IMG/VR virus record: IMGVR_UViG_3300013094_000006
Coordinates: 1 to 41,797 of that record
Strand: one strand, 5' to 3'
Source: a virus
Length of the DNA: 41,797 bases
The notes below the pieces were generated by a model. That model worked only from the letters and a program-made list of their open reading frames with translations. It did no database searches and had not been told where the DNA came from. The stretch's first letter is position 1; each line of letters starts with the position of its first letter. Both the position numbers and the translations under genes were made by a program. Shown piece by piece: positions 1 to 41,797 of this stretch.

Positions 1-84
1 AACCGCCCTAGCGGGTGACGGGTCCAGTTGGTTGATCGCCACGGCGTCTTGCGCTGCGCTGCCGTTGGCAATGCCGGTGATCTT
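1..84. repeat. Direct terminal repeat, left copy
   Basis: The first 84 bases are identical to bases 41714-41797. The reading frame of the tail fibre runs through the repeat without interruption, so it is best read as an assembly overlap of a circular or circularly permuted genome rather than as a cohesive end or long terminal repeat of the virion DNA. The unique length is then about 41,713 bp. Confidence 0.97.
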
Positions 85-1593
85 CTGCGAGTTCATTGCC
101 ACGGCTGCTGCGGGCGGGTGCTGAGTGGCAATAACGTCAAGCGTGCCTGTCTTAACTGACGGAGCGGTTGCCGTACCGCCCATGACGATTGACGTGTCAC
201 CAGCAGTAACCGATGCCACCTTACTTGACGCTGCTGCGGTCGAGGATGCGTCGGCGTAGGCGGTGGTGGCGATCTTGGTGGAGTTGTCGCCAGCGGTCTG
301 CGTAGTTCCGATCGTGCCAGTCGGCAGCGATGGCGTGCCGGTGAACGCAGGCGAGGCCAGCGGAGCGAGAAGCGCCTCCGCCGCCGTTGCTCTTGTCGTT
401 TCGGTGGCTGCAGCACCGGATGCGTCATACCGGGCGTCGAGGTCAGCCAGGGGCAGGTCAACCGAGACGATGAGCCAACACCCTGCGGCGGTGCTCCATT
501 GCATGAGGAGGGTCTGATTGACTGCCTTAAGCTGCTGAGTCGTTGCCCCCGTCGAAACCACCTCAAAAGTGTTGCCGTTGCCGTTGATGGTGACGAAGTT
601 CGTCGGGGTAGCCGGGGCCACGATCTTGACCGCAATAGTGTCGAGGTCGGCGGGCGATGCCGGGAGGTTGACCGTGACAGCGTTGGAGGTCATGTCGATG
701 CGGTAGAAGTTTCCTGCCGTGGCCGAGACGGGGCCGGAGGTGATTACCGAGCCGCCCGCAAGACCGAACTGCCCCTTTGCACCTGTTGCACCTGTGGAAC
801 CCGTGGGGCCGGTGGCACCCGTAGCCCCCGTAGCCCCCGTGGGACCGATGAGGGACACCCCCGAGGGCCACGTCGATGCGCCCTTGGGTCCGTAGATGTT
901 CCATGCCGTCTGGTCGACGTAGAAGTTGCCCGTGACTCCGAGGCCGCTCGAGGGAGCGCCCGAGCCATAGAGAACGGTGTTGCCGGCTGCGCCCGTCGCT
1001 CCCGTAGGACCGATGAGAGAGGTGCCAGTGGGCCACGAGGAAGATCCCTTGGGGCCGTAGAGCACCCAATTCGTGTTGTCGATGTAGAAGTTGCCGGCTG
1101 CTCCGAGCGCCGAGAAAGGAGCGCCCGAGCCGTAGAGGAGCGAGTTCGAGCTCCCGGTCGAGCCGCCCGCCAGGGTTGCAGCGAGGGAGATGTTGGTCGT
1201 GCCGACCGTGATCGCAAGTGGCTCACTCAGCGAGACAGCAGAGGGGGATGCCTCGGTGAGGATGCTGAGCGTGCCGGTGACGAGCGCCTGCGAGGGACCA
1301 CCGTTGACCGATGCCGTGAGGGTCCACTCCATCGTCCCTGCGTTCTCGAGGGCGGTCGTGTCGGCGGCGGTCCAGTCCACGAGGACGGTGCCCGAGGATG
1401 GAACTGAGACGTTCGGCAGAGGGGTGATCGAGCGACCAAAGGGGTCGGTGACGGTCACGGCGAAGCCGCTGAGCGTGGAGAAGGGGAGGGTCGTGCCCGA
1501 GGTGTCCGTCAGGGTGATCGCAAACGAGACGGCCAGATCCGATCCTGCCTGACCTGAAATGTCGAGTGCTGCGGGGGTCTGGCCGATGGTCAC
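1..1593 (-). CDS. Tail fibre protein, N-terminal and central part (continues at 41252-41713)
   Basis: I translated this frame by hand: it opens with GTG at 1593, overlapping the stop of the upstream gene (GTGA), and stays open to base 1 and on through the terminal repeat to the stop at 41252, about 684 residues in all. The first ~115 residues look like an Ig-like, BppU-type attachment domain (TIGQTPAALDISGQ...). Then come two near-identical modules (NFYIDNTNWVLYGPKG and NFYVDQTAWNIYGPKG), each followed by collagen-like Gly-X-Y runs (GPTGATGATG), then a beta-rich shaft ending in the SQKITGIANG-type motif common in phage fibre trimers. It probably forms the trimeric distal fibre that contacts the host. 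The domain naming is inference; the frame is seen. Confidence 0.85.
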   Translation of the reverse strand, partial: MTIGQTPAALDISGQAGSDLAVSFAITLTDTSGTTLPFSTLSGFAVTVTDPFGRSITPLPNVSVPSSGTVLVDWTAADTTALENAGTMEWTLTASVNGGPSQALVTGTLSILTEASPSAVSLSEPLAITVGTTNISLAATLAGGSTGSSNSLLYGSGAPFSALGAAGNFYIDNTNWVLYGPKGSSSWPTGTSLIGPTGATGAAGNTVLYGSGAPSSGLGVTGNFYVDQTAWNIYGPKGASTWPSGVSLIGPTGATGATGATGPTGSTGATGAKGQFGLAGGSVITSGPVSATAGNFYRIDMTSNAVTVNLPASPADLDTIAVKIVAPATPTNFVTINGNGNTFEVVSTGATTQQLKAVNQTLLMQWSTAAGCWLIVSVDLPLADLDARYDASGAAATETTRATAAEALLAPLASPAFTGTPSLPTGTIGTTQTAGDNSTKIATTAYADASSTAAASSKVASVTAGDTSIVMGGTATAPSVKTGTLDVIATQHPPAAAVAMNSQKITGIANGSAAQDAVAINQLDPSPARAV

Positions 1594-2183
1594 TTGGGCG
1601 TCTCCGGGGTGTAGGGCACGTTGAAGTAGAAGGCAAGGTGCGCCGGCGTCACGGCGTCCGGGGACCGCTCGGGGATCAAGCCCATGCGCTCCATCGCTCG
1701 AGTCGTCTGCGTTGAGCAGACCATCCGATCCCCCCACCCGAGCGAGAGCTCGAGGCCGGTGAGCGAGTTGAAGGCGTCGGCGGCGATGCTGAGGTAGCCG
1801 TAGCCAGATCCCACCGTGGACTCGACGAACCGAACGGCGGCGTCTCGCTGCTCAGGAGTCGATTGAACGTGAACGACGGCGTACTCGAGGGGCTCGTAGT
1901 CGGCAAGGTGCGACACGACGACGCCCTTAGCGGTCTCCTGGGCGAGCATGGCATTGGGGCCAGAGCCGAGGATCGGGGCGGCGTGGTTCCAGCCGGTGAA
2001 GTGCTGCCAGACGTCCTTGGCGACACCCTTTGGGCGGTGCAGGCGCTCACCGAACCGGATGGCGCCGGCGACGAACCCCGAGTGGCGCACAAGGACGAAG
2101 TCACCCGGCCATGCAGTCGTGCAGGTCTGACCCTTGCGGTAGATCTGGTAGGTAGCAGCGGGCACGAAACCGTCGTGGCTCAT
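1590..2183 (-). CDS. Permuted papain-like (NlpC/P60, YiiX-type) hydrolase, 197 aa
   Basis: ATG at 2183 overlaps the stop of the phospholipase-like gene (ATGA); the longer open frame upstream is a shadow. An early GDFVLVRHSGFVAGAIRFGE stretch and WNHAAP (His67) precede VCSTQ (Cys156), the His-before-Cys order of circularly permuted NlpC/P60 enzymes (YiiX/YaeF, peptidase C92, LRAT relatives). Members cleave cell-wall peptides or transfer acyl groups. Its place at the end of the lysis block suggests action on the host envelope. No signal peptide is visible. Substrate unknown; a virion-associated role is an alternative. Confidence 0.7.
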   Translation of the reverse strand: MSHDGFVPAATYQIYRKGQTCTTAWPGDFVLVRHSGFVAGAIRFGERLHRPKGVAKDVWQHFTGWNHAAPILGSGPNAMLAQETAKGVVVSHLADYEPLEYAVVHVQSTPEQRDAAVRFVESTVGSGYGYLSIAADAFNSLTGLELSLGWGDRMVCSTQTTRAMERMGLIPERSPDAVTPAHLAFYFNVPYTPETPK

Positions 2184-2755
2184 GAATCCTTCTTCGGGAA
2201 CTCGAGGATCGGGGCAAGGTGCTTCGCCGCCGTGGACTGGACCATGTGGGCGTGGATCGCATCGCAGCGGTCTCGGTAGCGTGAGGCCACCGCCCTGTCC
2301 AAGCGAACGTGACACTCGTTGTCCTGCTTGGCTTCGCCACCGTCAGACCAATTCGTTGAGCCTGAGACCACGAGGATGCCGTCGACCACGGCGATCTTCT
2401 GGTGCATGATGGCGCCTCGCTCGGAGCGCCCGATGGCGATGACGCTGCGGGGGTAGTCCTGCTTTGCAAGGATCTCTCGCTCGTGGACGCCTCCGGCTTG
2501 CGAGGAGTCGAGGGTGATCTGCACGCTGATGGCGGGGTTCTTGAGCTTTTCGCTCACGATGGCTGCGAGCTCCTCGTCGTCAAACCCGTACATCGCCAGG
2601 ATGAGGGACTGCTCAGCAGCGCCCAATGCGGCTACGAGAACGCCATGAACGTCGTCGATAGGGGCGAAGAACGACCGCTCGTTCTCGGGGTAGTCGTGAG
2701 CGAACGGGGTCTTTGCGAAGTGGTCGTAGGCACTCAGGTTCGTAGGGACGCTCAC
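2180..2755 (-). CDS. Phospholipase D-like protein with one HKD motif, 191 aa
   Basis: The HKD signature is complete: His118, Lys120, Asp125, then GSTNW with Asn135 (HxKx4Dx6GSxxN). With only one HKD motif the active site would need a dimer, as in the bacterial Nuc nuclease subgroup. PLD-fold enzymes cut phosphodiester bonds of phospholipids or nucleic acids. There is no signal peptide, so it would act in the cytoplasm or after membrane breach. It overlaps both neighbours by 4 bp in the lysis block, which hints at a membrane or lipid target; nuclease activity is the main alternative. Confidence 0.8.
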   Translation of the reverse strand: MSVPTNLSAYDHFAKTPFAHDYPENERSFFAPIDDVHGVLVAALGAAEQSLILAMYGFDDEELAAIVSEKLKNPAISVQITLDSSQAGGVHEREILAKQDYPRSVIAIGRSERGAIMHQKIAVVDGILVVSGSTNWSDGGEAKQDNECHVRLDRAVASRYRDRCDAIHAHMVQSTAAKHLAPILEFPKKDS

Positions 2756-3126
2756 TTCGCACCTCCTTCAAGCGCAGCAACACGAGCGAGAAGTGCGTCA
2801 ACGTCAGCCCCCAAGTCCTTGATCGCCACGTCCTGTCCGGCGTCCTGCTCGTCGATGACGAACCGCTTGCCGAGCCACGTTCCCGAGTAGTTCCCGAGCA
2901 TGTTGGCGATGAAGATGACGCAGATGAGGGTGACGATCCTCACCGTGTCGTGGCCGTGGAACGTGAACGCAGCGATGGTCACGCCGATGGTCGAGGTCAG
3001 CCACGTCCCGTTGTCAAGGAAGCCGGCGATGACCCCGTGGTTGCGGTTGACCGCCTGCGCCTTGAGCGCCGCAAGCGTGTCCTGCACGATCATGCAGACG
3101 AAGGCGAGGATGAGGATGCCGGTCAT
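2752..3126 (-). CDS. Membrane protein, 124 aa, lysis block
   Basis: Hydrophobic segments at about residues 2-20, 41-55 and 62-82 (ILILAFVCMIV, STIGVTIAAFTF, IVTLICVIFIANML), followed by a charged tail with a short coiled-coil-like end (LGADVDALLARVAALEG). Three membrane spans and a cytoplasmic tail fit a class I holin-like topology, but two other small membrane proteins stand beside it, so which is the holin cannot be told. Overlaps the gene on each side by 4 bp. Confidence 0.7.
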   Translation of the reverse strand: MTGILILAFVCMIVQDTLAALKAQAVNRNHGVIAGFLDNGTWLTSTIGVTIAAFTFHGHDTVRIVTLICVIFIANMLGNYSGTWLGKRFVIDEQDAGQDVAIKDLGADVDALLARVAALEGGAK

Positions 3127-3482
3127 GCCGCCACCTCGGGCATTTCCGCACCGGGCACGGCACGGATCAGCTCATCGAGCTTGGCCGAGTGCTCCGAGTG
3201 GCTTCCCTTGAGTTCCGAGTGCGAGGCCATGACGGTGTCATGGGTCTCGATGATGACCGCCTGCGTGCCCTTGGCCTGAATGTCCTGCCCGAGCATGATG
3301 ACGCTGAGAAGGACGAGTTGCAGGAAGTTCGACGACACCCACGCCACGAGCACCACGGGGCTCCCCGACGAGATGGCCGAGGGCAGGGCGATGAAGGCGA
3401 TGAGTGCGAAGAAGTAGGCGCACCACATCGTCCCCACGGCTGCCGTGATGTGCCGAGCGAGCCAGGTGTTGAAGGCGATCAC
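3123..3482 (-). CDS. Two-span membrane protein, holin candidate, 119 aa
   Basis: Two hydrophobic segments (about residues 10-35, TAAVGTMWCAYFFALIAFIAL, and 43-65, VVLVAWVSSNFLQLVLLSVIML) are followed by a soluble, His- and Glu-rich tail. The N-terminal 'W...ITAAVGTMWCAYFFALIAFIALP' pattern is common in small membrane proteins beside endolysins of actinobacteriophages, where holin function is often proposed but rarely proven. Overlaps its neighbours by 4 bp. Confidence 0.7.
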   Translation of the reverse strand: MIAFNTWLARHITAAVGTMWCAYFFALIAFIALPSAISSGSPVVLVAWVSSNFLQLVLLSVIMLGQDIQAKGTQAVIIETHDTVMASHSELKGSHSEHSAKLDELIRAVPGAEMPEVAA

Positions 3483-3805
3483 GCGGCCTCCGGCTTGAGG
3501 CCGATGTGCTCCTCGACGGCGTTGAGGCGCTCCTCGACGGCCCTGCGGTGTTCGGCAAGCTGAGCGAGCAAGGCGTCGACCTTGATCTCGGTGCGCTTCG
3601 AGGAATCGCCGGTCGTGTCGGAGTTGAGCCCGTTGGCTTTGGTGGCATAAAGGATCTCATCGCCCTTCTTGGCGATGTTGCGAATTGGGTCCACGAGCTG
3701 ACGCTTGATGTAGGCGACGGCGCTGATGGTGAAGCCCACGATGACGACCAGATCAGCCCAACCGTTGAAACCTTGGGGCCAATGAACAACAAGAGAGTCG
3801 AACAC
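3479..3805 (-). CDS. Small membrane protein (DUF2746-like), 108 aa
   Basis: One N-terminal membrane span at about residues 16-34 (DLVVIVGFTISAVAYI) is followed by a charged helix and a likely coiled coil (IKVDALLAQLAEHRRAVEERLNAVEEHIG). It resembles the single-span phage proteins grouped as DUF2746, found next to lysis genes; the family name is recalled from layout rather than searched. May be a holin partner or regulator. Confidence 0.65.
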   Translation of the reverse strand: MFDSLVVHWPQGFNGWADLVVIVGFTISAVAYIKRQLVDPIRNIAKKGDEILYATKANGLNSDTTGDSSKRTEIKVDALLAQLAEHRRAVEERLNAVEEHIGLKPEAA

Positions 3806-3811
3806 GGGCCA

Positions 3812-3994
3812 CTACTTCTTGAGTGACCACATGTTGCGGATCGTCTCGCCGGCACCATGGAAGGCGAGGTAGGCGAGCCAGTTCTCCGTGGGCTGACCGA
3901 GCGGGATCGGAGCACCGAGAATGGCAATTGAGTGATCGAGCAGGAACGCCCGGTCTGCGTCATTCTGATCGTGCGCTGCGGTGAACTGAGCCAT
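3812..3994 (-). CDS. Small protein of unknown function, 60 aa
   Basis: ATG at 3994 has a GAAAGG ribosome-binding site 6 bases upstream. The product is short with amphipathic helices (QNDADRAFLLDHSIAIL, ENWLAYLAFHGAGETIRNMW) and no clear membrane span. It sits between the endolysin and the small membrane proteins. I do not recognise it. Confidence 0.55.
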   Translation of the reverse strand: MAQFTAAHDQNDADRAFLLDHSIAILGAPIPLGQPTENWLAYLAFHGAGETIRNMWSLKK

Positions 3995-4004
3995 GGCTGA
4001 CCTT

Positions 4005-4535
4005 TCAGTGAAGGAGAAGAAGGCTGTCCGAGTACGGACGAGCCGGGGGCGGCGGTGGAACGGGCGCCGAAACGCCGGTGGGCCACGTCGGGTCGGTGAT
4101 TACCGACTCGTCGTAGCCACCGTGGTCGATCCACTGGACTGCTACTGCTCCCTCGAGGCCGTGAGCCTGCGGCGTGTAGTCAGCGATCCAAAAGTCCGGC
4201 AGGGGCACGCCCGCTGCATCGCACGCTCGGATCACGTCTTGCCAACCCTCGCCAGAGGAGCCGACACGGGAGCAGTAGACAGTCGGGCGCACCTGACCTC
4301 GAGCACGCTGGCGAGTCAGCCAAGCGGGAACCTCGGAGGCGGTCGCATCGCCGTTCTCCACGTCCAAGACCTGCGCATCCTCGCTCGAATTGACGGCGAT
4401 GCTCACATGCTTTGCGCTCGGGAACTTGGCTTGGAGGGGGGCGAACGTCGGGTAGAGGCCCCCGACATAGCCGGCATACACGTTGGCCCCTGATGGGACG
4501 GTGTTCGGGTTGACCCCGTCGAACATGACAGCCAT
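4005..4535 (-). CDS. Endolysin, glycoside-hydrolase-like (GH25/DUF1906-like) domain, 176 aa
   Basis: The protein starts MFDGVNPN and continues with VYAGYVGGLYPTF, HVSIAVNSSEDAQVLDVENGDA, PTVYCSR and WIADYT...AVQWIDHGG. This is the layout of the one-domain lysozyme-like endolysins of many actinobacteriophages: a TIM-barrel with acidic residues at strand ends (D at FDGVN, DVE, D in WIADYT). It would cleave host peptidoglycan from the cytoplasm once a holin opens the membrane; no signal peptide is seen. A proline-rich tail follows residue ~155. The start has no Shine-Dalgarno; the conserved leader element lies ~30 bases upstream. Confidence 0.78.
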   Translation of the reverse strand: MAVMFDGVNPNTVPSGANVYAGYVGGLYPTFAPLQAKFPSAKHVSIAVNSSEDAQVLDVENGDATASEVPAWLTRQRARGQVRPTVYCSRVGSSGEGWQDVIRACDAAGVPLPDFWIADYTPQAHGLEGAVAVQWIDHGGYDESVITDPTWPTGVSAPVPPPPPARPYSDSLLLLH

Positions 4536-4563
4536 GGCTGCAATTAGAACGTGAGCGCCCCTC

Positions 4564-4580
4564 GGGAACCTCTCACTTTC
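4564..4580 (-). promoter_or_regulatory. Conserved leader element (GAAAGTGAGAGGTTCCC), copy 1
   Basis: On the minus strand the 17-mer follows directly from the stop codon of the upstream tail gene (TGA AAG...) and precedes the endolysin by ~30 bases. Exact match to the copies at 13688 and 17846. It contains GAGAGG, a passable Shine-Dalgarno, but here no start codon lies at the usual spacing, so it more likely marks a promoter, processing or regulatory site for the lysis block. Confidence 0.7.
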
Positions 4581-4842
4581 ATTGCATCGGTCCTTGGACC
4601 ACGGCGGTCCCCTTGGAATGGAGAATCAGCACCCGATCATTGACTGCCGGCGAGGAATAGGACTTGAGGGAGAGCATCGGAACGGGAGTCTGAGACCCGT
4701 CGATGAGCACCGTGAGCTTCGGCGTGCCCGAACCCACGGCGGTCACGGTCCCGTAGAGCATGGAGATCCCTGGGGCGGTGTGATCTGCGATCCGCTGATC
4801 GAGCGCCCACAAGAGACGCCTCATCTCGATCTTCTCGTTCAC
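4579..4842 (-). CDS. Baseplate-hub-associated small protein, OB-fold-like, 87 aa
   Basis: After a helical N-terminus, residues ~29-85 (YGTVTAVGSG..KLTVLIDGS..PVPMLS...VNDRVLILHSKGTAVVQG) have the five-strand pattern of OB-fold domains found in phage hub and spike proteins. It starts at ATG 4842, overlapping the stop of the large hub gene. It probably sits in the tail-tip complex. The fold call is by pattern only. Confidence 0.6.
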   Translation of the reverse strand: MNEKIEMRRLLWALDQRIADHTAPGISMLYGTVTAVGSGTPKLTVLIDGSQTPVPMLSLKSYSSPAVNDRVLILHSKGTAVVQGPMQ

Positions 4843-6332
4843 TAGAGCACCCCTCTCGTGAAGCCCTCGACCTCGCTGGCTGCATCGCTGGCTGCGTTTG
4901 AAGTCCAGTTGCCCCCACCGTCCAGCAAGATCCGACGTGTGAACCGTCGCCCGAAACCGTTCGGCCAGAGAAGCTGCAAGAGACCGGCCCCACCGAACCC
5001 ACCGAGGAGCCCGAACGCTGCGAGGCCGAGTGCGCCACCTCCGAGCGACGTGCTCGAGGCCCCGCTCGCTGAATAAGCGGTGTAAATCCCTGCGGTGTAG
5101 GCGCCGCTGCCGGTCGAAAGGGGCGTTGTCGGGGCGAAGGCGGCTACCGATGGCACGTTGTTGAGGTTCACCAGGGCGCTGATCTGCGAGCCCACGGGCA
5201 CGAGGGTCATCGACTCGGTGGTGGAGAAGTCCATGGGGATCGTCGCCTGCTGCAAGACGTAGGTGCCGTTGATGGCGGTGTTGGCATTATTGACGTAGAT
5301 CAGGTCGTAGGCGTCGAGGAAGGGCACCGGGATCGAGTTCAGGGTGATTTGCCTCGTGAGGCCAAGGATCTGCGGGAGGAGCGCCGCTGCCACGGCGTTG
5401 CATTGTGCAGGTGTGGTGGCGGTGGAGACCTGCACCGTCGTCGGTCGGAACCCGTAGGGGCCGAGGGCGTAGGTGGGGCTTGAGGGGTCCATGTCCCACG
5501 CCACGCCCGTCACCGGGGCGCTCGAGGCCGTGGTCGAGGTCACGATGACGCCGTTGTAGCCCGGTTGGTTCGTGACGGCGTGGGTGAGGTCGGTGGCGAT
5601 CTGCGTCTGGCCGTCTTGAATCGCGAGCTCGACGGGCGAGTTGGCCGTGGTCGGTGCCGTGCGCACGATGAGGGTGCCGTTGGCATCGAAGTAGGCGACC
5701 ATGCCGACCGCCGCTGCCATCGTCGTGATCGCCGTCCACGGCGAGGAGCCGGCGAGGAAGGTCTGCGCAGCGATGGTCATGGTCGACGCCTCGATGTTGG
5801 GATTGGTGATCCACGGGGCTGCGAGGTTGATGATGTCGTAGATGGCCTGCGTGATCGTGCTGCCGGCTGCGATGGTGACGGTATCGGGGAGTTCGTTGGC
5901 GGCGACCCGGCTCGAGCGGTCGTAGCCAGTGATCGTCAGCACGGGTCCTGGGGCCGAGTTCGTGCCGGTGCCGGTCACGGTGTCGCACTCCGTCACGCCG
6001 AACACCCCTTGGGGCCAGAGGTAGGCGTTGCCGTCCACCATGAACCCGACGCTGATCTTGACCTCGACGCCCGTGGGGGCGAACAGTCCCCCGCCCGCAT
6101 CGGTCGCCGCTAGGACGCCGTTTGGGTCAAGGCAGGTAAACGTGCAAGATCGCATGTTCGTCGCCGTGGTGTCGAGCGTGATCGAACCGCCCGTTGAGTT
6201 GCCACCACCGGCCCCTGTGCCCGCACCCGTGATGTAAGTGTCCAGCGTGCCGAGGTAGTTGCCGCCCTCGAGCACGTCAATGCGGTTGATGATCCTGACG
6301 GACTTGTTCGTGAAGCCTTGCGAGGCGGTCAC
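4842..6332 (-). CDS. Minor tail / baseplate hub protein (DUF5047-like), 496 aa
   Basis: GTG start at 6332 overlaps the upstream stop (GTGA). The protein begins with a beta-rich domain (VRIINRIDVLEGGNYLGTLDTYITG...SITLDTTATNMRSCTFTCLDPNG), continues with ITGYDRSSRVAANELPDTVTI and a LIVRTAPTTANSP strand, and ends in a Gly/Ala-rich segment (about residues 425-455) that looks like a flexible or membrane-active tail. The order matches the DUF5047 tail proteins of actinobacteriophages that follow the tape measure and distal tail protein, so a hub role is likely. Confidence 0.7.
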   Translation of the reverse strand: MTASQGFTNKSVRIINRIDVLEGGNYLGTLDTYITGAGTGAGGGNSTGGSITLDTTATNMRSCTFTCLDPNGVLAATDAGGGLFAPTGVEVKISVGFMVDGNAYLWPQGVFGVTECDTVTGTGTNSAPGPVLTITGYDRSSRVAANELPDTVTIAAGSTITQAIYDIINLAAPWITNPNIEASTMTIAAQTFLAGSSPWTAITTMAAAVGMVAYFDANGTLIVRTAPTTANSPVELAIQDGQTQIATDLTHAVTNQPGYNGVIVTSTTASSAPVTGVAWDMDPSSPTYALGPYGFRPTTVQVSTATTPAQCNAVAAALLPQILGLTRQITLNSIPVPFLDAYDLIYVNNANTAINGTYVLQQATIPMDFSTTESMTLVPVGSQISALVNLNNVPSVAAFAPTTPLSTGSGAYTAGIYTAYSASGASSTSLGGGALGLAAFGLLGGFGGAGLLQLLWPNGFGRRFTRRILLDGGGNWTSNAASDAASEVEGFTRGVL

Positions 6333-8638
6333 GGGGCTGCGACCGCCTGGGCGCTGATGGTGACGGTGTTCACGATGTCGCCGTTCGACGACCAGCCCCG
6401 AAGCGATGGCAAGTTCGTCTCGTCGTTCTTGGTGTCACCGAGACGGACGTAATACTGACCCATCGGGTAGGGACCTTGGAGGAGGAGCGTGTGCTGCGAG
6501 GCACGGAGCTGCTCGAAGGCTTGGAAGGAAGCGTTGGTCAGGAAGATCAGCGTGAACGAGATGACTGGCAGACCGAAGGAGTCACTCAGCACCACGGGGT
6601 CGGGGCGCCCCATGATCGGAACCACGTTCTGCCGCTCGGTGCTTGAGCGAGAGAAGGTGCCGGGAGCGAGGCTGACCGCCATGTTCATCGACGGGTTGAG
6701 CGGGTCCTTGAACCACCACCTCAGCGATGAGGTCGCCGTGACCGTGCTCGTTGCGATGGCCGATGCGACGACCATGCCGCCCACCGTGGCGACCACGATG
6801 GCCCGGAACTGGCGGGGGTAGCCGGGAGCGTGCTCAGCGTCGTAGAGCGTGATCGTCTGATTCGAGGCAGGCAGGGCGGTGTAAACGCCACCTCGCACGG
6901 GCCACCACGTCGTCCCACCGTCGTCCGAGTAGGTCACGACTGCGTAGGTGTTGCCGACCAGCCCGCCCGAGTCGTTGCCCGAGACCACCACCTGAGTCAC
7001 CGGGGCGTTGGTTGTCGAGTCGGTGGTCGCCGTGACGGTGAGCGAAGGGATCTGCGGGGCCGTGAACGAGGTCGTCCATGCGTAGGTCGTCCAGGTGCTC
7101 GCCAGACCGCCAGAGGAGACGATTTGGACGTAGGCGACGTACTGCGTACCGGCTTGGAGGTAGACGCTCGTGGTGTTGAGCGTCGTCGAATAGACGGTGG
7201 ACGACCCTACGACACCCGAATCATAGACACCCGATGTGACACCCGGCGTGAAGCCTCCTGCGGTCGTCTGAGCGAGCGTGTAGATGATCGCCCGATAGGA
7301 CGCCTGCGAGGTCGTCGGCACAAGCTTCGGAGTCCATGAGATCGTCGGCTGGGCGGTGGCTGTCGAGCTGAGTGAGACAGTCAGCGTGGGGATCGCTTCG
7401 GCGGTGAAGTAGTCATCGGGCGCCCACGGGCCAGATCCGGCTGCATCGTTCGTCATGACCGACCAATTCCAAACGGCGGGACCGCTCGGGGAGTCAGCCC
7501 ATGCGCCAGACGGGAAGGTGTAACTCGACACTCCGCTCGTGGTGGTCAGGTACGAGGTAGCGTTCCAAATGACGGAGGAGACGGCGGGCGTCTCGACGAC
7601 GGATGCGGCGTAGGTGTTCGTGGAGAACAGATTGCCGGAGGAGTCAAGGGCGATCTGAGCGGGCGACTGCAAACCAGAGACGTAGGTGGCGACCGCTCCC
7701 GAGGTGATTTTGTAAACGCACCCCGAGGAGGTGCTCAGCACGAACAGGTGCCCCGTCGAGTCGACGATGATCTGGCTAGGACCGCCCGTGATCGTGGCGT
7801 AGGTGGACGATGACCCTCCTGAGGTGACTTTGAGCACCTGCGTAGACCCGGAGTTGGCGACGTAGAGGTTGCCCGAAGCGTCAAAGGCGAGGCTTGACGG
7901 ATAGTTGAGGCCCGAGAGGAAGGTTGTCGCCGTCCCACCAGACGTCACCTTTGAGACGGTGTTGCCGATTCCATTTGCCACGTAGAGATTGCCGGAGGAG
8001 TCAAAGGCGAGCGCCACGGGGCCGTTCATGCCCGAGACGAACGTGCTGCTCGATCCACCCGTTGTGACCTTCGTGATCGTGCCAGCGGTTCCGTTCGCCA
8101 CGTAGAGGTTCCCCGACGCATCGAAGGCCATGGCAGATGGCGCCGTCACCGATGACGTGAAGATCGTCATGACGCCACCGGGCGTGATCTTGTAAACGAG
8201 GTTTCCCGAAACGTCTGCTGCGTAGAGGTTGCCCGAAGAGTCGAAGATGAGCGTTCCCACGCTCACGAAACCCGATGCAAACGTGGTGGCAGTCCCGGTC
8301 GGCGTGATCTTGGTAATGGTGCCGAGATTGGCGTTGCCTACGTAGGCGTTCCCCGAGGAGTCGATGGCGATGGACGACGGCAAGGGCGTGCCGTTGGAGT
8401 AGACGGCGCCCTGCCCGCTCCACGATCCCGTCGCTGCATTCCAATACTGATAGGTGCTCGAGGTCGAGAGCTTGCGCCGGAAGGCCCACCCGCTCATGGT
8501 CTGACCGGGCACGCCCGTCGAGAACACAAACTGGAACGTGGGCGGCGTGGACAGGTCGATGGTCGCTGCGTTCGCCGGCGACACCAGCGTGGGTGCGTAG
8601 GGGACTGCGTTCGGGATGCCGCCGACGACGAGAGCCAT
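6329..8638 (-). CDS. Minor tail protein with inserted NHL beta-propeller, 769 aa
   Basis: Residues ~14-80 resemble a fibronectin-III/Ig tail domain (VSPANAATIDLSTPPTFQFVF). Residues ~88-360 hold seven ~40-residue repeats built on 'LAFDSSGNLYVANG...ITKVTSGG', the NHL/SMP-30 blade pattern, enough for a closed beta-propeller. Further Ig/FN3-like repeats follow (ISWTPK..., VVVSGNDSGG...), then a C-terminal domain with FTLIFLTNASFQAFEQLRAS and LLLQGPYPMGQYYVRLGD that resembles distal-tail/hub domains. It starts two bases after the stop of the upstream fibre-like gene. The propeller is presumably a surface-binding insertion in an otherwise conserved tail-tip protein. Confidence 0.75.
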   Translation of the reverse strand: MALVVGGIPNAVPYAPTLVSPANAATIDLSTPPTFQFVFSTGVPGQTMSGWAFRRKLSTSSTYQYWNAATGSWSGQGAVYSNGTPLPSSIAIDSSGNAYVGNANLGTITKITPTGTATTFASGFVSVGTLIFDSSGNLYAADVSGNLVYKITPGGVMTIFTSSVTAPSAMAFDASGNLYVANGTAGTITKVTTGGSSSTFVSGMNGPVALAFDSSGNLYVANGIGNTVSKVTSGGTATTFLSGLNYPSSLAFDASGNLYVANSGSTQVLKVTSGGSSSTYATITGGPSQIIVDSTGHLFVLSTSSGCVYKITSGAVATYVSGLQSPAQIALDSSGNLFSTNTYAASVVETPAVSSVIWNATSYLTTTSGVSSYTFPSGAWADSPSGPAVWNWSVMTNDAAGSGPWAPDDYFTAEAIPTLTVSLSSTATAQPTISWTPKLVPTTSQASYRAIIYTLAQTTAGGFTPGVTSGVYDSGVVGSSTVYSTTLNTTSVYLQAGTQYVAYVQIVSSGGLASTWTTYAWTTSFTAPQIPSLTVTATTDSTTNAPVTQVVVSGNDSGGLVGNTYAVVTYSDDGGTTWWPVRGGVYTALPASNQTITLYDAEHAPGYPRQFRAIVVATVGGMVVASAIATSTVTATSSLRWWFKDPLNPSMNMAVSLAPGTFSRSSTERQNVVPIMGRPDPVVLSDSFGLPVISFTLIFLTNASFQAFEQLRASQHTLLLQGPYPMGQYYVRLGDTKNDETNLPSLRGWSSNGDIVNTVTISAQAVAAP

Positions 8639-8640
8639 GA

Positions 8641-9375
8641 CTAGGCGCTCACCATCGTCACGGCCAAGAAGGTGCCGGCAACGATGGTCGTGCAGGACCC
8701 CGCCGTGGCGCCGTTGTTCGGGTTGATTGACATGCCGATGGTGTCGCCCACGGCGAAGTTCATGACGTCCGCGAGCGAGATGGTGAGGCCGAGAGGAGTG
8801 CTTCCCTCGTAGTTGTACGCCTGGGGGCTCGTGGTGACGCTCCCGGTGCGAGGCAAGAACAGGGTGGTTCCGAGTGGACCGCCCGAGAGCTCGACCTGAC
8901 CCGTGACGAGGTAGGTGCCCGCCACGGCGCAGACGATTCGATCCAATCCACCGTTGATCGTCCAGGCTCCCGAAGGGTTGGGGAAGCCGGAGGATGCGGT
9001 GAGGCCGCTGATTCGAGTCGTGGTGCCGGTGCCGTTGACGAACGTGAGGGTCTGAGCGCCCGAGGGCTGCACTCGAGCCGATGCGGTGACGAGGCCCGAG
9101 TAGTACGGAACCACCTCAACGGTGAGGGTCGAAGCCACGCCGCCGACCGTGAACGAGAGGTCATAAAGCCCCGGTGCTGCGTAGAACGAGAGGTTGCCGA
9201 GGGTATCGGTGTTCACCGGGTTCGTGGCTGCGGTGCCGCCCGTCTGATCGGTGTAGAGGCTCGCTGCGGTGGTGGTCCCATGGAGGTAGACCGTGACGGG
9301 GGTGCTCGGAGCAGGCACGCCGTTGGAGCCGAGAATGGCGTTCGGGCCGTAGAGACCGGCGATAGGTACGGACAT
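8641..9375 (-). CDS. Minor tail protein with C1q/TNF-like C-terminal domain, 244 aa
   Basis: The N-terminal ~90 residues form a beta-domain common in phage tail proteins (VTVYLHGTTTAASLYTDQTGG...NPVNTDTLGNLSFYAAPGLYDL). After a linker, residues ~100-244 show a jelly-roll pattern (WTINGGLDRIVCAVAGTYLVTGQVELSG...VGDTIGMSINPN...TFLAVTMVSA) like C1q/TNF-type trimers that bind sugars or proteins. It sits just after the tape measure. Start ATG 9375 is preceded by GAAAGGAAC. Confidence 0.65.
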   Translation of the reverse strand: MSVPIAGLYGPNAILGSNGVPAPSTPVTVYLHGTTTAASLYTDQTGGTAATNPVNTDTLGNLSFYAAPGLYDLSFTVGGVASTLTVEVVPYYSGLVTASARVQPSGAQTLTFVNGTGTTTRISGLTASSGFPNPSGAWTINGGLDRIVCAVAGTYLVTGQVELSGGPLGTTLFLPRTGSVTTSPQAYNYEGSTPLGLTISLADVMNFAVGDTIGMSINPNNGATAGSCTTIVAGTFLAVTMVSA

Positions 9376-9385
9376 GAGAGGTTCC
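9376..9385 (+). repeat. Inverted partial copy of the leader element (GAGAGGTTCC)
   Basis: The 10-base core GAGAGGTTCC of the leader element lies here on the plus strand, opposite in sense to the gene it precedes; read on the minus strand it supplies GGAACCTCTC just before the ATG at 9375. It may be chance or a decayed, inverted copy. Confidence 0.4.
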
Positions 9386-9390
9386 TTTCG

Positions 9391-12207
9391 TTATCGCTGA
9401 CCCTGAGCGAGGGCCATGCGGAGAGCGGGGATGGCAGCCTGGACGCCGGCAGTAGCGGCAGCGGCGACGGCGCCGGGGTTGGACGAGTGACGGGCATCGA
9501 CGTTGATTTGGACGGCGTGGCGCACGGCTGAGGCACCGAAGATCGCTCCACCACCGACCGCCTGACCCGACCCGCCGACCTTGGTGGTGGCGAGCGACTG
9601 CCCGACCGATGCCGCTGCGTGAATAGCGCCACCCGTAATGGCGTTGAACGCCGAGGTGAACGGTGAGGTGATTATTCCGAACAAGCCGGCGAGGGGCCCC
9701 GTAATGTCGCCCGCGAGCCCGGAGAACAGGTTCTTGATCGGGTTGACGATGTGCTGCTTGATCCAGTCGACGACCGGCTCGAGGCCGTGCCAGATCTTCG
9801 TCACATCGTTCACGGCGTCGGTGACATGGATCTTGATCTGGTTCCTGAGCCAATCGAACCCACGCTCAATCGGGTGGATCACGTCACGGTCGATCCAATG
9901 CCACGCCGTCATGAGCGCGAAGTAGAACCCGTCCCACGCATTCTCAATGTCATGGACGACCCCCATGAATCGGTCATAGAGCCAGACGAACCCGTGAACC
10001 ATCGGGTGAATCACGTTGTTGTCAATGGCTTCCCAGGCGTTGATCGCGTCCTTCTTGATGGTGGGCCATGCGAGCTTCCACTCCTTGACGAGCCACTCGA
10101 CCTTCTGCACGACCCAATCGAGGCCCTTGATGAGGCCGAGAAGGACCACGTCACCGATGAACAGGAGCGCCCCGATCAGCGGAGACGCCGCCACGAACAA
10201 ATTGAGCATGTTGACACCGAGGTCGGCCATCGGCTTGATGAGCGGGCCAATGGCCTTGAAGATCAACGAAAACGCCCTGCCAATCCCGTTGAAAGTGTCG
10301 ATCATGTCCTTGATGTTGTCTTTGGTGATGTGGAGGTGATCGAAAAAATGGGCGAGGTGACCCGTCAGCCGGTCGAAAAACGGACCAACGGCGTCCTTGG
10401 CAATGGGGCCGAACACCTGCAAGAAGCCGGTGAACGCCTTGCCGAGGTTGATCGTGGCCGTGCCGAACTCGCTCATGATGGGGCCGACGTCTTGGCTCAT
10501 CTGACTCATGAAAGACTTGAAATTGCCCGATTCCATCCACGAGTCGATCTGACCGAAGAAGCCACCCATGGCGCCGTCGACCTGATTCACGAACTGCCCG
10601 ATGATGGGAGCCGCCTGCGTGAGGGCGCTGGCGAACCCAGTAATGATCCCGTAGACAGCCGGCATGGACTTGTCGAAGATGCTCTTGAACGAGGAGATCA
10701 GCGGGTCGATGGCTTGCCACGCCTGCTGAGCGGCGGGGCTCATGCCTGCGAGCTGAGCGTTGTACGCCTGCTGCGCCTGAGCCGCCTGCTGCGAGCCGGC
10801 ACCGTACTGGAGAATGGCCGATGCGAGGTTCTGCTGAGCGGTGTAGGCCGCTGACAAGTTCTTGAACGCATCCACGACCTGCACCCCGAAGATCAGCAGA
10901 CCACCCGTACCAATCGCGAGGCCCGCCGTCATGCCGCCTGCCGCCGTTCCGATGGCGAGAATGCCTGCCGTAATCACGGGGAGCATGACGATGACGCCCT
11001 GCATGGCTCCCGAGAGGCCCGAGAAGCCCGAGGCGAGAGAGGAGAGGCCACTCTGCCCCGCACCGCCGATGGAGGAGAGGAGCTGAGTAATCATCCCGCC
11101 CGAGCCGCCCTCGCCGCTGAGCATCTTGAGAGCGTGCGTCACGTCGAAGCCGCCCGCTGAGAGGAGGGATTTGCCGAGCGACGAGAACGGATCATGGCCG
11201 CTGGCTTTCATCGACTTCACGAAATCGAGGAGACCTGCCGGCATCTGATCCGCTGCGCCGAAGAACCCCGAGCCCGAGTTGAAGAACATGCCTGGATCAA
11301 AAGAAAAGGCATTGCTCAATCGCCCCATGAGGCTCGAGAACACCCCGCCGCCAGAACCGCCACCGATGCTGCTCTTGGCGTCGATAATGCCACTTCCGAG
11401 CCAGTTGCGAAGATCTCCGCTCGGCAGACGTACATCATTGAGCGTTGGGCCGAGAACATCGCCCATCCCGAGAGCGCCGACCGGCATCCGATAGGGGTCC
11501 CAATTCACACCGGCGCCCACGAGCGCCTGGAAGATCCCTGCACGCTCGAGAGCCGAACCACCGCCGCCAGATCCAAGCGCCCTCTGATTCAACAACGACC
11601 GGAATGGGTCGTAGAGGTTCCAACCTGCGCCGGTGTCGTAGAAGTTCCAGCCGAGATTGCCACCACCGAGACTCGACAGGTCGATGATGGACGCCGGCAA
11701 GAAGCCGGAAGCACCAGAACCGAGGGCACCCGGTTCTGATGCGAACGCATCCCAAAACGCTCGTCGCAACGAGTCCCGCATGGCAGCGCCGTCCTGAGCA
11801 AACCGACTGATGGCCGACTGTGCATCGCCCTTGCTGTAGCCAAGCCCCTGCAAGGCGCTCGTGAGCTCGTTGGGGAGCGTGCCGCCACCGAGCAGCTTCT
11901 CGATGAGGCTCCCTGAGTTCCCCGAGTAGCCAATGTCGTCGAGGATGGCCTTTGCGATGGCCGCTTCCTCAGCGAGGCGAGTCAGGTCAATGTCGACGTC
12001 GACCTTGCGCTTGCGAGTGGCCCGAGAGATCGTCTCGTCGGCAATCGTGGCGTCCTCGTCGAGGCGCACGTTGTCCATGCGGGCGTCGACCTTGATCGTG
12101 CGACCGTCGAGTTCGTCGGCCTTGGCTCGAGCCTTGTCGATCCCTTCGTCGAACTCGGCACGGTCGAGCTTGAGGTGGGCGGTGAGTGAACCGGCGTCGA
12201 AGCCCAT
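9391..12207 (-). CDS. Tape measure protein, 938 aa
   Basis: It is the longest gene in the window, directly behind the frameshifted chaperone pair, as in lambda-like tails. The N-terminus (LKLDRAEFDEGIDKARAKADELDG...IKVDARMDNVRLDED) is the typical alpha-helical tape measure opening; a glycine-rich middle (residues ~215-400) is followed by hydrophobic segments at ~405-465 and amphipathic helices with repeated W-x2-V/I-K-x-V patterns. It sets tail length and is thought to be ejected through the membrane. ATG at 12207 shares one base with the chaperone stop. Confidence 0.93.
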   Translation of the reverse strand: MGFDAGSLTAHLKLDRAEFDEGIDKARAKADELDGRTIKVDARMDNVRLDEDATIADETISRATRKRKVDVDIDLTRLAEEAAIAKAILDDIGYSGNSGSLIEKLLGGGTLPNELTSALQGLGYSKGDAQSAISRFAQDGAAMRDSLRRAFWDAFASEPGALGSGASGFLPASIIDLSSLGGGNLGWNFYDTGAGWNLYDPFRSLLNQRALGSGGGGSALERAGIFQALVGAGVNWDPYRMPVGALGMGDVLGPTLNDVRLPSGDLRNWLGSGIIDAKSSIGGGSGGGVFSSLMGRLSNAFSFDPGMFFNSGSGFFGAADQMPAGLLDFVKSMKASGHDPFSSLGKSLLSAGGFDVTHALKMLSGEGGSGGMITQLLSSIGGAGQSGLSSLASGFSGLSGAMQGVIVMLPVITAGILAIGTAAGGMTAGLAIGTGGLLIFGVQVVDAFKNLSAAYTAQQNLASAILQYGAGSQQAAQAQQAYNAQLAGMSPAAQQAWQAIDPLISSFKSIFDKSMPAVYGIITGFASALTQAAPIIGQFVNQVDGAMGGFFGQIDSWMESGNFKSFMSQMSQDVGPIMSEFGTATINLGKAFTGFLQVFGPIAKDAVGPFFDRLTGHLAHFFDHLHITKDNIKDMIDTFNGIGRAFSLIFKAIGPLIKPMADLGVNMLNLFVAASPLIGALLFIGDVVLLGLIKGLDWVVQKVEWLVKEWKLAWPTIKKDAINAWEAIDNNVIHPMVHGFVWLYDRFMGVVHDIENAWDGFYFALMTAWHWIDRDVIHPIERGFDWLRNQIKIHVTDAVNDVTKIWHGLEPVVDWIKQHIVNPIKNLFSGLAGDITGPLAGLFGIITSPFTSAFNAITGGAIHAAASVGQSLATTKVGGSGQAVGGGAIFGASAVRHAVQINVDARHSSNPGAVAAAATAGVQAAIPALRMALAQGQR

Positions 12208-12817
12208 TAGACGGTCCCCACTGAGAAGCCCATGTCGCTGAGGTTCTCGCCCGTAGCGTCAACGACCTCGTCGGCCTCACCGTCTGAAAACTCGTTGATG
12301 AGTCCTTCGTCGAGCAGGCGGCGCTCCCACCAGGGAAGGACACGAACCTCGGCCACACTCATCTTGAGGTGCCGGCGATAGCCGTAGAGCATGTTTCGCT
12401 CACCCTCAGATCCGGCGAGCGACTCGTATCGCTCCTCTAGCCTTTTGGGGAGAGTTCCTGCCCCAACCAAGAGGTGAAGGCACGGAAGTAGCGAGGAGGC
12501 AACTGCGTGAGTTCCTCGAGCGAAGGTGAGCCTGCGCAGAAGTCGGCCACGACCTCCTTGACCTTGGAGGTCAGCGCCTCGGCTTCGACCTTGAGTGCCT
12601 CCTCGGTGGCATCGTCGATGCCCTCCTTGGATGCCTCGGCTTCGATCTCGGTCACACGAGCCTGGAACTCGGACAGCGCCGTGGCGAACGCCTTGATGCG
12701 CCCCTCCGAAGGCTCCGTCACAATCCCCTTGCCGCTGCATGTGCCCTGCCCGTCCTCCCGTGGAATGGCGGTGAAGTCGTAGTCGAGGGTCGAGACCGAC
12801 CCGGCGCTGAAACTCAT
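12207..12817 (-). CDS. Tail assembly chaperone gpGT-like, 203 aa, by -1 frameshift
   Basis: Shifting -1 at CCCAAAA (12443-12449) replaces the last glycine of the short product with a 78-residue extension (RLEERYESLAGSEGE... to SVGTV) ending at TAA 12207-12209. The extension has VRVLPWWERRLLDEGLINE, a motif typical of the second half of actinophage chaperone pairs. The extension has no start codon or ribosome-binding site of its own near the junction, so it must be reached by frameshift. Confidence 0.85.
12437..12817 (-). CDS. Tail assembly chaperone gpG-like, 126 aa (unshifted product)
   Basis: Lies between the tail tube and tape measure genes, where lambda G sits. It is acidic and helical in its centre (ARVTEIEAEASKEGIDDATEEALKVEAEALTSKVKEVV) and ends SWLGQELSPKG just after a slippery CCCAAAA heptamer. 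It should bind tail tube subunits and the tape measure during tail assembly. Confidence 0.85.
   Translation of the reverse strand: MSFSAGSVSTLDYDFTAIPREDGQGTCSGKGIVTEPSEGRIKAFATALSEFQARVTEIEAEASKEGIDDATEEALKVEAEALTSKVKEVVADFCAGSPSLEELTQLPPRYFRAFTSWLGQELSPKG
12443..12449 (-). other. Programmed -1 ribosomal frameshift site CCCAAAA
   Basis: In the zero frame the codons are CCA-AAA; slipping back one base gives CCC-AAA, so both tRNAs can re-pair (canonical X XXY YYZ). It is followed four bases later by the zero-frame stop TAG. It joins the G and T chaperone frames. Confidence 0.85.
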
Positions 12818-13401
12818 TAGACAGCGGCAGCCGTGACGTCGACGATGGAGATGGTGGAGGGGGCGCAGACCGCCGTGAAGGTCGCCGGGTAGAGGCGAGC
12901 CTCCTTCGCACGCTTGTACGAGGTCTTGACCTTGCCGGCGCTGATGAGCGTCGGGATGTAGACCATGCGACTGTTCGCGTTCGGGAAGGCGGCGTTGCCA
13001 CCGAGGAGCACGACGGCGAGCTGCGTGAGGGTCTCAGACAGGGCCAACGTGGTCGAACCGGGGACGCCGGAGGCCGCTGCGACCGTGGTGAGCGTGCCGC
13101 CGCCGTAGGCGTACTGAGCGTTCGCCAGAACATCCTCGGAGAACGTCAGGTCGAGGGTCACGTCGAGGGACTCGGTGGTGACGAGCACCGGCGTCGACTG
13201 CTCCTCGACTCGGATCTCGTTCGTCTTGCGGTCGACGTTGAGGGTGGCGCCATCGGTGGTGAACCCGACCTGGACCCAAGGGGTCGTGGGGGTTGCGAAG
13301 GTGCTCGCACCGTGCGCTGTCGGCAGCGTCGGGGCTGAGGTGCCAGCCGGTGCGATGAACACCGTGGCGGCGCCGACGACGACGTTGGTTGCAGTAGCCA
13401 C
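12817..13401 (-). CDS. Major tail (tube) protein, 194 aa
   Basis: Placed immediately before the chaperones. The pattern TATNVVVGAATVFIAP... WVQVGFTTDGATLNVDRKTNEIRVEEQSTPV... LDVTLDLTFSEDV matches tail tube proteins of actinophage siphoviruses (beta-sandwich that stacks as hexameric rings). Alanine- and threonine-rich, no transmembrane segment. Ends one base into the next start. Confidence 0.82.
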   Translation of the reverse strand: MATATNVVVGAATVFIAPAGTSAPTLPTAHGASTFATPTTPWVQVGFTTDGATLNVDRKTNEIRVEEQSTPVLVTTESLDVTLDLTFSEDVLANAQYAYGGGTLTTVAAASGVPGSTTLALSETLTQLAVVLLGGNAAFPNANSRMVYIPTLISAGKVKTSYKRAKEARLYPATFTAVCAPSTISIVDVTAAAV

Positions 13402-13404
13402 TTC

Positions 13405-13686
13405 TTACCTCCGCTCGAGCTCAACGCCCGCTGACTTAGCGACGTCGATGATTTGATCCACGAGATTCGCTGGAACCGCCACGCCCTCTGTCGTGATCGG
13501 TGGGACACCCTCGATTGAGACGTCAATCGAGTGGGTCGGGAACGGCCCGACGAGAACCAGCTCCACTTCCCCGGAGGTGGGTGCAGACACGACGGGGGCG
13601 GCAACGACCGAGGGAGTCGAGTTCTCGGGTTGCTCGGGAGTCAGGGTCTCGTCAGGCATCGACTGGACTGTACGAGGGACCCTCAT
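13405..13686 (-). CDS. Small neck or tail protein, unknown, 93 aa
   Basis: ATG at 13686 lies six bases after GAGAGG of the conserved leader element, the best-supported start; an internal ATG at 13659 lacks a ribosome-binding site. The N-terminal half is Pro/Glu/Thr-rich and flexible; the C-terminal half (VELVLVGPFPTHSIDVSIEGVPPITTEGVAVPANLVDQIIDVAKSAGV) resembles short phage proteins of unknown function found near tail tube genes. Confidence 0.6.
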   Translation of the reverse strand: MRVPRTVQSMPDETLTPEQPENSTPSVVAAPVVSAPTSGEVELVLVGPFPTHSIDVSIEGVPPITTEGVAVPANLVDQIIDVAKSAGVELERR

Positions 13687-13687
13687 C

Positions 13688-13704
13688 GGGAACCTCTCAC
13701 TTTC
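13688..13704 (-). promoter_or_regulatory. Conserved leader element, copy 2 (with in-register start codon)
   Basis: Exact 17-mer GAAAGTGAGAGGTTCCC on the minus strand. It overlaps the stop codon of the upstream gene (TTC TGA AAG) and is followed after one base by ATGAGG, the start of the 93-aa gene. Here GAGAGG serves as Shine-Dalgarno. Confidence 0.75.
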
Positions 13705-14071
13705 AGAACGGGGTGACGAACGAGTAGGAAGCGAAGTAGGTGGTGCGCTGATCCACGTCCCTGAGCAGGTACGCCGGGGGTCCCGTGGCGCTCATCGCTT
13801 GGAGCACGAACGTCGATCCCATGGTGATCCCGCCGACCAGCTTGAGGAGCGAATGGACGCTCAGGGCCAACGCCTCAGCCGCCTCATCGGTGGCCGCTCG
13901 GCACCGAACGTGGACGTACTGATTGTCGAAGGTGGCGTCCATGACCGGCGCTCCCCCACTGGCCGAAAGGACCACGACGGCATTGGGGGTGTCGGGCATC
14001 CAGTTCACAAGGACGTTGGAGATCCCCTTTCCCGTGAGCCACGTTGCAACGCTGTCGAGTGCTACTGCCAT
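13703..14071 (-). CDS. Tail terminator / tail completion-like protein, 122 aa
   Basis: Starts MAVALDSVATWLTGKG at ATG 14071, sharing a base with the upstream stop (TAATG). Contains FDNQYVHVRCRAATDEAAEALALSVHSLLKLVGG and SATGPPAYLLRDVDQRTTYFASYSFV, the alpha-beta pattern of phage tail terminator (minor tail 'DUF3168/gpU-like') proteins, and is in the right place between connector and tail tube. It would cap the tail and join it to the head. Confidence 0.7.
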   Translation of the reverse strand: MAVALDSVATWLTGKGISNVLVNWMPDTPNAVVVLSASGGAPVMDATFDNQYVHVRCRAATDEAAEALALSVHSLLKLVGGITMGSTFVLQAMSATGPPAYLLRDVDQRTTYFASYSFVTPF

Positions 14072-14625
14072 TACGGTCTCCTCGCTGCTTTGTGCCATGC
14101 GGGGCGCAGGGCGTCGAGTGCTTCTTGCGGCAGGCGAGGCATGGCCGGTGGCCGGTCGTAGGGAACCGCATCGTCGTCGACGACCTTGGCCCCGACCGAG
14201 GCTTGGAGGATGCCGACCTCCATCGGCGCTCGAGTGCCCGCCGTGACAGCCAGGTTCTCCGTCACCTCTATCATCTCCGTCACAAACGGCTTCTCGTCGT
14301 CGATGCACCGGCAGAACCGCTCTGCGTACTCGGGTCCTTTGTCGGTCAGCGTGAGCGAGAGGAAGCCGGCGTGCCCTTCCTTGTGGTTGAAGAACGGGCC
14401 GGCCTTGCCGTGCCACGGACCCTTGGTGCCCCATTCGCCGGGGCCGGGAGCGTGGCTCAATTCGGTAGGGGTAATGACGCCGGTATCGTCGCCCTCGTCG
14501 CCCCACCCATCCTGATAGCGGGCGTAGACCTGATCGACGTTTACGGAGCCGTGGAGCATCCCCTTGCCGACGAGGTGCTCGAGGTCGTCCATGCGCTGCC
14601 AGAACGTCGAGTCGGGATCTCTCAT
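14071..14625 (-). CDS. Head-tail connector / neck protein, 184 aa
   Basis: Lies between a small head-closure-like gene and the tail terminator-like gene, the usual position of an HK97 gp10-like neck protein. Sequence is acidic at the N-terminus with a Gly/Trp-rich segment (GPGEWGTKGPWHGKAGPFFNHKEGH) and a C-terminal VDDDAVPYDRPP. I do not recognise a firm family; the role is from position. Confidence 0.55.
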   Translation of the reverse strand: MRDPDSTFWQRMDDLEHLVGKGMLHGSVNVDQVYARYQDGWGDEGDDTGVITPTELSHAPGPGEWGTKGPWHGKAGPFFNHKEGHAGFLSLTLTDKGPEYAERFCRCIDDEKPFVTEMIEVTENLAVTAGTRAPMEVGILQASVGAKVVDDDAVPYDRPPAMPRLPQEALDALRPAWHKAARRP

Positions 14626-14912
14626 CGGGTCAGCGCCGTGTAGCCGGAGATCACGCCCTTCGCATCGACAAGTTCGGTGACGGCGATGACCTCGTGCCCG
14701 TCGAGGAGGTCCCCGATCATGGGCTCAAAGGTGAGCATGACGGAGTAGGCGGTGGTGACGACCTCGCCCTCCCTGCCGATCAGGTCTTTGACCTTGGGGA
14801 CTGCACGACCCTGCACGGTGGTCGTAGGACCGTAGGTGCGGTCGCCCCTGACGTTCGTGCCGCTCGTGGGCGACCACTGGATCTGCTGGCGCAGGAGCCG
14901 GCTGATGTTCAC
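14622..14912 (-). CDS. Head closure / stopper-like protein, 96 aa
   Basis: GTG start at 14912, two bases after the stop of the adaptor gene. The beta pattern 'VQGRAVPKVKDLIGREGEVVTTAYSVMLTFEPMIGDLLDGHEVIAVTELVDAKG' is that of small head closure proteins (HK97 gp7/SPP1 gp16 type), which seal the connector after packaging. Overlaps the next gene by 4 bp. Confidence 0.65.
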   Translation of the reverse strand: MNISRLLRQQIQWSPTSGTNVRGDRTYGPTTTVQGRAVPKVKDLIGREGEVVTTAYSVMLTFEPMIGDLLDGHEVIAVTELVDAKGVISGYTALTR

Positions 14913-14914
14913 GG

Positions 14915-15478
14915 CTAGAACCCGGCGAAGTTGATGAAGGGGTCCTCGTGGCCTTGGCGCATGAGGAAAGGGGCGAGAAGCGAAGCCTGGACGATCTCAA
15001 GCTGCGGAATGATGGCCCCAGGGGTGCCAATGGGCTTGGAATACTCGATGGAAGCGCCGGTGACGGACTCCTTGAGCACGCCCTTGTCCCAATCGAGGGT
15101 GACCATCTTGTAAGCCTCGAGGGAGACCCACTCGACGATCTGCTGAGGGACGACGCCCTCGTAGTTCAGGTAGAACGCACCTCCGTACTCGGTGGAAACC
15201 AAGACGGCGTTCGGTGCGGCAACGATGTTCGGCCATCCGTACTTGAAGGTACGGGGCCACTGACGCTCTTGGGTTGCGCTCAGTTTGACGCCCATGAAGG
15301 GCGCCTCCTCGTCGAGCCGCATGGACGCAACGAGGAGGTGCCCGTCATAGAGAGTCGCTGTCAGCCCCCACCGATCTTCGAGGATCTGCATGGCGTTTTG
15401 CGCCGTGGTGTAGGGCTGAGGCGTGCTCCCCCCAACCGGGACATTGGGAATCGCCGGTTGGGGGGAGCCGATGGTCAC
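14915..15478 (-). CDS. Head-tail adaptor protein, 187 aa
   Basis: GTG at 15478 overlaps the upstream stop (GTGA). Second or third gene after the capsid gene, where adaptors are found. Contains FKYGWPNIVAAPNAVLVSTEY and VPQQIVEWVSLEAYKMVTLDWDKGVLKESVTGASIEYSKP; the C-terminal half is compatible with the helical gp6/gp15-like adaptor fold. Assignment is mostly positional. Confidence 0.6.
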   Translation of the reverse strand: MTIGSPQPAIPNVPVGGSTPQPYTTAQNAMQILEDRWGLTATLYDGHLLVASMRLDEEAPFMGVKLSATQERQWPRTFKYGWPNIVAAPNAVLVSTEYGGAFYLNYEGVVPQQIVEWVSLEAYKMVTLDWDKGVLKESVTGASIEYSKPIGTPGAIIPQLEIVQASLLAPFLMRQGHEDPFINFAGF

Positions 15479-15777
15479 TTGGCGGGCTTGACCGGAGCGC
15501 CGTGCGATGCGAGTTCGGAGCCGACCTCGTGCGTCAGCACGTCACCCTTGGTGAAGGTGAGGAGCTGCGTCTTGACGTGCGAGACGAAGTCCCGAACGAC
15601 GATCCACTCGTGGCGAACCACGTCCTCAACTTCGGCAACGATGCCCTTTGCAGCGTCGGCGGTGGCCTGAGCCTTCGCCACGTCCTGCTCGACGGTCTTG
15701 ACTTCGGAGCTCGCAGCGACCTCTGCCGCCTTGATCTCGTCGGTCACCGCCGCTTCGGTGCTCTTGCTGACTGCCAT
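15475..15777 (-). CDS. Small head protein with helical N-terminus, 100 aa
   Basis: Residues 1-55 form a long Ala/Glu/Lys helix likely to coil (ATDEIKAAEVAASSEVKTVEQDVAKAQATADA). The C-terminal part (TQLLTFTKGDVLTHEVGSELASHGAPVKPAK) resembles the 'KGDV-x-A-x-L-GAPV' tail of small proteins found right after phage capsid genes. May be a decoration or connector subunit. Strong AGGAGG ribosome-binding site 7 bases upstream of the ATG. Confidence 0.6.
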   Translation of the reverse strand: MAVSKSTEAAVTDEIKAAEVAASSEVKTVEQDVAKAQATADAAKGIVAEVEDVVRHEWIVVRDFVSHVKTQLLTFTKGDVLTHEVGSELASHGAPVKPAK

Positions 15778-15795
15778 CTCTCGGTCCTCCTTGGA

Positions 15796-17139
15796 CTAGG
15801 CGTGCTCGAGAACGACTGAACGCTTGTAGGCGGCGCTGTCACCCGTGAGCAGGTCGGTTCCGACGGTGTAGCCACCGATCCACGACCAAGTGCTCGTGAG
15901 CACCTGTCCGAGGCGGTCGAGAGGCGCACGCCAGATTCGGGCCACGCCGCCGATCATGTCGACCTGGACGGTCGCGCCGGCGTTCTGCATGTTGATGAGG
16001 TCACCCATGGCCTCGAACGGGCCCTTGATGAGCGAGCCGTGGCCGGACACGATGGGCCGGTAGACGGTCACGCCCGAGGGGTTCGTGAACGAGGGGGTCA
16101 CGGTGTTCATGAACCAGTCGATGCCGGAGAATCGACCCATGAACTCGCTCTGCGTGCCGACCGAGTCACCGGGGCGGAAGTTCTGGTACGCAGGGCTCTC
16201 TGCACGGCCACGGTAGGCGAGCAAGAAGTTCTGGTCCTGGAACAGTTCGTTGACCGATGCCGGATGGACGTGGGCGACGTAGGCGCCGTCCACGGTCGGG
16301 ACGTTCTGAGCACGCAGTCGGGTGACGGCGTTCTGGAACAGGGACAGGGTCGCCACGTCGGACGACACGAGCTGCGCAGCCGACGCCTTGGCGTTCGGGC
16401 GGTACTGGACCGGAGCGTTGCTCGTGTTGATGACCGCCGAACCGTTGGCGATGGACGACACGGCGGTGCCGAGCGTCAGGGTGCCGGGGCCGGAGGTGCC
16501 CGAGACGAAGCTCACGCCGGTCACGGTGTTGGCAACGCCGTTCACGGTGACGCTGATCGGGTTCGAAGCCGACACGGGGACGAGCACCGGGGTCGACTGA
16601 CCCAGGGCGCCGCTCACCGTGTTCTGGTTGACCGTGCCGGTCGAGCCAGTGGCGTAGGCGAAGCCGGTGGCGTCAGCGACGACGGCTGAGGTCGACGACG
16701 TCGAGATCGCAGCGGTCAGGTAGGTCGTCCCCACGCCGTAGGCGTTGTAGAGGGCGTTCTGAGCCACGATGTTGAGGCTCTGCGCAGCGTTGATCGCGAG
16801 GGTCTTGTTGTCCTGAGCGAACTTCGATGCGAGGGCCAGGGCGCTCATCGCCATGTTGGTGTCGATGGACGAGGCGTACTGGTCCATCTTGAGCGAATAC
16901 TGCTCGAACCCGTAGGTGGCGGCAGTCGCGTCGGCGCCCGTGATCGGGGTCGTGCTGACAGGCATGAGACCCGACTTGGTCATGATCGCCTGAGCACCGA
17001 GGTGAGCGCCCCACGGCTTGATCTCTGCGAGGTTGTCGTAGAGGAACACGGGGACCAGGGCATCCTCGAACACGCGGTCGAGAAGGCCGTTCTGAACGAT
17101 CTCTTGGAGATCGACGGGGAGAACGTCACGGAATGACAT
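15796..17139 (-). CDS. Major capsid protein, 447 aa, HK97-type fold
   Basis: Follows the scaffold. N-terminal arm MSFRDVLPVDLQEIVQNGLLDRVFEDALVP; the long spine helix lies near residues 85-130 (MAMSALALASKFAQDNKTLAINAAQSLNIVAQNALYN). Residues ~140-245 are Ser/Thr/Val-rich beta repeats and look like a domain inserted in the A-domain or E-loop. The C-terminal half has YVAHVHPASVNELFQD and GRFSGIDWFMNTVTPSF. AAGGAG lies eight bases before ATG. No protease gene is evident, so scaffold removal may be non-proteolytic. Confidence 0.88.
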   Translation of the reverse strand: MSFRDVLPVDLQEIVQNGLLDRVFEDALVPVFLYDNLAEIKPWGAHLGAQAIMTKSGLMPVSTTPITGADATAATYGFEQYSLKMDQYASSIDTNMAMSALALASKFAQDNKTLAINAAQSLNIVAQNALYNAYGVGTTYLTAAISTSSTSAVVADATGFAYATGSTGTVNQNTVSGALGQSTPVLVPVSASNPISVTVNGVANTVTGVSFVSGTSGPGTLTLGTAVSSIANGSAVINTSNAPVQYRPNAKASAAQLVSSDVATLSLFQNAVTRLRAQNVPTVDGAYVAHVHPASVNELFQDQNFLLAYRGRAESPAYQNFRPGDSVGTQSEFMGRFSGIDWFMNTVTPSFTNPSGVTVYRPIVSGHGSLIKGPFEAMGDLINMQNAGATVQVDMIGGVARIWRAPLDRLGQVLTSTWSWIGGYTVGTDLLTGDSAAYKRSVVLEHA

Positions 17140-17159
17140 TGGGGACTACTCCTTGTGAG

Positions 17160-17777
17160 TTAGACGTTGATGTTGAGCTTGGCGAGTTCCCGCTTCACCG
17201 TCTGAGCGTCGGCGCTGCGGAAGTCAGTCGATGACGAGCTGCCACCCGAGGCGTCGGGAGCCGTGAGCGAAGCGCCGAACCATTCCGGCGACTCGTTCTT
17301 GATTCCCGAGACCACTTCGGACACGCCTTCGATCTCTCCACCGTCAGACTTGATGAGGCTCTTGTCGGCCAACCGCAACGCTGCGGCCAGTCGCTCGGTC
17401 TTGATCCCTGCGTCCTTGAGTGCAAGCTCGATCTTCGAGTTCGTGAGGGCTTCGAGGGCGCCGGAAGCGATCCGGTCCTTCTCCTCCTCAAGAGTCTTGA
17501 TCTGCTCCTGCAAACGCTCGGTCTCAGACTTCTTGGCGTCCTCAACTTCCTTGGCAACCCTGAGGGCTTCCTTGGCGGCATCGAGATCCGAAACGCCCAA
17601 CTGCTCGAGCAGGGCCTTCTCAGCAGCAGATCGACCTTCGGTGCGGGCTTGGCCTGCGATCCGGTCAACCTCCTCCTGGGAGATCCCCGCCGTGGCGGGT
17701 GGAGTCGAAGAAGCCGGTGGGGGCGTCTGCCCCGGTGTCGGCTCCGATGACGGGTCTTGCGTTCCGGTGTCTGACAT
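17160..17777 (-). CDS. Capsid scaffolding protein, 205 aa
   Basis: Pro/Thr/Ser-rich disordered N-terminus, then a long charged coiled coil (residues ~65-115, VAKEVEDAKKSETERLQEQIKTLEEEKDRIASGALEALTN), then IELALKDAGIKTERLAAALRLAD and a C-terminal helix (TVKRELAKLNINV). This is the GP20/DUF4355-like scaffold layout, and the capsid gene follows directly. AGAGGA precedes the ATG. Confidence 0.82.
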   Translation of the reverse strand: MSDTGTQDPSSEPTPGQTPPPASSTPPATAGISQEEVDRIAGQARTEGRSAAEKALLEQLGVSDLDAAKEALRVAKEVEDAKKSETERLQEQIKTLEEEKDRIASGALEALTNSKIELALKDAGIKTERLAAALRLADKSLIKSDGGEIEGVSEVVSGIKNESPEWFGASLTAPDASGGSSSSTDFRSADAQTVKRELAKLNINV

Positions 17778-17816
17778 GAATCCTCTTTCTTCCCCTCGGT
17801 TCCCCGCCGAGTACGG

Positions 17817-17987
17817 TCAAGCGGAGGGTACGATCCCGACCTCGTGGGAACCTCTCACTTTCGGGCATGGATGGTGTTCGGCGTCAGCGAGGTCGACGAT
17901 GAGGGACGAGGGAACGAGGCTCGAGAATGAGCCTTGAAACACCTCGAATCGCACTCCGCATCGCTCGCACAGGGCGAGCAGGATCAT
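17817..17987 (-). CDS. Small zinc-binding protein, 56 aa
   Basis: ATG at 17987 abuts the stop of the phosphoesterase gene (TAGATG). The product starts MILLALCERCGVRFEVF and contains AEHHPCPKVRG: Cys7-x2-Cys10 and His38-x2-Cys41 could bind one zinc. It is too short for a plain ORF scan. The conserved leader element (17846-17862) is embedded in its codons for KVRGS. Real expression is likely from context but unproven. Confidence 0.55.
   Translation of the reverse strand: MILLALCERCGVRFEVFQGSFSSLVPSSLIVDLADAEHHPCPKVRGSHEVGIVPSA
17846..17862 (-). promoter_or_regulatory. Conserved leader element, copy 3
   Basis: Exact 17-mer GAAAGTGAGAGGTTCCC on the minus strand, ~70 bases upstream of the scaffold start and inside the 3' end of the small zinc protein gene. 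No start codon follows at Shine-Dalgarno spacing. Conservation inside a coding frame argues for a DNA- or RNA-level role, for example a promoter for scaffold and capsid. Confidence 0.65.
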
Positions 17988-19013
17988 CTAGGCGAGCCAC
18001 ACCTTCCTGGTGCTCACCACGCGCCCACGGTCGGGATCGACGATGTGGAATCGCTGGCTCGGGATGGCGGTTGCAGCGAGGTTGTCTCGTGCATAGCGGT
18101 TGTCGGACTCCGTCGAGCCGTTGAAGTAGACGCTGCCGAGACCATTCGGCAGGCTCATCTCCATGTGGTTGTGGTAATGGTGAACGTAGGCGTCACGGAA
18201 GCTCCACGGGTAGGCGCCCGACTGCCACTTGGCAACGTGGTTGGCGATGGTGGCGGGGCTGGCATAGCCGTTGCGACCCACTTCGTCGCCATGGATGACC
18301 ACGGCCCGGTAGTTCCCGATCTCGAGGCGCTGAATGTCCTCGGGGCAGTCCTCCCACGTCAGACGATCCTCGCCGGCGAGCAGTTGGCGAGCGAGCTCGA
18401 AGCACATGCGGTCGATGTTGTCGGCTTTGGGCACGGCTGACCGCTTGGAACCGATTCGACCGTGGTTGCCCCACTCAGCGGTGACCACGACCTCGTCGTA
18501 GATGCTCAGGGCATAACGGACCACGTCAACCAGGAGCCGGGAGACCGTGACGTACTGCCCGAAGATCGTTTGGTCGATCTCGAAGGGCTGCGTCGGGAAA
18601 TTGAACAGTCCCTCGACCATGTCGCCACCGAAAATGATGTTGCAGGACCGAATCGGGCGAGCGGATCGCTCCGACTCGGTGATCTCGAAGGCCAGTCGGC
18701 AGTAGTCCATGACCCGTTCGACCATGACCTGCGAGTTGTAGGTCGTCGTCTCCTTGGACCCCTGCCAGTCTCCGAGATCCCATAGGGCAACGTGCTCGTC
18801 GCCCATGCGCTTGTCACGCTTGGGAGCCTTGGTGACGGGGATGGGGCCGAGGGCGACGATGGCGTCCTTGACGCCCCGAGCCACGGCCTTGTCGAAGCGG
18901 TCGAGCTTGTCCTTTGCCTGTCTCAGTTGGCGAGACAGGTTGCCAATCTGCTTCTCAAGCTCAATTTCGAGGTCGGCCTCCTCAAAGGCGCCTTTGCTCA
19001 GCCCTTGCTGCAT
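17988..19013 (-). CDS. Metallophosphoesterase-family protein in the head operon, ~341 aa
   Basis: After a coiled-coil N-terminus (LEIELEKQIGNLSRQLRQAKDKLDRFDKA) come the metal-binding motifs of calcineurin-like phosphoesterases: DLGDWQG, IIFGGDMVEG, AEWGNHGR, VVIHGDEV and HHYHNHME. The first motif has D-L-G-D rather than the usual D-x-H. Such enzymes cut phosphodiesters (nucleic acid or small molecules). ATG at 19013 is preferred; an in-frame GTG lies at 19019. It overlaps the upstream gene by ~16 bp. Placement between the MuF-like and scaffold genes suggests action on DNA at packaging or entry, but that is inference. Confidence 0.75.
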   Translation of the reverse strand: MQQGLSKGAFEEADLEIELEKQIGNLSRQLRQAKDKLDRFDKAVARGVKDAIVALGPIPVTKAPKRDKRMGDEHVALWDLGDWQGSKETTTYNSQVMVERVMDYCRLAFEITESERSARPIRSCNIIFGGDMVEGLFNFPTQPFEIDQTIFGQYVTVSRLLVDVVRYALSIYDEVVVTAEWGNHGRIGSKRSAVPKADNIDRMCFELARQLLAGEDRLTWEDCPEDIQRLEIGNYRAVVIHGDEVGRNGYASPATIANHVAKWQSGAYPWSFRDAYVHHYHNHMEMSLPNGLGSVYFNGSTESDNRYARDNLAATAIPSQRFHIVDPDRGRVVSTRKVWLA

Positions 19014-19252
19014 TGGCACGATCCGTTCCGGTGAGCTGCGATGGAGTTTGCGCTGCGCTTGAACCCGAGCACCTCGCTCAGCACCTTGGCGATGGCGGGG
19101 TTGCTCACGGCCTTGTCAGCGAGGGCATCGTCGAGCACCTCGACGTCCTCCTTCGATAGGGACTCGACCACGGTGATGTACCAACACTGGCGAGAGTTCA
19201 TGTTGGAGTTGCTCAAAAATGCACCCTTGGACAACTGGCTCTTTGCGGCCAT
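18998..19252 (-). CDS. Small HTH-like protein with Cys-rich C-terminus, 84 aa
   Basis: ATG at 19252 follows GGAGG at good spacing. The core 'LSKEDVEVLDDALADKAVSNPAIAKVLSEVLGFKRSANSIAAHRNGSCQCSKG' has a helix-turn-helix look and ends in the HR-x-G-x-C-x-C motif seen in small phage proteins that choose sites by spacing. Its N-terminus shares LSKGAF with that of the following phosphoesterase. Function unknown; possibly a DNA-binding accessory to packaging. Confidence 0.6.
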   Translation of the reverse strand: MAAKSQLSKGAFLSNSNMNSRQCWYITVVESLSKEDVEVLDDALADKAVSNPAIAKVLSEVLGFKRSANSIAAHRNGSCQCSKG

Positions 19253-19272
19253 CTGGCCTCCTTCGGTCGCCC

Positions 19273-19899
19273 CTACGCTGAGGGGAGTAGCGGGGCGCCG
19301 GGAATGGCGGGACCTGCGGAGCATCGACAGTGAACGTGGACGCTTCCAGGCCAGCCAATCGCCGGCATCTTGTCGGCTCGGAAGTTCTTGCCGTGCGCAT
19401 CGCGACATTCGGCAGTCGTCCGGTCGTCAAGAACTGCACGCCAGCCGAGGAGACCCTCGGGCTTGCGATCATCGTTGAGCATCGCGGCCATGTCCTGACC
19501 CGCCGCCGCCCTCATGCGGCGCTCCTCTGCTCGAATCTGCATCTCGAAGTAGCGAGCCTCGAGCTTCTTGGCATCCTCGAAGAACGTGTCGCCCTTCTCT
19601 GCCGCTTCACGCAGGCGCTCTACGGCGGCGAGGGTGTAGAGCGAGAGCCACGCCGATGCGTTCTTGCGCTCGATGGCTTGCGCCGGCCCGTCAGGGACGC
19701 CGACCGACTCGATGTTCGGTCCACCGGCCACCATCGTCGAGACGAAGTCGAGGATGGCTCGAGGGACGGCGGGGATCAGGCCAAGAAGAATCTCTGCGAT
19801 CTGCACGGAGGCGATGAACCCGATGGCCCCGGTGGTGAACAGGGCGACGAGTGCGAGTGCGACCTCGCGATTCTTCTTGTTCTGATCCGATTGGGTCAC
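19273..19899 (-). CDS. MuF-like minor head protein, 208 aa
   Basis: GTG at 19899 overlaps the portal stop. An N-terminal hydrophobic segment (~residues 13-50) is followed by a helical region; the C-terminus carries GWRAVLDDRTTAECRDAHGKNF and HVHCRC, the conserved signature of Mu gpF-like head morphogenesis domains. Located directly after the portal as usual. Shorter than typical MuF proteins (250-400 aa), so only the C-terminal domain seems retained. It may be a few copies inside the head and ejected with DNA. Confidence 0.75.
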   Translation of the reverse strand: MTQSDQNKKNREVALALVALFTTGAIGFIASVQIAEILLGLIPAVPRAILDFVSTMVAGGPNIESVGVPDGPAQAIERKNASAWLSLYTLAAVERLREAAEKGDTFFEDAKKLEARYFEMQIRAEERRMRAAAGQDMAAMLNDDRKPEGLLGWRAVLDDRTTAECRDAHGKNFRADKMPAIGWPGSVHVHCRCSAGPAIPGAPLLPSA

Positions 19900-21404
19900 A
19901 GATTCGTGACCCCGACGTTGCCGGTGTCCTCGCCGTCTGCGGCAAGGTCAGGAGCGCCGGCGAGCAGATCTTGGATCGACTTCGGCAGGTGACCGATGCC
20001 TTGCGCCTGCCCCGATCCGGGCGGGAACATGCCCTCTTGCATGATGGCTTCGACCTCAGCCTCGACCTCCTCGGGGGTCCAGGTCTTGTGAATGGTCTTG
20101 ACCAGCGTTTCGGTCGATGCGGCGGCACCCTGACGGAGCCACAGCGCCTCCTGCGCACCGTCGAGGCCATCGTCGGGCAGACCGTCGCCAAGTTGGATGC
20201 TCGGGCGGTAGTCGGCCACGTTGTAGCCGCCCTCCTGCAAGGCGAGCGCCGTGGCGAACGCCCAGCCGAGGGCTTGAATCGCCATGTGCTCTTTCGCTGA
20301 GCGAGTGAGCAGCGTGCGGAGTTGGCTGAGCTTCATGGCATAGCCCGACACGGCTCGAGTCACGTTGGCGGTCTGACCCTGCAACCCCCACGTCAGCGGC
20401 GAATAGCCGGCGCAGGTCACGAGGAGCTGCGTCAGGTGGTCGATCCAATAGACGTGCTCTTGGCTGTAGAGGTGCGGTTGGACGGTCTCGATGGTCTGCA
20501 ACGGCGACTGGCCGAGCGGGAGCGCCATGCGAGCGCCGCCCGTGAGGATGTACCCGTCGATCTTGAGCTGCCCTCGGTCGTCGGCAAGCGAGCGGTCGAC
20601 GAAGGTGCGAGGAATCGCCTTGCGCCCGCGGTCGAGCATGAGGCTCTCTGCTTCGTTGATCGAATCGAAGATCGGGCCGAGGCCGAACAGGTCAGACTCG
20701 CCTCCGGGCACGTTCTCCCACGGAATCAGCGTCGGGCGGTCGAGGCCGGTGTCCTCGTGCGCCGGGTAGTTGGCGAACTCGTCGACTGCCGAGAGCGGGA
20801 CCTCCTTGCCGAGCTTCGCCTTGCCACCCTTGTAAAGGTGACGGTCGACGGCGCCCTTGGTGTGCTCCTCGAGCAGGCGGTAGATCGTGGTCTCATCGTC
20901 GTCGACCTTTTTCTCGATCACGACGATGCCACCGGCGAAGAAGTGGTCGTGGCGCTTGTCCCAAATGATCTGGTCCTCGGGGATGAGCGTCAAGAGCGGC
21001 GTGTTGCCCCCAATGTCCGGGTCACGGATGATTCGAATGCCGATGCGCCCCTCGGCGGCGACCTTGGTGCCACCACGGATGGCGAACGCCCCGAAGTCGT
21101 TGACGTCGATGAGGTCGGCCAACTGGCTCTCGTAGAGGTTCGATGAGACCTTCGGGGTCTCGGAGAACAGGAGGGCCGCGGAGAATCGGCACAATTCGCG
21201 GGGCCATGCGACGGGCGTGTAGATCTCGGTCTTGTGCTCGTCGACCATGATGTTCGGGTTGGCCCGGATCATCTCTGAGCGATCATTGCGATACCGGCGT
21301 CGGTAGTCAGCGATTGCCGCCCATTCCTTCTTGACGTTCTTCGGGGGCCAGGACTCCTCCTCCCCGAAACGGCGCCTCATGCGCTCCAAGATGCTCATAG
21401 CCAT
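19896..21404 (-). CDS. Portal protein, 502 aa
   Basis: Sits between large terminase and MuF. Contains WAAIADYRRRYRNDRSEMIRANPNIMVDEHKTEIYTPVAWPRELCRFSAALLFSETP and the stem region YWIDHLTQLLVTCAGYSPLTWGLQGQ...ANVTRAVSGYAMKLSQLRTLLTRSAKEHMA, typical of SPP1 gp6-like portals. Forms the dodecameric DNA gate of the capsid. ATG overlaps the terminase stop (TAATG). Length is normal for the family. Confidence 0.88.
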   Translation of the reverse strand: MAMSILERMRRRFGEEESWPPKNVKKEWAAIADYRRRYRNDRSEMIRANPNIMVDEHKTEIYTPVAWPRELCRFSAALLFSETPKVSSNLYESQLADLIDVNDFGAFAIRGGTKVAAEGRIGIRIIRDPDIGGNTPLLTLIPEDQIIWDKRHDHFFAGGIVVIEKKVDDDETTIYRLLEEHTKGAVDRHLYKGGKAKLGKEVPLSAVDEFANYPAHEDTGLDRPTLIPWENVPGGESDLFGLGPIFDSINEAESLMLDRGRKAIPRTFVDRSLADDRGQLKIDGYILTGGARMALPLGQSPLQTIETVQPHLYSQEHVYWIDHLTQLLVTCAGYSPLTWGLQGQTANVTRAVSGYAMKLSQLRTLLTRSAKEHMAIQALGWAFATALALQEGGYNVADYRPSIQLGDGLPDDGLDGAQEALWLRQGAAASTETLVKTIHKTWTPEEVEAEVEAIMQEGMFPPGSGQAQGIGHLPKSIQDLLAGAPDLAADGEDTGNVGVTNL

Positions 21405-22666
21405 TACGCAACCTCTCTCAGTAGTTCGTCACCGAGCAGGTGCGCTCGGCTTGCGTAGAACGCGGTGGCGGCGTCAACCGAGTGGTCGTGCCCCTTGGCC
21501 GGCTTCATGTCGTTCTTCGGGTCGTAGTGATACGCCTTGGAGTCGATGATGAGCTGACGGACGTTGTCGGTGAGCACCTCACGCCCCTGCTCGAGGAAGA
21601 ACGAGCGAGCCATGATGCCGGGACGCTTGTAGGCGGCGAACGGGACCGGCTGCACGATGGTCGGAGCGCCCGACCGCTCAAGGATGCGAGCGAGTGTCAC
21701 GTTCTCTGAGGCACCAGCGGCGTCGGCGTAGATCGTCGACACCCGGAGGTCCTTGCAGATCTGAGCGATGCGCTCGCAGCGGTCGTTGAGCTCGATGCGC
21801 TCATAGATGTGCTCGTCGACCCAGGCGATTCGACCGTCCACGAGTTCGGTGCAGACCTCGAACGCCGTGACGTTCCAACCCCAGTCAAGACCGGCTTCGA
21901 AGTTCGGGAGCTGCGGGAGCACGAAGTCGCGACGGGCTTCGTAGGCGTCGTCGATCTTGTGAGCATCGAACACAGCGCCGGCGAAGGCCAGGGGCGAGGC
22001 CATGTATTCCTGCTCAAAGATCTCCTTCGGGAGGGCTCGCTGCGCCTCGTTGATCTCCTCTTGGGGGATGTAGGGGTTGTCGCCGGTGACAAACTTGAAC
22101 CCGGCCCACTCCTCGTTGGCGGGGTCCATGGCGAAGCGCCACAGGTCGTAGTACCAATTCTCACCGTTGAAGGTAGAGATCAGGAAGGCAGATCCGTTGC
22201 GGTCCGACAGCGCCGGTCGCAACGCTTGGGTCCACACGTCCTGGGCGAGGAACGCAGCCTCGTCGACCACGACCAAGTCGAGACCCTCGCCTCGAAGGTT
22301 GTCCCATCGCTCACCGGACTTGAAGGCGATGCGCCCGCCGTTGGAGAGGTAGATCTCACCGAGGGTGCGGTTGGCCTCACGATGCTTCTTCGGGATCGCC
22401 TTCTCGACCATGCGGAAGGCGTTGCGGCTCTGGTTGTGGCTCGGAGCGATCCACCAGACGTTGCCGTTGGGCTTGGAAGCGGCGGCGATGATGCACATGG
22501 CGGTGCCGAGGAGGGTCTTGCCGAACCGTCGACCGCACGCAGCGACCTTGAATCGGGCCGGCGACTCGAAGATCTCCCGCTGAGCGGGGTGCATGTCGAG
22601 CTCGAAGCGCCAGGTCCCGCCACCGATCTCGTCCATTCGGGCCTCACCCGAGGCTCGAGGGCTCAC
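21404..22666 (-). CDS. terL: Terminase large subunit, 420 aa
   Basis: ATPase: Walker A GRRFGKT (45-51) and Walker B DLVVVDEAAF (Asp135, Glu136). Nuclease domain: GLDWGWN (Asp261), TIYADAAG (Asp314-315) and HDHSVDAATAF (Asp398), the three acidic sites of RNase H-like terminase nucleases. It pumps and cuts DNA at the portal. GTG at 22666 overlaps the previous stop (GTGA). Length is slightly short but complete. Confidence 0.94.
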   Translation of the reverse strand: MSPRASGEARMDEIGGGTWRFELDMHPAQREIFESPARFKVAACGRRFGKTLLGTAMCIIAAASKPNGNVWWIAPSHNQSRNAFRMVEKAIPKKHREANRTLGEIYLSNGGRIAFKSGERWDNLRGEGLDLVVVDEAAFLAQDVWTQALRPALSDRNGSAFLISTFNGENWYYDLWRFAMDPANEEWAGFKFVTGDNPYIPQEEINEAQRALPKEIFEQEYMASPLAFAGAVFDAHKIDDAYEARRDFVLPQLPNFEAGLDWGWNVTAFEVCTELVDGRIAWVDEHIYERIELNDRCERIAQICKDLRVSTIYADAAGASENVTLARILERSGAPTIVQPVPFAAYKRPGIMARSFFLEQGREVLTDNVRQLIIDSKAYHYDPKNDMKPAKGHDHSVDAATAFYASRAHLLGDELLREVA

Positions 22667-22866
22667 AGGGCGACCTCAGCCTGCGCAGCGTCTTGGAGGA
22701 GCCGTTTGGTCGATTCGGCGGTCTGATCGGAGGGGCGAAGGTAGGCGAAACGCCGGCGACCGTCCTTGCCGATGACCTCCACGACGAGGCAGCAGGTCCC
22801 AACGACCATGTCTGGCCCCATGTGGGACATGACGGAGTCCCGAGCGAGCTTCTCGACGATCTTCAT
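22663..22866 (-). CDS. Unknown small protein between terminase genes, 67 aa
   Basis: ATG at 22866 overlaps the small terminase stop (ATGA), and its own stop overlaps the large terminase start. The product is an alpha/beta mix (MSHMGPDMVVGTCCLVVEVIGKDGRRRFAYLRPSDQTAESTKRLLQDAA) with a Cys-Cys pair. The tight coupling suggests a packaging-related role; I do not recognise it. Confidence 0.6.
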   Translation of the reverse strand: MKIVEKLARDSVMSHMGPDMVVGTCCLVVEVIGKDGRRRFAYLRPSDQTAESTKRLLQDAAQAEVAL

Positions 22867-23339
22867 GCGGCACGCACCCCCACAGCGACGTCATCTCGAC
22901 CACCAATGCGAACGACGACCTCGGTGGTCTTGGCCCCACCGCCGCCGCCAACGGGCTCGATCCCTCGAAGGCGAGCGATCTCCTTCACCGCATCGACGCC
23001 GACCTTGAGGTACTGAGGGCCGACCTGGGCCGTGGTGCCCTTGACGGCCATGTACGACTGCAACGCTTCGTCGGTGATCGTCTCAAGGCGCCCGATGAGG
23101 CGCTCCATCTCGATCTCGACGTCCTCGGTGCGGTCACGACGGGCCAGGGCCTCGCTCTTGATCCAGCGGTCGACGGTCGACGGATGAACGTCGAGGTGCT
23201 TTGCGATCTTGTTCTTCGAGTGCCCGACCATGTGGAGGAACCACGCTTCGGCGTGCAGCTCGTCCTCGGTCATGTCATCGCGCCCCGGCAAGACGCCGAC
23301 GAGGTCGGTCACTTTCACCGGCAGCGGCTTGGCGCCCAT
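22863..23339 (-). CDS. Terminase small subunit, 158 aa
   Basis: Helix-turn-helix at residues ~35-60 (FLHMVGHSKNKIAKHLDVHPSTVDRWIKSE), then a long helical oligomerisation region (VEIEMERLIGRLETITDEALQSYM...GPQYLKVGVDAVKEIARLRG) and a Gly-rich linker before a short beta tail. This domain order and its place before the large subunit fit a small terminase that recognises the packaging site. Confidence 0.78.
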   Translation of the reverse strand: MGAKPLPVKVTDLVGVLPGRDDMTEDELHAEAWFLHMVGHSKNKIAKHLDVHPSTVDRWIKSEALARRDRTEDVEIEMERLIGRLETITDEALQSYMAVKGTTAQVGPQYLKVGVDAVKEIARLRGIEPVGGGGGAKTTEVVVRIGGRDDVAVGVRAA

Positions 23340-23455
23340 TAGCGCCCCTTTGCCGGCTTGTGAGCGGCGTTCTGCACTCGAATGGACTTCTTGACCATCG
23401 AGAGGGACTTGGCGGCTGACTTCCGAGCGCCGAAGGGGTCAGGGCGCTTCGCCAT
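23339..23455 (-). CDS. Small basic protein, 38 aa
   Basis: Frame MAKRPDPFGARKSAAKSLSM...PAKGR, running from ATG 23455 to TAA 23339-23341, which shares a base with the small terminase start. Eleven Lys/Arg residues in 38. It sits in a chain of overlapping genes, which supports expression. Could be a DNA-binding peptide; function unknown. Confidence 0.5.
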   Translation of the reverse strand: MAKRPDPFGARKSAAKSLSMVKKSIRVQNAAHKPAKGR

Positions 23456-23613
23456 CAGTGGGTCGGCTTCCCTGCCTTGGCACGCTTGACGACGGCGGCA
23501 TCAATGGCCTTGTCCTCCCACGACCCGCAAGCGATCCCATGCTTGTGATCCCACGCGTGATCGGCGGTCATGGCCTTCTTGACTGCGCTGGCCTTGGATT
23601 TGGCGGTTCCCAT
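23455..23613 (-). CDS. Small basic protein, 52 aa, first gene of the late operon
   Basis: ATG at 23613; MGTAKSKASAVKKAMTADHAWDHKHGIACGSWEDKAIDAAVVKRAKAG... with a His/Trp-rich centre. Its stop overlaps the start of the 38-aa gene. There is no good Shine-Dalgarno directly before the ATG; the leader element at 23642-23658 lies ~28 bases upstream. As the first late gene it may be regulatory. Not recognised. Confidence 0.5.
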   Translation of the reverse strand: MGTAKSKASAVKKAMTADHAWDHKHGIACGSWEDKAIDAAVVKRAKAGKPTH

Positions 23614-23641
23614 GGCGCCGAGGGTACGAACAGGGGTGCTC

Positions 23642-23658
23642 AGGAACCTCTCACTTTC
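23642..23658 (-). promoter_or_regulatory. Conserved leader element, copy 4 (one mismatch)
   Basis: GAAAGTGAGAGGTTCCT on the minus strand (last base differs), upstream of the first late gene. Together with copy 5 on the opposite strand it flanks a ~51-base spacer (23659-23709), giving a divergent arrangement at the border of late and early regions. Confidence 0.7.
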
Positions 23659-23709
23659 ACCCTGTCATCTCAAACTAAGATAGGCCCGAAACATGCCATC
23701 TGAAATGAT

Positions 23710-23726
23710 GAACGTGAGAGGTTCCC
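23710..23726 (+). promoter_or_regulatory. Conserved leader element, copy 5 (plus strand, one mismatch)
   Basis: GAACGTGAGAGGTTCCC on the plus strand. As in copy 2 it is followed after one base by ATGAGG, but the frame stops after five codons (MRSCD). It faces away from copy 4 and into the non-coding region. Confidence 0.7.
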
Positions 23727-23754
23727 AATGAGGTCGTGTGATTAGGTCACTCCT

Positions 23755-23776
23755 ACGCCCGCATAGCGACGGGCGT
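23755..23776 (+). other. Hairpin after the five-codon leader frame
   Basis: Seven-base arms ACGCCCG and CGGGCGT with an eight-base loop, ten bases after the stop of the MRSCD frame. No T-run follows, so it is not a standard intrinsic terminator; an attenuator or processing structure is possible. Confidence 0.5.
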
Positions 23777-24209
23777 GCGACCCTCACCGGGCCTGCCTAC
23801 CGCGTCAGATGCGGCTCACCTTCCGCGTCCACAAGCGCCTCTGAGAGATGGGGCCAACAGCGTGACGCACAAACCGAGGACCTAAGGACCCTCGATGCCG
23901 GCAGGGAGTGGCAGCTCATCGAAAGAACGAGCTTGGGAGCACTGGCATAACTAGGTGACAGCGCCGAAGGCTCATCTGTAAATCAGATAGGTCTCGAGAC
24001 GAGGTGGAGGCTCTGAGATGGGTGGTGAGCTTCCAGGTGGGTGAAACGCTCAGATCCTTGCGAACATTGGGGGTTGGGGGCTACTGCGGGGGCCATTGGA
24101 GGTGTTTGCGAGATTCGCACACTCCCGCACGCCTCCTCCCGGCAGGACCCGAGGGGGGCGGGGGGGGGTACCTCACTGGCGCCACGTTCTCCCATGTCAG
24201 AGCACTAAT

Positions 24210-24233
24210 CCGGGGAAGTGCACACTTCCCCGG
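24210..24233. other. Perfect 11-bp-arm hairpin / palindrome
   Basis: CCGGGGAAGTG and CACTTCCCCGG are separated by two bases. It could be a terminator stem, a protein-binding palindrome or part of an origin. No T-run follows. Confidence 0.6.
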
Positions 24234-24257
24234 AGCACCTCGAGCAGCTCGGGGAGG

Positions 24258-24280
24258 GGTGTCCTAGTCACCTAGACACC
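24258..24280. promoter_or_regulatory. Operator-like inverted repeat containing GTGTCCTAGTCA
   Basis: GGTGTC and GACACC flank an inner CTAG...CTAG, giving a 9-bp imperfect dyad. Its 12-mer GTGTCCTAGTCA (24259-24270) recurs exactly, inverted, at 24441-24452 over the -10 box of the early promoter. Confidence 0.55.
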
Positions 24281-24292
24281 TCGAGGGTGTCC

Positions 24293-24310
24293 TACTGACT
24301 GCGACACGTT
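24293..24310 (+). promoter_or_regulatory. Operator-like direct repeat, upstream copy
   Basis: The 18-mer TACTGACTGCGACACGTT matches 24438-24455 (TACTGACTAGGACACGTT) at 16 of 18 positions, same strand, 145 bases apart. A repressor or activator site is the simplest reading. Confidence 0.55.
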
Positions 24311-24412
24311 CACGAGGCGCCACCTCAGCACCTCCACCGCCACGTCCTGCACCTGCTACCCCTCCACCTCTCACCCTCCTCGAGGAGCTCCAAGGAATCT
24401 GAGCTAGGGGGA

Positions 24413-24441
24413 TTGACACTAGCGACTAACCCCGTCATACT
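24413..24441 (+). promoter_or_regulatory. Early promoter, TTGACA-17-CATACT
   Basis: Perfect -35 box (24413-24418), 17-base spacer, -10 box CATACT (24436-24441). It should start the plus-strand early operon near 24448. The operator repeat 24438-24455 overlaps the -10 box and start site, the usual place for repression. Confidence 0.75.
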
Positions 24442-24455
24442 GACTAGGACACGTT
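24438..24455 (+). promoter_or_regulatory. Operator-like direct repeat over the early promoter
   Basis: TACTGACTAGGACACGTT, repeat of 24293-24310; contains the inverted copy of GTGTCCTAGTCA. A related sequence TTACTACGACAC (10 of 12) lies at 26063-26074 just after the -10 box of the ardA promoter, suggesting one regulator for both. Confidence 0.55.
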
Positions 24456-24493
24456 ACGATAGGCGTAAGGTGCGAGATAGATGGGGGTTAGCT

Positions 24494-24745
24494 ATGGGAC
24501 GGAATAGGACGGTCAACCTCGAGGGGTGCGTCGACTGCCTAATGATGGCGGCAAATGGCCTCGAGGGGTGCGACATGACGCCTGAGGAGCTCGAGCGTGT
24601 CGAACGGGGGTTCGCCTCGTGGCACGAGGAGGGGTTCATTATCGTGCCCGGACACGACGATGGCGGGTTCTCGTGGTCGACTTGCCAAGTGTGCGGCTCA
24701 CGCTTGGGCGGCGACCGTTTCGAGCTCACGGCGGTGTCACGATGA
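24494..24745 (+). CDS. Small zinc-ribbon protein, 83 aa
   Basis: ATG at 24494 is used because the longer frame would start inside the promoter. Cys pairs CVDC (residues 12-15 region) and CQVC near the C-terminus, the latter in the sequence FSWSTCQVCGSRLGGDRFE. This 'CxDCL...ANG...FSxSxCxxCGSxLxGDR' pattern is widespread among small early proteins of phages and plasmids with no proven function. First gene of the early operon; GGGGG lies six bases before the ATG. Confidence 0.75.
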   Translation: MGRNRTVNLEGCVDCLMMAANGLEGCDMTPEELERVERGFASWHEEGFIIVPGHDDGGFSWSTCQVCGSRLGGDRFELTAVSR

Positions 24746-25077
24746 CGGCGCCACGTTCCTACCGTGACAGGGGGCAATTGTTCGGGCACGATGGTGAGAC
24801 CTCATGGGTCGAACCGGGGCTATTCGACCCGGCGCCGGTGAACGATGCCGCCACGCTTGAGCCCCTCGAGGTGCGTGCATGGCGCATCGTTGCCGCTGCC
24901 GCCGAGTTAGTGCGAGACCTCGAGGGGGGTGACCGTGTCGACGCGCTCCTAGGGGAGCTATGGCGCCTTGAGCGAAGGACTTATGACGCGATAGAGCGAG
25001 ACGACGCCTTGCGGTGGATCGTGCCCGGTGAGGCGTTGCCTGCCCTCCTCGAGTCCCTCAAGAGAGGTGAGTCATGA
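24742..25077 (+). CDS. Unknown early protein, 111 aa
   Basis: ATG at 24742 overlaps the previous stop (ATGA), so the longer upstream frame is rejected. The N-terminus is polar (MTAPRSYRDRGQLFGHD), with SWVEPGLFDP, then a helical C-terminal half (VRAWRIVAAAAELVRDLEGGDRVDALLGELWRLERRTYDAIERDDAL). Not recognised; likely translated together with the ParB-like gene that it overlaps. Confidence 0.65.
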   Translation: MTAPRSYRDRGQLFGHDGETSWVEPGLFDPAPVNDAATLEPLEVRAWRIVAAAAELVRDLEGGDRVDALLGELWRLERRTYDAIERDDALRWIVPGEALPALLESLKRGES

Positions 25078-26042
25078 CGGCGCTACTTGACCCCGTGGCA
25101 CCTAGCGCCACCATTCTACCCCTCGAGGTTATCGGGGTGTGGAAGAACTACCGGGAGGAGCACGCCGATAACGTCGACACACTCGCGGCCGACATGATGC
25201 GCCGGGGGTACTCGAGCGCGTACCCCCTCGAGGTAGTGAGAGACCCCGACACGCCGGGACGGTATCTCGTGGCCGCGGGTCACCATCGCCGGGCGGCGGC
25301 GATTGCCGCGGGTCTCCTCGAGGTGCCCGCTGTAGTGCATGAGGGTGTCGCGCCGGGGTCTCGTGCGTTCTTCCGCGTGCAATTGCGCGAGAACCTCACG
25401 CGGCGCCAGTCTAACCCCTTGGAGGAGGGTCTACAGCTTGCCGCCATGGTGGAGAATGGCGCCACGCTCGAGGACCTCCAAGACTGCACCGGGCACGGTG
25501 CCGCGTGGGTCACGTCTCGCCTCGAGTTGGCCGGCCTGCACCCCCTGGCGCAGTCTCTCGCGGTCACGCGGGGCTATGGCATACGTTGGGCAGTCCTACT
25601 CGCGGACCTCGAGCACGAGACGCAAGCGACATTGTGCCGCCTACTAGGTGACGCGTCGACCATGAGCCTCGAGGGGTGGCGGCAGACTGTCGACCGGGCC
25701 CGACGCGAGGAGAATGAGCGCCGCCAGACTGCACTATTCGACGGGGGAGCGTTCACCCTCGAGGTGGAAGAGTGGAGCACGACGCTAGGCGCATACGTGG
25801 CAGAGGGTGAGTCTCTCACCGTCGACGCGCTCGAGGCTACTGACACGACACCGCTAGGACTCGCGGAGATTGCCACGCGGCTAGGTGTAGCTCGGGCGAC
25901 TGCCTACAAGTGGCAGGCAAGGGGGCTGCTCCCGGCGCCGGACCTCGCCCTAGCCATGGGCCCCCTATGGCACGCCGGGACCGTTGACCGATGGGCACGC
26001 GAGACCGGGCGCACAAATTCCCCCGCACCCCTTGACAAGTAA
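25074..26042 (+). CDS. ParB-N domain protein fused to a C-terminal helix-turn-helix, 322 aa
   Basis: Residues ~15-110 form a ParB/sulfiredoxin-like domain: PLEVVRDPDTPGRYLVAAGHHRRAAAIAAG (GHHRRAAA is the nucleotide-binding box II-like motif) and RVQLRENLTRRQSNPLEEGLQLAAMVENG. A helix-turn-helix follows (~125-155). Residues ~265-310 (TPLGLAEIATRLGVARATAYKWQARGLLPAPDLAL...WHAGTVDRWA) are a second, excisionase/MerR-like HTH. It could regulate early genes or act in replication or partition; no ParA gene is present. ATGA overlap with the upstream gene; the ardA promoter lies in its 3' end. Confidence 0.78.
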   Translation: MTALLDPVAPSATILPLEVIGVWKNYREEHADNVDTLAADMMRRGYSSAYPLEVVRDPDTPGRYLVAAGHHRRAAAIAAGLLEVPAVVHEGVAPGSRAFFRVQLRENLTRRQSNPLEEGLQLAAMVENGATLEDLQDCTGHGAAWVTSRLELAGLHPLAQSLAVTRGYGIRWAVLLADLEHETQATLCRLLGDASTMSLEGWRQTVDRARREENERRQTALFDGGAFTLEVEEWSTTLGAYVAEGESLTVDALEATDTTPLGLAEIATRLGVARATAYKWQARGLLPAPDLALAMGPLWHAGTVDRWARETGRTNSPAPLDK

Positions 26043-26060
26043 TAACCGCTAGTGTTTACT
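26032..26060 (+). promoter_or_regulatory. Promoter for ardA, TTGACA-17-TTTACT
   Basis: -35 box 26032-26037, 17-base spacer, -10 box 26055-26060. It overlaps the end of the ParB-like gene. A CTAGT-gttt-ACTAG dyad (26049-26062) covers the -10 box and an operator-like TTACTACGACAC follows. Confidence 0.72.
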
Positions 26061-26080
26061 AGTTACTACGACACACAAAC

Positions 26081-26094
26081 ACCCTACGTAGGGT
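26081..26094. promoter_or_regulatory. Perfect 14-bp palindrome ACCCTACGTAGGGT in the ardA leader
   Basis: Located ~20 bases after the predicted start of transcription and just before the ribosome-binding site. It shares the TACGTA core and length with the palindrome GTCTTACGTAAGAC at 38749-38762. A dimeric regulator site is likely. Confidence 0.6.
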
Positions 26095-26111
26095 GAGAGG
26101 AGATAGGAACC

Positions 26112-26702
26112 ATGACGATCGACACGACGACAGAGGAGCTCCGGGCGTGGGTGGGGTGCCTTGCCTGCTATAACGCGGGGCACCTCGTGGGCCGGTGGCT
26201 CGAGGCTGGCGACTGCGCAGAGGTGACTAGCGCCACGATTCACGAGGGTGTCGCCCGCGTGACCATCGACGATGACATGGCGTGGGGCGCCGATGGTCCG
26301 CACGAGGAGCTTTGGTGCATGGACCTCGAGGGGTTCCCCGCTGAGTGCGGCGAGATGAGCCCCGCCGATGCCGCGCGCATCGCGGCCGGGCTCGAGCAGA
26401 TTGACACGGACACTTGCGGCAACCGTGCCGCGTTTCTCGCGTTCCTCGCTAATGAGGGCACCCGGCTGCTCGAGGTCGACGATGACACCATGGACCGATT
26501 CCGGGACGCGTTCCAAGGCGAGTGGGACAGCGAGGAGGGGTTCGCTGAGAACCTCGCGGAGGAGCTCGGAGCCGTCGACCGTGATGCATCATGGCCCAAC
26601 GACTGCATCGACTGGAAGCGTGCCGCGCGCGAGTTGTTCATGGGCGACTACCACAGCGCCCGCGCCGATGGCGGCACCGTCTACGTGTTCCGGGCGTTCT
26701 GA
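26112..26702 (+). CDS. ardA: ArdA-family anti-restriction protein, 196 aa
   Basis: The N-terminus RAWVGCLACYNAGHLVGRWLEA, the central NEGTRLLEVDDDTMDRFRDAFQGEWDSEEGFAENLAEELG and the C-terminus CIDWKRAARELFMGDYHSARADGGTVYVFRAF match the ArdA layout and length (~165-200 aa). ArdA proteins mimic B-form DNA with acidic surfaces and block type I restriction-modification enzymes in the cytoplasm; the high Asp/Glu content here fits. It has its own promoter, so it can be made early on entry. AGGAGATAGGAACC precedes the ATG. Confidence 0.88.
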   Translation: MTIDTTTEELRAWVGCLACYNAGHLVGRWLEAGDCAEVTSATIHEGVARVTIDDDMAWGADGPHEELWCMDLEGFPAECGEMSPADAARIAAGLEQIDTDTCGNRAAFLAFLANEGTRLLEVDDDTMDRFRDAFQGEWDSEEGFAENLAEELGAVDRDASWPNDCIDWKRAARELFMGDYHSARADGGTVYVFRAF

Positions 26703-27022
26703 TGACCCCCGCGCCGGTCTACATCGCCACGGGCGAGGAGGTCTACCTTGCGCAGCAGTACCACGGGGGGCAGTCGTCAATGCTCTACGCGGTCGCCAGC
26801 ACGGGGGCATTGACCCCCGGCAACCTCTACCGCGACACCCTCGAGGAGCGGGCGAACCTCGCCCGGTGGCTCTGGCTCGAGGTGCGTGAGGCGCTGCGAG
26901 ATGCGTGGTCGGGCGATTCTTTCGACCCGGCGCCAGACGTCGACACGCTCGAGGCGTGGGCAGCGAAGCTCTACGCCCTCTCTGAGGACCTCGAGGCGGC
27001 GCTCGAGGGGGTGGCGGCATGA
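26702..27022 (+). CDS. Unknown early protein, 106 aa
   Basis: ATG at 26702 overlaps the ardA stop (TGATG); the longer frame that starts inside ardA is rejected. Helical, acidic C-terminal part (LARWLWLEVREALRDAWSGDSFDPAPDVDTLEAWAAKLYALSEDLEAAL). Co-translation with ardA suggests a linked role, perhaps also host defence evasion, but there is no sequence evidence for this. Confidence 0.65.
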   Translation: MTPAPVYIATGEEVYLAQQYHGGQSSMLYAVASTGALTPGNLYRDTLEERANLARWLWLEVREALRDAWSGDSFDPAPDVDTLEAWAAKLYALSEDLEAALEGVAA

Positions 27023-27189
27023 CTGCCCCGCTCCCCCTCGTGTGGGCACTAATCGGCGCTAGCGCCGGTCTCCTCGCAACACCTCGCAACGGTGCCGAGC
27101 TTGTGCCCGCTCTCACCATGCTCGCCGGGGCTCTCGTGGGGAGTCTCCTGCACGTTCTGAGAGAGAGGAGGTCTAGTCGGCGGTGGTAG
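27019..27189 (+). CDS. Small two-span membrane protein, 56 aa
   Basis: ATG at 27019 overlaps the upstream stop (ATGA). MTAPLPLVWALIGASAGLLATP and ELVPALTMLAGALVGSLLHVL are two hydrophobic spans, ending in a basic tail (LRERRSSRRW). Possible roles include superinfection exclusion or membrane anchoring; nothing firmer can be said. Confidence 0.6.
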   Translation: MTAPLPLVWALIGASAGLLATPRNGAELVPALTMLAGALVGSLLHVLRERRSSRRW

Positions 27190-27203
27190 TCGCCGGATCA
27201 ACT

Positions 27204-27231
27204 ACGGCGCCGGGGTTCGCTCCGGCGTCGT
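27204..27231 (+). other. GC-rich hairpin in the early operon
   Basis: Ten-base arms (ACGGCGCCGG and CCGGCGTCGT, one G-T wobble) with an eight-base loop, in the 84-base gap between two early genes. No T-run, so more likely a pause, partial terminator or RNA-stability element than a full terminator. Confidence 0.5.
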
Positions 27232-27273
27232 GGCTGGCACGGCGCCAGGACAGAAAGAGATAGGGGTTAGATC

Positions 27274-27759
27274 ATGGGCTATGGGTACGGTTACAACCCT
27301 CGCACCGGGCGCGAGATGCTCTCATGTGACGGGTGCGGGACCATCGGCGGAGTGAGAAAGCGAAAGTGCGTTTTCATGGTCACTTACATCGACGGCTCCC
27401 GGTTGCACTACTGCCAAGCTCCCGCGTTGTGCTCGGAGTGTTTCGCCCGTGAGGGTGGCGCTCGAGGTGTGCATGCCCGGTGCGAGGAGGGCGCAGCGGC
27501 GAGCCAACGCAATTACGACCTCGAGCGGCAGCGCCTTGAGGTGGGTGACGCCCGCATCGCTTCGCGCTTCGGTTCTTGGCATGACCTCGTGCCGGTGGGC
27601 CTCGTGGGGGCTATCTATCGAGACCGGCAGGGCCAGGAGACCTACGTTCTCGTGGCCGCAGACAGCGACGACCGTACCGCCGACTGGCTCTCGGAGGTTG
27701 CCAACCCGCACCCGTGGCCGGGAATGGTGGCGGCGAGCTCTAAGGGGGTGGCGGCATGA
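27274..27759 (+). CDS. Cys-rich early protein, 161 aa
   Basis: Starts MGYGYGYNPRTGREML with a GAGATAGGGGTTAG leader 5-17 bases upstream. Cysteines fall as CDGC, then C at KRKC, YC, CSEC and ARC, compatible with one or two zinc sites in the N-terminal ~70 residues. The C-terminal half has GLVGAIYRDRQGQETYVLVAADSDDRTADWLSE. Not recognised; likely DNA-, RNA- or protein-binding. Confidence 0.65.
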   Translation: MGYGYGYNPRTGREMLSCDGCGTIGGVRKRKCVFMVTYIDGSRLHYCQAPALCSECFAREGGARGVHARCEEGAAASQRNYDLERQRLEVGDARIASRFGSWHDLVPVGLVGAIYRDRQGQETYVLVAADSDDRTADWLSEVANPHPWPGMVAASSKGVAA

Positions 27760-28004
27760 GCTGGCGATACGTTCCCGCGGGCCTCTCGCCCGCGTTCTAC
27801 ACCCTCGAGCATGCCGGGTTTGAGGTGTCGGTCCACGACACCGCCGACCTCGTGCGCCCCGAGGAGGTCGACGCCGACAGCCGCTATGGGTGGTTGGTCT
27901 CGAGTAACGGCGAGCCGCTGGCGACGGGGTACGCCGGGAGTGCTGAGGTGGCGATGCGCCACGCAGAATGGGCGCTAGGTGACCTCGAGGAGGTGATGGC
28001 ATGA
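27756..28004 (+). CDS. Unknown early protein, 82 aa
   Basis: ATGA overlaps at both ends. Small alpha/beta protein (FYTLEHAGFEVSVHDTADLV, RYGWLVSSNGEPLATGYAGSAEVAMRHAEWAL) reminiscent of small DUF-type phage proteins with a strand-strand-helix fold. Function unknown. Confidence 0.65.
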   Translation: MSWRYVPAGLSPAFYTLEHAGFEVSVHDTADLVRPEEVDADSRYGWLVSSNGEPLATGYAGSAEVAMRHAEWALGDLEEVMA

Positions 28005-28246
28005 GCACGACCGTCGACAGTGTGACGGTGGAGCGGTTGCACCCTTCGGGTGCCTATCTGATCCAGGCCTACGTCACCGAAGGCTACGACGACGAACCGC
28101 ACGGGCTCGCGTGGTGGACCTCCCCCGTTGCGTTCTACGGATACGACAGCCGAGAGGAGGCGGTCGACGCGTTCCTCGAGGGGCTCGCTAATGAGGGGCT
28201 CGCCACGCATGACGATGGCGAGACCGTGGTGGAGGTGATGGCATGA
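28001..28246 (+). CDS. Unknown early protein, 81 aa
   Basis: ATGA overlaps at both ends. Pattern VERLHPSGAYLIQAYVTEGYDDEPHGLAWWTSPVAFYGYDSREEAVDAFLEGL suggests a beta-beta-helix fold similar in size and layout to the preceding gene; the two may be distant duplicates. Function unknown. Confidence 0.65.
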   Translation: MSTTVDSVTVERLHPSGAYLIQAYVTEGYDDEPHGLAWWTSPVAFYGYDSREEAVDAFLEGLANEGLATHDDGETVVEVMA

Positions 28247-28470
28247 GTCGCCCCTCTGAGAATGAGCACCGGGCTAATCGTGCGTTTCGCACGATGCTTG
28301 TCTACGGGCAGTATGCGGGCGAGGAGAATGAGGATCAGGAGACCCTCATTGTGGACCTCATGACCGACCTCCTGCACGATGCCAAGAACTGCGGCTACGA
28401 CCTCGCCGCCTGCCTCGAGCGGGCCAGGATGCACTACGACGCCGAGGTGCTCGAGGGGGTGGAGTCATGA
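28243..28470 (+). CDS. Unknown early protein, 75 aa
   Basis: ATGA overlaps at both ends. Helical and acidic: NRAFRTMLVYGQYAGEENEDQETLIVDLMTDLLHDAKNCGYDLAACLERARMHYDAEVLEG. The 'DLMTDLLHDAKNCGYDLAACLERARMHYDAEV' stretch is a pattern often seen in small plasmid and phage proteins; role unknown. Confidence 0.65.
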   Translation: MSRPSENEHRANRAFRTMLVYGQYAGEENEDQETLIVDLMTDLLHDAKNCGYDLAACLERARMHYDAEVLEGVES

Positions 28471-28706
28471 GGCGCCACCTCCGGGTCGCTCGAGCTCTCG
28501 CCACTGATCCCACGATCCCCCGATGGCTCCGGGCGCTAGTCGCCTTCGGTCTCCTGCCCATACCGGGACCCGTGGACAACGTGGCGCTCATTGTGGCGCT
28601 TGGGGTCTTGTGGGTTCGACACCGGGCCAGGATCGCCCACCACTACGCGATGCACGCTCCGCTGGCGCCCCTCGAGGCGCTTGACACTTGGGGGGCATGG
28701 TCATGA
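28467..28706 (+). CDS. Small membrane protein, DUF1232/YkvA-like, 79 aa
   Basis: ATGA overlaps at both ends. RALATDPTIPRWLRALVAFGLLPIPGPVDNVALIVALGVLWVRHR contains two hydrophobic stretches around a PxPGPxDN turn, like the 'SPIDLIPD' turn of YkvA-family proteins. Probably a two-span inner-membrane protein. Function unknown. Confidence 0.6.
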   Translation: MRRHLRVARALATDPTIPRWLRALVAFGLLPIPGPVDNVALIVALGVLWVRHRARIAHHYAMHAPLAPLEALDTWGAWS

Positions 28707-28867
28707 TCGGCACCCTCACGATGGACCAGGAGCAACTACTCGCCCTCGCGCTCATCGTGGCGCGGTGGGAGTGCGAACGTCTCGAGGCGACCGCCGAGGA
28801 GACTGCAAGGGTGCTCGCCGGGGTGCGGGCAGGAATGATGGACACGTTCAGAAAGGACTCCGCATGA
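28703..28867 (+). CDS. Small helical protein, 54 aa, just before the RuvB-like gene
   Basis: ATG at 28703 overlaps the previous stop (ATGA) and its own stop overlaps the next start. MIGTLTMDQEQLLALALIVARWECERLEATAEETARVLAGVRAGMMDTF is one long amphipathic helix pair. Overlap on both sides supports it as a gene. No known function. Confidence 0.55.
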   Translation: MIGTLTMDQEQLLALALIVARWECERLEATAEETARVLAGVRAGMMDTFRKDSA

Positions 28868-29811
28868 GCACGACCACGATCAGACGGCCCGAGGAGCTCG
28901 GGGAGATCATCGGCCAGGAGGAGGTGATTACTCGCCTGCGCATCGCCACGGGCGGCGCCATCGCTCGAGGGGTGCATGCCCCTCACGTTCTCCTCACCGG
29001 GCCAGCGGGTCACGGTAAGACCACGCTCGCTCACATCGTCGCCCATGAGCTCGGGCGCCCCCTCGTGGTGGCGAACGGGCCAAACCTCACGAGACCGGGC
29101 GACCTCGCCGGGATGCTATGCGGCGCCCCGGAGGGTGCAGTCGTGTTCATTGACGAGATCCATGCGATGCCCCTTCGGGTGCAGGAGACCCTCTACGAGG
29201 TGATGGAGGATCGCAAGATCAGCGCCATAGCGGGGACCGGGACCTCAGCGAGGGCGGTGACCCTCGACCTCGACCTCTCGTGCATCGTGGGCGCCACGAC
29301 CAAACCGGGGAAGATCAGCGAGCCCATGCGGGACCGCTTCGGCCTGCACTTGGCTCTCAAGCCGTACTCGGACTCCGAGCTTGCCGAGATCGTCGGTCGG
29401 TCGTGGGAGCGTGCAGGCATGTCTTACGACCCCTCAGCGGCGACCCTCGTTGGCGAGCGGTCCAAGGGGGTCCCTCGCCTCGTGCTGCACTTGGGCCAAC
29501 GGGTGCTCGACGTGGCCGCACTTGAGGAGCACGACCGTCTCACGGTGTCGGTGGCCGAGGATGCGCTCGAGGCGTTCGGCGTGGGTGCAGGCGGTCTCGA
29601 TGAGACTGACTACGTGATCCTCGAGGCGCTCACCGATGCGTTCGCCGGCCGCGCCGTGGGCCTGCACAACCTTGCCCAGGCGACGAACCTCGACGTGGCG
29701 ACGATCCAAGACGGGCACGAGGGCAACCTCGTGAGGGCGGGCCTTGTGGTGCGCACCGCTCAGGGCCGCATGGCGACCGAACTCGCCTACGAGCTCATGA
29801 GGGCACGATGA
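28864..29811 (+). CDS. RuvB-like Holliday junction branch-migration ATPase, 315 aa
   Basis: Start ATG 28864 is set by the ATGA overlap. Motifs follow cellular RuvB closely: Walker A GPAGHGKT (46-53), Walker B FIDEIH (95-100), sensor 1 GATT (143-146), arginine finger region EPMRDRFG (~154-160), and a C-terminal winged helix (DYVILEALTDAFAGRAVGLHNLAQATNLDVATIQDGHEGNLVRAGLV). RuvB drives branch migration of four-way junctions with RuvA; no RuvA gene is seen, so it may borrow the host's or act alone. An Hjc-like resolvase is encoded at 33552-33887. Slightly shorter than bacterial RuvB (~336-350). Confidence 0.88.
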   Translation: MSTTTIRRPEELGEIIGQEEVITRLRIATGGAIARGVHAPHVLLTGPAGHGKTTLAHIVAHELGRPLVVANGPNLTRPGDLAGMLCGAPEGAVVFIDEIHAMPLRVQETLYEVMEDRKISAIAGTGTSARAVTLDLDLSCIVGATTKPGKISEPMRDRFGLHLALKPYSDSELAEIVGRSWERAGMSYDPSAATLVGERSKGVPRLVLHLGQRVLDVAALEEHDRLTVSVAEDALEAFGVGAGGLDETDYVILEALTDAFAGRAVGLHNLAQATNLDVATIQDGHEGNLVRAGLVVRTAQGRMATELAYELMRAR

Positions 29812-30146
29812 CGGGCAGGAAGGGGGAGACGGTGACATGGGCGCCCGAGATGGCGAAGATGCTCGCCACGCTCTCCCCCCTGCCCCCGTGGGAGCGTGCC
29901 TATGCCGTGCAGACCCTCCTCGAGGAGTACCAGGGGCTCAAGGATGCCCTCGTGCTGCTGAGGTTGGATGCGGTGCGGGAATTGCGGGCTGAGGGGCTGA
30001 CTCAGGCCGAGATCGGGGACCTCCTCGGGGTCACACGCTGGACCGTGGGGCTATGGGAGAAGGAGCACGCTCACGCTACCGCTCGGGCGGCGCAACGGGC
30101 GGCGGCAGGGGTTCCGCCAGACGATCAGGAAGCTCCCCCGTCCTAG
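29808..30146 (+). CDS. Helix-turn-helix protein, 112 aa
   Basis: ATGA overlap with the RuvB-like gene. Residues ~50-90 (LLRLDAVRELRAEGLTQAEIGDLLGVTRWTVGLWEKE) are a clear HTH of the sigma/XRE-like sort. Proline-rich tail. Last gene of the plus-strand early operon; a regulator of early transcription is likely. Its last 71 bases overlap the facing gene on the other strand. Confidence 0.75.
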   Translation: MTGRKGETVTWAPEMAKMLATLSPLPPWERAYAVQTLLEEYQGLKDALVLLRLDAVRELRAEGLTQAEIGDLLGVTRWTVGLWEKEHAHATARAAQRAAAGVPPDDQEAPPS

Positions 30147-30642
30147 CCAATTCCCGGCGCTGCTCGAGGCGGCGCTCATGGTCCTTCCATGCCTGTCTGA
30201 TCGACGGGCCTTTCTTGCGATCCTTCGGGGTCGCCTTTGGTCGTTCTTGAGGGCACAACCGACACGCCCACGCCCCGTGAGACTGATACCCATGCTCGGT
30301 TCGGAGGTGTCCGTTCGGGCACGTTGGGGGTTTGGGCCTCCTCGCCCACCGCTCGAGGTTGGCGGCAGTAGTCCGGGCCTCAGCGATCACGTCGATGAGG
30401 GAATCTTGGGCGATGGCCTCGCGTGCGAGTTGCCGGCGCATCGCTTTGACTGCCCTCTCTCTGTCTCGTATCGCATCGAGCTCGAGGTTCACGAGGCGCA
30501 GGCGTGACCCTACGGTGTCTCGCTCAGTGAGACCCTCAATCTCGAGATTTGTGGCGGCGTCGGCGCACCATGGACATGCGAGCCCAGGGTAGGCGTGCAG
30601 CCAACCCTGACATGAGGTGCAGAACCCGTCCTCAGTGAGCAT
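30076..30642 (-). CDS. Zinc-finger protein, 188 aa
   Basis: Cys clusters CTSC and CPWC near the N-terminus (FCTSCQGWLHAYPGLACPWCADAA) form a likely zinc ribbon; a second group CPNGH...H...CRLC follows a helical middle (ERDTVGSRLRLVNLELDAIRDRERAVKAMRRQL). Lys/Arg-rich C-terminus. Likely nucleic acid-binding. Last gene of the minus early operon; its 3' end overlaps the facing HTH gene. The ribosome-binding site is weak (GGCGAGG). Confidence 0.65.
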   Translation of the reverse strand: MLTEDGFCTSCQGWLHAYPGLACPWCADAATNLEIEGLTERDTVGSRLRLVNLELDAIRDRERAVKAMRRQLAREAIAQDSLIDVIAEARTTAANLERWARRPKPPTCPNGHLRTEHGYQSHGAWACRLCPQERPKATPKDRKKGPSIRQAWKDHERRLEQRRELARTGELPDRLAEPLPPPVAPPER

Positions 30643-30666
30643 GGGCCTCGCCGGGGCAGTCGCGCC

Positions 30667-30816
30667 TCACTCGCCCTCCGTGAGCGATCTGATCTGAGTG
30701 ACCACGAATGCACCGACCTCAAGGAGGGTCATCATGCTCTGATCCTCGTCAATTTCGTTGAGCCATCGCTTCGCTAGGCGACGACTGATCTGCACCTCGA
30801 GGTTGGCACCACTCAC
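30667..30816 (-). CDS. Small helical protein, 49 aa
   Basis: GTG at 30816 overlaps the upstream stop (GTGA). MSGANLEVQISRRLAKRWLNEIDEDQSMMTLLEVGAFVVTQIRSL: an amphipathic helical peptide. Supported by the tight operon structure only. Unknown. Confidence 0.45.
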   Translation of the reverse strand: MSGANLEVQISRRLAKRWLNEIDEDQSMMTLLEVGAFVVTQIRSLTEGE

Positions 30817-30890
30817 CACTCAGCCCCTTCCTCGGTGCGGCGGCAGGTGCAGCCGTTTGGGTGGAAGTAATGGCAGATGTTGACGGTCAT
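30813..30890 (-). CDS. Tiny Cys/His-rich peptide, 25 aa
   Basis: ATG at 30890 overlaps the previous stop, and the stop overlaps the next start. MTVNICHYFHPNGCTCRRTEEG has Cys6, His7, His10, Cys14 and Cys16, enough to hold a zinc ion. Very short, so confidence is limited, but the perfect overlap on both sides is hard to explain otherwise. Confidence 0.4.
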   Translation of the reverse strand: MTVNICHYFHPNGCTCRRTEEGAEW

Positions 30891-31099
30891 TGCTCCCCCT
30901 CTAGTGCCACTTGGCAAGATGCGGCCAGACGTTCTGTGCTTTCATTGACCCAGTTGCCATCGGGGTCTTGGAACGCCTCGGCGTCCTCACGGCTGATCGT
31001 GATGGTCACGGTGTCGGGCGTGGGAACTATCGGCGTGGATAGTATCTGCGACGGTAGTTTTGGATTGTCCATCCATCGGGTCTCTCCGCTACCATTCAT
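30887..31099 (-). CDS. Small protein with VTITISR domain, 70 aa
   Basis: ATGA overlap with the upstream gene. Residues ~30-70 (TVTITISREDAEAFQDPDGNWVNESTERLAASCQVALEGEQ) match the C-terminus of the upstream protein (VTITISRKAAEKV...AARAALEEE), so the two look like duplicates of one strand-helix-helix module. Function unknown. Confidence 0.6.
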   Translation of the reverse strand: MNGSGETRWMDNPKLPSQILSTPIVPTPDTVTITISREDAEAFQDPDGNWVNESTERLAASCQVALEGEQ

Positions 31100-31656
31100 C
31101 GCTCCTCCTCTAGTGCTGCTCGGGCTGCCTTGCCCAACTCCGCCGAGAACGGGTATCGCTCATCGTCGGGCCAGTCGGCAACCTTCTCCGCTGCCTTTCG
31201 GCTGATCGTGATGGTCACGGAAGTTGGCACAAAGTGACTTTGTGTTACATCCCGCTGCCCTAAAGCAGCGTCCTCACGGCTTGAGTCCTCGTCGTCTTCG
31301 GGGGCGACGCCATACGTGTCGATGTACGCCTGGTGGAAGTGTCCGGCAGGGTAGCGAGTGACCTCACCAGCCTTGGACTGCTCGACCCCGCGCCTGATGC
31401 TTTCCATCCGCTCGGGGTTCAAGAGCATCGCGGTCTCGTCATCGGTGTCTGAAACCGAGCGTTCTGAACGCTTGGAGCGAGCGTGTAACCCGCTCGTCAC
31501 GTCATTATCGGAGTCAATCGACTTGACGTTCGTATCGGAGTCGCTCTCCATTGGTTCGGTCGCTCCGTCCATTGCGTCAAGCGCCTCAATGAATCTCGCA
31601 GCGGTGTCGTCATCGACGTGCCGCCAGCGGGCAAAGTTCACTCGTTCCTCAGTCAT
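31096..31656 (-). CDS. Unknown protein with acidic linker and VTITISR domain, 186 aa
   Basis: The middle is a long Asp/Ser-rich, probably disordered stretch (MESDSDTNVKSIDSDNDVTSGL...SVSDTDDETAM). The C-terminal ~45 residues (SVTITISRKAAEKVADWPDDERYPFSAELGKAARAALEEE) repeat in the next gene. Short segments of this gene are more AT-rich than the neighbours (for example 31505-31560). Function unknown. Confidence 0.6.
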   Translation of the reverse strand: MTEERVNFARWRHVDDDTAARFIEALDAMDGATEPMESDSDTNVKSIDSDNDVTSGLHARSKRSERSVSDTDDETAMLLNPERMESIRRGVEQSKAGEVTRYPAGHFHQAYIDTYGVAPEDDEDSSREDAALGQRDVTQSHFVPTSVTITISRKAAEKVADWPDDERYPFSAELGKAARAALEEER

Positions 31657-31873
31657 ACGCGCTAAACCCGTAGTCGAGGTCGCTGCGCTCGAACTCGATG
31701 CGGTCGAGCTTGGCTTCGTATTGAATCAAGCCATCGTCGTCGTCCTGCTCGACGTGGCAGGAACACTCGCAGTCGTCACAACCACACACATCCGGGTGCG
31801 GGCAGATTTCGCCATCGGAATTGAGGGGCTCGGGTTGCTCGAAGCTCTCGCAGGGGCAACAAGGGTCGGTCAT
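31649..31873 (-). CDS. Cys-rich acidic protein, 74 aa
   Basis: ATG at 31873 overlaps the WhiB gene stop. Eleven cysteines cluster in two groups: TDPCCPCESFE and ICPHPDVCGCDDCECSCH, followed by a very acidic tail. It could bind one or two metal ions, metallothionein- or zinc-knuckle-like. It may supply or sense metal or redox state beside the WhiB Fe-S protein, but that link is only proximity. Confidence 0.6.
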   Translation of the reverse strand: MTDPCCPCESFEQPEPLNSDGEICPHPDVCGCDDCECSCHVEQDDDDGLIQYEAKLDRIEFERSDLDYGFSAYD

Positions 31874-32403
31874 GATGCTCGCTTTCTGTAGGTTCCTCGT
31901 GATTTGCGGTCGGCCTGCTTCTCGAGCCGGTACTGGCGCAGGGCTTCTCGGGAGGCGGCGCATTTGCAGCCCTCCCGGTAGGCGGCGGGTGAGTTGTGAA
32001 TCTGCCCTCGCTCCAAGGGGCACTCGGGATCGGTGCGCATCGAGGGCTTGCCTCGACGGGCAACCCGAACGTCCTCGTTGCCGGCGTGCTCGAGCTCCAC
32101 GAGGCGAGCCGTCATGAGGAGGGTGTGTGGGAAGTTGCAGCCCAGGGCCTCGGGGTCCTTCGGTCCCATGCAAATTGGGCAAATGCGGGTGCGCTCCTCC
32201 CAGGTCGTCAGCCCCCACACGCCGTACTCGATCTCATGTTCGACGGCGTAGGCGAGACACTCGGCCCGGACGGGGCAGAGGGCGCAGAGGCGTTTCGCAT
32301 CGTCGATTGACTGCTCCTCGAACATGACCTCACGGGCAACACCGACGCAGGCTCCTCGGAGCATCCACGATGGCTTGAGGTTCAGGCTCCCGTCAGCGTT
32401 CAC
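31870..32403 (-). CDS. WhiB-family Fe-S regulator with extra C-terminal Cys motifs, 177 aa
   Basis: Cys19, Cys40, Cys43 and Cys49 (LCALCPVRAECLAYAV) are spaced as the [4Fe-4S] ligands of WhiB proteins, followed by GVWGL (61-65), a variant of the G[I/V]WGG turn. Unlike host WhiB proteins (~85-130 aa), a second part has CPICMGPKD...C and DPECPLERGQIH...GCKCAASREALRQYR, likely zinc-binding. WhiB proteins bind the main sigma factor and DNA; phage versions such as TM4 WhiB repress host whiB2. GTG start at 32403 overlaps the previous gene. Confidence 0.85.
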   Translation of the reverse strand: MNADGSLNLKPSWMLRGACVGVAREVMFEEQSIDDAKRLCALCPVRAECLAYAVEHEIEYGVWGLTTWEERTRICPICMGPKDPEALGCNFPHTLLMTARLVELEHAGNEDVRVARRGKPSMRTDPECPLERGQIHNSPAAYREGCKCAASREALRQYRLEKQADRKSRGTYRKRAS

Positions 32404-32539
32404 CGACAGGCTCCGGCTCGTGCTTGACGAACCATGTCAGGCGCCCGAGGCTCATGATCGGGTGGAGCTCGAGGCGACACACTTGGCAGTAGTTCCCCGG
32501 CTCGCCCGTGGCCGGGAAGTGCTCGTGGTCGTCAACCAC
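32393..32539 (-). CDS. Small zinc-knuckle protein, 48 aa
   Basis: GTG at 32539 overlaps the upstream stop; its own stop lies inside the start of the WhiB gene in another frame. MVDDHEHFPATGEPGNYCQVCRLELHPIMSL has CQVC and flanking His residues. Typical of short early zinc proteins. Unknown function. Confidence 0.5.
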   Translation of the reverse strand: MVDDHEHFPATGEPGNYCQVCRLELHPIMSLGRLTWFVKHEPEPVGER

Positions 32540-32711
32540 GGCCCAGGAACTCCTTGAGCATGGTGGCGCCAAGAATGTCCCTCACGAGGGACATGGCCTC
32601 CTCGCGAGTGAACCCCGCGTCGATGAACGACTGAAACGCTTCATGGATCACCGTTCCCGCGGTGAACGTGCTCGAGAACGGGTCGTCTGGCATGGACTCC
32701 GGCTCGGTCAT
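32532..32711 (-). CDS. Small unknown protein, 59 aa
   Basis: ATG at 32711 overlaps the previous stop (ATGA). MTEPESMPDDPFSSTFTAGTVIHEAFQSFIDAGFTREEAMSLVRDIL...: a UBA/HTH-like three-helix pattern (AGFTREEAMSLV). Part of a chain of overlapping genes. Not recognised. Confidence 0.5.
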   Translation of the reverse strand: MTEPESMPDDPFSSTFTAGTVIHEAFQSFIDAGFTREEAMSLVRDILGATMLKEFLGRG

Positions 32712-33007
32712 CGTGCATCCCTTCGCTGCGAGATGCGGATCTCGTGAGCGATGCCGGCGATACGCACCATGAGAGCGTTCTGCTCCTGCGAAGAGTCAGC
32801 AGCTCGCCAATCGTCGATGAGGCTCAAGAGGGCCTCGAGGGTGATCGCCGTGCGTTCCATGGCGTTATAGAACATCGCCACGTAATCGAGGAGAACCTCG
32901 ATGCTCGGCTCCACGTCATGCGGGTAGGTGCCGTCAGCGAACCGTTGGCCGATCTCGAGGAGGGTGGGGCGCACCCCGTCCTCGACGTGCTTGTGGTGCT
33001 TGCTCAT
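32708..33007 (-). CDS. Unknown helical protein, 99 aa
   Basis: ATG at 33007 overlaps the kinase stop (ATGA), which rules out the longer frame. Helices IEVLLDYVAMFYNAMERTAITLEALLSLIDDWRAA and NALMVRIAGIAHEIRISQR. No motif recognised. Confidence 0.6.
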   Translation of the reverse strand: MSKHHKHVEDGVRPTLLEIGQRFADGTYPHDVEPSIEVLLDYVAMFYNAMERTAITLEALLSLIDDWRAADSSQEQNALMVRIAGIAHEIRISQRRDAR

Positions 33008-33555
33008 GCAGCCTCCTTCGGGCCATAGAGAGCGGTTTTGCCCATTTCGGACTCGAAGAATCGGTTGACCTGCTCGACGAGATCCCCGATGGCACCTTCG
33101 TTGTGGAACGTGTGGTCGATGAGGTCGGGGGCGAGGAGACGCTCGGTGTAGTCCCGGTTCGCCGGCCCGACGTAGGGGCGCTCGACTCGGAACACGAACC
33201 CGCCCCAATCACGGACCTCTCGTGCCTCCTCGGGGGTGCGCACGTCCGAGATCACGACTCGCTCATCCTCGAGAACACCGCCCAGAATCTCGACGATCAG
33301 GAATGTGTCGCCCCACTCGGCTCGGATCGCCGCACCGAGGGCTTGTAGGCGGTCCCTGACGCCGCTGTGAGCGGTCTTGACGTGATCCCACCCGAACCCA
33401 TCGACCATGCGCCTCAGCGACGGATCAGAGGCCAATGCGAGGCGCTTGATCGGATCAGCGATGGCCTCGTGTCGGAATCCGTAGCGTTCGACCAGGATCG
33501 AAGCGATGGTGTCCTTGCCTGAGCGGGCGAACCCGTTGATGCCGATGATGGTCAC
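33004..33555 (-). CDS. Deoxynucleoside monophosphate kinase-like protein, 183 aa
   Basis: P-loop GFARSGKDT (8-16) right after the first strand, then FRHEAIADPIKRLA, and EILGGVLEDERVVISDVRTPEEAREVRDWGGFVFRVERP, the order of phage dNMP kinases (T4 gp1-like and related adenylate-kinase folds). It would phosphorylate dNMPs for DNA synthesis in the cytoplasm. GTG at 33555 overlaps the resolvase stop. Length normal. Confidence 0.8.
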   Translation of the reverse strand: MTIIGINGFARSGKDTIASILVERYGFRHEAIADPIKRLALASDPSLRRMVDGFGWDHVKTAHSGVRDRLQALGAAIRAEWGDTFLIVEILGGVLEDERVVISDVRTPEEAREVRDWGGFVFRVERPYVGPANRDYTERLLAPDLIDHTFHNEGAIGDLVEQVNRFFESEMGKTALYGPKEAA

Positions 33556-33887
33556 TGATCTCTCTCCTTCATGAGCTCGATGAACTTCTCAAACGGCATG
33601 ATTGCGTAAGCGTGGCGAGCGTTCTTGCCCCGACGCTTGATGACAGCGACCCCGTACTTGGCGCCGGCGTTGACACGCTCGACCTCGGCCTCGTCGACGA
33701 AGCCGGCGAGGGTGATCTCCTTCTGGTTCTTGCACTCGATGACCCAATCGGGGCCAAGACCCGTGACGTCGCCCTTGTCGGCGGTGCCCGCCAACGCCCG
33801 ACGCTCGGCGTGGGGGTAGCCCGACTCGATGAGCAGGTTCACGCAGGCGGTCTCGAACTCGGTGCCGAGACGCTTCGAGCGGCTCAT
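33552..33887 (-). CDS. Hjc-like Holliday junction resolvase (PD-(D/E)XK), 111 aa
   Basis: KRLGTEFETACVNLL (Glu10), ALAGTADKGDVTGLGPDWVIECKNQ (Asp40, Glu51, Lys53) reproduces the E...D...ExK active site of archaeal Hjc and related phage junction nucleases; FVDEAEVERVNAGAKYGVAVIKRR follows as in that family. It would cut four-way junctions made in recombination or replication. VRR-NUC-type nuclease is the alternative. ATGA overlap with the small upstream gene. Confidence 0.78.
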   Translation of the reverse strand: MSRSKRLGTEFETACVNLLIESGYPHAERRALAGTADKGDVTGLGPDWVIECKNQKEITLAGFVDEAEVERVNAGAKYGVAVIKRRGKNARHAYAIMPFEKFIELMKERDQ

Positions 33888-34039
33888 GCGAGCCCCGCCT
33901 TCATCGTCATCGCAAGCTTGAGCAGAAGGCGCTCGGTGCGGTCCTCCTCGACCTCATGGCGGAGGTTGCAGACATGGCGCTCGGGCGCCGGCGTGAGGTC
34001 GACGATCTTGCCGTCGATCTCGAGAAGCAGGCGGGCCAC
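33884..34039 (-). CDS. Small unknown protein, 51 aa
   Basis: GTG at 34039 follows directly on the upstream TAG (TAGTGG); stop overlaps the resolvase start. MARLLLEIDGKIVDLTPAPERHVCNLRHEVEEDRTERLLLKLAMTM: beta then helix. Small proteins of this 'LLLEIDGK' type lie next to replication genes in many actinophages; function unknown. Confidence 0.5.
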   Translation of the reverse strand: MARLLLEIDGKIVDLTPAPERHVCNLRHEVEEDRTERLLLKLAMTMKAGLA

Positions 34040-34488
34040 TAGAACACCCCCTCGGGCTCGAGGGCAGGCTTGCGACCCATCTCGACGAGGATCTGCCGGA
34101 TGCGTCCGGGGTTGGATCGGTGGTAGCGCACCGGCGTCGGCGTGCCACGGTCGAAGCAGTCAGGGCACCGGCGCACCGTCGAGACCCGGTTGCCGAGGTG
34201 CTCCACCGGCTCGTCAGGCACCCACCACGTCCCGTCGCACGTCCCGCACTCGTGGCGGTAGTTCGCCGCCTCCGAGCCACGCTCAATGGACTTGATCGCT
34301 TGGAGCAGGCGGGCCGGCGAGGGTCGGTACTGCTCGGTCTTGGCGAGGGCGTCGATGGCACGGTTCGCAGGCTCCTCGTCGACGCTGATGAGAACCTTGA
34401 TGAGCGCCTGCGTTCCCTCACGGGTGATGTTCCCGGTCCACATGCCATAGATGCGCTCAGCGATGGACTCAGCGATGACGGTGTTCAT
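34039..34488 (-). CDS. Helicase-loader-like protein with zinc motif, 149 aa
   Basis: The N-terminal ~70 residues (IAERIYGMWTGNITREGTQALIKVLISVDEEPANRAIDALAKTEQYRPSPARLLQAI) match the helical pattern of G39P/loader-type N-terminal domains, followed by CGTCDGTWWV...RRCPDCFDRG, a four-Cys zinc site. Located next to the replication initiator. Probably helps load the host replicative helicase. Confidence 0.68.
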   Translation of the reverse strand: MNTVIAESIAERIYGMWTGNITREGTQALIKVLISVDEEPANRAIDALAKTEQYRPSPARLLQAIKSIERGSEAANYRHECGTCDGTWWVPDEPVEHLGNRVSTVRRCPDCFDRGTPTPVRYHRSNPGRIRQILVEMGRKPALEPEGVF

Positions 34489-35300
34489 GCCGACACCCCC
34501 TGGAACTCGGAGCGCCAGTCGTAGCCAGCACGAGGCGAGCTGCTGATCGGCCTCGGGATCTCAGCGGGCTCGAGCCAGTCGACCCACCGCTTGTCTCGCA
34601 GCCACCGCTCGGCGTCCTTGGCGAGGGTCCCCGCCTCGCACGCCTCGAAGTAGTTGGTGACGGCGGTGAGAGCCTGGAACCGCTCGGAGGGCTTCATGCG
34701 CCGCCACTGGACGAGGGCCTGAGCCTTGCCAAGACGCTTGCCGTTGCGCTTCGGGTAGTTCAGCCAGAACGCCTCGAAGTCGTCGGAGCCATTGGGACCC
34801 TGTTTGCCCGATTCGGGGTTTTCGATCTCGAGAGAGAGGATCTCGGAACTCGCTCGGTGCTCGACGCCGTCAGGCGGAGGGCACGAAGTAGTTACATCTG
34901 TATCTGTATCTACCTCTGTATCTGTATCTGGTTCCGTTACATCGACGTGACTAACGGTGTTGTCACGCCGTGACTCCGCACGATGTTTGGTCTGACGCTT
35001 GCGTGACTTCTCACGCTCAGCCTGAACAGAAGCCCGTGATTTCTGGTGTTCGAGGTAGTCGTGGATCTGATAGCCGCCCTCAACCTCCTCCCAAAGGCCC
35101 ACCTCAATGAGTGCGTCGACTGCCTTGCGATAGTGCTTGATGTTGGTCAGAACCTCGACCGAACTCGACTCGATGTAGCCGTCAAGTAGGTACGAACTCG
35201 AGTAGCACAGCGCCGAAACGTAGAGCCATGCCGCTGCCGGTCCCGCCTTGATGACCTTCGGGTGGTTCGGGAACGAGTCGTCAAGCTTGATCCACGTCAC
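34485..35300 (-). CDS. Replication initiator protein, DnaD/O-like, 271 aa
   Basis: GTG at 35300 is fixed by the GTGA overlap. N-terminal winged helix (WIKLDDSFPNHPKVIKAGPAAAWLYVSALCYSSSYLLDGYI...ALIEVGLWEEVEGGYQIHDYLEHQ) is the phage replisome-organiser pattern. A charged, disordered linker with DTDTEVDTDTDV follows, and a C-terminal helical domain (FEAFWLNYPKRNGKRLGKAQALVQWRRMKPSERFQALTAVTNYFEA) typical of loader-binding domains. The linker is encoded by short tandem repeats that may serve as origin iterons. Confidence 0.78.
   Translation of the reverse strand: MTWIKLDDSFPNHPKVIKAGPAAAWLYVSALCYSSSYLLDGYIESSSVEVLTNIKHYRKAVDALIEVGLWEEVEGGYQIHDYLEHQKSRASVQAEREKSRKRQTKHRAESRRDNTVSHVDVTEPDTDTEVDTDTDVTTSCPPPDGVEHRASSEILSLEIENPESGKQGPNGSDDFEAFWLNYPKRNGKRLGKAQALVQWRRMKPSERFQALTAVTNYFEACEAGTLAKDAERWLRDKRWVDWLEPAEIPRPISSSPRAGYDWRSEFQGVSA
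34891..34943. repeat. Iteron-like repeats inside the initiator gene
   Basis: Two copies of TCTGTATCTGTATC (34897-34910 and 34915-34928), 18 bases apart, are bracketed by GTTACATC at 34891-34898 and 34936-34943. Locally AT-rich in a GC-rich gene. In lambdoid phages the origin lies as iterons within the O gene, so this is an origin candidate. Confidence 0.5.
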
Positions 35301-35644
35301 AGCATCCTCCCGACTGTCTGCTCGTGGTGAACGACCGCTCGCTGCTCGGCCATGGGAAGGTCCGTCTGACCCGACCCGACCTCGCCGCACCGTGCGCAAT
35401 CGACCTGATAGATGAGCCCCGTGCGCACCGCTGGACGCCTCGAGATGATGAGGGAGCACGATCCGAACGAGTCGTCCACCTGAGCCTCAGCCCAAGCCAT
35501 CGCCTCGGTGCGTGAGGAGAACCGACGCTCGGTGTGCGTCGTGGTGCGATGTGTGGCGAGCGAGGGGTGCCTCGTGATCTCGCCCAGGGCGACCCACCAA
35601 TACTCCCCGGTGCCCTTGGTCACGATTGCGACGGGGGCGCTCAC
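35297..35644 (-). CDS. Small zinc-site protein, 115 aa
   Basis: ATGA-type overlaps with RecT and the initiator. N-terminal half is beta-rich (YWWVALGEITRHPSLATHRTTTHTERRFSSRTEAMAWAEAQ); the C-terminal half has VDCARCGEVGSG...MAEQRAVVHHEQTV, where CARC and His residues may bind zinc. Unknown function in the recombination-replication cluster. Confidence 0.6.
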   Translation of the reverse strand: MSAPVAIVTKGTGEYWWVALGEITRHPSLATHRTTTHTERRFSSRTEAMAWAEAQVDDSFGSCSLIISRRPAVRTGLIYQVDCARCGEVGSGQTDLPMAEQRAVVHHEQTVGRML

Positions 35645-36510
35645 TCGAACGGCCTTCCATCGTCGTCGACGATCTCGGCCTCGTAGGGGGGCTCATCGAC
35701 GATGTTCACGGCCTTGGTGAGGGCGGCGATGATGACCTCTTTCTCCTCGTCGGAGGTGTCACCCACCCCCTTGAGGTCCGGGCGCCCGAGGGTCACCTGG
35801 ACGTACTCGAGGCGCTCCTTCTTGTCGGTGATCTCGAGGGCGTCGAACAGGGCCACGAGCTCGGCCACGAGGTTGCGCTGCGGCTCCTCGACGACCTCGG
35901 CCTCAACGATCTCCTCGGGCTCCTCCTCGGCCACCGTGGGGGGCCTACGGGGGCCACGAGGAGCCTCGGTCACCTCCCCGGTGTCGGAGTCCACGAACTG
36001 CCGGGGCGGGCGCTCAGCGTCCACCACGGCCTGCATCTCCTCGGGGGTGTAGGAGGCACCCATGAGCACGTCGGCAAAGAGCTGGCGGGAGAGTTGCGTG
36101 AGGGCTCGAGCCCACAGCATCGACTTCGGAAACTTCTTGTAGGTCGACGACCCTGCCAGTCCTGCATTCTGAGCGTCCTTCATGGTGAACGTCACGGTCA
36201 TCTCGTCGCCGTTGTCGGCACGCTTCCCAGTGACTCGAGCCTGAGTGTCGGTGGCATCGCCGGTGATCGAGTGCCCGTGAGCACGAATCAGGGCAGTCAT
36301 GCCTTGGGCATCGAGGGTGGGCTTGCCGTTGATGACGGTCACACGCTGCAACGAGGTCATCGGGGGGAGCCCCATCTCAGCGCCGTACATCATCGCCACG
36401 GCTGCATCGACCGGCTTGCCCTTGTAGGCGGCAGGCATGAGAGCAGAGCGAGAGATCTTCTCAGCGAGCTCGAAGCAGTCATCGGGCGTGGTGGATGGGA
36501 CGATGCTCAT
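35641..36510 (-). CDS. recT: RecT-family single-strand annealing protein, 289 aa
   Basis: ELAEKISRSALMPAAYKGKPVDAAVAMMYGAEMGLPPMTSLQRVTVINGKPTLDAQGMTALIRAHGHS and SMLWARALTQLSRQLFADVLMGASYTPEEM are the conserved RecT core. Residues ~165-215 form an acidic, Pro-rich linker, then a small C-terminal domain. RecT coats ssDNA and pairs it with complementary strands. It is coupled by a 4-bp overlap to its RecB-like nuclease partner. Confidence 0.9.
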   Translation of the reverse strand: MSIVPSTTPDDCFELAEKISRSALMPAAYKGKPVDAAVAMMYGAEMGLPPMTSLQRVTVINGKPTLDAQGMTALIRAHGHSITGDATDTQARVTGKRADNGDEMTVTFTMKDAQNAGLAGSSTYKKFPKSMLWARALTQLSRQLFADVLMGASYTPEEMQAVVDAERPPRQFVDSDTGEVTEAPRGPRRPPTVAEEEPEEIVEAEVVEEPQRNLVAELVALFDALEITDKKERLEYVQVTLGRPDLKGVGDTSDEEKEVIIAALTKAVNIVDEPPYEAEIVDDDGRPFE

Positions 36511-37376
36511 GCCGCCACCTCCTTGCGGGTGTTGAGGGCGGTCGGCTTGGGAAGGGTCTTGAAGAACTGATAGGTCTGCGCAAGGCGCACGAACCCGTCG
36601 AACTCGTCGGCGCCCGCTGGCACCTCGTAGAGCGTGTAGTCACCGTCGCCGCGAAGGTGGACGATGATGCACGCCTCGATGCCGTAGTCGTAGGGCTTGG
36701 TGCCGACTTCTCGGACCTTGCCCTTCTCGTCGAGCTCGTACTCCACGATCTCGGTTGCGTGGCGGTAGGCGGCGAGTTGGAGGCTCCACGAGTCCCCATA
36801 GACCCCCTTGCTTGGGTCGAGCTGATCGGTGGTCTTGTAGTCCACGAGGCACCGGGTCACACCCCGACCAGGGAGGTAGAGGTCAGCGATGAGGTCGAGT
36901 TGCCCGATGTAGAGACCGGGCCAACGCACGACGATCTCCATGGCGACCGGCTTGAGCTTCGTGTCTCGCCAGAACTGCTCGAGGCCATCGACGTAGAGAT
37001 CCGCACGCTCGCAGACCTCAGACTCACGACCCTGCCAAGTGATCGCATCCCGGTTCGTCTCGGCCATCTCGTATACGAGGGCGTGAACGTCCACGATCTC
37101 CCCGTCGCACCACGCCTCGGCAACCGAGTGGATCAGGGTTCCCATGGCGGCACGCCCGTTCCACACGCCCTTGTGGTGCTTGCGAAGCAGGTCGACCGCT
37201 TCCTCGGGGTCGAGGTCCTGCCACGCCTCGGGATGGTGGACCGCATAGAGAGCGGTCTCCTTCGCCGCAGCGTAAGAGAGCCCGTCAATGGACTTCCCCG
37301 CACCGATGATGGTGGTGACGCTCGCCTCCTTCTTCCCCCTGATGCGGGAGTAGGGACGATGGATCTTGTCTGGCAT
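36507..37376 (-). CDS. RecB/Cas4-like exonuclease, partner of RecT, 289 aa
   Basis: PD-(D/E)XK nuclease motifs: GTLIHSVAEAW (His83), GQLDLIAD (Asp161), LVDYKTT (Asp179, Lys181) and SLQLAAYR (Gln200). It would resect double-stranded ends to give tails for RecT. AGATAGGAGAAACC precedes the ATG, like the leaders of early plus-strand genes. First gene of the recombination block after a small membrane protein. Confidence 0.85.
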   Translation of the reverse strand: MPDKIHRPYSRIRGKKEASVTTIIGAGKSIDGLSYAAAKETALYAVHHPEAWQDLDPEEAVDLLRKHHKGVWNGRAAMGTLIHSVAEAWCDGEIVDVHALVYEMAETNRDAITWQGRESEVCERADLYVDGLEQFWRDTKLKPVAMEIVVRWPGLYIGQLDLIADLYLPGRGVTRCLVDYKTTDQLDPSKGVYGDSWSLQLAAYRHATEIVEYELDEKGKVREVGTKPYDYGIEACIIVHLRGDGDYTLYEVPAGADEFDGFVRLAQTYQFFKTLPKPTALNTRKEVAA

Positions 37377-37400
37377 TGGTTTCTCCTATCTATTGGTGAA

Positions 37401-37658
37401 CTAAGCGACCGGGCGCTCGTCGAAACGGCGCTGGAAGCTGGCGATGGCGGCGTGACGCGAGGCGAGGGCTCGGCGGTGACGCCGGCGATCAGCGGCTCGA
37501 AGGAAAGCGTTGAAGGTCAGCCCCACAAGGGCACCGACCGCCAACCCACCGAACCCAAGGGGAGCGTTGAAAGGCGCATCCACTGGCATGAGCGTTAGGG
37601 CGACACACGCCCCGATCACCGCTCCGTTGCCGACCCAGAACAGGGCTTCCTTCTTCAT
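37401..37658 (-). CDS. Small two-span membrane protein, 85 aa
   Basis: ATG at 37658 has GGAGAG five bases upstream; the longer frame is rejected. ALFWVGNGAVIGACVALTLM and GFGGLAVGALVGLTFNAFL are membrane spans, followed by a strongly basic tail (RAADRRRHRRALASRH). Encoded early beside the lysogeny switch, so superinfection exclusion is one possibility. Unknown. Confidence 0.6.
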   Translation of the reverse strand: MKKEALFWVGNGAVIGACVALTLMPVDAPFNAPLGFGGLAVGALVGLTFNAFLRAADRRRHRRALASRHAAIASFQRRFDERPVA

Positions 37659-37672
37659 CGGTACTCTCCTTC

Positions 37673-37692
37673 CTCGTGACTGCACTCACGAG
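37673..37692 (-). other. Hairpin before the small membrane protein gene
   Basis: CTCGTGA and TCACGAG, six-base loop, just upstream of the ribosome-binding site at ~37665. Could control translation or end transcription from the excisionase promoter. Confidence 0.5.
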
Positions 37693-37700
37693 ATCGACCT

Positions 37701-37748
37701 CGGAGGGGGGCTCAGACGAGGCATGAACAACCTCGGAACCCCCCTCCG
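37701..37748. other. Long nested hairpin between regulator and early genes
   Basis: CGGAGGGGGG and CCCCCCTCCG pair perfectly over 10 bases; inside, CGAGG (37717-37721) pairs with CCTCG (37731-37735). No T-run on either side. A transcription attenuator, a small structured RNA or a protein site are possible. Stretch 37659-37792 has no convincing gene. Confidence 0.55.
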
Positions 37749-37792
37749 CATCGGGGGCGTGGTGGATAGGGACACCACTTGGCCCAGGCATC

Positions 37793-38032
37793 TCAGCCCT
37801 CGGCCCCCAAAAGTTCCTCGGCAGGGAGGGAGACTGCCGAGGCGCCTTGCGGCGATGGTGCGCCGGCGAGGAGTTCCTCGAGCCGAGCGGCGTTGATGAA
37901 CCAGCGGCGACCGATCTTGGTGGCCGGGATCTCGCCCGAGACACAGTGTTCCCGCACCGTCTTTTCAGAAAGCCGGAGCCACTCCGATGCCTCGAGGACG
38001 GTTAGAAGCTGCGGGCGGTGCGCTGATTCCAT
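37793..38032 (-). CDS. Excisionase-like helix-turn-helix protein (AlpA/MerR type), 79 aa
   Basis: LLTVLEASEWLRLSEKTVREHCVSGEIPATKIGRRWFINAARLEELL is the winged HTH of phage excisionases and AlpA-like regulators. Diverges from the XRE-type regulator at 38157. The predicted promoter places transcription start at the ATG itself, so the mRNA is probably leaderless; no Shine-Dalgarno is present. It may direct Int in excision and open the early minus operon. Confidence 0.8.
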   Translation of the reverse strand: MESAHRPQLLTVLEASEWLRLSEKTVREHCVSGEIPATKIGRRWFINAARLEELLAGAPSPQGASAVSLPAEELLGAEG

Positions 38033-38038
38033 ACCCGA

Positions 38039-38067
38039 ACCTTACGCCTGACGTAAGGCGATTGCAA
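38039..38067 (-). promoter_or_regulatory. Promoter TTGCAA-17-TAAGGT for the minus early operon
   Basis: On the minus strand -35 TTGCAA (38062-38067) and -10 TAAGGT (38039-38044), 17 apart. The -10 box ends 6 bases before the ATG at 38032, implying a leaderless transcript, common in Actinobacteria. Confidence 0.6.
38041..38057. promoter_or_regulatory. Operator-like inverted repeat CTTACG-N5-CGTAAG
   Basis: Lies between the -35 and -10 boxes of the minus promoter, in the divergent regulator gap. The same half-sites fuse into CTTACGTAAG at 38751-38760 in the attP region. Likely bound by the XRE-type or excisionase-like regulator. Confidence 0.65.
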
Positions 38068-38156
38068 GAGGGTATGCGAAAGAATTTTGATGCGTGTTCA
38101 GGAACCTTCAGTAAGTTTTCTCCCATTACGCACCATGCAAGGTGTAACATGACTGC

Positions 38157-38420
38157 ATGGGACCACTTGGAAGCGCACTGAAAGAGAGGAGACTTGAGCT
38201 GGGCTTGACCCAAGCTAAGGCTTGCCTCATCTTCGGCGTGACCGAGGCCACCTATTCCAGGTGGGAGGGTGGGCGATCCATCCCGGACGCCTCGCACTTC
38301 GATGCCATCGCCAAGTTCCTTGGCTACTCCGGGCACGACGACGGGACGTTCCCGCTCCTGATCGTGCGGAACGAGATGTGGGCCTCTCGTGTCGAGCCCA
38401 ACGGCGACTTGCTGAACTAG
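38157..38420 (+). CDS. XRE/Cro-CI-type regulator, 87 aa
   Basis: HTH at residues ~4-55 (LGSALKERRLELGLTQAKACLIFGVTEATYSRWEGGRSIPDASHFDAIAKFLGY). Only the DNA-binding domain and a short tail are present, with no CI-type protease domain, so it is Cro-like in size; in this position it may be the immunity repressor or its antagonist. Spacing from a weak TAACAT -10 (38145-38150) would make it leaderless from ATG 38157; the ATG at 38149 opens only a 10-codon frame. Confidence 0.8.
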   Translation: MGPLGSALKERRLELGLTQAKACLIFGVTEATYSRWEGGRSIPDASHFDAIAKFLGYSGHDDGTFPLLIVRNEMWASRVEPNGDLLN

Positions 38421-38421
38421 A

Positions 38422-38589
38422 TCAGGCGCTCGCCACCGCTTGAGTCATGCTCTCGAGCTCGTTCTTGCCCGAAAGCAGTAGGTAATAGCGCAGCACCGAT
38501 GACCGTCGCTCGTCCCCCTTGTCGTGGAGGTCGAGGATGCGACGAAAGACCTCGAGGGTTTCTTCGCTACTCAGCGGCGCAAGATCCAT
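38422..38589 (-). CDS. Small protein in the lysogeny locus, 55 aa
   Basis: Frame found by eye: MDLAPLSSEETLEVFRRILDLHDKG...RYYLLLSGKNELESM. It has a strong AGGAGTAGGG ribosome-binding site and faces the XRE regulator tail to tail with one base between stops. Helical, no known motif. May modulate the lysis-lysogeny choice; unproven. Confidence 0.58.
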   Translation of the reverse strand: MDLAPLSSEETLEVFRRILDLHDKGDERRSSVLRYYLLLSGKNELESMTQAVASA

Positions 38590-38658
38590 TCCCTACTCCT
38601 GACTCGATGAGCGATAGGCAACTGTAATCGTCGGCTACATGAATTATACAACTGCGAA

Positions 38659-38681
38659 TCGCGGCCAATTCGCGGCCAATT
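38659..38681 (+). repeat. Arm-type repeat P (two tandem TCGCGGCCAAT units)
   Basis: Two TCGCGGCCAAT units in tandem plus a T. An identical block lies at 38842-38864 in the same orientation, 183 bases away. Probable binding sites of the integrase N-terminal arm domain. Confidence 0.75.
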
Positions 38682-38748
38682 CCCACCGGCGTGAGAGTAG
38701 CAGATAGGTTGCGTAAGGTGTTGGATTCCTGCTCAGGGGCACAATCTC

Positions 38749-38762
38749 GTCTTACGTAAGAC
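38749..38762. promoter_or_regulatory. Perfect palindrome GTCTTACGTAAGAC in attP
   Basis: 14-bp dyad with the CTTACG/CGTAAG half-sites of the 38041-38057 operator. Could be an excisionase or repressor site that links integration to the genetic switch. Confidence 0.6.
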
Positions 38763-38768
38763 CACGAG

Positions 38769-38810
38769 GCACGTTACGAGTGCGTCGCTCTGCCACTGAG
38801 CTACCCAGGC
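38769..38810 (-). other. 5' half of a tRNA gene (Thr-CGT-like), probable attP core
   Basis: Minus strand reads GCCTGGG (acceptor 1-7), TA, D-arm GCTC-AGTGGCA-GAGC with G18G19 and A14/A21, G26, then an anticodon loop CTCGTAA (U33, anticodon CGU, A37). After this the sequence departs from a tRNA: no T-arm (GGTTCGA) follows, so it is not a functional tRNA. Homology ending at the anticodon loop suggests strand exchange there. Confidence 0.72.
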
Positions 38811-38841
38811 ATTACTGGGGTTTGAGCCCCTTGCCTCCTCG

Positions 38842-38864
38842 TCGCGGCCAATTCGCGGCCAATT
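38842..38864 (+). repeat. Arm-type repeat P' (two tandem TCGCGGCCAAT units)
   Basis: Exact copy of 38659-38681, ending 18 bases before the integrase start codon. Binding of Int here could also repress its own promoter. Confidence 0.75.
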
Positions 38865-38882
38865 TGTGACAGACTGACCCCG

Positions 38883-40043
38883 ATGGGGAAGCGTCAGTAC
38901 GGTAGCGGAAGCCTTGTCGAGAAGCCACCCGGCTCAGGACAGTGGACACTTAGGCTCACGGTCGGCACCGACCTCGTGACGGGCAAGCGCCGGCGCAAGG
39001 ACTTCCGTTTCACGGCGAAGGGGGCCAAGGCCGCTGAGCGTGAGGCCGACAAGATCCGAGTCAGCGTGTGGGAGGAGAAGCCCACGGGCACGAGCGCCAC
39101 GCTCGAGGTGCTCCTCAAAGAATGGCTCCGTCACATCGAAGCTCGAGGGCGAGCGGCCACCACCGTCCGAGAGAACCGGCGCACGGCCAAGACGCTCATC
39201 ATCCCTGCGCTCGGTGACACGAGGATCGGTGACCTCGCGGTGCGCCAGATCGACGCCTTCTACACCGACCTCCTCACGAGGGATCGCCCCCTTGCCGCTT
39301 CCTCCGTGCGCCGTGTCCATGCCGTGCTGAGGGCGGCGCTGAATCAGGGCGTCAAGTGGGGGTGGATCTCTCAGAACCCGGCCAACCTCGCCACGCTCCC
39401 GACCGTCGAGCAGGCTCGCATCGTCCTGCCCTCCCCCGAGGACGTCAGGGCGCTCGCTGAGGCGATGCGAGAGAAAGGGGAGGTCTATGGCATGGCAACG
39501 GTGCTCGCCATCGTCACGGGGGCCAGGAGGGGCGAGCTGTGCGCCTTGCGGTGGTGCGACCTCGAGGACGACATGCTTCTGATCTCCCGTTCGATCTACA
39601 AGGCGGGCGACGAGTTCGGGGTCAAGGCCACCAAGAGCGGGCGAGAGCGGGTCGTGGTCTTGCAGCCGGCGATGCTCAAGCGCCTCGAGCGATGGCGACG
39701 AGAGCGTGACCACGTCGCTGATGCTGCGGGCGTGGTGATCTACGACGACTCATTCATCCTTTCCTCGTGGCCCGACCACTCTCAGCCCATGAATCCCGAC
39801 ACGATCACCGGGACCTTCCGGCGCTGCGCCGTCGCCCTCGGCATCCCCGAGATCCACCTCCACTCCCTGCGGCACCACGCCGCCACTGAGATGCTTGCTG
39901 CGGGCGTGTCGCCTCGGGACGCCGCCGACGTGCTCGGCCATGCCAGCCCGTCCATGACCCTCAACGTCTACAGCCATGCCACGGTGGAGCGGCAGCGGGC
40001 GGCATCGAGGGTGCTCGGAAGGGCTCTTGACAATAGCGAATAA
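38883..40043 (+). CDS. int: Tyrosine integrase with arm-binding domain, 386 aa
   Basis: N-terminal ~60 residues (QYGSGSLVEKPPGSGQWTLRLTVG...GKRRRKDFRF) form an AP2-like arm-binding domain, then a SAM-like core-binding domain (~72-165). Catalytic residues: Arg215 (TGARRGEL), Lys251 (TKSGRER), His327/Arg330 (HSLRHHAAT), His353 (GHAS) and Tyr363. Directly beside attP-like repeats. It should catalyse integration into and, with an excisionase, excision from the host chromosome. No Shine-Dalgarno precedes the ATG. Confidence 0.93.
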   Translation: MGKRQYGSGSLVEKPPGSGQWTLRLTVGTDLVTGKRRRKDFRFTAKGAKAAEREADKIRVSVWEEKPTGTSATLEVLLKEWLRHIEARGRAATTVRENRRTAKTLIIPALGDTRIGDLAVRQIDAFYTDLLTRDRPLAASSVRRVHAVLRAALNQGVKWGWISQNPANLATLPTVEQARIVLPSPEDVRALAEAMREKGEVYGMATVLAIVTGARRGELCALRWCDLEDDMLLISRSIYKAGDEFGVKATKSGRERVVVLQPAMLKRLERWRRERDHVADAAGVVIYDDSFILSSWPDHSQPMNPDTITGTFRRCAVALGIPEIHLHSLRHHAATEMLAAGVSPRDAADVLGHASPSMTLNVYSHATVERQRAASRVLGRALDNSE

Positions 40044-40054
40044 CCTGTCACAAT
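40027..40054 (+). promoter_or_regulatory. Promoter TTGACA-16-CACAAT for the RHH/recombinase pair
   Basis: -35 TTGACA (40027-40032) lies in the last codons of int; -10-like CACAAT at 40049-40054. The start ATG at 40061 is 7 bases after the -10 box and lacks a ribosome-binding site, so the transcript is likely leaderless. Confidence 0.6.
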
Positions 40055-40060
40055 ACCCGC

Positions 40061-40243
40061 ATGACCAATGCGAAACCAGGGCCAGGGCGCCCACCGATCC
40101 CCCGAAAGACCGTGCTGCTGCGGCTGACCCCCGAGATGTTCGAGGAGCTGAAAGCAATAGCAGATCAAGACGACCTGAGCGTGCCCGTCATGGCCCGCAA
40201 CTTCGTGATCCAAGGCGTGCGGAGGCGCAGGCTCGATGGCTGA
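40061..40243 (+). CDS. Ribbon-helix-helix (CopG/Arc-like) protein, 60 aa
   Basis: RKTVLLRLTPEMFEELKAIADQDDLSVPVMARNFVIQGVRRR is a ribbon strand followed by two helices, the RHH DNA-binding pattern. Overlaps the following recombinase by 8 bp. It may regulate, or act as accessory factor for, the second recombinase. Basic Pro-rich N-terminus. Confidence 0.75.
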   Translation: MTNAKPGPGRPPIPRKTVLLRLTPEMFEELKAIADQDDLSVPVMARNFVIQGVRRRRLDG

Positions 40244-41057
40244 CCTCATTGCCGGCGTGCGGCGTGACCAAGAACGTCGAGGCGTGCTCGAGTCGTCGAT
40301 TGAACGCCGTGAGTCCGTGCTCCGCCTGTTCCAGGCGTGGTGCGCACCGAAGAATCTGCTCAAGGCCACTCGCACCGACGTCGAGCGATTCCTCGACTCG
40401 AGGAGCCTCGGTGCCAGCACGAGGGCGACCTACCTCAGCCACCTCCACGCCTTCTACTCGTGGGCGATGATGGAGGATCTGACCAAGGACGACCCGACCG
40501 CCAGAATCGTGCGCCCGAAGGTTCGCCGGCGACTCCCCCGCCCCGCATCCTCATCCGAGCTCTCAGCGGCGCTCGCCAAAGCCACGCCCGTCGAGGCCGC
40601 ATGGATCTCGCTCGCCGCTCTCGAGGGGCTGCGCTGCAAGGAGATTGCCGAGCTTCGAGTCGAGGACGTGCTCATGGAGGACCGGCTGCTTCGAGTGGTC
40701 GGCAAAGGCGACAAGGAGCGCCTCATTCCCTTGCACCCCGACGTGGCTGACGCCCTCGAGGATCTCCCCCTGCCCGCACGGGGGTTCGTGTTCACGAGGT
40801 ACGCCGGCAACCCTTGGGACCCGAAGCGCCTGAGCGAGGCGCTCAACGCTGCGCTCAAGAACCTCGGGGTGAACTCCACCGCCCACCAACTCCGGCATTG
40901 GTTCGGCACGAACGTCTATCAGTCGACCCACGATCTTCGACTGACCCAAGAGATGCTCGGTCACTCCTCGCCGGCGACAACTGCGATCTACACGGCGTTC
41001 GACCGTGAGGATGCGACTCGAGCGGTGTCGGGGTTGACGTTGCGTACGGTGAAGTGA
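40236..41057 (+). CDS. Second tyrosine recombinase, XerC/D-sized, 273 aa
   Basis: No arm-binding domain; starts with a SAM-like core-binding domain (residues ~10-95, SIERRESVLRLFQAWCAPKN...TYLSHLHAFYSWAMM). All catalytic residues present: Arg133 (EGLRCKEI), Lys157/160 (GKGDKERLIPL), His217/Arg220 (HQLRHWFGT), His243 (GHSS) and Tyr252. It could resolve multimers, invert a segment or integrate at a dif-like site. Converges with the small fibre-associated gene. Confidence 0.88.
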   Translation: MADLIAGVRRDQERRGVLESSIERRESVLRLFQAWCAPKNLLKATRTDVERFLDSRSLGASTRATYLSHLHAFYSWAMMEDLTKDDPTARIVRPKVRRRLPRPASSSELSAALAKATPVEAAWISLAALEGLRCKEIAELRVEDVLMEDRLLRVVGKGDKERLIPLHPDVADALEDLPLPARGFVFTRYAGNPWDPKRLSEALNAALKNLGVNSTAHQLRHWFGTNVYQSTHDLRLTQEMLGHSSPATTAIYTAFDREDATRAVSGLTLRTVK

Positions 41058-41060
41058 ACA

Positions 41061-41243
41061 TTACGGAGTCACCACCGGAGCGACCCACGTTGTGCCGCCG
41101 TCAGGCGTCGTCCATCCAACCCACGTCTCGGCGGGAGCACTGGCGAGGCTGATCCACGTTGGGTCCACGGTCACGCCGGGGTCGGGCGTAATGACGTTGA
41201 CGACGGTGGTGTTGGTGCTGTCCATAACTGCGTAAGTAGTCAT
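41061..41243 (-). CDS. Small fibre-associated protein, 60 aa
   Basis: The gene follows the fibre directly: its Shine-Dalgarno (TAGGAGG) overlaps the fibre stop codon. Of two adjacent ATGs (41246 and 41243) the second has the better spacing. The protein starts TTYAVMDSTNTTVVNVI and ends in a WVGWTTPDGG segment; small proteins with a 'YAV...VVNVI...GW..DGG' layout are common next to fibre genes in tailed phages and are often fibre-tip or assembly proteins of unknown mechanism. It converges with the second integrase with a 3-bp gap. Function is not established. Confidence 0.65.
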   Translation of the reverse strand: MTTYAVMDSTNTTVVNVITPDPGVTVDPTWISLASAPAETWVGWTTPDGGTTWVAPVVTP

Positions 41244-41251
41244 CATGCCTC

Positions 41252-41797
41252 CTACGAGAATCCGAAGAAGTAGTTGCTGGCCACAGCTGTCCAAGTAAAC
41301 GGAGACGACGTTCCTCCCGTTGCCGACCGAACACTTCCGCCAAGGTTGATGATGTTTGATGTCACGCTGGCGCTCTTGAGAACCTGCCAACTTGAGGAAG
41401 TAGAAACAAACAGCACGTACAAGTAATAGATGCCAGTCGTTGGAACCGTGTACGGAGTAAGTGCGCCCGAAATAAAAGAGTTACTTGGGAAACTCGAAAT
41501 AGGCGTCGACTGACTTTGTGAGGTTCCGGCTGCGTTGGCGATGCCAAACACTGCCTGTCCCGACCCAACAGTGTTCGTTCCGAAGTACGAGCCGATGTTG
41601 CTGATGACGGTGCCAGCCCTGAGATAAACGGCTGCGGCAAGGGTCTGGCTTGTTGTCACTGTTGTAGTGGCCACTGTCGACATCGCCGGATCAAACGTCC
41701 AACCAAGCAACCCAACCGCCCTAGCGGGTGACGGGTCCAGTTGGTTGATCGCCACGGCGTCTTGCGCTGCGCTGCCGTTGGCAATGCCGGTGATCTT
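41252..41797 (-). CDS. Tail fibre protein, C-terminal part (same gene as 1-1593)
   Basis: C-terminal ~154 residues of the fibre, beginning at the KITGIANG motif in the terminal repeat and ending at TAG at 41252. The tip is rich in Ser, Thr and aromatic residues (TGIYYLYVLFV) with no Cys, consistent with a compact beta-sandwich receptor-binding head. Bases 41340-41700 are visibly more AT-rich than the rest of the window, suggesting this tip was acquired separately. The internal GTG at 41755 should not be taken as a start, because the frame is open far upstream. Confidence 0.85.
   Translation of the reverse strand, partial: KITGIANGSAAQDAVAINQLDPSPARAVGLLGWTFDPAMSTVATTTVTTSQTLAAAVYLRAGTVISNIGSYFGTNTVGSGQAVFGIANAAGTSQSQSTPISSFPSNSFISGALTPYTVPTTGIYYLYVLFVSTSSSWQVLKSASVTSNIINLGGSVRSATGGTSSPFTWTAVASNYFFGFS
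41714..41797. repeat. Direct terminal repeat, right copy
   Basis: Exact copy of bases 1-84, lying inside the tail fibre gene. Joining the two copies gives one continuous fibre frame, which is direct evidence that the window is a closed unit. Confidence 0.97.

Follow-up and report, generated by a model that had tools for sequence, protein, structure and literature searches.

A repeated 17-base element as the probable upstream recognition site of late promoters in a group of uncultivated phages

A 17-base sequence that recurs at the heads of gene blocks in a phage genome raises the question of whether it acts in the DNA, as part of a promoter or operator, or in the messenger RNA, as a leader. 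The DNA analysed here (the window), a virus record, comprises 41,797 bases and carries an 84-bp terminal repeat, from which a complete, circular genome seems probable. PHROGs assign genes for terminase, portal, capsid and tail, which occupy the minus strand from 23.6 down to 4.8 kb, while the early genes are situated on the plus strand from 24.5 kb. The presence of a WhiB gene together with a high GC content suggests an actinobacterial host, and the nearest named phage, as judged by the capsid protein, is Streptomyces phage Kromp (36%). Megablast of the window against GenBank phages gave no match, capsid and terminase alignments detected no prophage in GTDB genomes, and an Rfam scan of the window returned no RNA family.

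The phage encodes two integrases and an XRE-type protein and is therefore probably temperate. The two tyrosine integrase genes are adjacent and on the same strand (38883-40043 and 40236-41057), the second having a 53% homologue in the relative G002, and the gap ahead of the integrase gene carries TCGCGGCCAAT repeats (38659-38681 and 38831-38875), which are possibly arm-type or repressor sites. An exonuclease-like ORF (phrog_284; 17988-19019) is found within the head operon, between a MuF-like gene and the scaffold gene; in the relative G011 a 55% homologue is located elsewhere (30661-31650), and the other relatives compared yielded none.

A preliminary description of this DNA had reported three exact and two single-mismatch copies of the element at the heads of functional blocks, and a scan of the window confirmed all five positions (Table 1). 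No sixth copy was found in the window when up to three mismatches were allowed; the five copies compare with 0.10 expected, and none of 100 dinucleotide-preserving shuffles reached five. The reported sense orientation relative to the downstream genes holds for the four minus-strand copies; the plus-strand copy at 23710 has no gene start nearby. The copies at 4564 and 13688 do, as had been observed, overlap upstream TGA stop codons, the upstream ORFs terminating 2 nt within the element. ATGAGG is indeed present after two copies (13688 and 23710), yet was judged incidental: the frame opened by its ATG at 23710 is just 5 codons long, and for the 13688 copy the in-frame ATG at 13659 is better suited to the promoter geometry and to the tail gene of the relatives. 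As to the functional blocks, terminase, portal, capsid and tail genes are assigned by PHROGs and the scaffold gene by position and homology, but the lysis block is recognised mainly through relatives in which the gene at that place encodes an NlpC/P60, Amidase_2 or PG_binding_1 protein, the window's own gene there having no Pfam or PHROG match.

Table 1. Positions of the repeated element, the associated hexamers and genes of possible regulatory relevance in the window.
Feature	Position	Strand	Remarks
Upstream promoter element, lysis block (putative)	4564-4580	-	Exact copy
-10 hexamer TCTAAT	4543-4548	-	ATG of 176-aa gene (4005-4535) 7 nt on, at 4535; predicted leaderless
Upstream promoter element, tail block (putative)	13688-13704	-	Exact copy; overlaps stop of ORF 13703-14071
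-10 hexamer TACAGT	13667-13672	-	ATG of 84-aa tail-region gene at 13659; predicted leaderless
Upstream promoter element, scaffold/capsid block (putative)	17846-17862	-	Exact copy
-10 hexamer TACCCT	17825-17830	-	Predicted +1 about 17817; scaffold gene start 17777, leadered
Upstream promoter element, late operon start (putative)	23642-23658	-	One mismatch
-10 hexamer TACCCT	23621-23626	-	ATG of 52-aa first late gene (23455-23613) 7 nt on; predicted leaderless
Divergent element copy	23710-23726	+	One mismatch; divergent copies also in G003, G005, G006
Hexamer TTAGGT at -10 place of divergent copy	23742-23747	+	Weak; no gene start nearby
Ordinary sigma-70-type promoter, early block	24413-24441	+	TTGACA-17-CATACT; contrast to element sites
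188-aa Cys-rich protein	30076-30642	-	Homologues lie immediately after WhiB in G010 and G011; may be a partner
WhiB-like protein with C-terminal Cys/His-rich extension	31870-32403	-	PF02467, E 2.1e-17; candidate activator

A second conserved part, absent from the preliminary description, is a T----T hexamer of -10 type which lies exactly 15 nt past the 17-mer in all five copies and conforms to TAnnnT in three. At three copies a gene-opening ATG is located exactly 7 nt after the hexamer; with +1 placed at this ATG the hexamer would occupy -13 to -8 and the 17-mer about -45 to -29, the distance from the 3' end of the element to the start codon being 28 nt at these leaderless-type sites. The product of the 84-aa tail-region gene has a G002 homologue that aligns from residue 1, and the 52-aa first late gene has homologues in G004, G011, G013 and G015. 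The scaffold gene, in turn, has a predicted leader of about 40 nt. A sigma-70 promoter with a consensus -35 was rejected for the element sites since they carry no TTGACA-like hexamer 16–18 nt upstream of the -10, whereas the early promoter at 24413 has one. The output of the divergent copy is not assignable to a gene because no gene start is close by, and it is possibly an RNA. Positions 23748-24490, which separate the late promoter from the early genes, form a long stretch without clear genes that the divergent element would transcribe; such a stretch, repeat-rich in G004, is also present in L152 (about 600-1240).

Relatives were collected from IMG/VR by capsid, portal and terminase searches (about 50–67% protein identity), and the element was located at homologous places in G001, G002, G003, G005, G006 and G007. 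The form GAAAsTGTCGGGTTC is found in L021, G001, G002, G005 and G006 at the late start, scaffold, tail or lysis place, as far as each fragment reaches, while G003 carries GAAACGGGCGGGTTG at the same kinds of places, and in both sets of records the -10 lies 17 nt from this 15-mer. The pattern was encountered at 17 places over the searched records, compared to 0 for a reversed-pattern control. Divergent copies opposite the late start are retained in G003, G005 and G006, the first position of their hexamer being C. A Cys-containing ORF of approximately 95 aa, alike in two phages (L151, about 2572-2862, and L025, about 540-827, minus strand), has its start 9 nt beyond the -10-like hexamer that accompanies the divergent element.

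Other relatives bear other sequences in the same places. G004 has GTGCCCGCTT-N18-TACNGT, or a sequence near to it, at the same four places, and G011 has the 16-mer GATTGCCCCCTTCCCT in four exact copies positioned exactly at the late start, scaffold, tail and lysis places, a further copy with a single mismatch preceding a minor tail gene. The forms in G010, G012, G013, G014 and G015 are CTAGTTCAACCCACAC, CTAAGTTA, CTGAAACCTTCCCT, GTACCCCCTTCCCT and GATGCCCCCTTCCCT, respectively. The element therefore varies in sequence between lineages and agrees at nearly all sites within one phage, an agreement that is imperfect in that the G003 late start and the G010 sites 3050 and 2283 differ at 2–3 positions. 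Within a supported clade, G003 (GAAACGGGCGGGTTG) and its sister G005 (GAAAGTGTCGGGTTC; support 100/100 in the terminase tree) have elements that differ at four positions, and the scaffold and tail sites of G003 both bear the G003 form. No recognisable element was found in the distant relative G016, no late-start copy in G010, and no visible element in the outgroup Kromp. Searches of IMG/VR with the exact 16-mer gave ten matches, all regarded as chance as they lack the -10 geometry, and the pattern GAAANTGTCGGGTTC gave more than 120 stretches, mostly chance, which when filtered for T----T at +17 yielded the true relatives and some chance matches. In several relatives tRNA genes (Trp or Met) adjoin the scaffold promoter, either just upstream (L197 15463-15537 in G011; L202 5253-5325 in G015) or just downstream (L021 2167-2239; L023 5176-5248); none is present in the window.

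The condition proposed to refute the preliminary reading, a lack of conservation in relatives, does not hold: although the sequence is not kept throughout the group of phages, the position and orientation of the element, its spacing to the -10 and its within-phage agreement are. Likewise, the preliminary reading of a conserved leader element stands as regards a conserved, oriented control element that heads functional blocks, but the term leader finds no support.

Of 43 pooled sites, 39 have NAnnnT at the fixed spacing, compared to 2.0% in neighbouring registers, the spacing between element and -10 having been selected after inspection once per element type (14 for one G011 site) and thereafter holding across the type. 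Most sites have a -10 of TAnnnT type. None of the 43 has a TTGACA match of at least 4/6 at a spacer of 16–18, the mean match being 1.60 versus 2.29 at random positions. A start codon is present 6–8 nt past the -10 at 20 of the 43 sites, where 1.3 would be expected, and this arrangement differs by block: it is seen at 8/9 tail, 6/9 late and 4/5 lysis sites (plus a single tentative lysis site, 1/1), and at 0/13 scaffold sites. These pooled counts, some of which derive from near-copies of each other, are not fully independent because scaffold DNA is common to G001 and G005 and because a filter that uses the -10 supplied two of the G001 loci.

The element itself, its spacing, the -10, the lack of TTGACA, the start positions, the conserved places, the within-phage agreement and the switching between lineages, all of which are seen directly in the sequence, indicate that the 17-mer is very probably the upstream recognition element of phage-specific late promoters served by a phage-encoded activator and the principal sigma factor of the host. 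Under this model, the RNA polymerase of the host, carrying the principal sigma factor, would read the -10 hexamer, which is of sigma-A-like type (mostly TAnnnT), and the element at about -45 to -29 would stand in for the absent -35 box, where the proposed activator would bind and recruit or redirect sigma. One regulator would in this manner start four late blocks (the late start with terminase, scaffold/capsid, tail and lysis) in addition to the divergent transcript. For three of the five sites the predicted first transcribed base is the A of the start codon, giving leaderless mRNAs, while the scaffold transcript would keep its leader; promoter activity and these start sites are what we infer from the geometry. 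That the sites change together by lineage would be explained if the binder is encoded by the phage, the recognition sequence being replaced in concert across the sites of one phage during evolution; the phage origin of the binder and its activating nature are both probable. Promoters of a phage-encoded sigma factor were dismissed, as searches of the window, G010 and G011 disclosed no gene with sigma-70 regions 2 and 4 (region 2 gave no match and region 4 none over the cut-off).

Three other readings were weighed against the activator model. Since the sites are asymmetric, oriented and repeated and the phage is probably temperate (two integrases and an XRE-type protein), they might be repressor operators that silence late genes in the prophage, in the manner of the L5-type stoperators of cluster A; however, they lie at one fixed distance from the -10 and replace the -35 rather than being added to a complete promoter, and all are situated at late blocks or at the divergent start with no copies elsewhere, so that this is very unlikely. 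Promoters of an alternative host sigma factor, operating with no phage regulator, would be consistent with a novel sequence in the -35 region at fixed spacing, as this could reflect sigma specificity, but they are most unlikely given the concerted change between sister phages while the -10 remains of TAnnnT type in most sites. It is extremely improbable that the element acts in mRNA as a translation leader or start-associated sequence: although it occurs near gene starts and its GAGAGG resembles a Shine-Dalgarno sequence, its distance to the start codon is 28 nt, variants including GTGCCCGCTT and CTAAGTTA lack Shine-Dalgarno character, and, as it lies upstream of the inferred transcription start, it should be absent from the mRNA.

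The preliminary description had likened the element to the start-associated sequences (SAS) of cluster K mycobacteriophages while recognising that the sequence differs. The difference is borne out and the kinship is not. SAS (GGGATAGGAGCCC) abuts start codons, being within a few nt of them, and is found solely in the non-structural half of the genome (PMC3203893), whereas the present element is unrelated in sequence and serves structural and lysis genes from a greater distance. What is shared is a repeated, oriented element near gene starts, and the consensus of the extended form (ESAS) also differs between subclusters (PMC3203893). Microbacterium phages of clusters EC and EI similarly carry an asymmetric repeated motif, of unknown function, 21–30 bp upstream of starts (PMC7302621), but in cluster EC it is upstream of the ribosome-binding site, mostly of non-structural genes, and in phages that encode sigma factors (PMC7302621).

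A shared upstream site at a fixed distance from the -10, at several late operon heads and with no consensus -35, is the arrangement of activator-dependent late promoters, and the layout appears comparable to that of Mu C and T4 MotA promoters. The Mu late promoters lys, I, P and mom are activated by protein C, whose site is beside or overlaps a non-consensus -35 while the -10 is used by host RNA polymerase (PMC4461284); as proposed here, one phage activator serves several late promoters at lysis, head and tail blocks. The sites are unrelated and the host is different, and leaderless starts and lineage-to-lineage site replacement are features of the present group. In T4, a phage-specific box likewise replaces the -35 and is paired with a normal -10 (PMC6755090), but the MotA box is centred near -30 and serves middle genes, whereas the present element is centred near -37 and serves late ones. 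None of the ORFs scanned with Pfam matched a MotA, AsiA or Mu C-type domain, and no description of late promoters with such a layout and lineage-specific elements was found in the searchable open-access literature.

With regard to the binder, the early regions of three genomes (the window, G010 and G011) were compared, and the only non-structural proteins common to them are a RuvB-like protein, the WhiB-like protein and the 188-aa Cys-rich protein. The WhiB-like homologues in G010 and G011 span the C-terminal extension, cysteines C19, C40, C43 and C49 are invariant in the three phages, and the G[V/I]WGG motif region reads GVWGL in the window, GIWGG in G010 and GVWAG in G011. The G011 protein (L197 5010-5810) has an additional C-terminal stretch that by eye resembles an HNH-type domain.

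As a sub-hypothesis of the activator model, the WhiB-like protein may be the activator, as binder or essential partner, its Fe-S domain sitting on sigma region 4 and its C-terminal Cys/His extension reading the adjacent element. It is the leading candidate because WhiB1, WhiB3 and WhiB7 bind region 4 of sigma-A and the DNA that WhiB7 reads is immediately upstream of the -35 (PMC6282962, PMC10245118), the place of the element, and the finding of no sigma factor in the three genomes is also in its favour. We nevertheless hold this identification only tentatively: the comparison is limited to three genomes, actinophages commonly carry WhiB genes (492 of more than 1700 mycobacteriophages; PMC8612146), the phage WhiB that has been studied (TM4) is a repressor of host whiB2, and the AlphaFold model is too poor to judge DNA binding (pLDDT 50). 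WhiB7 promoters keep a -35 and AT-rich DNA that is read by an AT-hook, in contrast to the present sites, which have no -35 and several of whose elements are GC-rich. WhiB alone does not predict such promoters because Kromp has a WhiB and no visible element. It is appreciably possible, if somewhat short of an even chance, that the binder is another phage protein with no recognised domain or a short HTH, such as the 112-aa HTH protein (29808-30146) or the 188-aa protein. A large number of the early genes lack a Pfam match, the HTH of the 112-aa protein shows weak similarity to sigma region 4 and the 188-aa protein is conserved beside WhiB, but the former has no homologue in any relative compared and the latter no known DNA-binding domain.

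Based on the activator model, it is possible to formulate a sequence-only rule for late promoters in uncultivated probable actinophages, which predicts exact transcript starts and leaderless mRNAs. The architecture of the regulon is constant while its recognition sequence exists in at least seven or eight forms, which constitutes a natural series for the co-change of a regulator and its sites. More speculatively, and on balance rather doubtfully, a phage WhiB-like protein with an acquired C-terminal reading domain may activate late genes sequence-specifically by redirecting the principal sigma factor of the host to promoters without a -35, domain and promoters switching specificity together; if so, the reading domain and the late promoters would form an insulated and fast-evolving regulatory code. 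The role of phage-encoded WhiB proteins is largely enigmatic in the literature (PMC8612146), and the present finding makes it testable.

Follow-up and report, generated by a model that had tools for sequence, protein, structure and literature searches.

Introduction

Integration into a tRNA gene is usually held to do no harm, since the gene retains its promoter. This is the case for conventional phages that carry the 3' half of their target: the rebuilt tRNA retains the host promoter, and tRNA and integrase gene point in the same direction. The opposite polarity is known but rare: of the 3919 islands in Table 1 of the Islander survey, 159 have a 5' tDNA fragment and 3760 the conventional 3' half (PMC4383910). 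The survey names crossover at the anticodon as one of two site classes and, in the text searched, does not discuss promoters. In the pTN3-like elements of Thermococcales, too, it is the 5' half of the target tRNA that is used, and the rebuilt tRNA, cut from its own promoter, is described as being expressed from the integrase promoter (PMC8371274; PMC5495485). In these archaeal elements the att site lies within the integrase gene (int), which is split on integration. Finally, in the tRNA-dependent lysogeny of certain actinobacteriophages, attP also lies in a tRNA gene; the host tRNA is lost on integration, and the phage makes up for it with a complete tRNA of its own (PMC10865867).

Here we describe an attachment site in a viral record (IMG/VR IMGVR_UViG_3300013094_000006), analysed over a stretch of 41,797 nucleotides that we call the window. 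With conventional phages the locus shares a tyrosine integrase, an attP beside int and, among its relatives, some of the same target tRNA genes. As in the 5'-fragment islands, the displaced piece is the host 5' half and the complete tRNA has the 5' half of the element. As in pTN3-like elements, the 5' half is used and the rebuilt tRNA is parted from its own promoter. In contrast to the latter, int is kept whole, with attP located outside it, and the candidate promoter points the other way; we rejected a pTN3-like assignment because att is not inside int, the tRNA half lying 72 bp upstream of the int start. Phages with tRNA-dependent lysogeny must likewise make good a lost tRNA function, but they bring a complete separate tRNA, whereas the phage described here brings half a gene and, as we infer, a promoter. 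While the Islander table counts islands, the polarity reported here marks one integrase clade, phages included, and comes with a conserved candidate promoter. To our knowledge, both the clade-wide fixation of the 5'-half polarity and an antisense, synonymously conserved candidate promoter are new.

Results

A tRNA 5' half beside the integrase gene

A first-pass annotation had proposed that 38769-38810 is an attP with the 5' rather than the 3' half of a tRNA gene. Read on the minus strand, 38774-38810 (GCCTGGGTAGCTCAGTGGCAGAGCGACGCACTCGTAA) corresponds to tRNA positions 1-38 and differs at a single base (G26 versus A26) from the tRNA-Thr(CGT) genes of two Acidimicrobiia MAGs (L011 and L019). 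The five bases 38769-38773 lie outside the match, and the proposed extent shrinks accordingly. Identity breaks off sharply at both ends, at tRNA base 1 and immediately past the anticodon loop CTCGTAA, which supports both the polarity and the loop as the crossover site. The best match in 40 shuffled windows did not exceed 23/37. When GTDB contigs were searched with a tRNA-shaped pattern, 18 loci in Acidimicrobiia or actinobacterial MAGs were recovered, all of them tRNA-Thr(CGT); the exact 37-mer was not found in these contigs, nor was a host gene with 37/37 identity. Joining the phage half in silico to the host 3' half yielded a fully paired 75-nt tRNA-Thr(CGT), and no tRNA was formed at the opposite junction.

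Neither of the outcomes that the annotation had named as refuting, a complete tRNA gene here or a host attB with its shared core outside the fragment, was encountered. ARAGORN found no tRNA gene in the whole window, ruling out a complete phage tRNA gene, and the Rfam tRNA model scored 18.4 bits at the phage half, below its gathering score of 29; 38774-38810 thus holds no complete tRNA gene. The half is flanked on both sides by 11-bp repeats (TCGCGGCCAAT, two copies per arm; Table 1). Together, the tRNA match, the paired arm repeats and an integrase gene 72 bp away indicate an intact attP, and 38774-38810 is almost certainly the part of it that carries the tRNA 5' half. Of the features of 5'-fragment islands in Islander, the window has an attP with the 5' portion of a host tRNA and no complete tRNA, and a tyrosine-family integrase; the integrated form, in which one end bears the complete tRNA and the other a displaced 5' fragment lying upstream in like orientation, is seen in relatives. 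The shared sequence also ends at the loop, as expected for an anticodon-loop (symmetric) integrase, and by analogy with such enzymes the crossover region is probably the loop itself, with a 7-bp overlap.

Table 1. Features of the attP region and neighbouring genes in the window
Feature	Position	Strand	Basis
Excisionase-like HTH protein, 79 aa	37793..38032	-	Pfam HTH_17 4e-12; PHROG excisionase 3.2e-08
Repressor-like HTH protein, 87 aa	38157..38420	+	Pfam HTH_3 7.8e-12; PHROG transcriptional repressor 5.5e-09
Whole attP as inferred (arm, core, arm)	38659..38864	.	Repeats, host identity and layout of relatives
Arm-type site, far side, two 11-bp repeats	38659..38681	+	Repeat search
CTCGTAA, anticodon loop and inferred 7-bp crossover (overlap) region	38774..38780	-	Host identity ends there; analogy with anticodon-loop integrases (PMC8371274)
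5' half of tRNA-Thr(CGT), 37 nt, attP core and identity segment	38774..38810	-	36/37 to L011/L019
Arm-type site, int side, two 11-bp direct repeats	38842..38864	+	Repeat search, 100% copy of other arm
Tyrosine integrase, 386 aa, N-terminal SAM-like domain	38883..40043	+	PF00589 E 1.6e-26; PF14659
TACCGT, candidate -10 hexamer of the rebuilt tRNA gene, 88 nt upstream of it and antisense to int codons 6-8	38899..38904	-	No other TANNNT in the 200 nt upstream of the tRNA half

The integrated state in relatives

The annotation had also called for a comparison with the host tRNA-Thr(CGT) gene and both prophage junctions. Host genes were found at 36/37, as described above, and the junctions of the window phage were not: searches recovered neither attB or an empty site nor attL or attR of this phage, nor its exact host. 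Matches to the host flank were too distant for a clean attB alignment; the same search revealed orphan 5' halves and 3'-half copies of one tRNA-Arg gene.

We therefore describe the integrated state from relatives. Among 172 genomes of the family to which the L011 genome belongs, the nearest integrases are 45-49% identical to that of the window. Several are adjacent to a complete tRNA-Ser(GCT) or tRNA-Arg(CCT) gene (L030-L034, L037 and L040), which lies antiparallel with its 5' end towards int, 43-73 bp from the int start. At three further loci (L035, L036 and L038) the tRNA is truncated by the contig edge and again has its 5' half towards int. A second copy of the 5' half, orphaned and ending right past the anticodon loop, is present elsewhere in the genome (G063, G014, G058, G079, G097, G118 and G165). 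In G097 the tRNA on the complete side and the orphan half lie 5.3 kb apart on one contig, which stops 10 bases into the 3' half; in the other relatives they are on separate contigs. Tandem repeats of the arm kind occupy the same place in most integrated relatives, and matching repeats lie about 80-110 bp past the orphan half at the distal junctions. The rebuilt tRNA of integrated relatives thus has element DNA upstream, as had been proposed, and the host upstream region stays with the orphan 5' half at the far junction. The orphan tRNA-Arg halves of G092, G089, G084 and G118 share an upstream sequence, which the DNA upstream of the complete copies does not resemble; we read this common sequence as the probable original host promoter region.

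In five MAGs (G014, G058, G063, G040 and G146) the element-fused copy was the sole tRNA-Ser(GCT) with a 3' half in a pattern search, a count in which a second gene may have been missed because MAGs are fragmentary. Under standard decoding, AGC and AGU are read by tRNA-Ser(GCT) alone, so that the element-fused copy should be expressed.

Some of these genomes hold additional arrangements. G146 has an attP-like copy (L065) as well. The 5.3-kb integrated element of G097 (L081, G097:C28:226500-234021) encodes a 420-aa replication-initiator-like ORF and an integrase of the clade, so carriers of 5' halves include non-phages. At L177 (G092:C45) and L178 (G089:C47), a complete tRNA-Arg(CCT) is followed by one or two extra 5' halves at 2-4 kb spacing, with no integrase matching the query; our reading is that these are tandem or decayed elements.

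The 5' polarity marks one integrase clade

A tree of 65 integrases, 37 of them 3'-facing, places the 5'-facing ones together with that of the window (support 98/93). The group has one 3'-facing member, L039, and L104, also 5'-facing, stands apart from it. Polarity labels require a minimum of 3 changes on the tree, against 11 in shuffles. IMG/VR searches with the integrase alone and with the arm repeat returned no relatives; viral relatives were recovered with an alignment as query. Five of these viral loci (L155, L157, L158/L159, L160 and L162) have attP-like 5' halves facing int, derived from tRNA-Ser(GCT) or a CAT-anticodon tRNA. In other integrases, L161 and L184 have 5' halves facing int too. 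Extending the genome search to the whole class brought in no clade members from outside the first family. Conventional 3'-facing integrases occur at the same target genes, namely tRNA-Thr(CGT) (L046, L049 and L115) and tRNA-Arg(CCT) (L113, L114 and L118), so the evolution of the switch is open to study.

A candidate promoter on the antisense strand of int

The first-pass annotation had expected a minus-strand promoter between 38810 and 38882. A sigma-70 promoter scan found none, 38811-38882 included. Conventional tRNA genes mostly have the host-type -10 element TANNNT 5-16 nt upstream (43/55), versus 0/13 element-side regions (Fisher 1.7e-7). Read by eye, the box lies about 40-55 nt upstream in the L019 and Arg flanks; distance alone is thus no proof, since some host genes of the family have a more distant box. 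The scan and the comparison together led us to reject a promoter within 38811-38882 and with it the expected placement; the best candidate lies just outside, in int.

Inside int, an antisense TANNNT is present in 16 of 16 integrases of the clade, 62-88 nt upstream of the tRNA, a count that does not amount to 16 independent events because the members are related. The hexamer overlies the int residues [YHKQ]-[GA]-[TSI]. Across the 76 conserved columns of the 16 sequences, its synonymous T is the sole third codon base that never varies, the next highest value being 0.73, and T makes up 16% of third bases in conserved columns. The idea had been built on 11 sequences, where this was the only invariant third base among 86 conserved columns; all five viral sequences added later, outside the set that gave rise to it, fit the hexamer. 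L039 and L164, the only two controls with the same motif and without the hexamer, keep the protein motif with GGC instead, and neither has a 5' half facing int. The hexamer of the window is among the weaker forms, and no -35 was evident by eye upstream of the hexamer in the aligned sequences. On this pattern of conservation, int probably hides an antisense promoter for the rebuilt tRNA.

Discussion

The attP anatomy is seen in the window itself, and complete tRNAs with their 5' end facing int, together with orphan 5' halves elsewhere in the genome, are seen in relatives. In all likelihood the window phage integrates as its relatives do, with the same outcome. The adjacent integrase would recombine the attP core with the anticodon loop of a host tRNA-Thr(CGT). 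Since attP carries tRNA positions 1-38, the int-side junction would rebuild a complete tRNA from phage upstream DNA, phage 5' half and host 3' half, and the host gene would be cut from its own promoter, which would be stranded with an orphan 5' half at the other junction. Transcription of the rebuilt tRNA would start from an element promoter whose -10 hexamer is antisense in the start of int (38904-38899), and a leader of about 80 nt would be removed by RNase P. We strongly favour this account as a whole; its promoter step, in which an antisense promoter in int drives the rebuilt gene, we hold to be probable.

The most serious competitor concerns the hexamer, and we consider it rather unlikely: the invariant GGT and the antisense TANNNT might serve int itself, through leaderless translation or a DNA or RNA site in the direction of int, and have nothing to do with the tRNA. 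In several relatives a TANNNT stands 6 nt ahead of the int start, which fits a leaderless int mRNA, and early codons of leaderless genes can bear special constraint. Constraint of this kind is hard to square with the fact that only this one of the early codons is fixed, the next Gly codon, two positions on, varying between GGA, GGT and GGC; that L039 and L164, which lack a 5' half towards int, retain the amino-acid motif with GGC; and that the fixed bases are the three important for an actinobacterial-type -10. It is more improbable still that lysogens tolerate a silent rebuilt tRNA because its codon is read by another one. UGU and UCU anticodons can read the Thr(CGT) and Arg(CCT) codons by wobble, and no canonical promoter adjoins the rebuilt gene; relatives, however, use tRNA-Ser(GCT), the sole reader of AGC and AGU, and the element-fused copy is the sole one with a 3' half in five MAGs.

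The two remaining explanations bear on the tRNA half. That the phage follows tRNA-dependent lysogeny (PMC10865867) is very improbable: it would likewise be an actinobacteriophage with attP in a tRNA gene, yet the window has no tRNA gene to replace a destroyed one, and its 37-nt identity rebuilds a full tRNA in silico, compared with a core of about 10 bp in those phages. Both tRNA genes and pieces of such genes occur in phages, so the half might match by chance or be what is left of a decayed phage tRNA gene, with no role in integration; the chance of this is close to nil given a 36/37 match against at most 23/37 in shuffled windows, the sharp end at the anticodon loop, the paired arm repeats and the same layout in relatives at other tRNA genes.

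Under the preferred account, in which the element supplies the promoter, the tRNA transcript would cross the arm sites and the int start and could thereby dampen int in the lysogen, an effect that we regard as possible but doubtful. As the annotation had suggested, tRNA expression may plausibly be tied to the state of the prophage. We give even chances to the broadest proposal, that the integrase clade takes over host tRNA genes, including the essential tRNA-Ser(GCT), by swapping in an antisense int promoter that would be kept by synonymous-site selection, with transcription of the host tRNA passing over the arm sites and the int start and so tying its supply to the control of the integrase. 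The rule that the gene keeps its own promoter is broken by an entire integrase clade, which exchanges the promoter of the host tRNA that it enters; in relatives this tRNA is essential. If the antisense promoter is real, it explains how elements of this kind get the rebuilt tRNA expressed, offers a sequence signature to find further ones and would provide a case of a synonymous phage codon under selection for the supply of a host tRNA.

Other features of the phage genome

A DNA similarity search against phage records gave no match to the window. Positions 1-84 and 41714-41797 form an 84-bp terminal direct repeat, and a tail-protein-like frame with collagen-like Gly-X-Y repeats continues across the joint, which makes it likely that the record holds the whole unintegrated genome, 41713 bp long; the database classes it as linear. 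The structural genes are consistent with a tailed phage, and the best explanation of the window is a temperate siphophage of an Acidimicrobiia-like actinobacterium. Directly after int and beside tail-fibre-like genes, a second tyrosine recombinase (273 aa, 40236-41057) has a XerC/D-like N-terminal domain and might be a resolvase or invertase. A palindrome (GTCTTACGTAAGAC) is located at 38749-38762 beside the attP core, and a similar pattern, TTACG...CGTAA, lies at 38039-38058 between the excisionase-like and repressor-like genes; the two are possibly a shared operator. Just upstream of the tRNA half, the minus strand has a short hairpin (GGGG-CTCAAA-CCCC, 38814-38829), and hairpins precede the tRNA in L010 and L011 too.
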